From contig OY725505.1 of the NCBI GenBank assembly GCA_963281255.1, forward strand, positions 310,001-374,000: 64,000 bases of DNA, in the 5' to 3' direction. The position numbers and the translations under genes were made by a program. Positions within the stretch are counted from its first letter, which is position 1, and the number at the start of each line of letters is the position of its first letter. Of this stretch, positions 1 through 64,000 are shown in pieces. The notes beneath the pieces are model-generated. The model searched no databases, was not told the DNA's origin, and worked only from the letters and a program-made list of their open reading frames with translations. The stretch comes from Aphrocallistes beatrix. Taxonomy: Eukaryota; Porifera; Hexactinellida; Sceptrulophora; Aphrocallistidae.

Positions 1-473
1 TTTGTGGTTTCACAATTTTGAAAAGATTTTGAAAATTAACTTGTCGCTAAGTTGTGAATAAAAATGATACTTAGGAAGACTTTTGTTTGTATCTTGTTGT
101 GAAGTGATTGAGCAACCTCGGTTTTCTTCAAGATCCAGGCAAAAGATTTCGAGATATCCCTCCAAGTTTTGATCTAATCAGAAAATTATTGCCTTATGAG
201 ATGCATAATTCACTGCTGTTGGAGCATAATTATAATTTTAAATATACAGCTGGAGTTTCGACAAACCACACTCAAGATGGTCTTGTAGGGCTTTATAGCT
301 ATATATCATTACAAAAATTTCAATCATTCTAGGAAAAGTTTTTCCCGCTCATCATCATTAACTTGACCTTTTGTCAAGCCACGTTATAAAACATTAAAAT
401 TATTAAATTATTCGTTCGGTTCCGGTCTTTCGCGATTGAAAACCCGCAACTAGGACTTACAAGCCTAGGCATA

Positions 474-933
474 CAGTCGACTCCGCTTAATAGGCCACTG
501 GTTAATCGGGTCAACCGCTTAATCTTCGGTTGTATTCTGTATTTTGCTTTGGGATTGTAAGCCTTACCCGCAACACTAGGTTACTCCGCTTAATCGGGAT
601 CTTTGGTCCCAGATATTTTGTCCTGATTAAGCGGAGTTCCCAATTAACCGATGAAATTTAGTACAGTCGACTCCGCTTAATAATGTCACTGTTTAATTGG
701 GTCAACAGCTTAATCGGGACACTTTTGGCAGGACCGGAATAGCTCTCACACATAGAAGCTAATACAAAATATGTTTGGTTAATAGGGTTCTCCGCTTAAT
801 CGGGCCAAAATGTCCTCTGACCGATGTGACCCTATTAAGCAGAGTCGACTGTATTAGCTTCTATGTATGGGAACCATTCTGTTCCTGGAGACTTGTCCCA
901 ATTAAGCGGTTGTCCAGATTAAGCGGAGTTGAC
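474..933. mobile_element. Composite pogo/Tigger-like MITE (one element nested in another)
   Basis: The outer element begins CAGTCGACTCCGCTTAAT after a TA and ends in the reverse complement AAGCGGAGTTGAC. An inner element (664-851) with ends CAGTCGACTCCGCTTAAT / AAGCRGAGTCGACTG sits in the TA of the outer sequence ATTTAG-TA-TTAGCTTC. TA target duplications and CAG ends are typical of Tc1/mariner-pogo elements. No transposase frame is present. The left part of the outer copy has extra sequence compared with the copy at 4604. Confidence 0.75.
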
Positions 934-1302
934 TTATTTAATTAGGTCAATGGGAGAATGGAAAACTGGACAATTGGCAATACATTATTATTTAAAATGA
1001 AACAAAGATTAGTAAGTAACTAATCTTAATAATACAATTCAAGTTGTAATTAGAGAAATTGGCAATTCATTCGTTTTAAATTAACATGTCATTTTCAAAA
1101 AATTAGTTTTAATTGATTTCTCCATTTTAATAATCGTTATCAATTGTAATTAGTTACTATTATGTTAATATCTCGAGTATATAATGGATCCATCTTGATG
1201 ATTTACACGCATTTACATCGATGGAGGCTATTTATTCCAAATTTTCATCTTTTATAACTTCTTAAAACCGTCGAAATGGTTTTCAAGGTATGAAAATATA
1301 TA

Positions 1303-1488
1303 CAGTCAACTCAGGTTAATCGGGACACCGGTTAATCGGGAGAACCGCTTAATTGGGACAAGTCTCCAGGAACGAAATAGTTCCCATACATAGAAGCTAA
1401 TACTAAATTTCATCAGTTAATTGGGAACTCCGCTTAATCGGGACAAAATATCCGGGACCAAAGTGTCCCGATTAAGCGGAGTCCCCTG
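1303..1488. mobile_element. Pogo/Tigger-like MITE, subfamily B
   Basis: An element of 186 bp flanked by TA, with inverted ends CAGTCAACTCAGGTTAATCG and CGATTAAGCGGAGTCCCCTG. Internal copies of the CCGCTTAATCGGG box occur in both orientations. It shares the central ACATAGAAGCTAATAC segment with the other copies. It is non-coding. Confidence 0.75.
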
Positions 1489-1709
1489 TATATACAACAG
1501 GTGTGAAAATATACCTTCGTATCAGACACATTTTCATTGCTATAGACTATGAGAAAATTAATTTGTATGTAGAACGTCGAATCAATATTAATACGAGCGT
1601 ACTATCCATAAACACATATGCGATTAAATAATGAAATTTTGATAATAAAATGCTTTCCACCAGCGTCCTTAGAATAAATATTTTGGAGTTGAAGTTTTTT
1701 ATTGAGATA

Positions 1710-1863
1710 CAGGTGACTCCGCTTAATCGGGACACTTTGGTCCCGGATACTTTGCCCCCGATTAAGCAAAGTTCCCAATTAACCGATGAAATTTAGTATT
1801 AGTTTCTATGTATGGAAACCATTCTGCTCCTGGAGACTTGTCCCGATTAAGCGGATTTGACTG
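1710..1863. mobile_element. Pogo/Tigger-like MITE, subfamily B
   Basis: An element of 154 bp flanked by TA. It starts CAGGTGACTCCGCTTAATCG and ends CGATTAAGCGGATTTGACTG, with the subfamily-B core (ATTTAGTATTAGTTTCTATG). No coding potential. Confidence 0.75.
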
Positions 1864-2235
1864 TAAATATTTTTTTTTGTCATAATTAACTCCATGTCCA
1901 TATAAAGATACTCAAATAAAATACAGGAAGTCTCTGCGAAATGTAAATGATAAAAGGAGCGGAGTAGGACAAATTGGACCATGGATAACACAGTACGTAT
2001 AAGTGTAAAAATAAAATAAATGCGTGTATATAATATTAAAAAATAAACCATGGATGAATTATAATAAATTTTTGTCTAAAAGTACAGTGAAATCTGGTAA
2101 AAGACAATTGTCTATGACTGTCACTTCTACTACATCCCTTAGGTGGTTGGTTAGAAAGGTTCTACTCAATCATAGAACACCAAAAACAGAGCAATATATT
2201 ATGATACGTGTATATCAAAATTAAGAATTGAGATA

Positions 2236-2421
2236 CAGTCAACTCCGCTTAATAGAGTCACTGTTTAATCGGGTCAATCGCTTAATCGGGTCACTTTTGG
2301 CAGGACCGGAATAGCTATCACACATTGAAGATAATACAAATATTTTCGGTTATTAAGGTTCTCCGCTTAATGGGGCAAAATGTCCTCTGACCGATGTGAC
2401 CCTATTAAGCGGAGTCGACTG
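2236..2421. mobile_element. Pogo/Tigger-like MITE, subfamily A
   Basis: An element of 186 bp flanked by TA, with ends CAGTCAACTCCGCTTAAT and ATTAAGCGGAGTCGACTG. Three tandem CGCTTAATCGGG-like boxes lie at the left end and two at the right. It is non-coding. Confidence 0.75.
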
Positions 2422-2433
2422 TATATGGCAAGT

Positions 2434-2921
2434 TATTTGGGGCTCTTAGGCAAATAGATTCCCGAGGATCTGCCGATCGAGATCCGATTACACTTGTCCT
2501 ATATGTGTGTCCCTTGGTACGAAATTAAGACATAATATTCGCTGCTTATTAAAAAATCTAGACAAGTGTTCCAAAAGATAAATCGACAATATTTATCCAT
2601 CATAAATAATGATGTCATTGTACCTTTCAACTTTTTTGAATTAAATACATGTATCAATGGTTTAAGTCAGTGGTCTTTTTTTCAAGTTTGAAGACCACTG
2701 GTTTAAGTAATACTTGGCGCTCGTAGGAGCATATCATTACTGGATTTCACTGGGCTCCGAAAAATGATGAATAAAATTCAGTTATTTCCATCTTAGTAGT
2801 TTAAACTAAGGATTCTTAAAAAGCTAGAATTTTCAAAAAACTTGACATTTATAAATAACTCCTGAAAACCAACACACAAAAAAGTACCTTAATATATGTA
2901 CAACTTTTGAGGACAAGAAAG
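2434..2921. other. Intergenic, no gene seen
   Basis: AT-rich non-coding sequence downstream of the AIG1 GTPase. It contains a short inverted repeat around 2663-2704 (AGTGGTCTT...AAGACCACTGG). I see no coding exon or RNA gene here. Confidence 0.5.
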
Positions 2922-3896
2922 TTACAATATACAGCAAGAAGGTTTTTTATCTTTCTTATTCTTCAACTCAGCTATCTCGCTCTGAAATCCTATTATTCTA
3001 TGCTCATAATCAGAAGCTAAATTATCCATTTTCTCCGTATAATAACAACTCTCACTACATCTTCTACCCTCCACTTCACTTAGACGATTTCTTTGAGCAT
3101 CCAATTCAAATCTCATCGAGTCAATCATAAGGTCCATTTCTCCTTTAATATGTAGTAAATCATCATATGCAATCTTCCCTTTGGACATGATAGTGTTGAC
3201 ATATGCTTCTTTGTTACACTCACGCATACTCAGTATCATGGCATAAATATCTGCAAATGCCTTTTCTCTATATTCAGTGTCTTTAAATCGCTTTGAACTT
3301 TCCACGCACATAAAACGATTTTCAACTTTATTAAGAAGTTTAGTGAGTTGTGGTGGACAGTTAGGATCACTCTGAATCTTTAAAATATATTCTCTCGCAT
3401 CGTTTACTTCCATTTTCTTCTTCACCTTATGCTCATGACTGAAAAGTATAAATGAGTGTTTCCAAAAATTCCCACCGAACAACTCTATCTGTTCATAACT
3501 CACTTTCTCACTCTCACTAAACCTGTCCATTGGGTTAATAACTATTGCTATTGCATCGACACCATCTCTACACAAAATAGCCGCTTTGCAGATTTCGTTT
3601 AAGATCTCTTCATGGGGCCTTTTCGGGTCACAAAAGCCTGGACAATCAACTACCAACACATTTTCGTCAAAGTGCGGATATTTGAAATAAGCAGCTTCTT
3701 CTGTTCCAGCCATCATCCCAGCCGCCTCTTTAAAACGCTTTTCTTGAACTAAGAAGTTACAAAAGGTGCTTTTACCCGCTCCACTTGGACCCACTATAAG
3801 CAGGGAGTAGTTGCAATCATTGAAATTGTATTCTTTTGCATTTTCGTAGAAGTTTGATTTCACTTCGACCTCATCGTCAGAAAATAAAGCAGCCAT
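2922..3896 (-). CDS. AIG1/GIMAP-type GTPase with C-terminal CaaX box
   Basis: An intact frame of 324 residues from an ATG. A P-loop GPSGAGKST lies near residues 36-44, the switch-II DCPG motif near 79-82, and SHEHK occupies the G4 position. This arrangement and spacing fit the AIG1/GIMAP branch of septin-like GTPases, which bind GTP and assemble on membranes. The C-terminal 80 residues are charged and helical, probably a coiled coil. The protein ends in CCIL, a CaaX box whose final Leu predicts geranylgeranylation, so membrane attachment is likely. No intron is needed. It stands alone among MITEs. Family assignment is from motifs; its cellular role (in vertebrates, lymphocyte survival) cannot be carried over. 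Confidence 0.85.
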   Translation of the reverse strand: MAALFSDDEVEVKSNFYENAKEYNFNDCNYSLLIVGPSGAGKSTFCNFLVQEKRFKEAAGMMAGTEEAAYFKYPHFDENVLVVDCPGFCDPKRPHEEILNEICKAAILCRDGVDAIAIVINPMDRFSESEKVSYEQIELFGGNFWKHSFILFSHEHKVKKKMEVNDAREYILKIQSDPNCPPQLTKLLNKVENRFMCVESSKRFKDTEYREKAFADIYAMILSMRECNKEAYVNTIMSKGKIAYDDLLHIKGEMDLMIDSMRFELDAQRNRLSEVEGRRCSESCYYTEKMDNLASDYEHRIIGFQSEIAELKNKKDKKPSCCIL

Positions 3897-4384
3897 CTTT
3901 CATTTGCATTTAAGAAAATATTTATTTATATGTTTTATAAGTGTGGCATTATGCTTCTCTGGTAGTATTATTATTAAAATTGATTGCATAGAATTTACTT
4001 AATGGAATTACGTTTCATTGGCAGTGGATGCTTACTTCTAACATGCAATTCTGTACTTAGAAAATACTTAAATTGCCAATCGGGTAATACTAATAGAGAA
4101 TACACGTAATACAGCCTACCTGGATATTACATCAAGTGAGCGAGGCTGAAACTGAATAGTGACTTAAGAAAAATATTTCTGATTGAGTTCATGCACTGAC
4201 CTCCGTAATTAGATTAATCCCACAAGAAAAGATAGATCTTGGTGCTTGCTGCCCATAAATTTCTAAATGTGTGAAAATCTTCCTCTGAAGTAATTAAGAT
4301 AGATCTAATATCTTCCAATGTTGATTGCAAAAGTAAGTTGAAAAAAAAAAAAATCGGTGAGTATTTAGAGGATCCTAGTACGTA

Positions 4385-4464
4385 CATGGTGTCTCAAAAA
4401 TCTTTTCCGGTTGTACAATTAATAATTAATGATAAAACCGGGAAAAAACTTTTGAGAGGCCCTG
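4385..4464. mobile_element. Small palindromic MITE (mariner-like ends)
   Basis: An 80-bp near-palindrome flanked by TA. The left arm reads CATGGTGTCTCAAAAATC, and the right arm is the complement of CAGGGCCTCTCAAAAGTT. CAGGG-type ends with TA duplication suggest a mariner-derived miniature element. Confidence 0.55.
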
Positions 4465-4603
4465 TATATGTATTAAAAAAGTGACCATATAAAGCTGTGA
4501 TTACTATAATATCTCAAAAGAACAGAATCTCTCAGTACATACATTCCAATATGAATTTACGCGTTTATACTACTTGATTTGGTTACTTAACAATTTCAAA
4601 TTA

Positions 4604-4932
4604 CAAGTGACTCCGCTTAATCGGGATACTTTGATCCCAGATATTTTGTCCCGATTAAGCGGAGGTCGCAATTAACCGATGAAATTTAGTACAGTCGACT
4701 CCGCTTAATCAGGTCACATCGGTCAGAGGATATTTTGCCCCGATTAAGCGGAGAACCCTATTGACCCCGAAAATAGTTTGTAATTAGCTTCTATATGTGA
4801 GAACTATTCCGGTCCTGCCAAAAGTGGCCCGATTAAACAGTAAACCTATTAAGCGGAGTCGACTGTATTAGCTTCTATGTATGGGAACCATTCCGTTCCT
4901 GGAGAATTGTTTCAATTAAGCGGAATTGACTG
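4604..4932. mobile_element. Composite pogo/Tigger-like MITE, second copy
   Basis: An outer subfamily-B element carries a subfamily-A element (4692-4865) inserted at the same TA (ATTTAG-TA / TA-TTAGCTTC) as in the copy at 474-933. The outer right end is AAGCGGAATTGACTG followed by TA. It is non-coding. Confidence 0.75.
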
Positions 4933-5054
4933 TATTTTACATATGTATAAAGCATTAATGACACAAGTCATTAGGTAAATTACGCTAGAGATAAAAATTT
5001 GAAAATTGAAAAAAAAGCTCTATTTTGGGAAAGAAATATGTAAAATTTGTTATA

Positions 5055-5225
5055 CATTCGACTCCGCTTAATAGGGTCACTGTTTAATCGGGTCACTTTT
5101 GGCCGGACCGGAGTAGCTCTCACACATAGAAGCTAATACAAACTATTTTCGGTCGGTAGGGTTCTCCGCTTAATCGGGGCAAAATGTCCTCTGACCGATG
5201 TGACCATATTAAGCGGAGTCGACTG
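5055..5225. mobile_element. Pogo/Tigger-like MITE, subfamily A
   Basis: An element of 171 bp flanked by TA, starting CATTCGACTCCGCTTAAT and ending AAGCGGAGTCGACTG. It carries the internal TCTCCGCTTAATCGGGGC box typical of subfamily A. Confidence 0.75.
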
Positions 5226-5310
5226 TATTCACTCCCAAACCCTAGAGGCCCCTGGCACCAGTTTTTGAGTTATGATAGTTAGAAGGATTTGAGACTGGAA
5301 ATGCCAAAAA

Positions 5311-5456
5311 CGAGACTGTATATTTTGACCAGAAAACCAATGTAGAACTTTGATCAGAAATGTAATAAAAAATAAAATTTGTATTAATTTGTATTGAAAT
5401 CACATATTTCTGATGAAAGTTCTACATTGGTTTTCTGATCAAAATATACAGACTCG
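5311..5456. repeat. Foldback repeat
   Basis: Two imperfect complementary arms of about 52 bp (starting CGAGACTGTATATTTTGA, ending in its complement) around an AT-rich loop. It is probably a miniature foldback element, and it lies about 180 bp beyond the 3' end of PA2G4. Confidence 0.6.
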
Positions 5457-5634
5457 CCAAAAACTACTCAAAATTCAAAAAAAGTAAAATTAAATTCGGT
5501 TAAAACGAAAGAATTCTACTTATTTCGCATTAATATAAATACAAACTAAACATAAGCTTACCAAAGCACGATGTTGCTAGAGATTGAACTTACTAATAAC
5601 TAACAAAATATTATCTAGAGAGCGCAGTAAAATT

Positions 5635-7547
5635 CTAAGTTGCACTTTTGGGTACTTCATTACTATTCTCTGTTGCGATAGGTTTCTCATCCGGTTTAAC
5701 TTTATCGACTACCAAATGATCATCTCCCTTTCCATTAGCCTCAGTGTTCTTTCCTTTCTTCTTCTTTTTCCCCTTTTTTGAAATACTCTGGCCCAGCAAT
5801 CCAACGATCTCTTCATTTTTCACAGAATACTCTGATTCATACAGATCAGCTTCGAAAGGGATTCCAGTGATTTTATAATTGCCGCCTGGTCGCAGGATAA
5901 CTGTGTACTTGAACTGAGCTATGAACTCTCCCTCTTTATCATACATCACCTCGTACGGTTCCATCACCTGATGGCTCAAACATTCCGTTACCCCCATCCG
6001 TGCGCTTTTTATATCCTCAATAGCACGCATTGTGAAGGGCATATTCCCAAATTTCGTAGTTACCTCGCTTATAAAAGCCCTAGCAGTCTGCAGTTTCAAC
6101 TTGTACGTGCTTTCAGTGCGTCTATAAATGGTGGGTTTATTTTCGGACGGTTTCAATTTTCCTTCTCCTGTTGTCAACAAAACGTCCACATTATAAACTT
6201 CGTTCTCTGAAAATGTACATTTTTTGTACTCTTTTCTCAAAGCTTCGCCAGGGCTTTGAATAATTCTTTTTTCGGCAATTATTCGATTCTGCTCCATGTC
6301 ATGTGAAATTATACCCTCAATTGGGATGGTTTTAAAATCGGAAGCGCATAGAGTTATTTTCTCGGTTACGAAATTATTGGATCCGCCCGGTTTTATGAGG
6401 CGTTGAAGGAGTTCTGAGGTGTAGTTAGCCGCGAGAATGACGTCAGCTTTCTTACCTGTAACCTAAGAGTCTTAGTATAAAACAGCAAACAAATTTCATA
6501 GTACATACGCATGGGTTAAAAAACTCAACCCAAATTATTTCAAGAATTTTCAAAGTATGGTGTGTACTACATACCATGCTTTGGAAATTCTTGAAATAAT
6601 TTCACAAACAAATGAAGGCGTAAATAATTATAAACAAGAACATACTTTGCTGTCTGGTGTAGCCCCCACTACAATTGTATGTGCAACTGTAGCAATGTAT
6701 CCATCTACGTGCGCTCCTAAATCGATCTTGACAACGTCACCAGTTTTCAGTATTAAATTCTACACGAAATTATAGGCTTGATATGTCACAGAGAATCTCA
6801 TTAATCAACTATAAGAGCGATGGCATGTGAGTAGGGCTGAAAAGAAAATATTCTGATATTCATTGATCTTAAATGAGAAGTGTGGGAATAAATTGAGAAT
6901 TTTGGAGTTCTTTTGTGGAAAAAAACTTTCGCAAGCCTTCCAAACAATTTAAAAATTTTTTTTGCAGAATATATTTTACCGAATTTTTATTAAGATATTC
7001 ATAATAAATATGAGAGAGTAACCATTGGGTATTTCCTATTTATAGTAACTATCCCGTATTTATATGACTTCCCCGACTAAAATGACTAAACCGGAAATGA
7101 GTAAGCAACATCCTAGGCTAATAAAGGTAAAATTATCAAAAAACTTTTTCTCGTTATTATCAATATTCATTCGTATAGAATAAAAAGTTTGTTTGCCACG
7201 ATTTCGAATATTTTCATTTCGCCCTAATAAAGATGTATAAAATTGTACGGAAAATAAACCTCAAGATCTGGGAAAGGGTTATAGTTGCATGCACAATGGT
7301 TGACAGAGAGACTAGTTGGAAAAGCGATGCCTTTCTTCAATCCCTTTTCTTTCTTGAAAATCTTTCCAGTTTCCTCTAATATCATTGCATCCCCAGCTTT
7401 ACACAAATCAAGAACATATTTTTCTGCTCTACAATTCTCAATCACGAATTGTAACACTCGGTTTGCAATATCTCCAGCCATGCAGTATTTCGTGAAGACT
7501 GGGTCTGACATTGGTTCAACTGTTGATTGGGGTTTAGCTGATGCCAT
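5635..7547 (-). CDS. PA2G4: Proliferation-associated protein 2G4 (EBP1) orthologue
   Basis: Three exons on the minus strand: 7260-7547, 6646-6759 and 5635-6462, joined at GAG|GTTTAT...GTGTAG|AAT and AAA|GTATGT...CTTAG|GTT. All junctions are phase 0 and give 409 residues, close to the roughly 394 of vertebrate EBP1. Recognisable blocks are the [12 protein letters not shown] start, [38 protein letters not shown], and a lysine-rich C-terminus ([10 protein letters not shown]). The fold is the methionine-aminopeptidase-like pita-bread fold, which in this family lacks activity and serves in ribosome and RNA binding and growth control. It lies about 0.8 kb downstream of SETD2 on the same strand. The splice joins restore family sequence without gaps, so the model is firm. 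Confidence 0.93.
6532..6602 (+). other. Intronic hairpin, pre-miRNA-sized
   Basis: Inside PA2G4 intron 2 there is a 30-bp inverted repeat with an 11-nt loop (GTGTACTACAT). Only two positions differ between the arms. In a plus-strand RNA both would be G-U wobbles; in a minus-strand RNA they would be C-A mismatches. It may be a tiny MITE or a small-RNA precursor; nothing here decides which. Confidence 0.4.
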
Positions 7548-7959
7548 CTTTGTAGCTTATTCGAATCGCACAATAAAATGTTGAAAGATATGTAGAATAT
7601 AAAAGTAGGTAAATCTGTATTGCTATATGCTAATATGTTGAAAGACTATTTCAAAAAATTGTAATAAAAAAGTATACAGAGGAAGTCATTTTTCGTCTAA
7701 CTGATTCCATTGCCTAAGCGAAAAAAACTCATGGACAAAAAATCCGGGGTAAAAAAAAGACTCCAACGACTTTGATAACAATCAGTTTTTTTGCCAAAAA
7801 ATTTAGTTGCCGGTCAGAATTATGGTACATCCGTATATACATATTCATTAGGATGAATTAAACATTAATATTTGGATGAAAACCCATACACTCAGTTGTA
7901 AAATACTTTCCTAAAGACTTTGGACAAAACTTTTTCACTCATCATCAAATGCTCTAATC

Positions 7960-8059
7960 CAGTGGTCCCAACCAGGGTCCATGGACCCCTTAGCGGTCTA
8001 CAGAATATAAGAAAATTGCGATAGAGGGTCTACGGCCAAAAAAAGTTGAAACCCCCCCG
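7960..8059. mobile_element. hAT-type MITE with 8-bp target duplication
   Basis: A 100-bp element starting CAGTGGTCCCAACCAGGGTC, flanked on both sides by the 8-mer CTCTAATC (7952-7959 and 8060-8067). The end sequence and 8-bp duplication are the hallmarks of hAT elements. It is related to the copy at 13774. Confidence 0.8.
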
Positions 8060-8243
8060 CTCTAATCTCAAGTTCATCTTAAAAAAACAAATTTCGAGCA
8101 AAATTCAACGAACGATCAATCCTTTCGAGAATAGTTTTTGACGAATACTAGTGTTATATAATTTTCTTACATATGAATAATATACCTAAACTGAATGAAT
8201 CAATATGAATTTGTATGAATCAAACCATACAGGAAAATACGTA

Positions 8244-8249
8244 TTTATT
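8244..8249 (-). terminator. Polyadenylation signal for SETD2
   Basis: AATAAA on the minus strand, about 110 bp past the SETD2 stop codon. Confidence 0.5.
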
Positions 8250-8361
8250 CGATAGAAAATACATAGATGCTAGAATAAGTTGAGTAAGCAGAGGAGGTAA
8301 ATATTGGATAAGGTGTCTGCCTCTTTCGAAATCTTTATACATCAACGAAAAATATTTACGT

Positions 8362-11300
8362 TCAATTCGTTGAGATTCTTTTGAATTGCGGGCCGAATTT
8401 CCTCATATACGAACGGACGAATTCGTTCGCTTTCGCTTTAACAGATTCGTTAAAAAGCAGTTCGTTATCCAAACCTTTCCGATTCGTTTCCTTTTCGATG
8501 ATAGCATAAGTTAGCTTCCTAGCTAAGTATTTAAAATCTTCTGTAGCGGAAATGCGACCGTGTTTACACTCCGGTTTTCGATAATCGCCGAGAATGTTGA
8601 TAACATGTCTCGAAACTCTTCGCTTAAAGTTCTCTCGTCGCAATTCAAAATCAGTGAGGCATTTTTCCTTATCAAACAGTTCGGATGGTGAGATGATATC
8701 TGAGTTGGGAGTGATTGGGTCTGTCCCAGGCACTAAAGGCTGATGATTTTTGATCACCAGAGTTGTAGGGGAATAATTTTCAACTAAAGATACATTTGAA
8801 ACAGTCCGAATCGGGGAATGGTAAAATGCATTTGTCTCGACTGGCCGTTCCCATTGCGTTTCCCTCGTCATGGCATTGTAGTAGTAAGGTTTACCGTTGG
8901 AATCAGTGGCTTCCTTCCAATTCTGCGGTAACTCCAGTGGTGGAGGTGGTGGAGGCGGATCTGATTCTTTGCCATGCGCTATGATTGTTGAAATTGTTTG
9001 TTTCGCTTGAAGTTGCTGCAGTTGCAGTTGTTGTTGTTGCTGTTGTTGTTGTTGTTGTTGTTGTTGTTTTTGTTGTGATAGCAGTAGAGAGAGTGCTGGA
9101 TTTGTGAGGAAAGATAAAGGATTTTCAATAGGAGATGGTTGGCTGTTGAAGAGAGTGGTGGTTAATGCATTTATCTCTTGTAAATGATTGGGAACGATAT
9201 TCTGCTGTGTCTGAATAGGATTTAGTGCACTAATCAACGAACTCAGTAAGTTTGAGTTATCAGTGATTGTTGGCAGTGTGAAAGATGGGGTGTTTAAGCT
9301 GCAAGGAATCTTCGGCATCATTGACTGCATCAGGACAGCTAATAAAATCTGTTGTGTTACGTTATCAGTTGGAATGTGTCGTTGTATCGTTTGGAATGCT
9401 TGCAAAAGTTCATTTGATTTGATCAAATCAAGCGAATTGGCCTGTGTTAAATGCGCGGAAGTGAGTGATTGAAGGTTTGGTAGGGAATTGGTTGGGTCAT
9501 GATTAGTATTGGGAAGAGCTAAAGGTTGTTCAGTGAGAGATTTCGCGAGAGAAGCGAGATTTGGGTCGCTGAGTACAGCACTAAGTTCTTGCGGTAATGG
9601 TGGAGGAGGAGGTGGTACGATTTCGGTTGGTATTTCGGTCGGTGGGAGCGGAGGGGCAATTCCAGGCGGTGGAGGTTCTCTATCCGAGTTATGAGTAAAT
9701 ATGTCTGGTGTATTTGCGGTTAGTAATGGTAGTTTCTCAGATTTCGCACTCAAAACGGTTGGAGGGAGTTGTAATGAAGTGTTAACACTTACAGTTTGTA
9801 CAGGAATCGGGTAACCGATAGGTGGGGCAATTGTATTCGTGTACGATTCATTGAATTTGTAATAAAATGAACTATCTGGTGCGAAAAACTCTTCTGTAGG
9901 TGTGATTATGTTTTGATGGTTAGGAAAATACTCGGAATTTTCCTGTTTGAAGTTTGATGGGAAATTAATAGTCGGCTTTTTCGTCTTTTTAGGTCGTTTA
10001 TAATCAGATTGGTCATCTTGAGTTTGAGAACGTTTCGTAGTTTGTGGCATATTCTGTCCACTTGATAAACGAGGGTCATTTTGTGAAGAAGTCTTGGTTT
10101 CCATTTCTGATTTGGATGTAACTGGTTCTTGGGTTACAATCGGATGTGGCTTTTTAGGAATATGTAAGTCAATGGGTTTTGATGCCCCTAAACTTACCTC
10201 TTTTTTGATAACTTTTGATAAGACTTTTAACGTTGGCGTGCAAGGAGTAACATCTTTCTCTTCAGATGTAACAGAATGAGGTGAGGAAATAGGTGTTGTT
10301 CTCATCGCTCCAACATTTGAAGTTTCTGAAGCGTTGGATTCATTGCGAGTGTAGACTTTTTTGGAAGGTTTTAAGTGATGCCTTTTCGATCGACTATGTT
10401 TGTCTTTGATGGAATGGTGATGGTGACTCTTATGCTTTTTCTCTGACTTACCAGTGTAAGAGCTAGTTGAACTGTGATGGCGGTTTTTATCACGTTCTTC
10501 ACGACGTTCGCGATGGCGAGATTTTTCGCTATTTTTTTCACGTTCGTGTTCTTTTGACTTTTCAGTTTCTCGACTGTGATCGTGTTCTTTTTCCTTTGAA
10601 GCCCTCTTTTTGGTCTCTTCACGTTTGGACTCCTTTTCGGGTACGATTACTTTTTCTTCAGATTTCAGCTCCTCTATTTGAGAGATTTTCTCTTTCTTCG
10701 GGACGGTATAAACTGAACAAATAGATCTCCACTTTTCCCAAATTTTGGTAGCTTCTTTTTCAACTTGCTGCGTCGTAACTCCATTGAATTTCTCCACTTC
10801 CTGGCAATCTTCAATCGCATTGTTAGACGAATTAGAATTCTGTGTTACACTCTCAGGGCTTGTAGAATTGCCCCCAGTCGTTGTACTAACTAGGTTTTCA
10901 GAAGAATCTTGGTTTGGTCTCGCCCATTGCTCGATTATGTTGACGAGCTTTGGTTGTTCCTGAATAATCCTATAACTTATCTGAACTTTGGCCAATATCT
11001 TCAAGCATGCATCACGAAATCCTAATGCGTTTTTAGGTGCTTGAAGCATCCATGTGCATAATACCTGCATTCCGTGATTAGCGACGAATTTTTTTAGCAT
11101 TGATTTATCTGATTTGTGTAAAATCTTAAGCAACTGCTGGCGAAGGTGAAAATTATTGACAGTTTTCTGCATCAAATTAATTAAACTGATGACCTGTTTT
11201 TCAGTGCACAATTCGCTCTCTTTGCCCATTATTCTAGCCAGCCTTTCCTCGAAAATTTGATCCTCACTCTTCACAGGTTCAGGTTGGGTGATACTAGATG

Positions 11301-14300
11301 AACAATGCTCGCTTTCGCCATTTTTCAAAGTATTTCGCGTTGATCTTACAGAAGTTTGTTCTGTGGGAACCGCTTTGGGCGTTTCCACTATTTCAATATT
11401 TACATGTTGTATCCCATTGGAAGTTGTAGCATCAGATTTAATCGGTAGTGCATTTATATAGACAATAGTGTTGGCAGGTTGAATGATGTGTTCATTTGTA
11501 TTTGGGGGAGTTATTTTTTTCTTTACTGTTTTGGGTTTTCGAGTCGTGTCTGGTTTACCATCTTTCGGTGCACCAAGGTAACCTCGACAGTTTTTCGAGC
11601 CACAAAAACATTTCTGCATTTTACTGCTTGTGAATCGTTCGTATTGATAGTCAAATGTGACTTCTTCATGCTTTGCTATGTCCATTACCGCGAAAAATCC
11701 CACTCGAATCTGTCCACAAACGTTCCATTTTTGTGTTTCAGCATTCGGTTCGCATGAATGGTTAATAAATCTAGAATAATTTCCCATTTTGGTGGCATCA
11801 ATAATCTCATCAGCACTCAACGACATGAAATAATAATGACGTCTTCTTTCCTGTTCGTATCTCCGTTTTCTCTCACCGAATTCAGTGAGAGAACAAACCT
11901 CTCCGCAATACTCCATGATGAACGACCCTATAACGATTAAGAAGTAGTAACAAAGGCACTTAACCGGAGAGATTTATCAGAAGTTGAGGCAGATTTGAAG
12001 AAACACACAGTTTCTTTATAAAACAGAGTTCTCCTTTCGCCAATTTTGGACCGTTTCTTAACAAATGAGCATACCCCAGATTTATTAGGCGCATATATCA
12101 TATAATATACACTTCCTGGACAAAAGTATTCGTACACCCCAAATTTACCATACAAATAGTTATAATACTAAGTCATTTAGTAAGTCAAGGGCATTTAATT
12201 TGTAAGAGATATGCTTAATTTAACTTCGAATTCGAATTCTCCTTATTCGAATTACTCATTTAATAATCTTTCCACTGGATTAATCTTCCACAAGGTTAAA
12301 TATTTTCAAACTGTGCCACATCGTACCACTAATGCCATCATATACAATGAAAATAGTTAATCTTGAAGGATAGTAATTAATTGAGAGCTTATAAAGTGAG
12401 TAATTTGAATGTGAAGGAAACTAGGCCAGAGATTTAGTGTATCTGTTACTGATTAGATGTTAAGACTTCACAAATTGATTAGTATTATAACAATTTGGGT
12501 GGAAAATATTGGGGTGTACGAATTCTTTTGTCCAGGGAGTGTAGAAGTAGATACTTAAGATCGGCAGTTGGAACTTTGGATACCGATCGATATTCTTTAA
12601 TATGATGCGCTTAAGCATAAAGTAATGTAGCATAGAAAGAAGTATGTTTCCATCTACAGATGTATTGGATTTCAACTAGTAACTAGGCTCTGTATAGAAG
12701 GGATATAAAACCTTCATTACTCACTCTCCTAACTATTAAAATGAATGCCTTTGTTTACTACGCATTAACAACAGTTACTCTAATCATATCCATATATGGT
12801 CATGCACAAGTCCCTCCAGTTATCCAACTAAACTTCTGTATGGACGTATCCGTAGTAAATACAGTCCTCAATTCCAGTTGGGATGGTGAGGTTTGCCAGC
12901 ATGATGCAGACCAGAAATTCAGCTACCATGTCAAGAATAATAGGATCGAAAGATGGGACGTATTCGTTGCTACCTTTTTCAGGGCAACCAAAGAAGGAGA
13001 TGGGAGTATAGCATGTGAATGCTATAACATTTCGTATCAAGAAGCTGGCCTACCTGTTTTAGGTTGGGTTTATACGAGAGTTTTATATTCTCAAAACGCA
13101 ACAGTGCAAGTTTGGCAGCCACAAGGACAGGGAAATATACCGCCAGAAGGGGAGGCATTAAAATACTTGTTAGTGAGGCAAAGTGATTGGAATATTCCTT
13201 ATGTGCTGAGTGAAAAATTCTTGTTTGAAGGAAAGTATTATTATAAAAACTTCACATTCTCTAATTGGAATGGAGTCATGCCAGACCCATCGCATTTTGA
13301 GATACCTGAAACCTGTGTATCTTGCTGGTAATAATTTTCAATGGATTCAAATCATTAAAGATTTGTTGGTCATTTTTGTGGATACACGATTTTGTATTGT
13401 ATTAATAAAATCAAATATTATCTAAAGTTGGACATTTTTTATTCAAAATATAACGGTAAAGGATAAAACTAACCAGAAATTATATGAGCAGAATATAAAT
13501 TCATTGGAGTTTAATCATATAAAGATTTTTAATTTCCCGGCAAAATCAGGGAAATTTAGACGAATTTTGCCAGGATCGTCTAAATTTCCCTGATTTTGCC
13601 GGGAAACTAAAAAATTGTATATAATTAAACTCCAATGAATTCCCGGCAAAAACCAATTCCCAGCAAAACTGGGAATTAACCAGGATTTCCGGTCGATCTC
13701 TAAGTGCAATTGATAGTAGGCATGTTTATGTTCCAGCATGTGATACACTCGTAAAAGTATATTCTTACTAGTGCAGTGATTCCCAACCTGGGGTCCATGG
13801 ACCCTCAGTGGTCCACAGAAGATATCAGGGGGTCCACAGGATTCGAAATTTTGTATTACGGTTAATAGGAGGGGATCCACATTCAAAAAAAGGTTGACAA
13901 CCGCTGTACTAGTGCATTCTTAAAGCTATAATTGAGACATGAATAAGGATAAGATTAATATTTCCAATAAAATAGGCATAAATCAAGAATAAAATAAAAC
14001 AACAATAACATGAAACCCAAAAACAAATATAAACAAATAGAAGTTTATTGGTATTATTAAGTACTTATTCAGAAAAACAGAAACTTTTTCGCGCGATTTC
14101 TGCGGAATATTTCAATATATTCACCACCTTTACACTTATGCGTAACGACTTCATCACAGATGCTGGGAATAGTGAAATAGTTCAAATTCGGAGTTTTCAT
14201 ATCAAAGTTAATGAAACTAACATTGACATAAGAAAAATCAGGATTATATGCAATAATGTCAATTTCAATAGGAACAACCGGCGAATTAGGATCTCCCTTC

Positions 14301-17300
14301 CGAACAAATAGAACATTAGGAATCTTAGTGGGTGTTCCTTTAAGCATGAAATTCCACCAAACTTCAGTTGAATTTTCTCCGAGATACTTTATATCAATGA
14401 GAGGGGCAAAAAATGGTAGGCCAGCTTGTTCATAGGTAAGATCCAAGCAGGAGCAAAGAGGCTTTCCATTTCCCTCTTGGACAATCGAGAATAGTTTATT
14501 ATCATTGAAAATCGTCGTTGCCAAAGATCCATCCGGAAATAAATGGGGATTTTGAAGAATTGACAAATTGCATGAATAATTTTTTCTCATAAATCTCTGC
14601 TACTGCTCCAATACCATGGCCTGTTAGATTCGCTACGTGTTCTACGATGGTATTGTATGTGAAGAAAGTTTCAGGGAAAATTGGAGGAGGAGGTTGCGAA
14701 AAAGAAGAATGAAACAGAAGAGAGAATAGCCCGAGAATTTGTATATACATTTTGACTTGAAAATGGAACCAACTTTTTAATGAAACTTAAACTTAATATG
14801 TCCTTATTGTACATATTTAATTATAATTGATAGGTCCCAGCACGTGAGTTATATTCTCAAAAGTATATCCTTACACTCACATTTATAAAACTATATTTGG
14901 AAACATGAATAATAAGATATGTTGAGTAAATCTTAAATTTTAAAATCACGATTAATGTTCCAGTAAATTAAATCAGCTGCCTTCTTAAGGAATTTTTGAA
15001 TAACTTCCGCTTGAGTATACAGGTGACTCCGCTTAATCGGGACACTTTGGTCCCGGATATTTTATCAAATATAAAGTAAAAATATAATACATTTATACAA
15101 ATAAGCCAATACAATCAATAATATATAACAAAATTCATCAAATTATTCTGAAAATAGCGAGTTAGGGTAAACAGGGTTGAGAATGGGAAAGGAGAGTAAA
15201 TAAGGGGAAACAAGAAATTGAATAAAATAGTATTTCCAATGTGTAAAGTGGAAAATCTAATGACATTTTTCAATATCCCTGCACATATGAGGAATATCAA
15301 AAAGTTCTTTATCAGGCTCGCTGGTATCAAACTTAAGATAAGTTTCAGTTGTGTTCATTTCATGAAATTTAATAGAGTCTGGAATGTCGGGTGAATTTCG
15401 ACTGACGCGTATGGTTGCGTTATAAAATCTCCCATCACTTCCATGGTAAATACAATCCCACCAAATGAAATCGTCATTTTCAAAATCAACCACAAAATCA
15501 AGAAAATTATGGAAATAAGGTAGACCTGATTCTGTGTATGTCCGATTATTACAATTGCACATTTTCTGTTCTAACTTTTTCTCCTCCAAAGTGTACGAAA
15601 TATTTTCATTATACAATTGAGTAAAAACGCCAAAGCTCGATTGATTAATTTCGAATAATAAAAGTTGATTTGATGAATCTTCTGCTCGGATTGCAGTGAA
15701 GTTGTAAGGCGGAAAATCAAAGGTTACATTAAAATGAGCTGTGTATTTGTAAGGTAACTTTGGTGGTGGATTTTGGGATAAAATTCCCACAAGAAACATT
15801 AGGAAATAAGGAACGATTGAGTTCATCATGTTCAGTAAAAGTATAAGATAGCATTACATCGTAGTTATATACTACTATAGTTATGTCTAATACGTTTAAT
15901 GAACTCAAGCATGATAGGATTTCAGCCTATACTATAACGTGACAGTGGTGGTATACATTATATGTCTCAGAAATAGTAGAAAAATAAACTTTGGGGATTT
16001 TTAGGTGAATGTACCTAATTTCCGGGACGGGATGCCGTCCCGTCCCGGAAATTAGGTATCTATATTCTCTGGGACGGTCCCGTCCGGAAATTAGGCATGC
16101 CCGTAAGTAGCAAGTAAATCCCTGCATCTTTTTCCCTTTTTGCTACACGAAAACTATCCAAAATCTTCTATAAAAAAGACAACAGCTATCAAAAAACAAT
16201 ATTTTAAAGGAATGTGTGCCCCACCAGTAGTACCGAGCTAGTGCCAAGGCAAATGATTAAAAGAAATACTAAAAAAATGCAGTTTACTTAACTATACAGG
16301 GTTCTATCTACTGGAGGAGTGGAGAGGAAGCTTCACTCCCAAATTTAACATCTTAGATGCTATAACAAACTAGTTGTGTTAGATTGTAAAATTATATCCA
16401 CTTTCCATAATAAATCGTCAAAGAGGAATTGGGGAGAACACAATTTAGATACAATAATGTAAATGAAGTATATAAAATTAAGAACCCAGTGTGGGGATGT
16501 AATAATTTCAAATAGTTAAGACAAAAATAAGAATATTTCCTCATTAAATATTAAATTGGTCATGAGTTAGATTTGGAAGCACCACACCAGATTAAAGTCC
16601 TTCAATCGTTATTCAAATTTCAATTTGGGGGACAGAAAATAGAGAGAGTAATAAGGGACATACCTAATTTACGGAACTTGACGGAACGGTTCCGGAATTT
16701 TAAATGGCTATTTTATGGAATATTCTGTAAATTAGGCATTTACAATATCCGGAATGGGATATTCCATAAAATAGGCATTTAAAAGTTCCGTAAATTAGGT
16801 ATTCAGATTTCCCGGAATGGTTCCGTTCCGTTTCGTTCCATTCCGTAAATTAGGTATGTCCGTAATAAATCTTAATTTCCAAATATTACGAATTAAACCT
16901 TTTTCAATAATTATTTGGATAAATGGTCTCTGTAGTCAATAAACAAAAGTAAAAATAAAGAAAAATAAAGAAAAATAAAAACATAAATGTAAAAAGGAAC
17001 AAACATACCTGATGATATTGCCCTGGTAGCACGTAGTCCCCATCCTTTACAGTCAGTGCGAAACACTTCAGTCGGCGAGTATAACGTCTTCTGGAACTGT
17101 TTATTGGTACAGAAATCAAGCAGCTTACACTTGGACGTACACTCGATCATCATCATCCTGTTCAAACAGTTCTCACCACATGCCTCCTCCGGTTTATCAA
17201 CAGCTGGGTCAAATACACAGGCACACTCCAATCGTTTGTTTTTCTTTTCCTTGCGTGAGCAGGATTTCTGGTTCTCAGTGAGGTAAAGGTTCTGCTTTAC

Positions 17301-17426
17301 CTCGATGAAGGGGGTCGGTTTTGAAATGTCGAACGGGTCGACCGGACATAAATCCTCTCTGTCGCTATCTTCAGAAGGGATGAGAGGGTCATCATAGAAT
17401 TTGAACTCATATTCTGAGTAGGACAT
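8362..17426 (-). CDS. SETD2: SETD2-type histone H3K36 methyltransferase
   Basis: Two coding exons: 17009-17426 and 8362-11927, joined across CAG|GTATGT...TTATAG|GG. Together they encode 1327 residues. The join falls inside the SET domain and gives the continuous GWGLRATRAISSGSFIMEYC. Order of domains: Cys-rich AWS (about 65-112), SET (about 115-240, with RFINHSCEPN and FDYQY), post-SET CFCGSKNCRGYLG (about 246-258), a low-complexity Lys/Arg/Ser middle, Pro-rich stretches, polyglutamine near 1000-1020, a WW domain (LPQNWKEA...YYYNAMTRETQWERP, about 1155-1185) and a C-terminal SRI domain that in the family binds phosphorylated RNA polymerase II. This full order is specific to SETD2. The N-terminus is much shorter than in vertebrates, so upstream non-recognised exons remain possible. 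The 5081-bp intron hosts three other genes. Confidence 0.93.
9002..9078 (-). repeat. CAA/CAG polyglutamine tract in SETD2
   Basis: An in-frame run of about 14 Gln codons followed by an interrupted Gln/Leu stretch in SETD2, just before the Pro-rich segment and WW domain. The run mixes CAA and CAG, which should make it less length-unstable than pure CAG. Confidence 0.85.
12110..12541. mobile_element. Tc1/mariner-type MITE in SETD2 intron
   Basis: A 432-bp element flanked by TA, with inverted ends CACTTCCTGGACAAAAGTAT and ...CTTTTGTCCAGGGAGTG of about 35 bp (TTCGTACACCCC motif inside). It has no transposase frame. CACT-type ends with TGGACAAAAG are typical of Tc1-like elements. Confidence 0.75.
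12704..12710 (+). promoter_or_regulatory. TATA box of the first ependymin-like gene
   Basis: TATAAAA lies 31-37 bp before the ATG at 12741. If it is used conventionally, the 5' leader is only a few bases long. Confidence 0.55.
12741..13331 (+). CDS. Ependymin-like secreted glycoprotein 1, nested in SETD2 intron
   Basis: A 196-residue single-exon frame with an N-terminal signal peptide (hydrophobic to about residue 22, then AQVPP). It contains a C-x-C pair (ACECYNISYQEAGLP near 95-109), a Trp-containing strand, several N-glycosylation sequons and a C-terminal block DPSHFEIPETC. The last matches the closing motif of ependymin-related proteins (asn-x-x-G, DP-x-x-F, P-x-x-C), and the overall size and Cys layout fit that family, whose fold is LolA-like and binds lipids. 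The assignment rests on motifs and is moderate. It has its own TATA box and an AATAAA after the stop, and lies opposite in strand to SETD2. Two relatives lie 0.7-2.5 kb downstream on the other strand. Confidence 0.7.
   Translation: MNAFVYYALTTVTLIISIYGHAQVPPVIQLNFCMDVSVVNTVLNSSWDGEVCQHDADQKFSYHVKNNRIERWDVFVATFFRATKEGDGSIACECYNISYQEAGLPVLGWVYTRVLYSQNATVQVWQPQGQGNIPPEGEALKYLLVRQSDWNIPYVLSEKFLFEGKYYYKNFTFSNWNGVMPDPSHFEIPETCVSCW
13404..13409 (+). terminator. Polyadenylation signal of ependymin-like gene 1
   Basis: AATAAA 72 bp after the stop codon of the gene ending at 13331, on the same strand. Confidence 0.6.
13498..13641. repeat. Foldback repeat in SETD2 intron
   Basis: Two long complementary arms (about 65 bp) starting AATTCATTGGAGTTTAAT and ending in its complement. 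They contain the complementary TTTCCCGGCAAAATCAGGGA segments and have a very short loop. A further CCCGGCAAAA copy follows at about 13642-13675. Confidence 0.65.
13774..13906. mobile_element. hAT-type MITE with 8-bp target duplication
   Basis: A 133-bp element, ends CAGTGATTCCCAACCTGGGG and AAAGGTTGACAACCGCTG, flanked by the perfect 8-mer TACTAGTG on both sides (13766-13773, 13907-13914). A clear hAT miniature element. Confidence 0.9.
14069..14750 (-). pseudogene. Ependymin-like secreted protein 2, frameshifted
   Basis: Two overlapping minus-strand frames (14502-14750 and 14069-14590) cover one ependymin-like protein. The first has the signal peptide (MYIQILGLFSLLFHSSFSQ). The second has the C-x-C motif (LCSCLDLTYEQAGLP), the Trp strand and the closing FTIPSICDE block. 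They differ by one base, and the likely shift point is the run of six A at about 14587-14592, after which the second frame aligns with gene 1. Both frames are open over about 90 bp, so the exact point is uncertain. It is either a recent pseudogene or a sequencing error in the homopolymer. The relatives on either side are intact. The 3' end runs past the motif into a basic tail. Confidence 0.65.
15020..15063. mobile_element. Truncated pogo/Tigger-like MITE end
   Basis: Only the left end of a subfamily-B element is present (CAGGTGACTCCGCTTAATCG...TCCCGGATATTTT). The right half is missing. Confidence 0.65.
15257..15829 (-). CDS. Ependymin-like secreted glycoprotein 3, nested in SETD2 intron
   Basis: An intact 190-residue frame on the same strand as SETD2. 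The signal peptide ends near residue 18 (ILSQ), followed by PPPKLPY as in its neighbour. The C-x-C pair sits in MCNCNNRTYTESGLPYF, a Trp pair lies near 125, six or more N-glycosylation sequons are present, and the closing block is LFDIPHMC. A TATA-like AGTATATAACTA lies about 40-50 bp upstream. It is most similar to the frameshifted copy at 14069-14750, from which it probably arose by tandem duplication. Function is unknown beyond the predicted secreted, lipid-pocket fold. Confidence 0.7.
   Translation of the reverse strand: MMNSIVPYFLMFLVGILSQNPPPKLPYKYTAHFNVTFDFPPYNFTAIRAEDSSNQLLLFEINQSSFGVFTQLYNENISYTLEEKKLEQKMCNCNNRTYTESGLPYFHNFLDFVVDFENDDFIWWDCIYHGSDGRFYNATIRVSRNSPDIPDSIKFHEMNTTETYLKFDTSEPDKELFDIPHMCRDIEKCH
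16011..16102. mobile_element. Palindromic MITE, CCTAATTTCCGGGACGG type
   Basis: Inverted segments GTACCTAATTTCCGGGACGG and ...CCGTCCCGGAAATTAGG, with a further CCGTCCGGAAATTAGGCATG at the end. A second, longer relative lies at 16655. Confidence 0.6.
16655..16863. mobile_element. Palindromic MITE, CCTAATTTACGGAA type
   Basis: Inverted ends GGACATACCTAATTTACGGA and TCCGTAAATTAGGTATGTCC. The interior is built of repeated TTCCGGAAT / ATTCCATAAAATAGGC modules. It is non-coding. Confidence 0.7.
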
Positions 17427-18169
17427 AAAGCTAGTTGGTAAAAATCGAATATTATAGTTGACCCATAAATTTTAAATATGGTCTACTTAGGTGGGCAATT
17501 TCTATTAAAAAGTTTTTTCACTTGAGAGCATTAATGCTTTTTCTTGAGTTATCAGCGTTGATAATTCAACTGAGTTAAATGAGGCATGCCAAGGAATGTT
17601 TGGAAGGTCCTAGTAGAAATTAGTAGAATGCCAAATTAATAAAAATTAAAAAGAATCAAAAAAAGACTTTCGTGATGACAATTTCCTGTCAAGTAGAATC
17701 AGGGGCGGTCGCAGGAATTTACCAAACCCAGGGCGAGGTGAGGCCAAAGAAAATCTGGGGAATTACTATGACCTGGCTTAGGTCGGTCTAATGAAATCCG
17801 GGGCCGCAAAATCAAACTTATTAGCCCCAGGGGGGTGTTAGGAGCAAATGCTCCTAACACCCCCCTGGGGCCGCTCCTGTATATAATTACCAGGTTTCAC
17901 TTTTGCCCTGGACTGTCCATTTTTTTAAATTTCGGCTTTTAAATATAATGTCAAGTATTGGTTTAATTCTCTGGTCAACCTATGTCGATTGGCTGCAAAT
18001 GTTTTTGAGCCGCGATGATTTAATAAATTTAATTTTATCGAGAAATGTGGGGGGGAGTACCAGTTCCAGGAAAACAATTTTAAGTCTCAAGCAAAAGGTA
18101 TATACATAAATTTGAAGAAATTAGAGTTTTGGTACAACCAATTCTGATTTGAAGGATTGATGACATATA
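17427..18169. other. Region upstream of SETD2, no gene
   Basis: This presumably contains the SETD2 promoter (minus strand, left part), but I see no clear TATA box. The right part carries repeat sequence with a GC-rich perfect palindrome at 17824-17871. Confidence 0.5.
17824..17871. repeat. Perfect 23-bp GC-rich palindrome
   Basis: Arms GCCCCAGGGGGGTGTTAGGA... and the exact complement, separated by AA. It lies inside a longer GGGGCGG-bounded repeat (about 17702-17877), probably a miniature DNA element. Confidence 0.7.
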
Positions 18170-19296
18170 CAGGGTGGCTTTTAAGTTCTGTCCCAAGCTT
18201 TATTAGGTATAAAATTTCTTAAACTCAAACAATTTTAGTTATTATGGTCTTTAGAGATTGTATTCGAATATTCTCAATGATTTTGAAAGATTTTTCAAGT
18301 CTGAAACCTGGAACTGTGTTTTGTATGGTGAGTTTTGTGGAGAAAAAATGTGTTCTGGCTCGCAGAGAAATTCGAGAATCAGGGACCACTGCTTTTCAAA
18401 TTATCTTTCTAGAGTCTTCAAATTTCAGAACAAATTAGCTCTCACATTTTCCTCGAATAATCTAAATTTGTAGAAATATAGAATGTTTAGATCAGTATGT
18501 ATTGAGAACCTTTTGGATCAGATTTTTTGGTGATTGGTGAAAAAAAGTGCCATTTTGGGTGATTTTGCATAATGTACCTAATTTGAAGTCGTGAAATAAT
18601 AACTTTATCTCGTTTCTGATAATAAATTCAATGGATTTGTGAAATATTTCAATGGTGAATGAAAGGTATCTGGTGCCAAATCGTAATGGAAAATCGATTA
18701 TCGAGACATTTTTTACAGAAGCAGTGGCCCCATAGGCGTCGTAAACTTTATTTCCTACCCTTGGACTGCCCGGCCACAATAATCCAGGGCCGTTCAGTCA
18801 GTTAATCGGGCAGTATCTTCAGCTGATCCAGCGTTACCGTCAGCCAAATGGGCCGTGAACCCTTGATCTACATGAGGAATTAGTAACAGCCAATTACCAG
18901 TACATAATTGCACTAAGCTTTTTAACGGGTAGTACCCGGTCTTTTTACCGAGTAGCACCCGGAATTAGACCGGGTAGTACCCGGTCATTTACCGGGTAGC
19001 ACCCGGGAGACCGGGTATTACCCCTCTGGGCCGCCCGGCCATTGCCGGGTAACCGGGTGGGTTACGACGCCTATGAGTGGCCCTGATTCTCGATTTTCGC
19101 TGCGTGCCAGGACACATATTTTTTTCAGAAAACTCACCATACAAAACACAGTTCGAGTTCTTAGACTCGAAAAATCTTATAAAATCATTGAGAATATTCG
19201 AATTACAATCTCTTAAGATCATAATAACTAAGATTGTTTGAGTTTAAGAAATTTTATACCTAATAAAGCTTGGGACAGAACTTAAAAGCCACCCTG
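18170..19296. mobile_element. Non-autonomous mariner-type element with about 220-bp inverted ends
   Basis: Flanked by TA, it begins CAGGGTGGCTTTTAAGTTCT and ends with the exact complement. Similarity between the two arms continues for about 220 bp (18170-18395 against 19075-19296). CAGGGTG ends with TA duplication are typical of mariner-like elements. Only short fragmentary frames are present, so it needs a transposase supplied in trans. The centre holds a GC-rich block of ACCGGGTAGTACCCGG repeats. Confidence 0.75.
18922..19060. repeat. CCGGGTAGYACCCGG repeat block
   Basis: Four or more imperfect copies of the self-complementary ACCGGGTAGTACCCGG / ACCGGGTAGCACCCGG in a 140-bp GC-rich island inside an AT-rich mariner-type element. 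Confidence 0.65.
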
Positions 19297-19557
19297 TATA
19301 GGGAGAACTCACAAATATTTCTTTAAAGAAGCAGGATAGGCATATTGTAAACACATATTACGTTGCTAATACATATCACTTTCCAGTAGTTATACTGTAA
19401 TGAATGGTGTTAGATTGATATTGCTGAATATAAGGCATCCTATTATATGAAACATGCTAACGAACCACAAATAAGATAATAGTCTGACATTTTAGATTAA
19501 CTATGTGTTGTAGCTGGGTTATTAGATGCCCTGTGGGTAATTATCGGCTTAATTAAA

Positions 19558-19640
19558 ATGGTATCACATAGCATTCTATATACTAAGGCAATGGCACTCT
19601 ATTCAAAATCTGGACCATGGATGGCCATTACCATCGAACT
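19558..19640. repeat. Left arm of a long-range inverted repeat around the THAP relic
   Basis: About 80 bp (GGTATCACATAGCATTCTAT... to ...GGCCATTACCATCG) that recurs in reverse at 21857-21942 with few differences. The pair brackets 2.3 kb including the THAP-domain remnant, so these may be remnants of transposon ends or simply dispersed repeats. Confidence 0.6.
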
Positions 19641-20167
19641 TTCTAGACAATTAATTTATCAAGTTTTATGATTTTATGATTAAATATGGTAAATTAATAT
19701 ACTCCCTACTTACTTAGAAGATATTTTGGAATAATTTTCCGAAACTGAAATAATTCATTTTCCTGGATATTTGCATCATCTATCTATGCGTGAAAAATAT
19801 CAGAATACATCACCTTACAATGACAACATCTTGATTTTTTTAACCTCGTGTTCAGGAAATATATGCACTGATGTAATTACTTAGAAATAAGCCTGTGAAT
19901 TTACCAATATGTGTCAACTTCTGTCTAATAAACGTCACTGAATAAAATGACTAACCACATTTTGGTCACCCATAATAATTAAAAACGATATTTTTACGAT
20001 ATTTCAAAATGTTCTCAAAATATTGTCACTCACTCAAATCGCCTATCTGCACATCGCTTGTCTATTCAACATTCATCTTCACATCACGTCTGCTCTATTC
20101 TACCCTATTCTCACTATTACTCGATTCACAGCATACTTTTCAACATGGCTCGTCTGGTACCTGGTTC

Positions 20168-20331
20168 ATACTTGCCAATTGTCCTGTTTTTGGCGGGACG
20201 TTCCGCTTTTTTCACCCTCCTCTTGACCTCATTTTATCGAGTGTCCCGCTTTTAAATGAAATTTCCCCATTATGTCCCGCTTTTTTTTCAACGCTGCGTC
20301 CCGATTTTATTATGACTCAGGTTGGCATGTA
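20168..20331. mobile_element. MITE of the CATACATGCCAA family
   Basis: Ends CATACTTGCCAA and GGTTGGCATGTATG, with internal GTGTCCCGCTTTTAAATG and CCCCATTATGTCCCGC. Three more copies lie at 57903, 58439 and 60929. Confidence 0.7.
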
Positions 20332-20372
20332 TGCTTGTTGTAAGTCAAACTATTGTGATAAGATGAATCCAA

Positions 20373-20764
20373 CCTGTTTTCTCTTTTCCTGCTGACAATG
20401 TAACTCGTGAAAAATGGTTCCGAGCTATACCTCGGCGGAGAGAAGACTACGAGATGAACAAACGATTGAGGCTATGTTGGATAACGAGATGAACAAACGA
20501 TTGAGGGTATGTTGGATAATACACTTTAATCACAATAGTCTATTGTAATTTGTTTTTTATTTAAAGGTCTGCATACACCATTTCCATGAAGAAGACATCG
20601 AAATGACCATTCAATTCTCAGATCGATTGAGGATGATTGAGATGGAAAGGAAGAAAGTGGGTCTCAAGAAGGGTGCAGTCCCTAGCATCTTTCCTAACTG
20701 TCCTAGTTATCTGACGGACGCTACTGTTAGTTGTCAAAGACTATCTCTATATGACAAGGTGTAA
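20373..20764 (+). pseudogene. Decayed THAP-domain gene
   Basis: Two blocks translate to halves of a THAP zinc-finger domain. The first (about 20376-20506) gives FSFPADNVTREKWFRAIPRR. The second (20567-20764) gives VCIHHFHEEDI ... GLKKGAVPSIFP and stops at TAA. A 60-bp intron (AGG|GTATGT...TTTAAAG|GTC) would join them. A 35-bp tandem duplication (TGAACAAACGATTGAGG repeated) at the end of the first block breaks the frame, and the N-terminal zinc-binding Cys pair is not evident, with a MITE just upstream. THAP domains occur in P-element-type transposases and in host regulators. No transposase catalytic region is recognisable downstream. Confidence 0.65.
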
Positions 20765-21335
20765 AGGAGGATATAAGAAGCATATCAGAAAAGTATTGCG
20801 GAATTCAAAGAAACAGAAGCTAAGTTTACTATTTCTACTCTTAATTGTATTAATTCTAAATTGCATCTAGTCGAACTCCCTGTCGGTGGGTTATTTATTG
20901 ACCAAATTCAACGGTCATCTTTTTTCTTAAGATACAATATCATAATGAAATTTCTACAATCGAACGTTCAATAATTATTAGTGAAAATTTATATTACAAG
21001 GCTTTTTATAAGGAAACAAACAAAATTTAACTATCCTGCCACTCACTAACCGATACCATGTCATTGGAAAATATCATTAATGAAGTCGAATTATTTGAAA
21101 TTATTAAAAATGAGAAGGTAATTTCCTCATCCACCCCTTCGATTCAACACGTGAATAATGCCATTCATAATATCACTAATGCTAAGATAAAAAAGAGTAT
21201 TGTTTTAGAGAGTGAGTATACTAAAATTCTAGAAGTTGCTTCTAATTTAACGATTTGGAGCGTCATGTCATTCTTCTGAAGTCTACATTCGTAATGATGA
21301 AATAGAGATAACACTAGGCTAAAAATATATAACTA
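20765..21335. other. Intergenic, possible decayed continuation of the THAP gene
   Basis: A 73-codon frame at 21058-21279 is open but matches nothing I recognise. The surrounding sequence is AT-rich and could be relic coding sequence of the THAP gene. Not supported as a gene. Confidence 0.3.
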
Positions 21336-21497
21336 CAGTCAGGGTCGCTTACTATGAACCCGCTTAATATGAACATTCGTCGAATTCCTTTTTTAGATAG
21401 GATTTGTATTGAATCAAGTTCGCTTAATTAATATGAAGTATCTCTATTATGAACAGATTCTTGGCCCCCTGGTGGTTCACAATAAGCGGTCCTGACT
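21336..21497. mobile_element. MITE, CAGTCAGGGTCGCTTA family
   Basis: A TA-flanked element, ends CAGTCAGGGTCGCTTACTAT and CACAATAAGCGGTCCTGACT. A second copy with better ends is at 42100-42275. The CAG ends and TA target resemble the pogo/Tigger-like group. Confidence 0.7.
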
Positions 21498-21523
21498 ATA
21501 TTTTTTTCTATGTTCTTTTGTTT

Positions 21524-21524
<1 letters not shown>

Positions 21525-21561
<37 letters not shown>

Positions 21562-21620
21562 GAAAGAGAAAGAGAAAGAGAAAGAGAAAGAGAAAGAGAA
21601 AGAGAAAGAGAAAGAGAGAG
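21525..21620. repeat. (GAAAGA)n microsatellite
   Basis: An uninterrupted purine run, GA repeats passing into about 13 AGAGAA/GAAAGA hexamers. A homopurine tract of this length can form triplex DNA. Confidence 0.95.
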
Positions 21621-21856
21621 AATGAAGAATCTAGTCTAGTTCTAAATGAATTGTCACACTTTATCTTTTATTTATTTAATTATTTATTTATATTTAGCAG
21701 TGTATTGATTGTGATTTTACCATTAAAGTGTATAATAATATGTTAATTTTAAGTGGGTTGGGTGGTCCGAAATCATTAAAATCAATCAAATGTTACATTA
21801 GAGTACTTTAGAATAGTAATGAAAGGCAGTATAACAACAATTGATATTTTGAAAGC

Positions 21857-21942
21857 CGATGGTAATTGCCATCCATGGTCCAGATTTTGAATAGAGTGCC
21901 ATTGCCTTAGTATATAGAATGCTATGGGTATCATTATGTTAG
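21857..21942. repeat. Right arm of the long-range inverted repeat around the THAP relic
   Basis: Reverse complement of the segment at 19558-19640 (shared core AATAGAGTGCCATTGCCTTA). Confidence 0.6.
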
Positions 21943-22123
21943 TGATGTTATCACATCTTTCATTCAAATTTCAACTTCTAGTCCATATTCAGTCAGAGTA
22001 TTATGAGCCATCAGGAGACTAAAAATATTCTTCACAAGCAAGAGGTTTCATATTAAGCAAACTCAGCTCAATATAAAGCCTATTTAGACAATAAATTTGG
22101 ACTAGAAGGATAGTTTATAGTAA

Positions 22124-22183
22124 AATGAATGCTCATATTAAGTTCGTTCATAATAATTCACTTAATATGAGCATTCATCTTAT
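22124..22183. repeat. Short hairpin repeat
   Basis: Arms AATGAATGCTCATATTAAGT and its complement around a 16-bp loop. Related GCTTAATATGAACATTC modules occur in the MITEs at 21336 and 42100. Confidence 0.55.
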
Positions 22184-22504
22184 ATAAAAGAAAGTCCTGA
22201 CATAAGGGGATCGGTTTGCACAAATTTTATCACAACTGAACTCTGTCCTATCTTTGATTAATTGGTATCAGGAATCGATCAAAATTAAAATTTTCCCACA
22301 ACCAAATTTCAATATTTGCTTTTATGAGTCTTACAGGCCTGTTTCAACATTGAATATTTAATTAATGAGACATCGAAACACAGATATTATTAATAATACA
22401 AACAGTATATATTATTATAGCATATTATTTAGACAAATAAATAAGTCAGGTAAATTAATTTTATAGAACTAATAGAACTTAAATTAAAATAGTAATTGAT
22501 CTGA

Positions 22505-23749
22505 TTAGGAAAAGTGCCTCATCTGATCCAGTTTATCACGTGGATCATTACTGTTTATATAGGATTTGTTATGCCATTTTATCGCAGCCTTGGTCCATTC
22601 TCGATTATACAACTTTTGAGGGTTTTTGAACTTGTTTTTGATATTAGAACATAACAGACGCAATGATATCAAAAGATATGGTAGCACTTGCAAAGTTGAT
22701 CCTAGAGTGAGAAATGATTGGATTATGGCGGAAATTAAACAACTATATATATTCTCAGTACTTGTGTATGTAATTTTCGGTTCCTGATCGTACAGAACAA
22801 CATTCAACCATTTATCTGGCCGGTGAGAAATCATCATGATTATAGGATGAATAAACATCAGTGAAAAACTCAATATATAAAAAAATAATGCAACCAGTAT
22901 TATCAGAGAAGCAATTTTAAATTCAAAATAACAGTTTTTAAAGAAACTAATCTGGTATGGATTCCCTGATTCATGTGTCCGTGAATCAAATAGCCTTTTG
23001 AAGAGTAACTTTTTTAATCTTCTCATAGCAATAAAGAAGAGAATTAATTGGTAAAATAAAGCAACGCAGAATGCAAGTTGACCAAATATCATCAACTGAC
23101 GAAACAATCCAACCAATATAATGACAGAAACAGTGACAAATGAAAACAACAGTTTTGGAAAGACGTAGGGATTGATTTTGAAATAATCATACACCGAACA
23201 CATAAACTCAGTTAAGATTCGAACTAATGTTATATTAGTGTAGATTGAAAATGCAACCAATAACCCGAAAATTCGTACCCCAAATGACTTCAAAGCATAC
23301 ATTGTCCATAACTTGGTATTAAAATGAGCAAGAAAACTTATATGAGCTCGCTTAAAGAAATCATGATGGTATTGATTGTCAAACATTCGGTATATTGCAG
23401 CACTGTACATTCCTAGCATAAAACAAAGCCCACACTCACTCAAACATATTCCAAGAAAAAGAAGCCTTTTTACACGAAAATTTTTCTTGGATTTTAAACA
23501 TATTTTTTGCATATGTAATTCTTCTTCTGGCCTTAAAATTATACGTTTCTTCAATTTTTTGATATATTGATGGTCTCTTATCAATTGGATTATAATGTAT
23601 GCACTCCAAATGAAGGAGAGAAAGAATCCGATTAATCCATTCAAGATAAGGAACGGAGAGCATAAAGTATCGTTGTAAGCGTTTATCTGAAATATCAAAT
23701 TTCCTATTTGGGTAGCTAATGGCTCGGTGGATGTATTACTGGTATTCAT
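22505..23749 (-). CDS. Orphan seven-helix membrane protein, family B member 1
   Basis: An intact single-exon frame of 414 residues. A short N-terminus with N-glycosylation sites (NTSNTST) precedes hydrophobic segments near 30-55, 90-112, 150-178, 193-215, 218-245, 285-310 and 340-365. The tail is basic (about 375-414). The seven-segment topology is that of a receptor, but I recognise no GPCR class motif. The nearly identical copy at 25521-26720 is in the opposite direction; a divergent third member lies at 27939-29090. An AT-rich motif GATATAATATTAC (about 23867-23879) upstream resembles the one before family A genes. Confidence 0.7.
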   Translation of the reverse strand: MNTSNTSTEPLATQIGNLIFQINAYNDTLCSPFLILNGLIGFFLSFIWSAYIIIQLIRDHQYIKKLKKRIILRPEEELHMQKICLKSKKNFRVKRLLFLGICLSECGLCFMLGMYSAAIYRMFDNQYHHDFFKRAHISFLAHFNTKLWTMYALKSFGVRIFGLLVAFSIYTNITLVRILTEFMCSVYDYFKINPYVFPKLLFSFVTVSVIILVGLFRQLMIFGQLAFCVALFYQLILFFIAMRRLKKLLFKRLFDSRTHESGNPYQISFFKNCYFEFKIASLIILVALFFYILSFSLMFIHPIIMMISHRPDKWLNVVLYDQEPKITYTSTENIYSCLISAIIQSFLTLGSTLQVLPYLLISLRLLCSNIKNKFKNPQKLYNREWTKAAIKWHNKSYINSNDPRDKLDQMRHFS

Positions 23750-24313
23750 TGTGTAAGAGTCTATTTACTTATAATTCACGAGTAAATTTCACTTTTATAT
23801 TAAAAACACACAAAGATGTGATAGCACTGTTTGCTTACTTAATTGATGGTCATGCTAACATTCATGATATAATATTACTAATTGCTACTCTGTGATAAGT
23901 TGGAAATATTATCGAATAAAAATTACTACAATTACCATGTTATTTTTCAAATACGTATATCAAATCTCTTGATCGGAACAGTCGACTCATTCTTTAGTAA
24001 TACTCAATAATTTTAAGTAATAGCATACGAACATTTGCAACCAGGTGTTTTATATTTATGATTAAATTATTAATTTTCAAAGGGTACAATATTACTTAAT
24101 AATATTCCCATGTCTGAATTTACTTGGCTAATATTATATGCGTAATATTATATGCGTAGTAATTGGCTTTGATCAAATGGATATGACTTATTGACTCGTG
24201 ACACGAATATGTTGCCAACTCGAAATGTTTCATACTTCAATGGGTTGGATCCTGAAGAATAGTCTATTATCAATAAAACTTTCATAATTAGATTTTAACA
24301 AACTGTATACATA

Positions 24314-24373
24314 CAGTTGACTCCGCTTAATTGGACCACTTTTGGTAGGACCGGAATAGTTGTCACATATAAT
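24314..24373. mobile_element. Truncated pogo/Tigger-like MITE end
   Basis: Left end CAGTTGACTCCGCTTAATTG followed by TTGGTAGGACCGGAATAG; the remainder of the element is absent. Confidence 0.6.
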
Positions 24374-25390
24374 CTTGGAAATTAATTAATTGGCGAAAGG
24401 TAAGATGAATAAAATGATATGATAACATTGTTATGGTCATGAATTAATTGTAAAAGTAAATAGGAAACTTAAATATTAAGATGAATCTAAAGTGCTTCCC
24501 CCCTTGGCCACTAGTCATGAACCATCATTTGTTGTGTTATATGTGAGTTACATGACTCACTTTACCTGATCTACTCCCAGTCCTGTCATAAATGTATGAT
24601 ACAGAGTTGGAATCGGGTCCACTTTTCAAAACCTGGCAGGACAAAACTTGAACCTAAATCAGAACCCGAACCTGAAACTGGATCTGTATTCGAGGCCAAC
24701 CCCAATTTTATTTACATATTGCTATATTTCACTGTAAGCCTAACCTGAACTTGATCTGCAGTAGCAGCTGCACGGAGTGGAGCCATGCCACACAAATAAA
24801 GTTATAAAGTTGCTTTATACTTTTTATCCTGAATTTTATGCATCAAAATTAATGAATAATAATATAAACTAGATCAATATTATTGCTCTAAGATTATGGT
24901 TAGAATAGCTGTAGATTGATGTTTCAGTGTTCAAGATTTGAATTTTTCCGGGAGGAAAGCTCCTCAGACCCCCTTACATGCTTGCTCCATACGCACAGAA
25001 CCCCACCAATCCAAAATCCTGGCTACGCGTGTCCTTATTACTCGCAGTCAACTGCATGTATACAGCTTGTTAAAATGCAATTACAAGTTCATTTGATAAT
25101 CGACGTCAGGACCTCAGGACCCAACCGTTGAAGTAGAAAACATGTGAGTTGAAAAGTCATATCCATTCGATCAAAGCCATTTACTACTCCAATTACGCAT
25201 GTAATATTAGCCAAGAAATTGAGACATGGGAATATTCTTGAAAAGTAATATTTTCTAAATAAATATAAAACACATGGTTTGCAAATGTACGTAAGCTATT
25301 ACTTTAAAAAAATATTGAGTATTACTAAAACAACATAGTAATTTTTAGTAATTTTTATTTGATCATAAATTATCAAAGAGTAGCAATTAG

Positions 25391-25404
25391 TAATATAATA
25401 TCAT
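25391..25404 (+). promoter_or_regulatory. AT-rich upstream motif, family B receptor
   Basis: TAATATAATATCAT about 120 bp before the ATG at 25521. It matches the TAATATAATATTAC motif found upstream of family A receptors. Confidence 0.4.
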
Positions 25405-25520
25405 AAATGTTAACATGACCATCAATTAAGTAAGTAAGCAGTGCTATCACATCTTTGTGTGTGTTTTTAATATAAAAATGAAATTTGCTCGTGAATTATG
25501 ACTAAATAAAATCTTACACA

Positions 25521-26720
25521 ATGAATACCAGTAATACATCCACCGAGCCATTAGTTGCCCAAATAGGAGATTGGATATATCAAATAAACGCTTACAACGA
25601 TACTTTATGCTCTCCGTTCCTTATCTTGAATGGATTAATCGGATTCTTTCTCTCCTTCATTTGGAGTGCATACATTATAATCCAATTGATAAGAGACCAT
25701 CAATATGTCAAAAAATTGAAGAAATGTAAAATTTTAAGGTCAGCAGCAGAGTTCCACAAACAAAAAATATGTTTAAAATCCTTGAAAAATATGCGTATAA
25801 AATGGCTTCTCTTTCTTGCAATATGTTTGAGTGAGTTGGGGCTTTGCTTTATGCTAGCAATGTACAGTGCTGCAATATACCGAATGTTTGACAAATATTT
25901 CCATGATGATTTTTTTAAGCGAGCTCATAAAAATTTTCTTGCCCATTTTGATACCGGTTTGTGGGTAATGTATGCTTTAAAGTCATTTGGGGTACGAATT
26001 TTCGGATTATTGGTTGCATTTTCAATCTACACTAATATAACATTAGTTCGAATCTTAACTGAGTTTATGTGTTCGGTGTATGATTACTTCACAATCAATC
26101 CTTACGTCTTTCCAAAACTGTTGTTTTCATTTGCCACTGTTTCTGTCATTATATTGGTTGGATTGTTTCGTCAGTTGATGATATTTGGTCAACTTGCATT
26201 CTGCGTTGCTTTGTTTCACCAATTAATTCTCTTCTTTATTGCCATGAGAAGATTAAAAAAGTTACTCTTCAAAAGGCTATTTGATTCACGGACACATGAA
26301 TCAGGGAATCCATCCCAGATTCGTTTCTTTAAAAAACGTTATTTCGATTTCAAAATTGCTTCTCCGATAATACTGGTTGCATTATTTTTTTATATCTTGA
26401 GTTTTTCACTGATGTTTATTCATCCTATAATAATGATGATTTCTCACCGTCCAGATAAATGGTTGAATGTTGTTTTGTATGGTCAGGAATGGAAAATTAC
26501 ATACACAGGTCCTGAGAATACATATAGCTGTTTAATTTCTGCTATAATCCAATCATTTCTCACTCTTGGATCAACTTTGCAAATGCTACCATATCTTTTG
26601 ATATCATTGCGTCTGTTATGTTCTAATATCAAAAACAAGTTCAAAAACCAACAAGAGTTTCATAATAATCGAAAATGGATCAAGGCTGCAATAAAAAGGA
26701 ATTACCAACACTACTACTAA
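25521..26720 (+). CDS. Orphan seven-helix membrane protein, family B member 2
   Basis: An intact 399-residue single-exon frame, very close to the product of 22505-23749 but on the other strand. The membrane segments coincide; differences cluster in the first cytoplasmic loop (residues 65-90) and the C-terminal tail, which is shorter here. Conserved family blocks include MYALKSFGVRIFGLLVAFSI, LVGLFRQLMIFGQLAFCVAL and MISHRPDKWLNVVLY. Arrangement head to head with its twin suggests one inverted duplication. Function unknown; a cell-surface receptor is the simplest reading of the topology. Confidence 0.7.
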   Translation: MNTSNTSTEPLVAQIGDWIYQINAYNDTLCSPFLILNGLIGFFLSFIWSAYIIIQLIRDHQYVKKLKKCKILRSAAEFHKQKICLKSLKNMRIKWLLFLAICLSELGLCFMLAMYSAAIYRMFDKYFHDDFFKRAHKNFLAHFDTGLWVMYALKSFGVRIFGLLVAFSIYTNITLVRILTEFMCSVYDYFTINPYVFPKLLFSFATVSVIILVGLFRQLMIFGQLAFCVALFHQLILFFIAMRRLKKLLFKRLFDSRTHESGNPSQIRFFKKRYFDFKIASPIILVALFFYILSFSLMFIHPIIMMISHRPDKWLNVVLYGQEWKITYTGPENTYSCLISAIIQSFLTLGSTLQMLPYLLISLRLLCSNIKNKFKNQQEFHNNRKWIKAAIKRNYQHYY

Positions 26721-27938
26721 GCGGTAATCCATCAAGACATTTCTGACTAGAATCAGATTAGTCCCTATTTGGATTCGAGTTGACTATTTTATGTAATTTG
26801 CTGTATCTGACCTTAATTTTTTGTTTAAATGATAGGCTATAATAATATATACTGCTTGTAGTATTAATAATGTCTGTTTGTAATCTCTCATGAATTAAAT
26901 ATTCAAGGTTAAAACAGGATTCTAAGGCTCATAAAAGCAAATATTGAAATTTTGATGATATTATAATATTGTTATGGTCATGAATTAATTGTAAACGTAA
27001 ATAGGGAACCTAAGGATTAAGATGAATCTAAAGTCTAAAATAAAACTTGAACTTAAATAATAATCTGAACCTGAAATTGGATCTGTATTCGAGGCCAAAT
27101 CCAATTTTATTTACATATTGCTATATTTCACTGTGAGCCTAACCTGAATCTGAAATCGGCCTGCAGTAGAGGCTGCACGGAGTTAAGTCATGCCCAGGGG
27201 TTTATCTAGGTGCTCGGCCGGCACTTATAGGTGCCAGCCTGGTATCGTCCGAGGAGCCAAGGTGCTTGCATTGTGATTTGATTTTGGTCACGGGTTTCCA
27301 TCACCCCTCTAATTACAAGATGAACCCCTGTTTGGGTGCCATGTAACTTTTATCACCTTTATAATAATGTCAGACTAGAAAATCCTCCAAGTCCATGTCA
27401 TGCCACACAAATAAAATTATAAAGTTGCTTTCTACCTTTGGTCCTAATTTTTACGCTTCGAAAAGAATGAATAATAAGATAAACTAGATAAAAATTATTG
27501 CCCTATAAATGGTTAGAATAGCTGTAGAGCGATGTTTCAGTGTCTAAGATTTGAATTTTTCCGGGTAGAAAGCTCCCCAGACACCTTAATTGCTTGTTTC
27601 ATACACACAAGACCCCACTAATCCAAAATCCTGAATTAACTCTGGCCTTCTAACTCTAGGACACTCGAATTTAAGTTGACCCCTAAATTAAAATATCTGA
27701 ATCTATCAATGCCTGTCCGACCCGAAAAACCCGAACCCAATTCCAATTCTGGAATGATCTTGTAAATATTTTTGATGAAATATAACTTTTTTTGTTTGAG
27801 ATAGGTTAGCTAAATTTCTAATGCATAATCCCTAAAATTTTCGAATAGAAAAAAGAAAATTTGTAGAAGTTGGTTTATTATATATAAAAACAATTATAAA
27901 TGAGCAGAACAGTTAATATAAAGCTACATTTGTACAAA
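26721..27938. other. Intergenic between family B receptors
   Basis: The first part (about 26960-27550) is a direct repeat of 24390-24900. It contains a dispersed repeat at 27195-27358. No gene recognised. Confidence 0.55.
27195..27358. mobile_element. Dispersed repeat with CAGGGGTTTATCT inverted ends
   Basis: Inverted ends CAGGGGTTTATCTAGGTGCT and AAGATGAACCCCTG (27195-27330), plus an extra shared flank reading TTTGGGTGCCATGTAACTTT. A second copy, in reverse, lies at 45353-45517. Confidence 0.6.
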
Positions 27939-29090
27939 CTAATTGTCTGGAGAATCAGAATCAGAGTTGTTAAATGCTTCATGATATCGTGCAAAAGCTT
28001 CTTTAAGTTTCTTATCATCATCGGCGTATTTATCATGATCATTTTTCAAATCTTTCAAACATAAACAAGGTAAACAACATAGGCACAAACAAAAATAATA
28101 AAGAAATAGGGATTTACCCCAATTCACGAATGATATCCCCTGTATGAACAGAACAAAAATCAGGACGATTGCGATAAGAAAAGAAATGGAACCATCGATA
28201 ATGTATCCAGAGAGAGAGTGTAACTCATTCCAATCTTGATTGTGCAACACTACATTCAACCAGGAGTGAGGATGCTGGATTAACATCATGAAAATGGGAA
28301 AAATAAATGTTAAACCAAAAAATAATTGATATAAGGCAATTACAATGACATGAATGACAGCAAACTGATATGTCTCAAACCCGAAATCTTGAAAATATCT
28401 TCTTTTCAAACTCCTCAGAAAAGCGATCAGTTTGATGAACTGAATTAATGATGCAATAAAAACTGCAAAAAACGCGAAAAACACGACCTGACGGAACAAT
28501 CCGATCAATGCAATCACAGCAACAGTAAAGAAAGAAAGAAGAAATCTTATAGCAGCTAAGTAGGTGATCGATGAATCAGAGAAATAATAGCCATATTTTA
28601 TGAGATAACGGAGTAGCGTTACAATGGAGTAGATCGAGAATGCAAACAATAATGCAATGAATCGAGACCCAAATGATTCCAACGAATATGCTACCCATGT
28701 AGTAAATGGAGGAAGCACATTTTTCTCGAATCCAGGGATTGTGTAGATGTTGCACATCTTAATGCTTACCAAGATATTCAATATAATACAGAACCCGCAC
28801 AAACTCAAACAAATGGCAATGGACAAACGCATTATTCCACGTTCTTCAGATGCATCATTATAAAAGAAATGATCTCTTACGTCATTATAATAACCTCCAA
28901 AACTATATCTCAATTGATCTTTAATCAACGTAAATTTGTGAATCAGCATCACGCTAAAGGTGAAAAAGAAAACAAATGCAAGTAATTCATTCAAAACGAG
29001 CAGGGTAGAACAAATGATATTAGTGTATATGTTCAACTTAATAAACGCTAGCTCTATTTCATCACTTGATTGGTTGGTAGTATTATTCAT
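27939..29090 (-). CDS. Orphan seven-helix membrane protein, family B member 3 (divergent)
   Basis: An intact 383-residue single-exon frame with the same plan as the two genes to its left: glycosylated short N-terminus (MNNTTNQSS), seven hydrophobic segments, and the shared block pattern FGSRFIALLFAFSIY, IGLFRQVVFFA, and HPHSWLNVVLHNQDW. It is otherwise strongly diverged, with a Cys-rich membrane-proximal region (YYFCLCLCCLPCLC) that could be palmitoylated and an acidic tail. It is the oldest split within family B here. Confidence 0.68.
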   Translation of the reverse strand: MNNTTNQSSDEIELAFIKLNIYTNIICSTLLVLNELLAFVFFFTFSVMLIHKFTLIKDQLRYSFGGYYNDVRDHFFYNDASEERGIMRLSIAICLSLCGFCIILNILVSIKMCNIYTIPGFEKNVLPPFTTWVAYSLESFGSRFIALLFAFSIYSIVTLLRYLIKYGYYFSDSSITYLAAIRFLLSFFTVAVIALIGLFRQVVFFAFFAVFIASLIQFIKLIAFLRSLKRRYFQDFGFETYQFAVIHVIVIALYQLFFGLTFIFPIFMMLIQHPHSWLNVVLHNQDWNELHSLSGYIIDGSISFLIAIVLIFVLFIQGISFVNWGKSLFLYYFCLCLCCLPCLCLKDLKNDHDKYADDDKKLKEAFARYHEAFNNSDSDSPDN

Positions 29091-29266
29091 CTCAGAGTTC
29101 AGTTGATTTATCTTTTACAAACTAAATTACCATTATTTATACACTATCATTCTTCTCTTTATATTCTACTAAACATCTTACGCTAAAGTTCAAACATTAC
29201 TTTGAAATTTTTCCTCAGTGTGATAGCATCACATGCTATCAGAATTACTTGAGCTTTTTACTAGTA

Positions 29267-29458
29267 TATGGAGTGTAATTAATATGGTGTCACTCTAATA
29301 TGGAGTGTAATTATTATGGTGTCACTCTAATATGGAGTGTAATTAATATGGTGTCACTCTAATATGGAGTGTAATTATTATGGTGTCACTCTAATATGGA
29401 GTGTAATTATTATGGTGTCACTCTAATATGGAGTGTAATTAATATGGTGTCACTCTAT
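29267..29458. repeat. Six copies of a 32-bp tandem repeat
   Basis: Unit built of TATGGAGTGTAATTAATATG plus GTGTCACTCTAA. Units alternate between AATTAATATG and AATTATTATG. Each unit contains complementary GAGTG and CACTC, so single strands can form a series of small hairpins. Confidence 0.93.
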
Positions 29459-30074
29459 TACTGTAGATAATATTTCCAGGAAATCTGACTAATTTTTTAA
29501 AAGTCATAATATTGAAAGAAATACTTAAGTAATCTTTATGGAAGAAATACAATATTTTGTGGCGTAAAATTATCCTTTGATCTCTCAAAACATATTATAA
29601 TAATGTCATATTTTATGACAAATTTATTAGAAAATCAGTATAATGCTATCATTTCTTATCAAAAACAAAAGAATCTTACAAAAACTTAGCTCAATACAGG
29701 TTTTTGCACGTGAAAAGAATTAAAAGTCTGGGAGTTTGTACTAAATCTATAATAAGATTAATATGGATAATATCATTTAATTCGTTCTTGTACGCTCTTG
29801 CTCATACAAAGAAAAAAAATTGCGAAAATATTCTACATCTTTGTCAATAATAGCTATAGCATGCTTACATAAATGAAGGTAGGATACAACAAAACCACAC
29901 ATTTTATAACTTAAAGAATTTACAGTATAGGTTCGATATAGAGTAATTATACTATATAAGAATACTGTCGTGACCCTGAAAGAATATTCCTATATATGTT
30001 GTATATATTCTTATATAGTATAATATACTACGCATTTATACAAAATCTGGTCTTTCCGAAAAACCTCGTATCAG

Positions 30075-30225
30075 GTCTTATTTCTACTTCGAAGGTTTTA
30101 GGTCCTGTTCTTACTTCGCACGTTTTAGGTCTTATTCCTAATTCGAAAATATTTTAGGTCTTATTCCTACTTCGAAAATATTTAGGTCTTATTCCTACTT
30201 TACACGTTTTAGGTCTTATTCCAGT
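30075..30225. repeat. TTTTAGGTCTTATTCC repeat cluster
   Basis: Five irregular copies of AGGTCTTATTCCTACTTCG(C)A-type units separated by AAAATATTT or CACGTTT. The same unit occurs in both orientations at 47955-48235. Confidence 0.75.
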
Positions 30226-30505
30226 CACTCAGGAAGGATTTGTGCTCATACAAAAACTTTCTGGGGCTAGAATATAATCTACGACTTCGCCCATGCAATA
30301 ACTATTCATAGCATGTTTCATGAATTAAGAAGACAATTTTTATATAACATCACACTCATTAAATTGTAAAATTTAGAGTATAGGGCCTGATATAAAATAA
30401 TTAAACACACACAAAAAAATGGGTAGGGGTTCACTAATTTGACATTTTAGGTGTTGTACAATAACTTTCTTGATTGCTTTTGTAATTACAAAAACAAGAA
30501 ATTAG

Positions 30506-31873
30506 TTACAGAGATATCTTGCTGAATGCTTTCTTCCATGCATTTAGTGTCTCTTTAGTCATTAATGTTACAATCAGAAGGATTGCCCAGGAAGAAAACG
30601 CAAAATATCGAATAAAAGTGAATATTGGAGAAGAATATGCTCTGTATTCAGCTGGACAAATATCCTCCGGGGCTCGGAATATTTTCAAATTATTCTGAAC
30701 TGTTAAACATGACCAAAACTCCTCTAACTTAAAAGCAAATTTTTCCTCTAAAATAATGGCGTATGAGGCTTCGGCGAACAAAACAGAAGCTAAGATACCT
30801 AGACATATGGCAAATATAATCAAGCGAACCTCAAAACCATTTAGTTTAATAAGATTCCGACTTTCCATTACGATCAATTTCCGCATTTGAAGTTTGTAAA
30901 GAGTAACCGCAATAATAGTGAGAGGAACAGCTATTGAAAACAGGAAAGGAAAACCGTTGAAAATCACTAAACCGATCACATCTAATGGGTAAGGATGTTG
31001 AGGTGTACGGTAAAAAGAATATTTTTTGAAGATAATTAAATAGATGGAAGGTACTAGGAGTGGGACAGAAAATGATATAATGGCTTCTATGGTGAATAGA
31101 ATGATTCGAGACTTTCCAGGTTCAGTAATTCGTAGTTGAGGCCAAAATACAGTTATCAAGAGATTAACAGTGGCGCAAAGAAACCAAATGTAAAAGGAAA
31201 AAATTGAAAAATATATTACAAATCCCACAACGCTTACATATACTGGAGGATCTCGTGATACAATAAGGTAATCTTCATTTCTCTGTTGACAGAAAAAGTT
31301 ATAAGGACCTGATATTGAAATAGCTGCGAGGAAAAAACTGTATACAACCGCATTAATGAACATAAACAAATAGTTTATCCGTGGGATTTTGAAGATTCCT
31401 GGAACTTTAAGTATAACGATAAGCCCAAATAAGGAAAAGACAAAGTCAGCAACACCAATGAAAATAGTGATAACTCTATACGCGATGTAATAACTCTCTC
31501 CATACGGATGCCATGTACCACATATAGGTACACACATGGTACAGTTAAACACGTAGTTAGTTGGACATGTTATTGTAATGTTAGAATGAACTACAGATTC
31601 ATTTCCTGAACGACATTTTGAAGGTAAAATAGAGGTGTTAGTGGTTATTGTTTGATTCAACAGTTCAACATATGGCCTAGAACAGTTGGTTGGAACTGAA
31701 CCGATTATGCTCCCAACAATTAGTGGCCCAGTCAAACCTATCCAAATTATTAAAATAGCCAGTACTAGAAGAATAGTATATATGACCTGGAATAACCTCT
31801 TGTGCCGTTTCCTTCTCGCTGCAAAATTGTTCAATACTTCTCTAGTCAGTGTAGATACTTGTACTTGTATCAT
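30506..31873 (-). CDS. Cys-rich-ectodomain seven-helix receptor, family A member 1
   Basis: An intact 455-residue single-exon frame. A basic N-terminus (RRKRHKR, 20-26) precedes a signal anchor (28-58). An ectodomain (60-130) follows with six N-glycosylation sequons and the family signature CPTNYVFNCTMCVPICG. Seven hydrophobic segments follow (about 133-155, 167-187, 210-240, 255-280, 297-325, 348-372, 420-442), and a loop with two more Cys precedes the last helix. The Cys-rich ectodomain on a seven-helix body, and the blocks FKIPRINYLFMF and IYFSIFSFYIWFLCATVNL, recall class F (Frizzled-like) receptors; this is weak inference. It is very similar to the gene at 35899-37254. Confidence 0.72.
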   Translation of the reverse strand: MIQVQVSTLTREVLNNFAARRKRHKRLFQVIYTILLVLAILIIWIGLTGPLIVGSIIGSVPTNCSRPYVELLNQTITTNTSILPSKCRSGNESVVHSNITITCPTNYVFNCTMCVPICGTWHPYGESYYIAYRVITIFIGVADFVFSLFGLIVILKVPGIFKIPRINYLFMFINAVVYSFFLAAISISGPYNFFCQQRNEDYLIVSRDPPVYVSVVGFVIYFSIFSFYIWFLCATVNLLITVFWPQLRITEPGKSRIILFTIEAIISFSVPLLVPSIYLIIFKKYSFYRTPQHPYPLDVIGLVIFNGFPFLFSIAVPLTIIAVTLYKLQMRKLIVMESRNLIKLNGFEVRLIIFAICLGILASVLFAEASYAIILEEKFAFKLEEFWSCLTVQNNLKIFRAPEDICPAEYRAYSSPIFTFIRYFAFSSWAILLIVTLMTKETLNAWKKAFSKISL

Positions 31874-31997
31874 AATTGAATTTGAATTTTATTTGATAAA
31901 TAGAGAATGCGTAGTATAGTCAAATTAATTTACTACAATATATATGGATACATTTTTATGGCCTACTTTTTTGGCTAATTAATAAATACAGGCAAAT

Positions 31998-32011
31998 GTA
32001 ATATTATATTA
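31998..32011 (-). promoter_or_regulatory. AT-rich upstream motif of receptor 30506-31873
   Basis: On the minus strand this reads TAATATAATATTAC, about 125-140 bp before the ATG. About 30 bp closer to the gene, minus-strand AAAAAAGTAGGCCAT (31958-31972) is the second element of the module. Confidence 0.5.
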
Positions 32012-32529
32012 TGACTCTGTTGCAGTTTTTCTTGTAATGTAAGTGTTAAATGTGAGGCATATTGTAGATTAAATCGCTTAGATCAGCGCAGTCAGTACTT
32101 ATTCTACAGCAAGCACAATAGTTATTACATGTGTATGTTAGGTATAGTTCAGACTAATCTCTATACTGGCTCTAACGAGTCACTAGTCCACCAATTCAAA
32201 TCGTTATCTATTCTTTGTGCTAGTGTGTCCTCAGCGTTGTCATATCTGTCACTGCCACATACAAAGAAATAGATTATATTTTGGCCTCAGCACGCCTTTG
32301 CATTAGTACATGGCTCCTCCCTTGCAGTCAATAATGTAATTTAGCTATTTAATATAATAAATTTGTAAAGTGCTACATAATCCTAAAGCTTAAAAGAAGC
32401 CTTTATGAGCTTTAATAGAACAAATAGTCTATTAATTGCGAAAATCTATTTTAATAACTAAAAATCATGTGTTTAAAAAAAGCTTCTATTTGTAATATTA
32501 ACAACTAAAGATACGCGAAATGTATGAAA

Positions 32530-32674
32530 AAACCACTTATATCCTTCGAAATCTGATCAACCGTGCTAGAACGCTTGTTGTGAATATACACGTAGTATGT
32601 CTCCAGTCCTGCAATAACAGAAACCGCTCACAAGAGAATGATAGAGAAGTTATTGTAGCAACCACTGAACTTTA
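32530..32674 (+). pseudogene. C-terminal relic of a family A receptor
   Basis: The plus strand encodes LINRARTLVVNIHVVCLQS..., then a decayed NRNRSQEND and VIVATTEL, ending in TAG. This is the tail of the receptor at 37704-39179. Nothing of the remaining protein is upstream, so it is the last trace of a deleted plus-strand receptor, or a piece carried along in a partial inverted duplication. Confidence 0.7.
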
Positions 32675-32974
32675 GCGTAAGAAGTTCCTACCAACTGTTT
32701 TGAGTAGTTAATTTAATCGAAGTCCTTACTCTCAATTGTTTGAGTTTATGTGTTGTATATTCTTTTTTTCATTAAATAATATGTTTTCCCAACTACACTA
32801 TTGTAATTATCGGTTTCTTAGACTTAATTATCGGTTTCTTTGACTTAGTACCTAGCTCTGAGAGCAAGAGTTAAATATTTTCCCAACTCACCATCCTTAA
32901 ATGTGATTCTTATACTGTATGTTATGAGATATATGTAAGCAAACCTCCTTACATCACAAGAAGAACTATTTCAA

Positions 32975-33030
32975 TAATATAATATTACATTTCCCATTGT
33001 TCAATTAATCATTAAAGTAGGCTATAACAA
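32975..33030 (+). promoter_or_regulatory. Two-part upstream module of receptor 33117
   Basis: TAATATAATATTAC (32975-32988) and ATTAAAGTAGGCTATAACAA (33011-33030), followed by an AT-rich TATA-like stretch and the ATG at 33117. The same order and spacing occur before most other family A genes. Confidence 0.55.
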
Positions 33031-33116
33031 GATATATTATATATATTGCACTAAAATGAATTTGGGTATAGTTGTGTATTTTCTATTTGACTTGTAAATA
33101 AAACTCAAATTCAAGG

Positions 33117-34568
33117 ATGATATCACCACAGACTAAAGAAGTATTGAGCAAGTTTGCAGCTAGAAGGAAACGATACAAGAGGTTATTCCAGGTCATATAT
33201 ACCATTTTTCTAGTACTGGCTATTTTTATAATTTGGATTTGTTTAATTGTACCAATAACTGTGGGGGTACTTTACAAATCACCCCCAACTAATATTACTA
33301 GACCATACGTTGAACTATTGAACAACACAATAACCACTAACACCTCGATTTTACCTCAAAGATGTCATTCAGGGAATGAATCTGCACTTCATTCTAACAT
33401 TACAATAACATGTCCAACTAACTACGTGTTTAACTGTACCATGTGTGTACCTATATGTGGTCTATGGCATCCGTATGGAGAGAGTTATTTCACCGCGTAT
33501 AGAGTTACCACGATAATCACGAGTGTCGCTCAGTTCATCTTTTCTTTCATTGGATTTATCGTTCTTCTTAAAGTTCCAGGGAGTTTCAAAGTCCCACAGA
33601 TAAATTATTTGTTTATGTTCTTTAATGCGGTCATTTTTAATTTCTTACTCGCCGTTATTGCGATATCGGGTCCTTATAACTTTTTCTGTCAACGTCAGGA
33701 TGAAGGCTACTCCATTGTAGCACAAGATCCTCCAGTCTATGTAAGCGTTGTCGGATTTGTAATGCATTTTGCATATTTATCATTCAACTTTTGGTTCGTT
33801 TGTGCCACTGTTAATTTGATGATTATCGTATTATTTCCTCAGCTGCGTATTACTGAATCTCGCAAATCTCAAATAGTCCTATTTACCATAGAGGCAACAA
33901 TATCATTTGCATTTTCCCTCATAATACCATCCATCTTTCTAATTTTCTTCAAACATTATTCTTTTTTCCGTACTCCACACCATCCTTACCCAGCTGATCC
34001 GATCTTTGCAATGGTATTCATTGTTGTTCCTTTGTTACTTTCAACCGCGGTTTCTCTCACCATTATTGTAATTGCCCTTTACAAATTGCAAATGCGGAAA
34101 TTAAGCTTCATAGAAAATAAAGAAAATGCTATTAAGCTAGAAGGTTTTGAAATTCGTTTGATTATATTCACAGTCTGTTTGGGTTTAGTAGCTTTTATTG
34201 CCTTATTCGAGGGTTCTTATTATAAAATTTTTAATGCCATTTTCGAATTCAAGTTGGAAGAATTTTGGTCATGTTTAACAGTTCAGAATAATTTGAAAAT
34301 GTTTCACCAGGTCTCGAGTGCTGTCTGTCCAACAGAATACCGAGCATTTTCATTTCCAATATTCAATTTCATTCGTTATTTTGCGTTAACCCTATGGACC
34401 TTTTTTCTGCTAGTAATACTGACAACAAAAGAGACACGAGAAGAATGGAAGAAAATATTCGCTAAATTATTTCATGTTGTTTCCCGCACTAAAAACTACT
34501 TCACTCTAGATTCCAGGCCTGAACTTGAGGAAGGTGGAGGAAGCACTTCTGGAGAGTCAAAAGTTTAG
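33117..34568 (+). CDS. Cys-rich-ectodomain seven-helix receptor, family A member 2
   Basis: An intact 483-residue single-exon frame with the family plan: basic N-terminus, signal anchor, glycosylated ectodomain with CPTNYVFNCTMCVPICG, seven helices. It is distinguished by VTTIITSVAQFIF in the first helix and a longer C-terminal tail ending in a Glu/Gly/Ser-rich stretch (ELEEGGGSTSGES). Its closest relative is the stop-containing gene at 40085-41518, in the opposite orientation. About 1.9 kb including the 3' flank is shared between the two. The tail could bind cytoplasmic partners; nothing specific is visible. Confidence 0.72.
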   Translation: MISPQTKEVLSKFAARRKRYKRLFQVIYTIFLVLAIFIIWICLIVPITVGVLYKSPPTNITRPYVELLNNTITTNTSILPQRCHSGNESALHSNITITCPTNYVFNCTMCVPICGLWHPYGESYFTAYRVTTIITSVAQFIFSFIGFIVLLKVPGSFKVPQINYLFMFFNAVIFNFLLAVIAISGPYNFFCQRQDEGYSIVAQDPPVYVSVVGFVMHFAYLSFNFWFVCATVNLMIIVLFPQLRITESRKSQIVLFTIEATISFAFSLIIPSIFLIFFKHYSFFRTPHHPYPADPIFAMVFIVVPLLLSTAVSLTIIVIALYKLQMRKLSFIENKENAIKLEGFEIRLIIFTVCLGLVAFIALFEGSYYKIFNAIFEFKLEEFWSCLTVQNNLKMFHQVSSAVCPTEYRAFSFPIFNFIRYFALTLWTFFLLVILTTKETREEWKKIFAKLFHVVSRTKNYFTLDSRPELEEGGGSTSGESKV

Positions 34569-35898
34569 ATAGGGGATTCCTACTCCATTGTATTGTCATG
34601 TAATTTTTTCAAGTCTTTTCCCCCAATTGTCTTCATTGTGTTTATTTAGTGATTGTCTGTCTTTACTTTAAAGCTAGGACTACCTCTTGGCTTGAGTCTA
34701 TACAAGTCATTCAGGAGGATAATGAGAGACTAGTAAGCTACAAGATGAGATTTATGTATATTAATTGTATTATCATGTCGCTAACTTTGTTTATCTGATT
34801 TTTAATCTCAATTACGTATGTGAATTATAAAAAACATTATGTTGAATATACAAATTCTTCACATTATTATACAAGCACGCTTTCGAAAATATGTTGATTT
34901 GTGAAGTTTGCAAACTTTGACTCTGACTGAGTTCTCGTCAATATTTCCTTGTTCCATACTTCAACAAAGAAACCAGAAATCTAGGTATATACACTAGATT
35001 TCTGATTTCTTTGTTGTTACAGTTAAAACATTTTAAATGCCGTATATTATTATTTTTCATTAAATAATATGTTTTCCCAAATACACTATAATTATAGGTC
35101 TCTTAGACTATAGTACCTAGCTCAGAATTAAAATAATTATCTCCCCAACACACCATATTTACATGTGATTCATACAAGTATAATGTACATCATAAGCAAA
35201 CCTCCTTATGTTACGCTCTAGTGGGAATCCAACGCCCAATTAAGGTACCTCAATTATTAGTGATAACAAAGTAGGATTTAATGTAGGATCCAATCGATGC
35301 AGAATCTCCTCAGGTTTCAGATGACTTGGTCAATCGTGATACGAGTTTTTTTCGAGCTATAGTTGTTCACATTCTCCCAAATTTTAGGGGTGTTTGACAC
35401 TTAAGATTAGACAGTATGGTATATTTAAAAAAGATATTCAGACGTTCATTTAAATACATGATTTTTAGTTCTTAAAATAGATTTTTCGCCGGTAATAGAC
35501 TCTTTTGCGTCTATTAAAGACCACAAAGGCTTCTTCTAAGCTTCTAAGGTTGATTGCGTAGCATTTTAAAATTCATTATATTGATAGCCAAATTATAGTA
35601 TTGATTGCATTTATCAGGGATTGCGTAGGGGGGAGGGAGCTTGTGCTCATGCAAAGACTTGATGTGGTGACTTTGCCCATGCAATAACAATTCACAGCAT
35701 GTTTCATGAATTTAGAACACAATATCTATATAAATAACATCACACTCATTAAATTATAAAATCTAGAGCATAGGGCCTGATATAAAGTAGTTAAACACAA
35801 AAAAATGGGTAGGGGTTCACTGATTTCACATTTAGGTGTTGATACAATAACTTCACTCTCTTGATAGCTTTTATAATTACGAAAACAGGACAATATAG
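34569..35898. other. Intergenic between receptors
   Basis: The left part (to about 35000) is the 3' flank of the receptor before it and is repeated in reverse at 39640-40084. The right ~240 bp repeats the 3' flank of the receptor at 30506. No gene. Confidence 0.6.
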
Positions 35899-37254
35899 TT
35901 ACATAGGTATATTCCTGAATGCTTTCTTCCATGCATTTAGTGTCTCTTTAGTCATTAATGTTACAATCAGAAGGATTGCCCAGGAAGAAAACGCAAAATA
36001 GCGAATAAAAGTGAATATTGGAGAAGAATATGCTCTGTATTCAGCTGGACAAATATCCTCCGGGGCTCGGAATATTTTCAAATTATTCTGAACTGTTAAA
36101 CATGACCAAAACTCCTCTAACTTAAAGTCAAATTTGTCTTCCAAAATAATTGCGTATGCGGCTTCAGTGAATAAAACAAAAGTCAAGATACCCAAACAAA
36201 TGGCAAATACAATCAAGCGAATTTCGGAACTCTTTAATTTGATAAGATTTCGATTTTCCATCACGATCAATTTCCTAATTTGCAGTTTGTAAAGAGTAAC
36301 CGCAATAATAGTGAGAGGGACAGCTATTGATAACAGGAAAGGAATACCATTGAAAATCACTACAGCGATCACATCTAATGGGTAAGGATGTTGAGGTGTA
36401 CGGACAAAAGAATATTCTTTGAAGATAATTAAATAGATGGAAGGTACTAGGAGTGGAACAGCAAATGATATAATGGCTTCTATGGTGAATAGAATGATTC
36501 GAGACTTTCCAGGTTCAGTAATTCGTAGTTGAGGCCAAAATACAGTTATCAAGAGATTAACAGTGGCGCAAAGAAACCAAAAGTAAAAGGAAAAAAATGA
36601 AAAATATATTACAAATCCCATAACACTTACAATGACTGGAGGATCTCGTGATACAATAAAGTAATCTTCATTTCTCTGTTGACAGAAAAAGTTATAAGGA
36701 CCTGATATTGCAATAACGGCGAGGCAAAAACTGTATAAAACTGCAATGAAGAACATAAACAAATAGTTTATCCGTGGGATTTTGAAGATTCCTGGGACTT
36801 TAAGTATAACAATAAGCCCAATTAAAGAAGAGACAAAGTCAGTAACACCAATGAAAATAGTGATAACTCTATACGCGATGAAATAACTCTCTCCATACGG
36901 ATGCCATAGACCACATATAGGTACACACATGGTACAGTTAAACACGTAGTTAGTTGGACATGTTATTGTAATGTTAGAATGAACTACAGATTCATTCCCT
37001 GAATGACATTTTGAAGGTAAAATAGAGGTGTTAGTGGTTATTGTTTGATTTAATAGTTCAACATAAGGCCTAGAACAGTTGGTTGGAACTGAACCGATTA
37101 TGCTCCCAACAATTAGTGGCCCAGTCAAACCTACCCAAATTATTAAAATAGCCAGTACTAGAAGAATAGTATATATGACCTGGAATAACCTCTTGCGTCG
37201 AGTCCTTCTAGTTTCAAACTTTTCCACTACTCCTTTAGCTTGTAGAGATATCAT
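35899..37254 (-). CDS. Cys-rich-ectodomain seven-helix receptor, family A member 3
   Basis: An intact 451-residue frame, nearly identical to 30506-31873 through the ectodomain and most helices. Differences are concentrated in the first 20 residues (MISLQAKGVVEKFETRR) and in helices 1-2. The 3' flank is also shared, so the two are recent direct duplicates. It has an upstream module at about 37332-37394 on the minus strand (AAGTAGGCTATAAC, then TAATATAATATTAC). Topology as for the other members. Confidence 0.72.
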   Translation of the reverse strand: MISLQAKGVVEKFETRRTRRKRLFQVIYTILLVLAILIIWVGLTGPLIVGSIIGSVPTNCSRPYVELLNQTITTNTSILPSKCHSGNESVVHSNITITCPTNYVFNCTMCVPICGLWHPYGESYFIAYRVITIFIGVTDFVSSLIGLIVILKVPGIFKIPRINYLFMFFIAVLYSFCLAVIAISGPYNFFCQQRNEDYFIVSRDPPVIVSVMGFVIYFSFFSFYFWFLCATVNLLITVFWPQLRITEPGKSRIILFTIEAIISFAVPLLVPSIYLIIFKEYSFVRTPQHPYPLDVIAVVIFNGIPFLLSIAVPLTIIAVTLYKLQIRKLIVMENRNLIKLKSSEIRLIVFAICLGILTFVLFTEAAYAIILEDKFDFKLEEFWSCLTVQNNLKIFRAPEDICPAEYRAYSSPIFTFIRYFAFSSWAILLIVTLMTKETLNAWKKAFRNIPM

Positions 37255-37703
37255 TCTTGAATTAGAACTTTATTTACAAGTCAAATAGAGAATATACATA
37301 GGTATTCAAATTAATTTAGTGCAATATATATGTATATCTTGTTATAGCCTACTTTAATGGTTAATTAAATACTGGGAAATGTAATATTATATTAGAAATA
37401 CTATGAAGTAATTTTGCTCGTGATATAAAGGGATTTGCTTACATACATATATCTCATGACATACGCTATAAGAATCACATGTAAAGATGGTGTGTTGGGA
37501 AAATATTTAACTTTAGCTCTCTCCTATTACCCTCCTGAGCTAGGTACTATAGTCGAAGAAACCGATAATTACAATAGTGTAGTTGGGAAAACATATTATT
37601 TAATGAAAAATAAGAATATACAACACATTTAAAAACTCAAACAATTGAGAGTAAGGACTTCGAACTAACTACGTAAAAGGACAATTGGTAGGAACTTCTT
37701 ACA
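37255..37703. other. Intergenic between two minus-strand receptors
   Basis: Contains the upstream module of the receptor at 35899-37254 and the 3' flank of the next receptor; the whole segment recurs inverted at about 32670-33110. No independent gene. Confidence 0.6.
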
Positions 37704-39179
37704 CTAAAGTTCAGTGGTTGCTACAATAACATCTCTATCATTCTCTTGTGAGCGGTTTCTATTCCAGGACTGGAGACATACTACGTGTATATTCACAACA
37801 AGCGTTCTAGCACGGTTGATCAGACTTCGAAGGATATTAGTGAATATTTTTTTCCATACATTTCGCGTATCTTTAGTTGTTAATATCACAAACAGAAGGA
37901 TTGCCCAGGAAGAAAACGCAAAATAGCGAATAAAGGTGACAATTGGAAAGAAAAACGCTCTATATTCAGGCAAGCAAATATCACTCTGAATTCTAAATAT
38001 TTCAACATTATTTTGAACTGTCAAACGTGACCAAAATTCTTCTAACTTCAAATTGAAAATTGGATTCAATATGTTTGAATAAGAAGCCTCAATTATCGCA
38101 ACAGATGCTAGGACACCTATACATATGGCGAATATAATGAAGCGAATTTCAAAGCCCTTCAGCTTAACTTTAGGTCGATTTTCCATAAAGATTAATTCCC
38201 GCATTTTCAGTTTGTAAATACTAATTGCGATGATGGTGAGAGAAAAGGCTGTCAAAAGCAGAAGAGGAACAATAATGAACACAAGTGTAGCGATTATTGA
38301 AATTGTGAAGGGTTGAACTGGTGTACGAAGGAAAGAATATCTTTTGAAGATGATTAAATAGATAGAAGGTATCAGGAGGGGGATACCAAATGATATAATG
38401 GCTTCTATGGTGAATATAATTATTCGAGACCTTCTAGATTCAGTTATACGTAGCTGAGGCCAAAATACAATTATCAGGAGATTGATTGTGTTGCAAAGAA
38501 ACCAAAAATAAAATGATAAAAATGCGAGATGGGATACAAATCCCACAACGCTTACAATGACTGGAGGATCTCGTGATACAATGGAGTAATTTTCATTTCT
38601 CTGTTGACAGAAAAAGTTATGAGGACCTGATATTGAAATAATGGCGAGGCAAAAACTGTATACAACTGCAATGAAGAACATAAACAAATAGTTTATCCGT
38701 GGGATTTTGAAGACTCCTGGGACTTTAAGTATAACGATAAGCCCAATTAAAGAAGAGACAAAGTCAGCAACACCAATGAAAATAGAGATAACTCTATACG
38801 CGATGTAATAACTCTCTCCATACGGATGCCATAGACCACATATAGGTACACACATGGTACAGTTAAACACGTAGTTAGTTGGACATGTTATTGTAATGTT
38901 AGAATGAACCACATATTCATTTCCTGAACGACATTTTGAAGGTAAAATAGAGGTGTTAGTGGTTATTGTGTGGTTCAACAGTTCAACATAGGGCCTAGAA
39001 ATGTTGGTTGGGGTTGGCTTGAATAGTAACGCCACAACTATAGTTCCACTCCAACTCACCCAAAGTATAAAAATAGTCACTAGTAGAATAATGGTGTATA
39101 TGACCTGGAATAGCCTCTTGTGTCGATTCCTTTTAGCTTCCAACTTGTTCAATACTTCATTAGTCTCTGGAGAATTCAT
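37704..39179 (-). CDS. Cys-rich-ectodomain seven-helix receptor, family A member 4
   Basis: 491 residues from the ATG at 39179 (MNSPETNEVLNKLEAKR), chosen because it aligns with the starts of the other members; the frame stays open further upstream but that part has no counterpart. The ectodomain has CPTNYVFNCTMCVPICG as usual. The last-loop pair is SRLTVQNN...ICLPEYR, so the Cys of the usual WSCLTVQNN is replaced by Arg, and the disulfide partner may be lost. The long tail (about 450-491, with HVVCLQSWNRNRSQEN) is shared only with the relic at 32530. Confidence 0.7.
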   Translation of the reverse strand: MNSPETNEVLNKLEAKRNRHKRLFQVIYTIILLVTIFILWVSWSGTIVVALLFKPTPTNISRPYVELLNHTITTNTSILPSKCRSGNEYVVHSNITITCPTNYVFNCTMCVPICGLWHPYGESYYIAYRVISIFIGVADFVSSLIGLIVILKVPGVFKIPRINYLFMFFIAVVYSFCLAIISISGPHNFFCQQRNENYSIVSRDPPVIVSVVGFVSHLAFLSFYFWFLCNTINLLIIVFWPQLRITESRRSRIIIFTIEAIISFGIPLLIPSIYLIIFKRYSFLRTPVQPFTISIIATLVFIIVPLLLLTAFSLTIIAISIYKLKMRELIFMENRPKVKLKGFEIRFIIFAICIGVLASVAIIEASYSNILNPIFNLKLEEFWSRLTVQNNVEIFRIQSDICLPEYRAFFFPIVTFIRYFAFSSWAILLFVILTTKDTRNVWKKIFTNILRSLINRARTLVVNIHVVCLQSWNRNRSQENDRDVIVATTEL

Positions 39180-40084
39180 CTTTATATTTATTTTATTTGT
39201 ATGAAAAATACTAACCATATATACATGTATTCTATTATGGCCTATTTGATGGCTACTAGTATTAGCTAATGTTCCAAATAATGGTAAATGTAACATTATA
39301 TTATAATTACAAACAAGCTGGTACTTTCTCGTCATATCATATAAGGATATCGGCCCATATCTCATGACATGCAGTATAAGCATCACATGCTAAGATGGGA
39401 TATTTAAAAAGATTACTCAATACGTAACACAGCATTTAATAATCTACTTTATTTATATGTAAGTTTGAAGTGTAAATGATACAGTTTCACATCGATGCAT
39501 AAAAATACTTGAAAAATTTTAGTTATCATGTATTGTACTGTATAATACCTGATGGAGGTATTCTACATAATAACTGAAATTTTCTAGGTATTTCAATAAC
39601 TGATTTGACGTTTTAGTGGTAACATATATATCTAGGTTTCTGGTTTCATTTGTTGAAGTAAAGTATGGAACGAGGAAGTATTGACGATAATTCAGACAGT
39701 GTTAAAGTTCGCACACTTCGTAAATCTACGTAGTTTGCAAAAGCGTGTTTATATAATAATGTGAGGAACTGGCATATTCAACATAAAATTTTATAACTCA
39801 AATAATTGAGATTAAAAATATAATAAACAAAGTTAATTAATGACATGAAAATACAATTAATATACATAAATCTCATCTTGTAGCTTGCTAGTTTCTCTTA
39901 TCATCTTTCTGGATGAATTGTATAGACTCAAGCCAAGAGGTAGTTCTAACTGAGAATACATTTTTACATGAGTTTAAAGTAAAGATAGACAAACACTAAA
40001 TAAACATAATGAAGACAATTGGAGGAAAAGACTTGAAAAAGTTTATAATTACATGAAAATACAATTGTAGTAGGAATTCCCTAT
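39180..40084. other. Intergenic between receptors
   Basis: Carries the upstream module of the receptor ending at 39179 (39235-39303) and, from about 39640, an inverted copy of the 3' flank of receptor 33117-34568. No gene. Confidence 0.6.
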
Positions 40085-41518
40085 CTAAACATTTGATTCT
40101 CCAGAAGTGTTTCCTCCACTTTTCTCAATTCCAGGCCTGGAATAAACAGTAAAAACAGCCTTTTTAGCACGAGTAACAACATTGAATAATTTAGTGAATA
40201 TTTTCTTCCATTCTTCCCGTGTATCTTTTGTTGTCAGTATTACTAACAGAAAGAAGGTCCATAGGGTTAACGCAAAATAACGAATGAAATTGAATATTGG
40301 AAATGAAAATGCTCGGTATTCTGTTGGACAGATAGCACTCGAGACCTGTTGAAACATTTTCAAATTATTCTGAACTGTCAAACATGACCAAAATTCTTCT
40401 AACTTGAATTCGAAAATGGTATTGAAAATTTTATAATAAGAACCCTCGAATAAGGCAATAAAAGCTACTAAACCCAAACATACTGTGAATATAATCAAAC
40501 GAATTTCAAAACCTTCTAGCTTAGTAGCATTTTCTTTGTTTTCTATGTAGATTAATTTCCGCATTTGCATTTTATAAAGGGCAATTACAATAATGGTGAG
40601 AGAAACCGCGGTTGAAAGTAACAAAGGAACAACAATGAATACCATTGCAAAGATCGGATCAGCTGGGTAAGGATGGTGTGGAGTACGGAAAAAAGAATAA
40701 TGTTTGAAGAAAATTAGAAAGATGGATGGTATTATGAGGGAAAATGCAAATGATATTGTAGCTTCTATGGTGAATATAACTATTTGAGATTTGCGAGATT
40801 CAGTGATACGCAACTGAGGAAATACTACGATAATCATCAGATTAACAGTGGCACAAACGAACCAAAAGTTGAATGATAAATATGCAGAATGCATTACAAA
40901 TCCGACAACGCTTACATAGACTGGAGGATCTTGTGCTACAATGGAGTAGTCTTCATCCTGACGTTGACAGAAAAAGTTATAAGGACCCGATATCGCAATA
41001 ACGGCGAGTAAGAAATTAAAAATGACCGCATTAAAGAACATAAACAAATAATTTATCTGTGGGACTTTGAAACTTCCTGGAACTTTAAGAAGAACGATAA
41101 ATCCAATGAAAGAAAAGATGAACTGAGCAACACTCGTGATTATCGTGGTAACTCTATACGCGATGAAATAACTCTCTCCATACGGATGCCATAGACCACA
41201 TATAGGTACACACATGGTACAGTTAAACACTTAGTTAGTTGGACATGTTATTGTAATGTTGGAGCGAATCACAGATTCATTCCCTGAACGACACTTTGAA
41301 GGTAAAATTGAGGTGTTAGTGGTTTTTAGTGTGTGGTTCAACAGTGAAACATAAGGCCTAGAAGTGTTCGAAATGGAAGGACTGGATAAACTGCCTCCGA
41401 CAATTAAAGGTCCGGCCAGACCTAACCAAATTACAAATATAACAGCAACTAAAAGAATGGAATATACAATCTGGTACAACCTCTTGTGTTGAGTCTTTCT
41501 AGCTTGTGAAGGACACAT
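40085..41518 (-). pseudogene. Family A receptor with an in-frame stop
   Basis: A full-length family A frame of 478 codons from the ATG at 41518 is interrupted only by TAA at 41231-41233. There every other copy has TAC in the signature CPTN-Y-VFNCTMC, a single C-to-A change on the coding strand. Downstream of the stop the frame is intact and close to 33117-34568, with a full seven-helix region and Gly/Ser-rich tail; upstream, the N-terminus (MCPSQARKTQHKR) is more divergent and resembles the frameshifted 42999 gene. Either a young pseudogene or one read through at the stop. An initiation at the later Met would lose the signal anchor. Confidence 0.75.
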
Positions 41519-42998
41519 CTTTGAACTTTGCTGTGAATTACTCGAATAAAATATTTCTCGCAATTTATTATTTCTGACTTGTTGTTTTATTTGCAGAGTG
41601 AAATATACTTAGTATATCCTCGAATCAAATTTCATCATATATACTAAACGAATATATCAGTTATGTAATCCACTCTAAGGTTGCAATATTATATTACAAA
41701 AAAAGATATATCACTGGTGTAATAACTTATAACATACGACTAGCAAGTACCTCGAGAGGATAGTTTAAGTTACTTGATTGGAACTAATTAGATACCATCA
41801 AAGAAAATTTTAACACTCAATAGTGTACTCTTCAGAAAAAAAAATTTTTATTAGCGTAATATAAAAACACGGGATTCTTAATTAAATTGTCCAATAACAT
41901 ATTAGGTAAGTAAAATTATTCAGTATTACAAAACTTAACCGATATTAGATAAGATCAGTATGTAACATATTTGAATAACAATTGAGTAATTTTATGCGGT
42001 ACAAATTTATCTTATCATCAATGGAAACATAAATATCATTTGTCCACCCTACAGTAACAGCTAAATGATTTATATAAACTCTCCCTTAGATTGAGTATAC
42101 AGTCAGGGTCGCTTATTATGAACCCGCTTAATATGAACATTCTTTTATTATGAACTAACCTCCTGGTCCCAATTTCATTTTTAGATATGATTTGTATTGA
42201 ATCAAGTTTGCTTAATATGAAGTATTGCTATTATTGAGATTTTTTATCAAGGTTCGCAATAAGCGACCCTGACTGTACGTACTATATTTTACCACCAACC
42301 TTACGTTCTTAAAACATACCACGTTTTGATCTTAAAATGCTCCAAATCTAAGCACTTCAAATTCTCGAAGTATAATAATATTTGCTGTCTTTATATCAAA
42401 AGTATAATGTATGAACAAATTAGAAAAATGTCATTTGTTATGGTCAGAAAAAGACTCCAAAAATTAGACCTTTTAGTGATCTTAATACAAAGTTATCTAA
42501 TTTCGACCAGTTTATTTGTGCAGAAGTTTTTTTTAACAATTTTCAAATACATAAGTCGTTTTTCCATTATTTGCCCTTAGATACAAAAGTTTCATGATAA
42601 TTATTCTTTGGTGGTTGACTCTACGTAATATTACGTCTCTCAATCTAAATTCTATCATTTCTCAAATATCATGTTGCAAGAATGCTGAAAGAATGATTAC
42701 AACCTAAAAGTACATAGAAAGTGCAATAACAATACATACTAATTTATTTAAATATTACATGTAATACAAATTGTAATATTTTTTCTAAAGGAAAGCGACA
42801 TTTAAAATTTTTATAAAACGACACAACAATGAGCTAGAACCCATAACATCCTTCCCAAATTATTCATCAAAATAGGCTGTAAACAATATTGAAGTATAAA
42901 TACTGAATATTTCACCATATTCAACTTAAGGATAAAAGAACGAATTTAATAATACGAAATAATAGCAGAAATAGTACTTTCCATACCAAAGTTTGAAG
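41519..42998. other. Intergenic between divergent receptors
   Basis: Includes the motif GTAATATAATATTG on the minus strand (41684-41697) for the left gene, a MITE at 42100-42275, and for the right gene the element ATCAAAATAGGCTGTAAACA (about 42867-42886). No other gene seen. Confidence 0.6.
42100..42275. mobile_element. MITE, CAGTCAGGGTCGCTTA family
   Basis: A 176-bp TA-flanked element, ends CAGTCAGGGTCGCTTATTAT and GCAATAAGCGACCCTGACTG. The terminal inverted repeats are near perfect over about 20 bp. Related copy at 21336. Confidence 0.85.
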
Positions 42999-44446
42999 AT
43001 GGCATCTTCACAAGCAAAAGAGGTCTTAAACAAGTTTGCAGCTAAAAGGACTCAGCACAAGAGGTTATTCCTGATAGTCTATACCATTATTTTAGTAGTT
43101 GCTATTTTTATGGTTTGGGTAAGTTTACTTGGACCTCTGGTAGTGGGGGGGCTATCAAGTTCTTCCCTCAAAAACATTTCAAGACCCTATGTTAGACTTT
43201 TGAACGGCAAAATTACTAATGACACCTCGATTTTACCTCAAAATGTCGTTCAGGAAATGAATCTATGATTCACTCCAACAATACAATATCATGTCCAACT
43301 AACTACGTGTTTAACTGTACCATGTGTGTACCTATATGTGGCCTATGGCATCCGTATGGAGAGAATTATTTCATTACTCACAGGGTGGTTAATATTCTCA
43401 CGAGTGTCGTTGACTTTATCTTTTGCTTCATTGGACTTATCGTTCTTCTTAGAGTGCCGGGAAGCTTCAAGTTCCCACAGATAAACTATTTGTTTATGCT
43501 CATTAATGCGGTCATATTTAGTTTCTTATTCGCTGTTATGTCTATCTCAGGCCCTCGTAACTTTTTCTGTCAACAGCGAAATGAAGGTTACTCCGTCGTA
43601 TCACAAGATCCTCCTGTATACGTAAACATTGCAGGATTTATGGTACATTTTGTATATTTATCGTTTAACCTTTGGTTTCTTTGTGCCACTATCAATCTCT
43701 TGATAGTTGTATTTCGGCCTCAACTACTTATTGCTAAATCTCGCAGGTTTCAAATAGTTCTATTCACCATAGAAGCCATCATATCACTTGGTATACCTCT
43801 TTTGTTACCGTCCATCTTTTTAATCAGCTTCAAGAATTATTCTTTCGAACGTGTACCAGACATTCCTTACACAAGCGACTCGATTGCTGCTGTGATATTC
43901 ATAATTTTCCCATTACTGCTTTCAACTGCTGTTTCTCTCACTGTTATTGCAATATCAATTTACAAACTGCAAATGCGGAAATTAATCTTTATAGAAAATA
44001 AGAAAGATTCTACCAAGCTGAAGAGCTTTGAAATTCGCCTAATAATATTCGCCATCTGTTTAGGTTTCATCGTTTTTATCGTACTACTCCAGGCTACTCA
44101 TGAAGAACTAATGGTCGCCATGTTTGATTTCAAACTGGAAGACTTTTGGTCATGCTTGACGATTCAGGAAAATTTGGAAATCTTCCAAGCATCGAATGAG
44201 ACTTGTCCTACAGAATATAGAGCATACGCATCCCCAATATTCATTTTAATTGGTGATATTCTGTTATCAGCATGGACAATCCTTCTGTTAGTGATGCTGA
44301 CAACTCAAGAGACACGAGATGCATGGAAGAAAATTCTCACGAATATATTTTTAAATCCGTTTATTCGTTCTGTTTCCCGTTTTAAACAACAATGTTCTCG
44401 GCCTATAATAGCAGTTCGGGAGGAAATGATTGAGGCTGACAATTGA
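42999..44446 (+). pseudogene. Family A receptor broken by a 1-bp frameshift
   Basis: The frame from the ATG at 42999 (MASSQAKEVLNKF) runs through the signal anchor to about 43235, then slips. TTACCTCAAAATGTCGTTCA here corresponds to TTACCTTCAAAATGTCGTTC in other members, one base fewer, so the first frame ends at a TGA at 43266-43268. The correct frame resumes as 43265-44446 and encodes the rest of the ectodomain, all seven helices and a basic tail ending REEMIEADN. The body is rather divergent from other copies, so the gene was probably functional for a long time. A sequencing error cannot be excluded. Confidence 0.75.
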
Positions 44447-45352
44447 AACAAATACCTTTAGATAGAAAACTTAAATTAATTTTGCTCAAAGGTCCTTAGA
44501 TTTTTTTTTAGTTTGAGTTATTTAGTATATTGTTTATTCTGTTTTCAGTTATTCAAACATGCTCTAATACTGTAAGAACATTTATTGCTTTTATTGATTC
44601 TTTCAGTAATTATTTAGTAGTCAGTTATAGAAAGTACAATCTATTCGGAAACTGAAAATACAGACGGTATTGCTAGTCCATATCAAGAACATGACATACG
44701 ACTATTTGGGCCTAGGATATATATATGTGTGTGTGTGTGTACAGGGGTGCATACAGCCCTAGTTCTCAGAGGAGATAAAAGCTATAAATATTTTCCGGGG
44801 GACAGGTATATGCAACCCTGCGTGTGTAAAATTTTGAAAGAAGACAACTCCTGAGGCAGGGCCAAATATGCAAATTCAAGCTACTTCCTGAGTTTATAAC
44901 TTATGCTGGTCCATGAAATCCAAGGCCATAAGATCGAACCCCGGACAAATGTCCCGATGCTCCCTTCCTCCCGGGACCACCCCTGAGTTCACCTCGTGCG
45001 AGGAGCAGCCCTGACTTAAACATTTGAATTTCAAATTGAGATACAAACTACCAGTGTTCGACAATATTAAAATTTGGTAAGGTGGCACCTATCTTTTAAA
45101 GGTGATACGTATCTTTACCACCTTTAATTATTTCTGGGAGCTAAGAACCACCAACTTTTAAATGCGTTATACAAATAAACTAAAAATAAAAATGTTTACC
45201 AAATTTTTTAGTTTTTATCCTCAATTATTCTTTTTTCGACAAAAAATGTATCCTACATCAACCTTACCCTGTTCGTCTGATCGCTGCACTAGTGTTCATT
45301 ATTAATCAGGTGCTTGTAACCATGGTTTTATCTAAGATTTTTTAGTTTTTTG

Positions 45353-45517
45353 GCGGTGATAAAAGTTATATGGCACCCAAACAGGGGTTTATCTTGTAAT
45401 TCCAGGGGTGATGGCAACCCGACGCCAAAATCGAATCACACTGCAAGCACCTTGGCTCCTCCGACGATACCAGATTGGCACTTATAAGTGCCTGCCGAGC
45501 ACCTAGATAAACCCCTG
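45353..45517. mobile_element. Dispersed repeat with CAGGGGTTTATCT inverted ends
   Basis: Reverse-orientation copy of the repeat at 27195-27358. Inverted ends CAGGGGTTTATCTTGTAATT and GCACCTAGATAAACCCCTG, plus the shared GGTGATAAAAGTTATATGGC flank. Confidence 0.6.
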
Positions 45518-45651
45518 CTTGGAACCAGGGTTATGCTTGTATACAGATCGTTCCAAATATCAATCCGATATATTTTCGTACAACTAAATCGATAAAAACA
45601 ACAGTGGCGGCACGAGGGGTGAGGCCAGGTGGGTACAGGCGACCGGTATGG

Positions 45652-45788
45652 TGGAAATAGTTCGACTTTCCAAAAAAGGAAATAGTTCGAATAAAAAACA
45701 CCATTAATCGTAACGATAAAAAGTCGAACTATTTCCTAAATCCGCAATTCGAACAATTTCCTTTTTCGAAAAGTCGAACCATTTCCGC
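45652..45788. repeat. Foldback repeat with GAAATAGTTCGA modules
   Basis: GTGGAAATAGTTCGACTTTC at one end and GAAAAGTCGAACCATTTCCGC-like at the other, with two further inner TAGTTCGA / TCGAACTA modules. It is non-coding. Confidence 0.6.
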
Positions 45789-46115
45789 ATTACCCAGGCG
45801 ACCAAATTTCAAAACAACATAAATCGTGACAAATCATCAATTAATGTGCACCTATCATCCCATTGTTGCTACTAGACGAAAACTATCTACCTTAAAAAGA
45901 CAACAGCGTCTTACGCTTCTAAATAATTGCTTGGTTGGAACATATTAATCCCACTAATATCCTCAATCATAGTTTAAAGTACAAATGCAAGATGTAATGT
46001 CTACTAGTAACATGTTCATTTTAGCATGTGATTCTTATAGTGTAAGATTGTAGGTCACGGGATATAAGCAAGCCTCTTTTATACGTAAGAAAGTTATAAT
46101 ATGCACGCCACATAG

Positions 46116-46178
46116 TAATATAATATTACACTTCGAAGCATTTGGAACATTATCTATCAAAATAGGCAATCATAACAC
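46116..46178 (+). promoter_or_regulatory. Two-part upstream module of receptor 46251
   Basis: TAATATAATATTAC (46116-46129) and ATCAAAATAGGCAATCATAAC (46156-46176, shown in part), then ACATATATACGTATATATAA and the ATG at 46251. The same layout precedes 49494. Confidence 0.55.
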
Positions 46179-46250
46179 ATATATACGTATATATAAAATG
46201 AAATTTAGGTTAATACTTTATATTTCTCATTAAAATCGACCAACTTAAAG

Positions 46251-47633
46251 ATGATATCGCCACAAACTAAAGAAGTGTTGGACAAGTTCGCAGCTAAAAA
46301 GGCTCGAATCAAGAAGTTATTCCAGGTTATGTATGCCATTCTTCTAGCCGTGGCTATTTTTATAATTTGGGTAGGTTTAATTGGACCAATAGCTATGGCG
46401 TTGTTTTACAAGCCAAAACCAACCAATAATACTAGGTCCTATGTTGAACTATTGAACCACACAATAACCGCTAACACCTCTATTTTACCTTCAAAATGTC
46501 GTTCAGGAAATGAATCTGTAGTTCATTCTAACACTACAATAACATGTCCAACTAACTACGTGTTTAACTGTACCATGTGTGTACCTATATGTGGTCTATG
46601 GCATCCGTATGGAGAGAGTTATTTCATCGCGTATAGAGTTATCACTATTTTCATTGGTGTTGTTGAATTTGTCTCTTCTTTATTTGGGCTTATTGTTATA
46701 CTTAAAGTTCCAGGAATCTTCAAAATCCCACGGATAAACTATTTGTTTATGTTCATTAGTGCGGTTATATACAGCTTCTTCCTCGCCATTATTGCAATAT
46801 CAGGTCCTTATAACTTTTTCTGTCAACAGAGAAATGAAGATTACTTTATTGTATCACGAGATTCTCCAGTGTATGTAAGTGTTGTGGGATTTGTAATAAA
46901 TTTTGCACTTTTTTCTTTTTTTCTTTGGTTTCTTTGCGCCACTGTTAATCTCTTGATAATTGTATTTTGGCCTCAACTACGAATTACTGAACCTGGAAAG
47001 TCTCGAATCATTCTATTCACCATAGAAGCCATTATATCATTTGCTGTTCCCCTTCTAATACCTTCCATTTATTTAATTATCTTCAAAAAATTTTCTTTTC
47101 GCCGTACACCTCAACATTCTTACCCATTAGATGTGATCGGTGTAGTGATTTTCAACGGTGTTCCTTCTCTGTTGTTAATAGCTGTTCCTCTCACTATTAT
47201 TGCGGTTACTCTTTACAAAATGAAAATGCGGAAATTGATCGTAATGGAAAACCGGAATCATATTAAACTAAATGGTTTTGAGGTTCGCTTGATTGTCTTT
47301 GCCATATGTTTAGGTGTCTTAGCTTCTGTTTTGTTCGCCGAAATCTCATACAACTTTATCTTGAAAACTAAATTCGATTTTAGGCTAGAGGAGTTTTGGT
47401 CATGTTTAACAGTTAAGGATAATTTGAAAATATTCCGAGCAGGGGAGGTTATTTGTCCAGCTGAATACAGAGCATATTCTTCTCCAATATTCACTTTTAT
47501 TCGTTATTTTGTGTTTTCTTCCTGGGCAATCCTTCTGATTGTAACATTAACAACCAAAGAGACACGAAATGCATGGAAGAAAACATTCAGCTCTATACCC
47601 CTGCTTCTAACTAACCATAAGCTCCCCTTTTAA
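46251..47633 (+). CDS. Cys-rich-ectodomain seven-helix receptor, family A member 7
   Basis: An intact 460-residue single-exon frame. It has the signal anchor (about 25-55), ectodomain with CPTNYVFNCTMCVPICG and multiple sequons, seven helices, and a last-loop Cys pair (WSCLTVKDN...VICPAEYR). The 3' end encodes LLLTNHKLPF. It is a tandem duplicate of 49494-50876: start, end and flanks match closely. It differs from that copy in helix 1-2 and the loop before the ectodomain. No catalytic or G-protein motif can be named. Confidence 0.72.
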   Translation: MISPQTKEVLDKFAAKKARIKKLFQVMYAILLAVAIFIIWVGLIGPIAMALFYKPKPTNNTRSYVELLNHTITANTSILPSKCRSGNESVVHSNTTITCPTNYVFNCTMCVPICGLWHPYGESYFIAYRVITIFIGVVEFVSSLFGLIVILKVPGIFKIPRINYLFMFISAVIYSFFLAIIAISGPYNFFCQQRNEDYFIVSRDSPVYVSVVGFVINFALFSFFLWFLCATVNLLIIVFWPQLRITEPGKSRIILFTIEAIISFAVPLLIPSIYLIIFKKFSFRRTPQHSYPLDVIGVVIFNGVPSLLLIAVPLTIIAVTLYKMKMRKLIVMENRNHIKLNGFEVRLIVFAICLGVLASVLFAEISYNFILKTKFDFRLEEFWSCLTVKDNLKIFRAGEVICPAEYRAYSSPIFTFIRYFVFSSWAILLIVTLTTKETRNAWKKTFSSIPLLLTNHKLPF

Positions 47634-47954
47634 GATGTACAAAAGGTCTCCAGAAATAATTGTGCAGAAGTTCATTATCTGAAATGTAATATCTGTGAAT
47701 CCTAACTAATGTTTTGTATATAACTACTTTATATCAGGTCCCTACATTCCAAATTGTTTGAGTTATTAAGTTTGTTATTTAGTTGTATTCTTTATTCATG
47801 CAAGCATAGCAGGGTATCATACAGCTCTCCAGATATACGCTCCTAATCTCAAACCCATAAATTTTTCATACGCCTAAATCGATAAATAGCATTATAATGG
47901 AGGGTAAATTATGCATTATTCTGGATTTTCACGCTCCTAAACACTTTGAAGGGG

Positions 47955-48235
47955 TTTCGGAATAAGACCTAAATTAATTTCGAAGTAGGAATAAGACCTA
48001 AAACGTGCGGAGTAGGAATAAGACCTAAAATTGGAAGGAGAGAGAAAGTGAGCATTTTAGGTTTGAAATAGTGTTCAATTGAGTGAGAAAGTGACATTTT
48101 TATTCTTAAGGGGGGTTACTGTGTGGGATTTTAGCTCTTATTCCTACTTCGCACGTTTTAGGTCTTATTCCTCTCCTTTGCACGTTTTAGGTCTTATTCC
48201 TACTTCGAATTAGGTCTTATTCCAGCGACTCACTT
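47955..48235. repeat. Inverted cluster of TTTTAGGTCTTATTCC repeats
   Basis: GGAATAAGACCTAAA units in the left half and TTTAGGTCTTATTCCTACTT units in the right half, about 280 bp overall, so it can fold back on itself. Shares its unit with 30075-30225, which suggests a mobile foldback element. Confidence 0.7.
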
Positions 48236-48597
48236 TGAGGCTTAAAAATCATACGCCTAAAGGAGCGCCTTGCACTCCTAGATAATCCCTTGAAGCATAG
48301 GGTTACATGGGCCCATGGGGAATACTAGGAAAATTGTCTTTTGCTTTAGCATATATTCACATGAGCAAGAATGTACCAAAACAAATTCTGCGATCAAATT
48401 CAATTAACGTTGTTAATGCTATTATATAGGCCTTAATTTTTAAAAACTTATTGTCCATTGAAAGTTTATCTTTGGACCGCCCCTGAGTTCACAAGGTTAT
48501 GAGCAGTCTTGACATACTAATCTAACAAATCAGATGTGTTTGATGTGTTTCGGGGACCAAGATGTCTATCTTCCAAAGAAAAAAAAAGTTTCCAAAA

Positions 48598-48742
48598 TGT
48601 TGTGGCATAGTGCGAGGGCCTTTCGGTTTGGTCAGTCGGATACCAAATCCAACTGGACCGTATTCAATGTTGCCACGTTTATTAAGATGGCGTTGTTGGT
48701 CCGTAGTAGCCATTGTGTCGCTGTCTGGAATGTTGGGGGCAT
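48598..48742 (-). pseudogene. Duplicated fragment of the PTP-PEST last exon
   Basis: The minus strand encodes APNIPDSDTMATTDQQRHLN... and GFGIRLTKPKGPRTMPQHFG, nearly identical to the final ~50 residues of the PTP-PEST gene ending at 51442. Only the last ~145 bp of the gene is present, with no catalytic part, splice site or promoter. It was carried here by the tandem duplication that also produced the two flanking receptors. Confidence 0.85.
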
Positions 48743-49360
48743 AAAGTGCTCTCGTACTATAAGGACATTTATTACTTGTATTGATGCTTTCAGTAATTAT
48801 TTTGTAGTCAGTTATAGAGAGTACAGTTTCTTCAGAAACTGAAAATACAGACGGTATTGCTAGTCCATAGAGCATGACATATGATGACTATTTGGGCCTA
48901 GAATATATACAAGTGTGTACAGGAGCTGATACAGCTCTAGATCTAAGAGGGGGCTAAAGAGGGGCCTGGGGTGCTTGCCCCCAGAAAACTTTTTAAATCT
49001 TAGATGCTCAAATATCGATATACAGCTATTGTTGTTTCCTAGGGAAAATATAATATCAGACTATAGTGGAAGAAAAATGTAATTTGGATATATATTTACG
49101 TAGACTCAATTAACATAATTTTGGGGTTTAGTTGCAACCTATAAGTTCCACAGCTTCCTCCACTGCTCCATTCTCCCAGCACCACGCACCCCCCAGGTAC
49201 CCACACTTGGCGCCTATGGTATGCATATATCTTCAATCATAGTTTAAAGTACGAATGTAGGATGTATTGTCTATTCTTATAGTGAGTGCAAGATTGAAAG
49301 TCATGAGATATAAGCAAGCCTCTTTATACGTAAGAAAGTTATAATGTGCTTGTCTCATTG

Positions 49361-49420
49361 TAATATAATACTACACTCGAAGCATTTGGAACATTATCCA
49401 TCAAAATAGGCCATTATAAC
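49361..49420 (+). promoter_or_regulatory. Two-part upstream module of receptor 49494
   Basis: TAATATAATACTAC (49361-49374) and TCAAAATAGGCCATTATAAC (49401-49420) followed by a TATATATAAA stretch and the ATG at 49494. Confidence 0.55.
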
Positions 49421-49493
49421 AAATATGTATATATAAAAAATGAAATTTAGATCAATACTTTATATTTCTTACTAAAATCGACCAAATTTAAAG

Positions 49494-50876
49494 ATGATAT
49501 CGCCACAAACTAAAGAAGTGTTGGACAAGTTCGCAGCTAAAAAGGCTCGAAACAAGAAGTTATTCCAGGTTATGTATGCCATTCTTCTAGCCGTGGCTAT
49601 TTTTATAATTTGGGTAGGTTTAATTGGACCAATAGCTATGGGGTTGCTTTTCAAGTCAAACTCAAACAATATTACTAGGCCCTATGTTGAACTGTTGAAC
49701 CACACAATAACCACTAACACCTCTATTTTACCTTCAAAATGTCGTTCAGGGAATGAATCTGTAGTTCATTCTAACATTACAATAACATGTCCAACTAACT
49801 ACGTGTTTAACTGTACCATGTGTGTACCTATATGTGGTACATGGCATTCGTATGGAGAGAGTTATTACATCGCGTATAGAGTTATCACTATTTTCATTGG
49901 TGTTGCTGACTTTGTCTCATCTTTTATTGGGTTAATCGTTATACTTAAAGTTCCAGGAATTTTCAAAATCCCTCGTATAAACTATTTGTTTATGTTCATT
50001 AGTGCAGTCATATACAGTTTTTTCCTCGCAGCTATTTCAATATCAGGTCCTTATAACTTTTTCTGTCAACAGAGAAATGAAGATTACCTTATTGTATCAC
50101 GAGATCCTCCAGTCATTGTAAGCGTTGTAGCATTTGTAATGTATTTTGCAATTCTTTCTTTTTTCCTTTGGTTTCTGTGCGCCACTGTTAATCTCTTGAT
50201 AACTGTATTTTGGCCTCAACTACGAATTACTGAACCTGGAAAGTCTCGAATCATTCTATTCACCATAGAAGCCATTATATCACTTTCTGTCCCACTCCTA
50301 GTACCTTCCATCTATTTAATTATCTTCAAAAAATATTCTTTTGTCCGTACACCTCAACATCCTTACCCATTAGATGTGATCGGTGTAGTGATTTCTGTAG
50401 TTCTTCCTTTCCTGTTTTTAATAGCTGTTCCTCTCACTATTATTGCGGTTACTCTTTACAAACTGAAAATGCGGAAATTGATCGTAATGGAAAATCGGAA
50501 TCTTATCAAACTAAATGGTTTTGAGGTTCGGTTGATTATATTTGCCATATGTCTAGGTATCTTAGCTTCTTTTTTGTTTACCGAAGCCTCATACGACAAT
50601 ATTGTGAAAAAAAAATTTAATTTTCAGTTAGAGGAGTTTTGGTCATGTTTAACAGTTCAGAATAATTTGAAAATATTCCGAGTTCTAAATGATATTTGTC
50701 CAGCTGAATACAGAGCATATTCTTCTCCAATATTCACCTTTGTTCGATATTTTGCGTTTTCTTCCTGGGCAATCCTTCTGATTGTTATATTAACAACCAA
50801 AGAGACACGAAATGCATGGAAGAAACCATTAAGTTATATACCCCTGCTTCTAACTTACCGTACGCTCCCCAGCTAA
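49494..50876 (+). CDS. Cys-rich-ectodomain seven-helix receptor, family A member 8
   Basis: An intact 460-residue single-exon frame. Plan as in the other members; the first 50 residues are almost the same as in 46251-47633, whereas helices 1-3 and the region around CGTWHSYGESYY resemble 30506-31873, so the gene may be a conversion mosaic. It lies about 570 bp from, and converges on, the 3' end of the PTP-PEST gene. Confidence 0.72.
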   Translation: MISPQTKEVLDKFAAKKARNKKLFQVMYAILLAVAIFIIWVGLIGPIAMGLLFKSNSNNITRPYVELLNHTITTNTSILPSKCRSGNESVVHSNITITCPTNYVFNCTMCVPICGTWHSYGESYYIAYRVITIFIGVADFVSSFIGLIVILKVPGIFKIPRINYLFMFISAVIYSFFLAAISISGPYNFFCQQRNEDYLIVSRDPPVIVSVVAFVMYFAILSFFLWFLCATVNLLITVFWPQLRITEPGKSRIILFTIEAIISLSVPLLVPSIYLIIFKKYSFVRTPQHPYPLDVIGVVISVVLPFLFLIAVPLTIIAVTLYKLKMRKLIVMENRNLIKLNGFEVRLIIFAICLGILASFLFTEASYDNIVKKKFNFQLEEFWSCLTVQNNLKIFRVLNDICPAEYRAYSSPIFTFVRYFAFSSWAILLIVILTTKETRNAWKKPLSYIPLLLTYRTLPS

Positions 50877-51441
50877 GATGTACAAAGGCTCTACAGAAAA
50901 AATTGTGTAGAAGTTGTTGTGTCATCATCTGAAATGTAAACCTGTGGACCCTAAGTATTTTTTTGTATTTAACTACTTTATATCAGGTCCCTATATTCTA
51001 AATTGAGTTATTGAGTTTGTTATTTAGTTGTATTCTTTATTCATGCAAGCAAAGGGTAACATGGGGAAATACTAGGTATAGTCTTTTCGTCCAAGCACAT
51101 ATTCACATGAGCAAGAATTGCGATCAAAATCAATTAACATTGTTAATACTATTATATAGGCCTTAAATTATTTTGTAAACAACTATATTGTGTTTTAAAA
51201 AATTGAGATGCGTTGATGTGTTTTGGCGACCAAGATGTCTATCTTTCAAAGAAAAAAAAAGTTTCCAAAAAACACGATTAAATTTTCATACTCACAACAT
51301 TAAAATGAACACCAAAGCGCATTGAGATATAGAATATACACAATTACAGTTAAGGACACTACAAAAGATGCTGTAAGACCATTTGTACAGGCAACTATAT
51401 TACAAAACTATATAATAATCAGAACTACAGTCAAAAGCAGT
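50877..51441. other. Convergent 3' region of receptor and PTP-PEST genes
   Basis: Non-coding. A stretch at about 51211-51269 (ACCAAGATGTCTATCTTTC) recurs at about 48540-48597, marking the duplicated block. No AATAAA on the minus strand stands out for the PTP gene. Confidence 0.55.
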
Positions 51442-54400
51442 TTAAAGAGACTCTTTCGCAAAGTTACCAAAGTGTTGTGGCATAGTGCGAGGGCCTTTCG
51501 GTTTGGTCAGTCGGATACCGAATCCAACTGGACCGTATTCAATGTTGCCACGTTTATTAAGGTGGCGTTGTTGGTCCGTAGTAACCATTGTGTCGCTGTC
51601 TGGAATGTTCGGGGCATGGGACAAATTCTGGAATTTATTCGGTTTAAAGATGTCATGTTTCTTTAAACTCGAGATTAAATGGCCTACTCCCTTTTTAGAC
51701 TGGTAAGGAGGAGTTGTGCTAGGTTTGTCAGTTGGGGAAGGTAAAGGAGGTAATTTATCTGTATTTTTCTCCAAATACGCCGCTACGGGAACCGGATCGT
51801 TTCGAGGCGCTTTATAAATTTCCGGTTTTACAGGTTCGATTTCCCTTTTCACAGTTGTAATCTCTTCATAGTCTTCTTCAGGGTTCGTCGTGGGTGGCGA
51901 TACCGGAACAAGAGTCTCTATACTTGGAGGAGGAGCAATGATATTTTCCATGCTCCCCATCATATCCCGGTCCTCCAACGTTTTTAAAGGAACTGGAGGA
52001 GCATCCAGAGGAAACGAGGCAGCTGATTGAAGGTTGTTATTAGAGGTAGATTTGCGCGGGGGTATTAAGGGTGGTGGCGAATCGCTAATTGTTTTTTTAC
52101 TCAATAATATGTGTTCACAACTTGACTCTAATTTGTTTTGCTGCAACGTTGCTTTAGCCACTGGTTGATTGTTCCGTGGCTCCCAGTAGTCAACTTCATC
52201 ACCATCATCATCATCGCTATAGGCGGTTTTGTCTATGGAGGCTCCGCGTAATAGTTCTGATATGGAGCTGACTGAGGTGGGAGCTTCCGGTTCAGTTGGA
52301 GAAGGTGCTTTGGGTGTGGGAGCCTTCAAAAGTTTTAAATATTTTAAGGAAAGACCAATGCAAAAATGGAAGAAATTAATAGTAATTTTTTGTTTTAATA
52401 TAATCTTGAAATTTTTGTATTAGTCAATCATAGCCCACTGCATATTAGGCTTCACAATAACGAGCAGATTTTGGACTAGGAATGCGATGGAAGATGGTTG
52501 AACTAATACATGAACTGCCTTAAATCATTAACCAAGTACAATAGAGCTTAGGAATGTACTACTAGCATAGAGCTTAGGAATGTACTACTAGTATTAAACC
52601 CATTCACATCTCGGTTTTATGCGAAAAATTTAATAATAATAACACTTAGAAGTGCCCTTAAACGGCCTCTGAAAATCACTAAATTTGTCACAAATATAAC
52701 CTATTGCGTAATCATATGGTGACTAATCTAAATTTTAACGGATATGGGTACTTTGACACCATATCTATATATGTTAGTAATATATTCCTAAGCTCTATTG
52801 TACTTGGTTAATGATTTAAGGCAGCTCATGTATTAGTTCAACCATCTTCCACCGCATCCCTAGTCCAAATCCGCAAGTTACTGTGAGGCCTTATATGCAA
52901 AATGTTTGATATTCTTTTAATTATTTCGTTTTTGACAAATATTGAAACTAATTTTTATTGGTATACATTTATAATTCATATCTTTAATATCAGTTCAAAT
53001 TTTTTTTAAATGCTTGGAATTGCGATAAAAGATTGAGGGAAGGTGTAACAATAGTATTATACTTTTATATTGTGTCCCACCTTTCTCATGGCTTAAGTTG
53101 GCATGCGTGATAAAATATCTAATTTTCTCAATTCACCTATTAATTATATCACGTATACCATCTTTCCCTGAATAAGCGCCGGGGGGTTAGGTAAGATGCG
53201 AACATTTTAAGGTAGGTAAACCATTTGTTATGGCTAGTTGTATTTATGAATATTCTTAGTGATTAGTCAAGAGATTGGAAATCGTTTATCTCTTCCAAAT
53301 GCGACTGTTTTTCAATCGATACGGCGATTTAAATTTCTGAGTGGGGGTTTAAGGTACACGAATAAGATATTCACCGTGTGCTTATTCGGGGAAAGAAGAG
53401 GGAAGTTCTATTGACTTTGCAATGCAAAAAAATAATAAAAAAAGTTAGAAACTCACCGTTTTCGTAGGCTGAGGAAGTGGAATAGGAGAACTCTTGTAAG
53501 GTTTCACCACAGGTACCGTATTCACATTTGATTGAATTTCAGCTGATCTCTTACTCATGACAGGTGGAGGCGAATCTGTACGTGTAAATGGAAACGAACT
53601 TGTCAAAGGACGTTCAAGGAATTTCGATTTTAATGGTCGAACAACGTTTTCCTCGCTTGTTTGTTCTAATGAGCTGGTCGGTAAAGATTTTTTCGATTCG
53701 AAAATAGCAAATTTAGGAGCCAATCCATTTTCAGATATAGAAACTCTTTTGTGAGGAATAGTGGGCTTTGGACTTTTTTGATGAAACGATGGAGGAATCA
53801 TAGGTTTCATGGCCTGTTCAGAAGAAGCTGACTTTAATTCTGGATGAGTATTAGCCGAATTATCTTGAATCGCATCTAATGAACGAACGGAAATGGATGG
53901 TTCTGGACTATTATAAGGGAGCGGAAGAGATTTTTTCAAGATGTCAGGTTTCGAAGATATAAACGGTTTTTGTGGTGGAATCTGAGGTTTGAGATGTTTT
54001 CGTGAATCATCTTTCATCATAGAATTACGCATCGGGGATGCATGATCTAAAATAATAATTAATAATATAAGGACGAGGAAGAGGGATTGTGTGTTATTTT
54101 TCCCCCCAGAAAGATGATACAGTCTCCCCCCAGAAAGATGATACAGTCGACTCCGCTTAATAGGGTCACATCGGTCAGAGGACATTTTGCCCCGATTAAG
54201 CGGAGAACCCTATTAACCGAAAATAGTTCGTATTAGCTTCTATGTGTGAGAACTATTCCGGTCATTAAGCGGTTGACCCGATTAAGCGGACTCGACTGTA
54301 TTTGGCATCATTGCCAATTTCTATTTATCAAATCACTCGAGTAATTACATCTATCGGAAATTTAATTCGCCGTATATACTGAATGTAGCCGGGGTGATTA

Positions 54401-57400
54401 TTAATTTTTAGCCCCATTTACCACCTGAAGGAAAAATAATACAGTCAACTACGCTTAATAGGGTCACATCGGTCCCAGGATATTTAGTCCCGATAAAGCG
54501 GAGTTCCCGATCAACCGATGAAATTTAGTATTAACTTCTATGTATGGGAACCATTCTGTTCCTGGAGACTTGTCCCAATAAAGCAGTTGTCCCGATCAAG
54601 TGGAGTTGACTGTATTTCAGAATTAAGAGAGTTTTCAACTCTCTTAATTCTGAAATACAGCCAACTCCACTTGATCGGGACAAATGAATATTACCAAACG
54701 AGTGAATCAAGAAATGGCAGGAGGAAAGAATATATATAATTTTTTTCTAACAAGGTACGAAAAGGTTCAGCACCCAATTGGGGGGGGGGGGGGGGGGGGG
54801 TAATTCGAGGGCCGGGTACTAATTGAGGATATACGGTATTTAAAATACTTTTATCAAGTAGAAATGGGACAATATCAATAATCAGCCTCCAACTACTATT
54901 CAAGGATATTAGGTATATAGGTTTAAGTTAAAACGACAAATCAGTTATTATGTAAAATATCTGAAAATTTCAGGCAATTTCCATCGGTTTTTATGCATAA
55001 TGCCTGAAATTTTCAGATATTTTACATAATAACTGATTTGACGTATTAACTGTGACAAACAAAAGCACTTCACTCGCTTGCGTTGTGTGTACTCTCAAGG
55101 CGAGCATTTCGTACTAATAACTACGGCCTCTATTCAGAGACGTAATCAACTATAATCAAACATTGATTCGATCTTCAGATTTTTTATGATATATCTAAAC
55201 ACCAAGGACTTAATTAAGATAAAATATTTAAATATAAGCTCACTTGAAGCAAAGTCTTCTTCCACTTCACCTCCTAACTCCGTGCTACAAGCAACCTCAT
55301 CTATCCCTGACGGATTCTGTGGTTCAGGTAAAGTTATCTGACTCAATTTCTCAGCAACACTTTCATCGAACATGTGTAACACGGAAGGATCGTGTTGATA
55401 ATCGTCTAAGTATTTCCGCACCAGATGGAAGACTGCTTTATATACGAGCACGTATTGGTCTTTCGTCTGTACCATGGCTGGTCTCTGCTTACGCATGCTC
55501 TCAACTATCTCGTAGACCTGGTTGGCTGTTCTGAACTTTTTACTTTCAAGAAGTGACCATGCATAGTCTATCCCGATTAGAGTTCCTAGGAGAGTAAATC
55601 AGGATCAGGATAGAAATTTTTTAAAGAATTCCTTTAGGTTTCGTCTAAATATTTTTGGAAAGGCATGCATTCGAACTTTTTAAAAGGACTTAAGTTCGAA
55701 TTCATGCCTCTTTAAGAATATAAGGACGAACTCTTCGTTGGCTATGATAGCCTGGAATTAATTTAAACTACGTGTCTTAGGCAATTTTCAAATTTTATGA
55801 CTTCAAACTATCAGTGATAAATTAGTCGCAATAATTTATAGGGTACGTAAGTTGAGCAGAGGACATGAGGATAATTTTTTCAAAAATTTCTGAATGAACG
55901 AGCGAGAGAAATTTTATCCTAAATAATAATTTTATAAATTTGAAAATTTAGGTACGTATTCGATAATCAATAAAATTAAATTTGAAACGGATAAGGTTAG
56001 TTACATAAGTGGTTAAGGACATACAATTTCAGACAAAGGTAAGTCCAGTTTCCCTATGAAAAGGAAATCTTCAAAACGTGCCTTTTATATTTCTTTTGTC
56101 CAGAAATTTAGAAGGCAAATAAAAATTAGATTCTAAGAAATATCGACCAATCTGATTTTTAAGGTTTCGATCCACAACCCTGAAAGATCGATATGCCATT
56201 ATTTTGAATACATATTGGTCAATATTCATAGCTGAAGGCTCATCACTGACCAAAATGTCCAAAATATATTCCTGAAACTCGTATTACACTATCTCATACA
56301 ATCATAGATAATGATAGTGATGTTAAGACTGATTCGCAGAGTATTTTAATCACTCCACCAAATCAACATCGATATCTTTTCCATCATTTAAATCTTCGCA
56401 TACGAAATTTAGTTTTAGCTTTCGCCCCAGAAAATTTAGTTTCATCGGCCGTTACTGGTTGAATTTGAAAGTACAATCAAAACGTTTTTTCTTACTATTT
56501 CTTTTCAGGTTCAAACAGTAAGAAAAAAACGATAGTAATAAAAAGCCGATGGAAATACATAGATTTTGAATTTTTCGCACCATAAACATTCTGAAATAGT
56601 ATGTAAGAAAAACCGGTTTCGACTGTATATTGGCCAATACACTATTGCCGTAAACTGGGACGACTTTGGCCCTAGGAGGTGACTTTGTCCCACAATAGCA
56701 ATTTTAATAAAATATACTCAAACTTAGAAATATTGCGGTTTAAATACCTTTGGATATATTGAGAATTTCATTCAACATATTATCAATGTGATTACATTGA
56801 TTCATAAGTTTGAGTATATATTACTAAAATTGCTATTGTGGGACAAAGTCACCTCTTAGGGCCAAAGTCGCCCCAGTTTACGGTATTTGATGATGACTCG
56901 ATATGTCGAAATGTGGTTTTAGATCTACTATTCAAATTCACCTGTTCTCCCACATCCAGCGCTACAATGAATAACAATAGGCACATCATTTCCATAGGGA
57001 ACGATAGCTCGAAACTTCTTGATAATATTCAATATCGGTTTCACATTACTAGGCACTCCATGGTCTGGCCAGCCTGTGTAGTGTAGCTGTGTCAGCATTT
57101 GATCTTCATCGCCGCACTTTATATGCATTTTACGCTGAATGAAATCCTCCGAGATGTTATCATCAGAAACGTGTGTCACAGTTATGGCACCGAATTGTTG
57201 CACTTCACCTGGGGAAACCCAATACTGCTTACACTTGGATTTGCCCAGCTCGATCTCACGACATGCCATCACCACGACTTCTATCGCATGGTACCAAAGC
57301 ATTCGCCAGAAATCATTGACAGTGTAGCTATTCGGTCCTTGAGCGGCGATGTAGCTGAGTTTATTCATAGGATCAGCGACGTAACTCGCGTTTATATACT

Positions 57401-57671
57401 CTGACCCTTCCTCGCCTTCGACAGGGTATAACTCCACACGGCGAGACTCAAAGGGTAGAATATCCTTATAGCGATTTTTCTTTTTATTGATCGGGAGTGA
57501 TCCTATGGCTGTGTTGTATTTGTCATTCGTTTTGAGTTGAGTGCTCATTGATTTGAGTTCGTAGAACTCGTTAGCGAACCCATCTTCATTCGTTGACGCG
57601 TCTACTGCACTGAGAGACGACACATGATGGAGAAATCCGAAGAGTAGTTTCACCTGATCAACACTAGACAT
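51442..57671 (-). CDS. PTPN12: PTP-PEST family protein tyrosine phosphatase
   Basis: Four exons: 56942-57671, 55244-55585, 53457-54046, 51442-52323. Junctions are ACAG|GTGAAT...CCTAG|GA, TTCAA|GTGAGC...TTTAG|AT, ACG|GTGAGT...GAAG|GCT, and the sum is in frame (847 residues from the ATG at 57671). The catalytic domain spans about 30-300: KNRYKDILPFE, the WPDHGVP loop, and the signature HCSAGCGRTG split across exons 1 and 2, followed by the Q loop VQTKDQY. A long Pro/Ser-rich tail with PPR/PPxP motifs follows. The C-terminus GFGIRLTKPKGPR is the C-terminal homology motif of PTPN12/18/22, which in vertebrates binds PSTPIP adaptors. The symbol marks the group; it is likely one ancestral orthologue of all three. 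Exon 1 could have a further upstream exon. Confidence 0.9.
52439..52901. mobile_element. Foldback element in PTP intron 3
   Basis: Two arms of about 125 bp, complementary with few differences (left starts TGCATATTAGGCTTCACAAT, right ends in the complement). The left arm carries a duplicated TAGAGCTTAGGAATGTACTA unit. The interior resembles sequence at 60125-60240 and 60700-60725. Confidence 0.65.
54144..54298. mobile_element. Pogo/Tigger-like MITE, subfamily A, in PTP intron 2
   Basis: A TA-flanked 155-bp element, ends CAGTCGACTCCGCTTAAT and ATTAAGCGGACTCGACTG. The CAGAAAGATGATACAGT preceding it is doubled (about 54108-54146). Confidence 0.8.
54442..54612. mobile_element. Pogo/Tigger-like MITE, subfamily B, in PTP intron 2
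   Basis: A 171-bp element, ends CAGTCAACTACGCTTAATAG and CAAGTGGAGTTGACTG, flanked by TA. It merges at its right end into the palindrome 54588-54682. Confidence 0.75.
54588..54682. repeat. 95-bp near-perfect palindrome
   Basis: Arms of about 46 bp (TGTCCCGATCAAGTGGAGTT..., ...TTAAGAGAGTT) around the 3-nt loop TTC. The palindrome duplicates, inverted, the right end of the adjacent MITE plus its flank, as expected from a hairpin-mediated rearrangement. Confidence 0.8.
54780..54800. repeat. Run of 21 G
   Basis: An uninterrupted homopolymer in an AT-rich intron of the PTP gene. The coding-strand transcript would carry C21; the plus strand can form a G-quadruplex. The exact length is prone to sequencing error. 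Confidence 0.95.
54937..55040. repeat. Perfect 40-bp inverted repeat (hairpin) in PTP intron 2
   Basis: Arms CAAATCAGTTATTATGTAAA... and the exact complement around a ~24-nt loop. It may be a miniature foldback element; related CATAATAACTGAAATTTTC sequence occurs near 39565-39600. Confidence 0.75.
56648..56883. mobile_element. MITE with long inverted ends in PTP intron 1
   Basis: Inverted ends CCGTAAACTGGGACGACTTT and AAAGTCGCCCCAGTTTACGG. The arms continue for about 70 bp (GACTTTGTCCCACAATAGCA / TGCTATTGTGGGACAAAGTC). It is 236 bp and non-coding. Confidence 0.75.
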
Positions 57672-57902
57672 GCTAGATCTAGGTTGGCTAGTCGTAATTA
57701 TGAGTATAGAAATTAGAATAATCAACTAAAAATAAATTGTAAAATATGAAAAAGATTACTTTTATGAGGTTGCCTTAGAAAGATCAGCCTACTCGATAAG
57801 ATACGACTCACTTTATCAGTTCTAAGCCATCCTTATCGTATCCAATAGCCATTATTTTGAGAAATCAGCAGATTATTAAATTTATAATTCATTAACACCA
57901 TG

Positions 57903-58125
57903 CATACATACCAACTTGAGTCGTGATAAAAGCGAGGCGCGGTGTTGAATTTCGCGGGACATGGCGGGACGAATAAAAAAGTATTATACAGAATAAAAAA
58001 GTATTATACATTGACTCACAAAAAGCGGGACAAAATAGGGATTTCATTTAAAATCGGGACACTCGTGAAAATGATCTCATACGAAACGAATAGTGAAAAA
58101 AGCAGGACAGTTTAATGCATGGACA
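57903..58125. mobile_element. MITE of the CATACATGCCAA family
   Basis: Reverse copy relative to the one at 58439 (CATACATACCAACTTGAGTC start; GCGGGACATGGCGGGACGAA and GGGACAAAATAGGGATTTCA inside). Contains an 18-bp tandem duplication (GAATAAAAAAGTATTATACA). Confidence 0.7.
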
Positions 58126-58438
58126 TATGACTTATCTGATACAAATAGTAAGGATTTGAGATAGTTTGCCCTATTTTACCCTCAGCATTTGAAGAACCCA
58201 TCTAATATTTTTTATTTTATGTCCTTAGCTATGGATGCTTCGTGAAATGTGTTCAACCAGAGGTACACCATGGATGGAAAGAAATAATATATGTACTTGT
58301 AAATTTAATTAATTCAGTAAAATTATTTACTTGTAATTCAAGTACTTGATTAGGTAAATGCATGTGTTTTCAAAAACTAGTTAATAATTGCTAAATCATC
58401 GAGAAGTCATCATGATGATGTTAGATAGTTTCGCAGAG

Positions 58439-58635
58439 CATACATGCCAAACGTCCCGCTTTTTTCACTCTTCTATTGAGGTAACTTTGACGAGTGTCCC
58501 GTTTTTACATGAAATCTCCCCATTATGTCCCGCTTTTTTGGATTCTGTGTATAATACTTTTCTATTGCGTCCCGCCATGTCCCTCGAAATTCAACGCCGC
58601 GTCCCGTTTAATCATGAATATAGTTGGCATGTATG
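58439..58635. mobile_element. MITE of the CATACATGCCAA family
   Basis: Ends CATACATGCCAAACGTCCCG and AGTTGGCATGTATG. The best-preserved of four copies in the window. Confidence 0.75.
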
Positions 58636-58964
58636 GTAGAGTAATCAAAGTTTAATTATAGCTCTTCTTCATCAAGTGATATCAATTAATATTTTTAATT
58701 AAATTTAGTGATGATAAAGTATGTAATCGAAATTGTATTTCTTAGCAATTAGCAATTTGTTAACAAATTAAGTCTATTTAAACCAATTTACCTTGCATAC
58801 TGTAATTTATTTATGATCCAATTATTAGTTGAAATTTATGCCTCCATAATATTATGCAATACAACTAGTATCAATGAGGTAAATGTAGATTAAACAATGT
58901 AGGGTGAAAATAATTAAACATTACATTGAATTAAAATTGGCTATGCAAACAAAAATCAAACTTC

Positions 58965-58973
58965 TATATAAAG
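58965..58973 (+). promoter_or_regulatory. TATA box of collagen 1
   Basis: TATATAAAG about 100 bp before the chosen ATG at 59068, consistent with a ~70-nt leader. Confidence 0.55.
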
Positions 58974-59067
58974 CAATTAGGTATACTTGTTGAGCATGCA
59001 ATATTATGTAAACGAAAACAATTCATATATAAATAGATGTAAATTAACAAAATTGTCAAAAGGTAGA

Positions 59068-59928
59068 ATGAAGCTAAGTATAATTATTTTTTCCTTAATC
59101 TGCTCAATTCTAATTTTAAGATTAACAAATGTTTCGGCTGCTAAAGATACAAATGAAGTGATTGAAAAGTTATTGAAGGAACAAGAATCTTTAACTTCAA
59201 AAATGAAGAAAATGGGTGAAGAACTTAATAACCTCAAAACATGGATTGGTAACATGGAAAGTTCTAGACAAGTCAGAGCCGTACCAGAATCAGAAATTGA
59301 CTGCTTTTGCTTAGGAGTAAAAGGAGAAAGAGGCAATGATGGTGGGGCAGGCCTACCAGGTCTGAAAGGGGACAAAGGAGGCATTGGGAATGATGGAGGT
59401 GAAGGATTACCGGGGTTAAAAGGTAAGAAAGGAAATAGAGGTTTCCCAGGAGATGATGGGGGCGACGGAACCCCTGGACTACCAGGCCCAACTGGGCGTC
59501 CGGGACCAACTGGAATCGATGGAGCACCAGGATCACGGGGAGAAATAGGACTACAAGGTCCGCCGGGTACTATCGGTAGCAAAGGCGACCAGGGAATTAG
59601 TGGTCCACCTGGAGTACCCACTAGTGTCCATGGTGAAAAAGGTGAAATGGGTCTAAGAGGGGTTGAAGGTATATCAGGACCAAAAGGTGAAAAAGCTGCA
59701 AAAGGAGAAAAAGGAACAATTGGCTCGAAAGGACAACAAGGAGTAGTGGGAGCAAAAGGACCAAAGGGTTCATTCATAATAGGACCAGTTGGTCCCCAGG
59801 GGACGAAAGGATACCGAGGATATCCTGGTCTCAAAGGTGCAAAGGGACAGAAAGGAGCTAAAGGATATAGAAGTTATACTTACTATACCACTTATAAAGG
59901 TCAACGAGGGTCACCAGGACTACAGTAA
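59068..59928 (+). CDS. Secreted short-chain collagen 1
   Basis: 286 residues from the ATG at 59068, chosen because it begins a clean signal peptide (MKLSIIIFSLICSILILRL) and lies at a normal distance from the TATA box; the frame has an earlier ATG at 58996. Residues 27-65 form a charged helical stalk (likely coiled-coil trimerisation), then SSRQVRA (a basic cleavage-like site) and DCFCLGVKGERG, a C-x-C that could link chains. Gly-X-Y triplets follow for about 190 residues, poor in Pro and rich in KGE/KGD/KGA, with two interruptions (VPTSVH; SFIIGP) and a Tyr-rich stretch (YRSYTYYTTYK) near the end. No NC1 or other C-terminal domain. Resembles spongin-like or cuticular short collagens; the exact class is uncertain. 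Confidence 0.85.
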   Translation: MKLSIIIFSLICSILILRLTNVSAAKDTNEVIEKLLKEQESLTSKMKKMGEELNNLKTWIGNMESSRQVRAVPESEIDCFCLGVKGERGNDGGAGLPGLKGDKGGIGNDGGEGLPGLKGKKGNRGFPGDDGGDGTPGLPGPTGRPGPTGIDGAPGSRGEIGLQGPPGTIGSKGDQGISGPPGVPTSVHGEKGEMGLRGVEGISGPKGEKAAKGEKGTIGSKGQQGVVGAKGPKGSFIIGPVGPQGTKGYRGYPGLKGAKGQKGAKGYRSYTYYTTYKGQRGSPGLQ

Positions 59929-61575
59929 ATTTAAGTCATTCAAAAGTGTGTTAAATGTCTGTATCTTAAAGTACAACTCTGTAAATACATTTTTGTGAGT
60001 TAATTTCAATTTTCAATTTCAGATTTTTGGGATTTAGGCCTTTCTATTGTTGCTCTATCAAAAAATTAAACATTAGAAATGCAGTTAACGATGTTTAAAA
60101 CGAGCTAGAACAACAGCATTTTTCGTTCTAAAAGGAGCCTATTGCGCAATCACATGATGACATATCAACTTTTTGACAGCTGAATTGCATACCCTGATAT
60201 GATGTTTGTATATTATAATAATACATTTCTAAGGACTATCGTACACGGCTTTTGATTTATCGATCTAAATAAACTTTGAATTGTGTTAAAACTGGCTTTC
60301 TATTTTCATGCCTTCTTGGTGACATACATGGCCGTGTATTAAGTAGGCCATGGTGGGGCCTTTGGGCTAGCGCTCAGGATTTGTAGGATTATTCCGAATA
60401 TTTCGGAAGTAGTATATGATTAATTTTAATGAAAAAAATTAAATATTATTATAAATTAAGGAAAATTAAGATATAGATAAGTTTATAATGGGATAGGATG
60501 TTACTACATTTGTCATATGCAAGAAAGACAAAGTTCGAAACCCAACTAATAACAAACAACGTTGCTATACAATGTATTGCAATAATTTTATTCCTTTCCT
60601 ATATTAGAGCATAAGACACCACAATAACCTACCTTCTGAATAGATAGCAATACCCCTAGGTTGCTTGAACTTTCCTTTTTGACATCATGTTTATATATGA
60701 TGGTAATACATTCTTAAGGTCTATTTTGCAGCAGGTTGACGATTTTAGATTACTTATTATTAACTCAATGATCTTCTTTGATATCCAGTATAGTCCAATT
60801 TAAGAAGGTTAACAGACTAAACAGGCCTTTTCATAACGTAGGTTACGAAAATATAGTATATTTGTATATTCTAACTGAATTGTTAAAATAGCAACACCAC
60901 AAAAATGAATAAAAGCTGTCCAATTCCCATGCTTACTTGCTAACAGTCCCATTATCGGCGGGACGTCCCGATTTTTGCATTCTTCTATTGAGATAATTTT
61001 CTCGAGTGTCCCACTTTTACAGAGATTTCCCTATTACGTCATATTATTGTATTCTATGTATATAATTCCTATTGCGTCCCGCCATGTCCCGCGAAATTCA
61101 ACGTTGCGTTCCGCTTTTATCATGGCTCAGGTTGGTATGTATGTCCATGCTCAAAATCTTCGTCATTTAGATTTCAGTGTTTTGATTGTGTAAGTTTCAT
61201 TATACTATATTTACGTACTTGTATCAAGGGTTGATTGGAAAAAAAATTGCCAAAATCATTATAAACTTAAAGGAACAAATTAACAATATTTATGGCATAA
61301 AGCTACATCTTAGTACTGACTAACTTGTACTCAGTACTCAGTTAATTCTAGGCCAATTCAGCAATTTACAATAATTGTACAAATATGGTATGATTTAGAT
61401 CAAATCTACCTTTGATTTGTCTAAAAGTTACTTATTCAAGCGAAGGTGCAAACGTAATTCATTGGTAATTGAAGTCATGGTGATTTCAACAATAATGAAC
61501 AAACTAGAACGATATAGTATATAATGTTTTAGGAAACAAATAAACAAAAATAAAAAAGGTTTTGGAACAGCAAAA
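59929..61575. other. Intergenic between the two collagen genes
   Basis: A possible polyadenylation signal AATAAA is at 60268-60273 for collagen 1. One MITE lies at 60929-61143, and dispersed-repeat pieces near 60125-60240 and 60700 recur at 52690-52800. No gene. Confidence 0.6.
60929..61143. mobile_element. MITE of the CATACATGCCAA family, degraded
   Basis: Start CATGCTTACTTGCTAACAGT, interior TCGAGTGTCCCACTTTTAC, end CAGGTTGGTATGTATG. More diverged than the other copies. Confidence 0.65.
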
Positions 61576-63535
61576 ATGAAGGAGGTGATATTGATACTTT
61601 TCTTCGCAATAATTTGTAATAACATACTCCCGACAATTGAAGAAAGTCTTCTATCCAAATCATGGATGGAGGAATTGAAGAAAGAGTTAAAGACTGAAAT
61701 AATGAAAGATATTGAAAAAGATCTGAACGAGATCGCCAGGAGTCGAAGACAAGCGTGTGAGTGTATCGGGCAACCAGGGCCTAAAGGAGAAAGAGGCGAA
61801 CCCGGTTTGAAGGGGGACAAGGGAGAAAATGGGACTGAACTTACCATTCCTGGACCACCTGGACCACCTGGAATACCTGGAATACCTGGACCACCAGGGT
61901 TTCCTGGCCCGCCTGGTGCTAGAGGTGAACTGGGGTACCCAGGACCTATTGGTATTCCTGGAGCTCAAGGTGTTAAGGGTGAACCTGGGCTAAGGGGTAT
62001 GAAAGGAAATCCGGACAGTTTACAGAATTTGAGGATTGGAAGCTATGGTCGTGTATGCAAAGTTTGTTCATTTTCGCCACGGACTAAAGGACATGTTGGT
62101 GAGTTATATAGTATACTACAGTGGAAGTATTTTATCCATCGTTTTTGTCGCTGGCCTTTGTAAACATTGTTTTATTATTACACAGTAACTCTATTAGAAA
62201 AAGTCGTGTTTTTGTCGCCTAGGCTATGAAATCAATTGACAAAACTAATTCGATTGTCATAGCTAGAAATACACATATTACAAGTATCATATTATGAGTA
62301 TACTGGAAGAAAATTGTTCTAAACCGAGGAACGATTCTTAATAACTTTCACATTTTAGATTCGAGAGTGACTGAACCAACTAGACCCTTTGATCCTACCG
62401 GACCACCAGCACCTTATGGACAGCCAGGATCTAGTGGAGATAAAGGTAAATACAAGTACTATATCAATACATTTTACAAGTCTTCTGTGATTGTAATAAT
62501 GGTCTAGGAATTTTTAATTTTGTGAAAAAAATAAATGTTAACTTTAGCAGAATTTGTTGTACCTATCAAACTTTGCTGAATTGTGCTAGCTTACAATAGC
62601 ATTGAATGTTGCATACAAATCAGTACATGAAAATTGAACAGACTCACGTGAAAAAAAATGTTACATATAACTGCCACATTTAATAACACTTTTGAATTCA
62701 CGCATTATATTGAAATACAGTCGCAATTTCGAAGACCCTAGTTAATAGGATAATCAATAGATAGACGCCTTAAATACAAAAAATATAAACAAGATGCGTT
62801 TTGGAGTAAAAAGAGTTAAAGGCTGGATTCGGTTAACCCTAATTTGCCTTAGGAATGTAAATTGAAAGTGAAAGTTAATTGAAAGTAAACTGAAAGTGAA
62901 AATGAAAGTGGGAATTTTCTATTTATACCTTTGACCCCAAGGTCAGATTAGGGTTTAACCGGCTAACCGCCGTCAATCACGGTTAACGGTTAAGAAAATC
63001 TTGAATCGGTTAGCCGATCTGCTTTATTTTCTAAATATTAAGACTAATTTCATTGCTTTTCGATGGAGATTCATGAATATTACTTCTAAAATTTTGATAA
63101 TACAATATTATTTCTATTTTTCTAACCAAATAGTATATTTCGAGACCACTGAAAATTGTAAATTTTTTAATATCAGGTTAAATATTAGTCGACAAATCCA
63201 TATTTATACTAATTAATATTGACATCGGTTAACCGATTAACCACCCTGGAGGAAACCAAAATAACCGACCCCGAAAATATGTTAACCAACCCCAGCCCTG
63301 AAGAGTTAAATAAAAAGAATCATTTATAAATCACCCAAAGAATACGAATAATATGAAAATGCTAGAGTTAGCAAAGCTTCCATATTATATAAAATGTTTA
63401 ATTTGTGTAGGTGATAGAGGTAGGAGAAGTGTGTCTGGAGAGGAACCAGGAGCACCTGGTGAACGTGACTACGGAAACTGGTGGGGCTGTTTTGATCCAG
63501 TGCCAATCCCTTGTTGCGGGATATGTCAGTATTAA
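61576..63535 (+). CDS. Secreted short-chain collagen 2 with Cys-rich C-terminus
   Basis: Three exons, 61576-62098, 62359-62445 and 63411-63535, joined at GTTG|GTGAGT...TTTTAG|AT and AAAG|GTAAAT...GTGTAG|GT, all splitting after the first base of a codon as usual for collagen exons. The product has 244 residues: signal peptide ([17 protein letters not shown]), helical stalk, RSRRQ basic site, [17 protein letters not shown], a Gly-X-Y stretch rich in [13 protein letters not shown], a non-helical segment with C-x-x-C (VCKVC), then short triple-helical pieces, and finally [19 protein letters not shown]. The final four Cys probably form inter-chain bonds. It shares stalk, cleavage site and C-x-C with collagen 1, so the two are old tandem relatives. 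Confidence 0.85.
62830..62970. repeat. Foldback repeat with GAAAGT array in collagen 2 intron
   Basis: Ends GGTTAACCCTAATTTGCC and GATTAGGGTTTAACC are complementary. Between them are six GAAAGT/GAAAAT units (62862-62910) followed by GGGAATTTTC. Further GGTTAACCGATTAACC pieces follow to about 63250. Confidence 0.6.
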
Positions 63536-64000
63536 GCATCATGCCATGCACCACATAATTAATTATTCTTCTTCTTTCTCAATATGTTACTGTACATAAA
63601 CATTATGATACATTTGTATAGGTGTGTGCATTAGCTGAAATATAATCCATCTTATGATACAAGTGTATAATGTTTCTGTAAAGATGTGAAGTGATAATTA
63701 TATTCATACATTAAAAAATCTAAGTTAGAACGGAGGCTCAATACTAAGGTTGTAATTTGCGAATTAAGTCGAAGTATTGCAGCTCTTATATACAGGGGCG
63801 AGATTTTAAAAACATGGGGGAGGGATGGTACGAATTTTCCCAGTATCCAATCTTAAATATAAACAAAAAAAAGTTAATTCAGGACTTAGAATTCGAGTGT
63901 AAAAGAAGTGTAACGTTTTTATTTATCACTTTTTTAGACAAAATTATTGCAAAATAATGAGAAAATGTTTCGTTGATTCCATATCTGCACACGTGTTGAG
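63536..64000. other. 3' flank of collagen 2 to window end
   Basis: AT-rich sequence with no clear AATAAA and no gene I can support. Confidence 0.5.

Follow-up and report, generated by a model that had tools for sequence, protein, structure and literature searches.

An array of eight-helix receptors, probably of class F-like build, in the genome of the glass sponge Aphrocallistes beatrix

The stretch of DNA analysed here, hereafter the window, comprises 64,000 nucleotides of contig OY725505.1 of Aphrocallistes beatrix, and between its positions 30506 and 50876 there lie eight related receptor copies (Table 1). While the first-pass annotation described them as eight frames of about 450-490 codons, and all eight copies are indeed present, only six are intact single frames, because copy 5 has a TAA within the shared ectodomain motif and copy 6 changes frame. 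That the genes are intron-less is unremarkable in a glass sponge, given that a table in the Aphrocallistes vastus paper lists 19,578 genes and 12,409 transcripts made of a single exon. The ectodomain motif CPTNYVFNCTMCVPICG, described as invariant, is exact in seven of the eight window copies, but in copy 5 a stop codon lies inside it; a ninth copy on the same contig, 2.4 Mb away and with one in-frame stop, carries CPTNYVFNCTMCVPTCG at the motif position.

Table 1. Receptor copies and homogenised tracts in the window
Feature	Position	Strand	Remarks
Receptor copy 1	30506..31873	-	Intact, 455 codons
Receptor copy 2	33117..34568	+	Intact, 483 codons
Receptor copy 3	35899..37254	-	Intact, 451 codons
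Receptor copy 4	37704..39179	-	Intact, 491 codons from homologous ATG; frame open to 39383; lacks first Cys of ECL3 pair
Receptor copy 5	40085..41518	-	Broken: in-frame TAA at 41231-41233 within motif; inverted; 96% like copy 2
Receptor copy 6	42999..44446	+	Frame-shifted near 43223-43268; frame 43265-44446 passes Pfam PF01534
Receptor copy 7	46251..47633	+	Intact, 460 codons
Receptor copy 8	49494..50876	+	Intact, 460 codons
Homogenised tract in copy 1, codons 96-133	31475..31588	-	Class F linker-like core; synonymous differences among six intact copies = 0
Homogenised tract in copy 8 (counterpart of copy 1 codons 96-133)	49767..49880	+	

The family is not confined to this cluster; it spans about 65 places across the genome, and the cluster is therefore to be regarded as one local burst. 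This count omits short fragments (e.g., 3' pieces at C16:679-690k, C2:182837 and C6:76123), C10:3879013 (E 0.7) and three longer frames that match weakly (C16:1330841, C7:2197119 and C7:703801). Our comparisons draw on a set of 26 members (A2), obtained from the 30 loci L029-L058 by removing L036 and L058, which contain stops, and L046 and L047, which overlap L037 and L043, and on a set of 30 members in which L065-L068 are added to these 26.

Hydropathy gives eight hydrophobic helices in all six intact copies, in agreement with the annotated order of a basic N-terminus, a signal anchor, an ectodomain and seven more helices, and not with a topology devoid of seven helices after the ectodomain. 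The intact copies share the basic N-terminus and carry five to six N-glycosylation sequons in the ectodomain, which is accordingly predicted to be glycosylated, as annotated. A cleaved signal peptide in place of the anchor seems improbable, the helix following 22-26 basic residues and W44 being present in all 28 members with letters at that position. AlphaFold2, run on the six intact copies, yielded no usable structure (mean pLDDT 41.1, pTM 0.28); although it too lists eight long helices, as hydropathy does, we give this agreement no weight.

Of the six intact copies, five have both cysteines of the annotated pair preceding the last helix, the copy at 37704 having Arg at the first position. 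C114, C118 and C195 are kept in 30 of 30 family members and C103 in all 29 with letters there. When the family is aligned with class F by hhalign, C103, C114, C118, C195 and C389 fall on Smoothened cysteines, and the linker and extracellular loop 1 cysteines characteristic of class F are thus present in the family, where they may form the same disulfides; across the family, by our reading, selection keeps C103, C114, C118 and C195 in place. The ectodomain, which the annotation had not recognised from a named family, aligns with the class F linker and resembles it without the Frizzled cysteine-rich domain (CRD).

Within the array, the annotation was right that the ectodomain is the most conserved part, codons 102-133 reaching a mean identity of 0.94 among the six intact copies versus 0.56-0.83 in other regions, but the perfect identity is gone against dispersed paralogues. 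The description of helices 1, 2 and 3 as variable holds only in part: their mean identity is 0.77, 0.81 and 0.72, respectively, but helices 5-6 (0.64-0.65), the anchor helix (0.62) and both ends (0.56-0.57) vary more. The ectodomain core shows no synonymous difference in 350 site comparisons within the array, against 30% elsewhere, yet differs from the ninth copy by 0.573 synonymous differences per site, similar to the 0.584 found outside the core, and from L038 by 0.906. Zero synonymous difference in the array, together with the loss of identity against dispersed paralogues, points to homogenisation of the DNA, and gene conversion best explains why the motif does not vary inside the array. 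Of 36 pairs, each tested for runs of identity with 300 shuffles, seven have their longest such run outside the core.

That the motif is instead kept by strong nucleotide-level selection or by a single binding partner, with no gene conversion involved, we consider quite unlikely. Compared with dispersed paralogues, the protein core does evolve more slowly than other regions (pN 0.070 versus 0.251 for the ninth copy), and a smaller but real protein constraint on the core, as judged from these substitutions, remains; selection alone, however, does not account for synonymous sites that are identical in the array and diverged against the ninth copy and L038, nor for the presence of the tract, single differences apart, in both broken copies. 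The proposal that the invariant part may bind a common partner is weakened correspondingly, since the identity matches DNA homogenisation. The gene-conversion result counsels caution: in a young gene array, a motif that looks "invariant" need not reflect functional constraint.

What had been described as a faint class F flavour of the helices is borne out by profile comparisons. The frame 43265-44446 scores 36.9 bits against the PF01534 cut-off of 22.3, covering profile positions 11-320 of 322; the other seven window copies have no PF01534 match at E up to 10, and of the 26 family members three give a match of any strength. With a class F profile made of five PDB chains plus L059 and L060, 15 of the 26 members outrank each of the 190 decoys and unrelated proteins, the first decoy appearing at E 0.31. 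Several of those scores bear a large bias correction. In hhalign, the match of the 30 members to class F spans nearly the full length (98.2%, P 2.8e-14, 341 columns), the reversed control giving 1.1%; the match stands at 95.8% when only the PDB chains are used, without the two genome sequences, and the class F score of the window-copy group drops from 94-95% to 25-27% without L060, which comes from the same genome. The Frizzled CRD (PF01392) was not found in any of the 26 members scanned, its sole genome match being in L059. The strict KTXXXW after helix 7 occurs in none of the 30 members, and the Smoothened chain and L059 lack it likewise; TxxxW is found there in 13 of the 30, and subgroup I, with 13 members having a C-terminus, accounts for 12 of these. 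The seven-helix part thus appears class F-like, a reading supported in part, since the tree and the subgroups provide counter-evidence to a plain class F label.

In the tree, which is unrooted and has long branches (more than 1.4 changes per column on several of the terminal ones), the family (96/95), class F (100/98) and class B (100/99) form three separate groups, so that the family lies outside the class F clade and not inside class B either. The four subgroups moreover lean different ways at equal profile size, two of them scoring nearer class B, namely subgroup II with 95.8 versus 77.5 for class F and subgroup IV with 83.6 versus 52.8, whereas the window group favours class F (94.3% versus 85.7%). 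Both observations favour a distinct branch within the class B/F radiation that belongs to neither Frizzled nor adhesion receptors and shares the linker by descent; we regard this as possible but doubtful, for an unrooted three-group tree with such branches, sampled without amoebozoan or other sponge sequences, cannot show it. Divergent class B (adhesion- or secretin-like) receptors that have lost a large ectodomain are an unlikely source, even though the best PDB match of the family profile is the adhesion receptor L3 (E 4.6e-4), the 30-member profile reaches 96.7% with class B, the subgroup II score points the same way, and the TM3 and ECL2 cysteines are both present in four of four subgroup II members (and in none of the 26 others). 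The class B match extends over 171 columns, as compared with 328-341 for class F including the linker and the C-terminal end; the class B profile comprised three of the six fetched sequences in the first hhalign comparison and all six in the second. At E up to 10, PF00002 matches none of the 26 members, nor do any of the 65 family places figure among its 117 genome matches; a plain adhesion-receptor reading, which the shorter profile match and the window group's lower class B score also disfavour, was set aside.

An eight-helix transporter or channel rather than a receptor is very improbable. The eight helices would allow it, and there are weak PDB matches to CALHM6 (E 0.18) and OSTC (E 0.45), OSTC, at E 0.45 and E 1, being all that the six copies retrieved from the PDB by sequence; but no transporter or channel family, an outcome that would have refuted the annotation, was found above cut-off in Pfam for the window copies or the 26 members, and the sole full-length matches are GPCR classes. 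Among the latter, 7tm_1, 7tm_2, 7tm_3 and Dicty_CAR gave no match in the 26 members at E up to 10, Dicty_CAR (PF05462) being absent among the 18 families listed for them.

The cluster is, in our judgement, probably a tandem array of recently duplicated class F-like eight-helix receptors, each composed of an anchor, a glycosylated linker-like ectodomain and seven helices. In such receptors the signal-anchor helix would hold the N-terminus inside, and the short glycosylated ectodomain would be the counterpart of the Frizzled/Smoothened linker. Two disulfides, one linker-linker and one between linker and extracellular loop 1, would cap the helix bundle as in Smoothened, whose pairing we presume to apply here, the predicted bonds being C103-C114 and C118-C195; the literature searched yielded nothing relevant on published Smoothened disulfide numbering. 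Because the Wnt-binding domain is missing, the ligand might enter a pocket made by the helix bundle and the linker cap, and the signal would go to heterotrimeric G proteins and not to Dishevelled. A tentative variant would see in the family a third class B/F lineage whose members have an anchor helix and, instead of the Frizzled domain, an ectodomain consisting of the linker alone; it would have expanded to about 65 places in the genome of an animal without Wnt, where it would now carry G-protein signalling.

Two papers (PMC10280926, PMC5684314) report that glass sponges retain one Frizzled but have no Wnt, Wntless or Dishevelled; what pathway compensates is a question raised in the Oopsacas paper. 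A large set of CRD-less Frizzled-like receptors would offer a concrete candidate set for such a pathway in a glass sponge, and would show in an animal what a passage on social amoebae (PMC10445921) describes, namely a class F bundle expanding without the Wnt-binding domain; in the part of the literature searched, no account of a sponge expansion of class F receptors lacking the CRD was found. The Dictyostelium Fsc proteins (Frizzled/Smoothened-like sans CRD), likened here by description only, are said in that source to share CRD loss, a short N-terminus and a lineage-specific expansion, whereas the present array belongs to an animal and its receptors possess an anchor helix. Smoothened and Frizzled themselves (PF01534) share with it the seven-helix profile match, the aligned linker C-x3-C spacing and loop-1 Cys and, for most subgroup I members, T-x-x-x-W (T-x-K-less) after helix 7, but the family differs in lacking the CRD and the strict KTXXXW, in its extra N-terminal helix and in forming its own tree clade. 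Adhesion receptors (class B2) share a partial profile match across helices 1-5, but the family has neither their PF00002 match nor their large ectodomain. L060 (C7:4912211-4913209), whose best PDB match is Smoothened (E 2.2e-22), resembles the family in its Smoothened-like seven helices, short ectodomain and lack of an Fz domain; unlike the family, it falls inside the class F clade and has an ordinary-looking N-terminal signal.

One gene is present in eight copies between 30506 and 50876, and the eight frames claimed in the first-pass annotation are all represented as copies, but only six of them are intact single frames (see the table for the two broken ones). Every intact copy carries eight hydrophobic helices by hydropathy, in the order of 22-26 basic residues, helix 1, an 88-91-residue loop carrying 5-6 sequons, and then the seven helices that had been proposed to follow the ectodomain; judged from hydropathy and the basic residues, helix 1 would be an N-terminal signal anchor and the ectodomain would lie outside. 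Copies 2 and 5 make up a pair of inverted arms (1167 nt, 96% complementary), and a ninth copy with one stop lies 2.4 Mb from the array. A 158-nt piece of a neighbouring gene's region, recurring between copies 7 and 8, is possibly a trace of the duplication unit.

Features of the window and, where a contig is named, of the rest of the genome
Feature	Position	Strand	Remark
Receptor array	30506-50876	- + - - - + + +	eight copies, in order
Copy 5	40085-41518	-	TAA within motif
Copy 6	42999-44446	+	frame-shifted
158-nt piece	48585-48742, 51460-51617		96% identity
Minisatellite	29266-29457		32-nt units: ATATGGAGTGTAATTA plus its near-inverted half
Second multi-helix family	22505-23749	-	single frame
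Second multi-helix family	25521-26720	+	single frame
Second multi-helix family	27939-29090	-	single frame
C-terminal part of SETD2-like protein	8365-11916	-	SET, WW, SRI domains in one frame
Second receptor array	C16:655115-698814		14 places; several broken copies
Repeated 3' piece	C16:687824-690322		four times
7tm_2 match, PIP5K match directly after	C7:4856096-4858766		same strand
Adhesion-receptor (PF00002) matches	C4:4.9-5.9 Mb		densely clustered

The family extends well beyond the window. Copy 1, searched against the genome from which the window comes (28 contigs, 100.5 Mb), matched 49 places with the E limit at 10; three divergent members, with the limit at 0.001, matched 32, 50 and 58. 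These merge into at least 65 distinct places, all such counts being lower bounds; a single frame open for 430 codons or more, with no stop in the match, is found at 51 of the 65. The second array on contig C16 is larger than that of the window.

Seven of the eight window copies have no Pfam match at E up to 10, while copy 6 reaches 36.9 bits against PF01534, Frizzled (cut-off 22.3), over profile positions 11-320 of 322; this profile is matched by 3 of 26 family members, and none of the 26 matches any other GPCR family in Pfam. Among six PF01534 places in the genome, the cut-off is passed by copy 6, by L059, a Frizzled with a cysteine-rich domain (CRD), and by L060, a Smoothened-like sequence without one. 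A class F profile built from five PDB chains, L059 and L060 was run on 216 sequences (the 26 members, 17 sequences from another orphan family, plus reversed and shuffled counterparts); its top 15 were all family members, part of the scores carrying a large bias correction, and the first decoy stood at E 0.31. Compared profile to profile, 30 members matched class F at 98.2% (P 2.8e-14, 341 columns), reversed class F at 1.1% and the other orphan family at 0.9%; with the PDB chains alone the class F match was 95.8%. Class B, however, reached 96.7% over 171 columns, and the subgroups divide: class F is ahead of class B in I (94.1 vs 92.2), III (81.5 vs 33.2) and the narrower window group (94.3 vs 85.7), whereas class B leads in II (95.8 vs 77.5) and IV (83.6 vs 52.8). 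Leaving out L059 and L060 lowers the window group's class F score to 25.0%; a PDB search with the family profile ranks adhesion receptor L3 (E 4.6e-4) above Frizzled-5 (0.038), CALHM6 (0.18) and Smoothened (3.2); and an unrooted, long-branched tree separates family (96/95), class F (100/98) and class B (100/99). These class B scores, the drop in score, the PDB ranking and the separate tree groups lead us to label the family class F-like rather than a Frizzled or Smoothened.

The hhalign alignment places C103, C114, C118, C195 and C389 on Smoothened cysteines: C103, C114 and C118 sit in the linker, where the C-x3-C spacing is shared, C195 in extracellular loop 1 and C389 in loop 3; C406 lies near the next Smoothened cysteine, off it. 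C103 is kept in all 29 members that have a residue at that position, and C114, C118 and C195 each in 30 of 30. In Smoothened we take the aligned cysteines to be paired linker to linker, linker to loop 1, and within loop 3. Both sides of the general GPCR pair between TM3 and ECL2 occur in all four subgroup II members and neither side in the other 26, a coupled loss. No member (0/30) has KTXXXW; TxxxW stands at its place in 12 of the 13 subgroup I members that reach there, and L059 has STFRKW at the expected site.

Within the array, the invariance of the motif is also one of DNA. Across the core (codons 96-133) the six intact copies show no synonymous difference in 350 site comparisons, against a rate of 0.302 outside it; the best 96-nt window has at most 4 variable columns, which none of 2000 codon shuffles reached (minimum 11), the longest identical run falls within the core in 29 of 36 copy pairs, and the tract is common to both broken copies. 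Synonymous rates inside and outside the core are 0.573 and 0.584 against the ninth copy, and 0.906 and 0.826 against the dispersed member L038, so identity at the DNA level does not reach beyond the array, the pattern expected under gene conversion. Constraint on the protein core is nevertheless visible in nonsynonymous rates, which are 0.070 in the core vs 0.251 outside against the ninth copy, and 0.298 vs 0.451 against four further members (L039-L042).

As to signalling, papers on glass sponges (among them PMC10280926 and PMC5684314) report 61-80 Mb genomes of 36% G+C; by their account wnt, wntless, dishevelled and frizzled A have been lost and a retained frizzled B misses the first residue of KTXXXW, the Oopsacas authors suggesting that the remaining Frizzled acts via G proteins. 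In the present genome, PF00110 (Wnt) gave no candidate, and its control likewise had no match, so absence is not demonstrated; the Fz domain had one match and the Hedgehog signal one above cut-off (E 2.3e-5). Taken together, the Wnt and Fz results, the STFRKW of L059, the published glass-sponge features and the paired matches on contig C7 suggest, without proving it, that the genome is that of a glass sponge. Since the family lacks the CRD, a Wnt-type ligand would be without a known docking site, and what we infer throughout as most likely is a small ligand sitting in the helix bundle beneath the linker cap, with the receptors coupling to G proteins. Frizzled/Smoothened-like receptors of Dictyostelium, without a CRD and expanded in that lineage according to PMC10445921, are a known precedent; our search of part of the literature found no paper on such a CRD-less class F expansion in sponges.

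Other multi-helix proteins are also present. The second family of the window has no Pfam match above cut-off and no PDB match, and its copy at 25521 finds 56 genome places at E up to 10. The paired matches on contig C7 possibly represent a GPCR-PIP kinase, a type that PMC12716839 describes, among animals, from sponges only.
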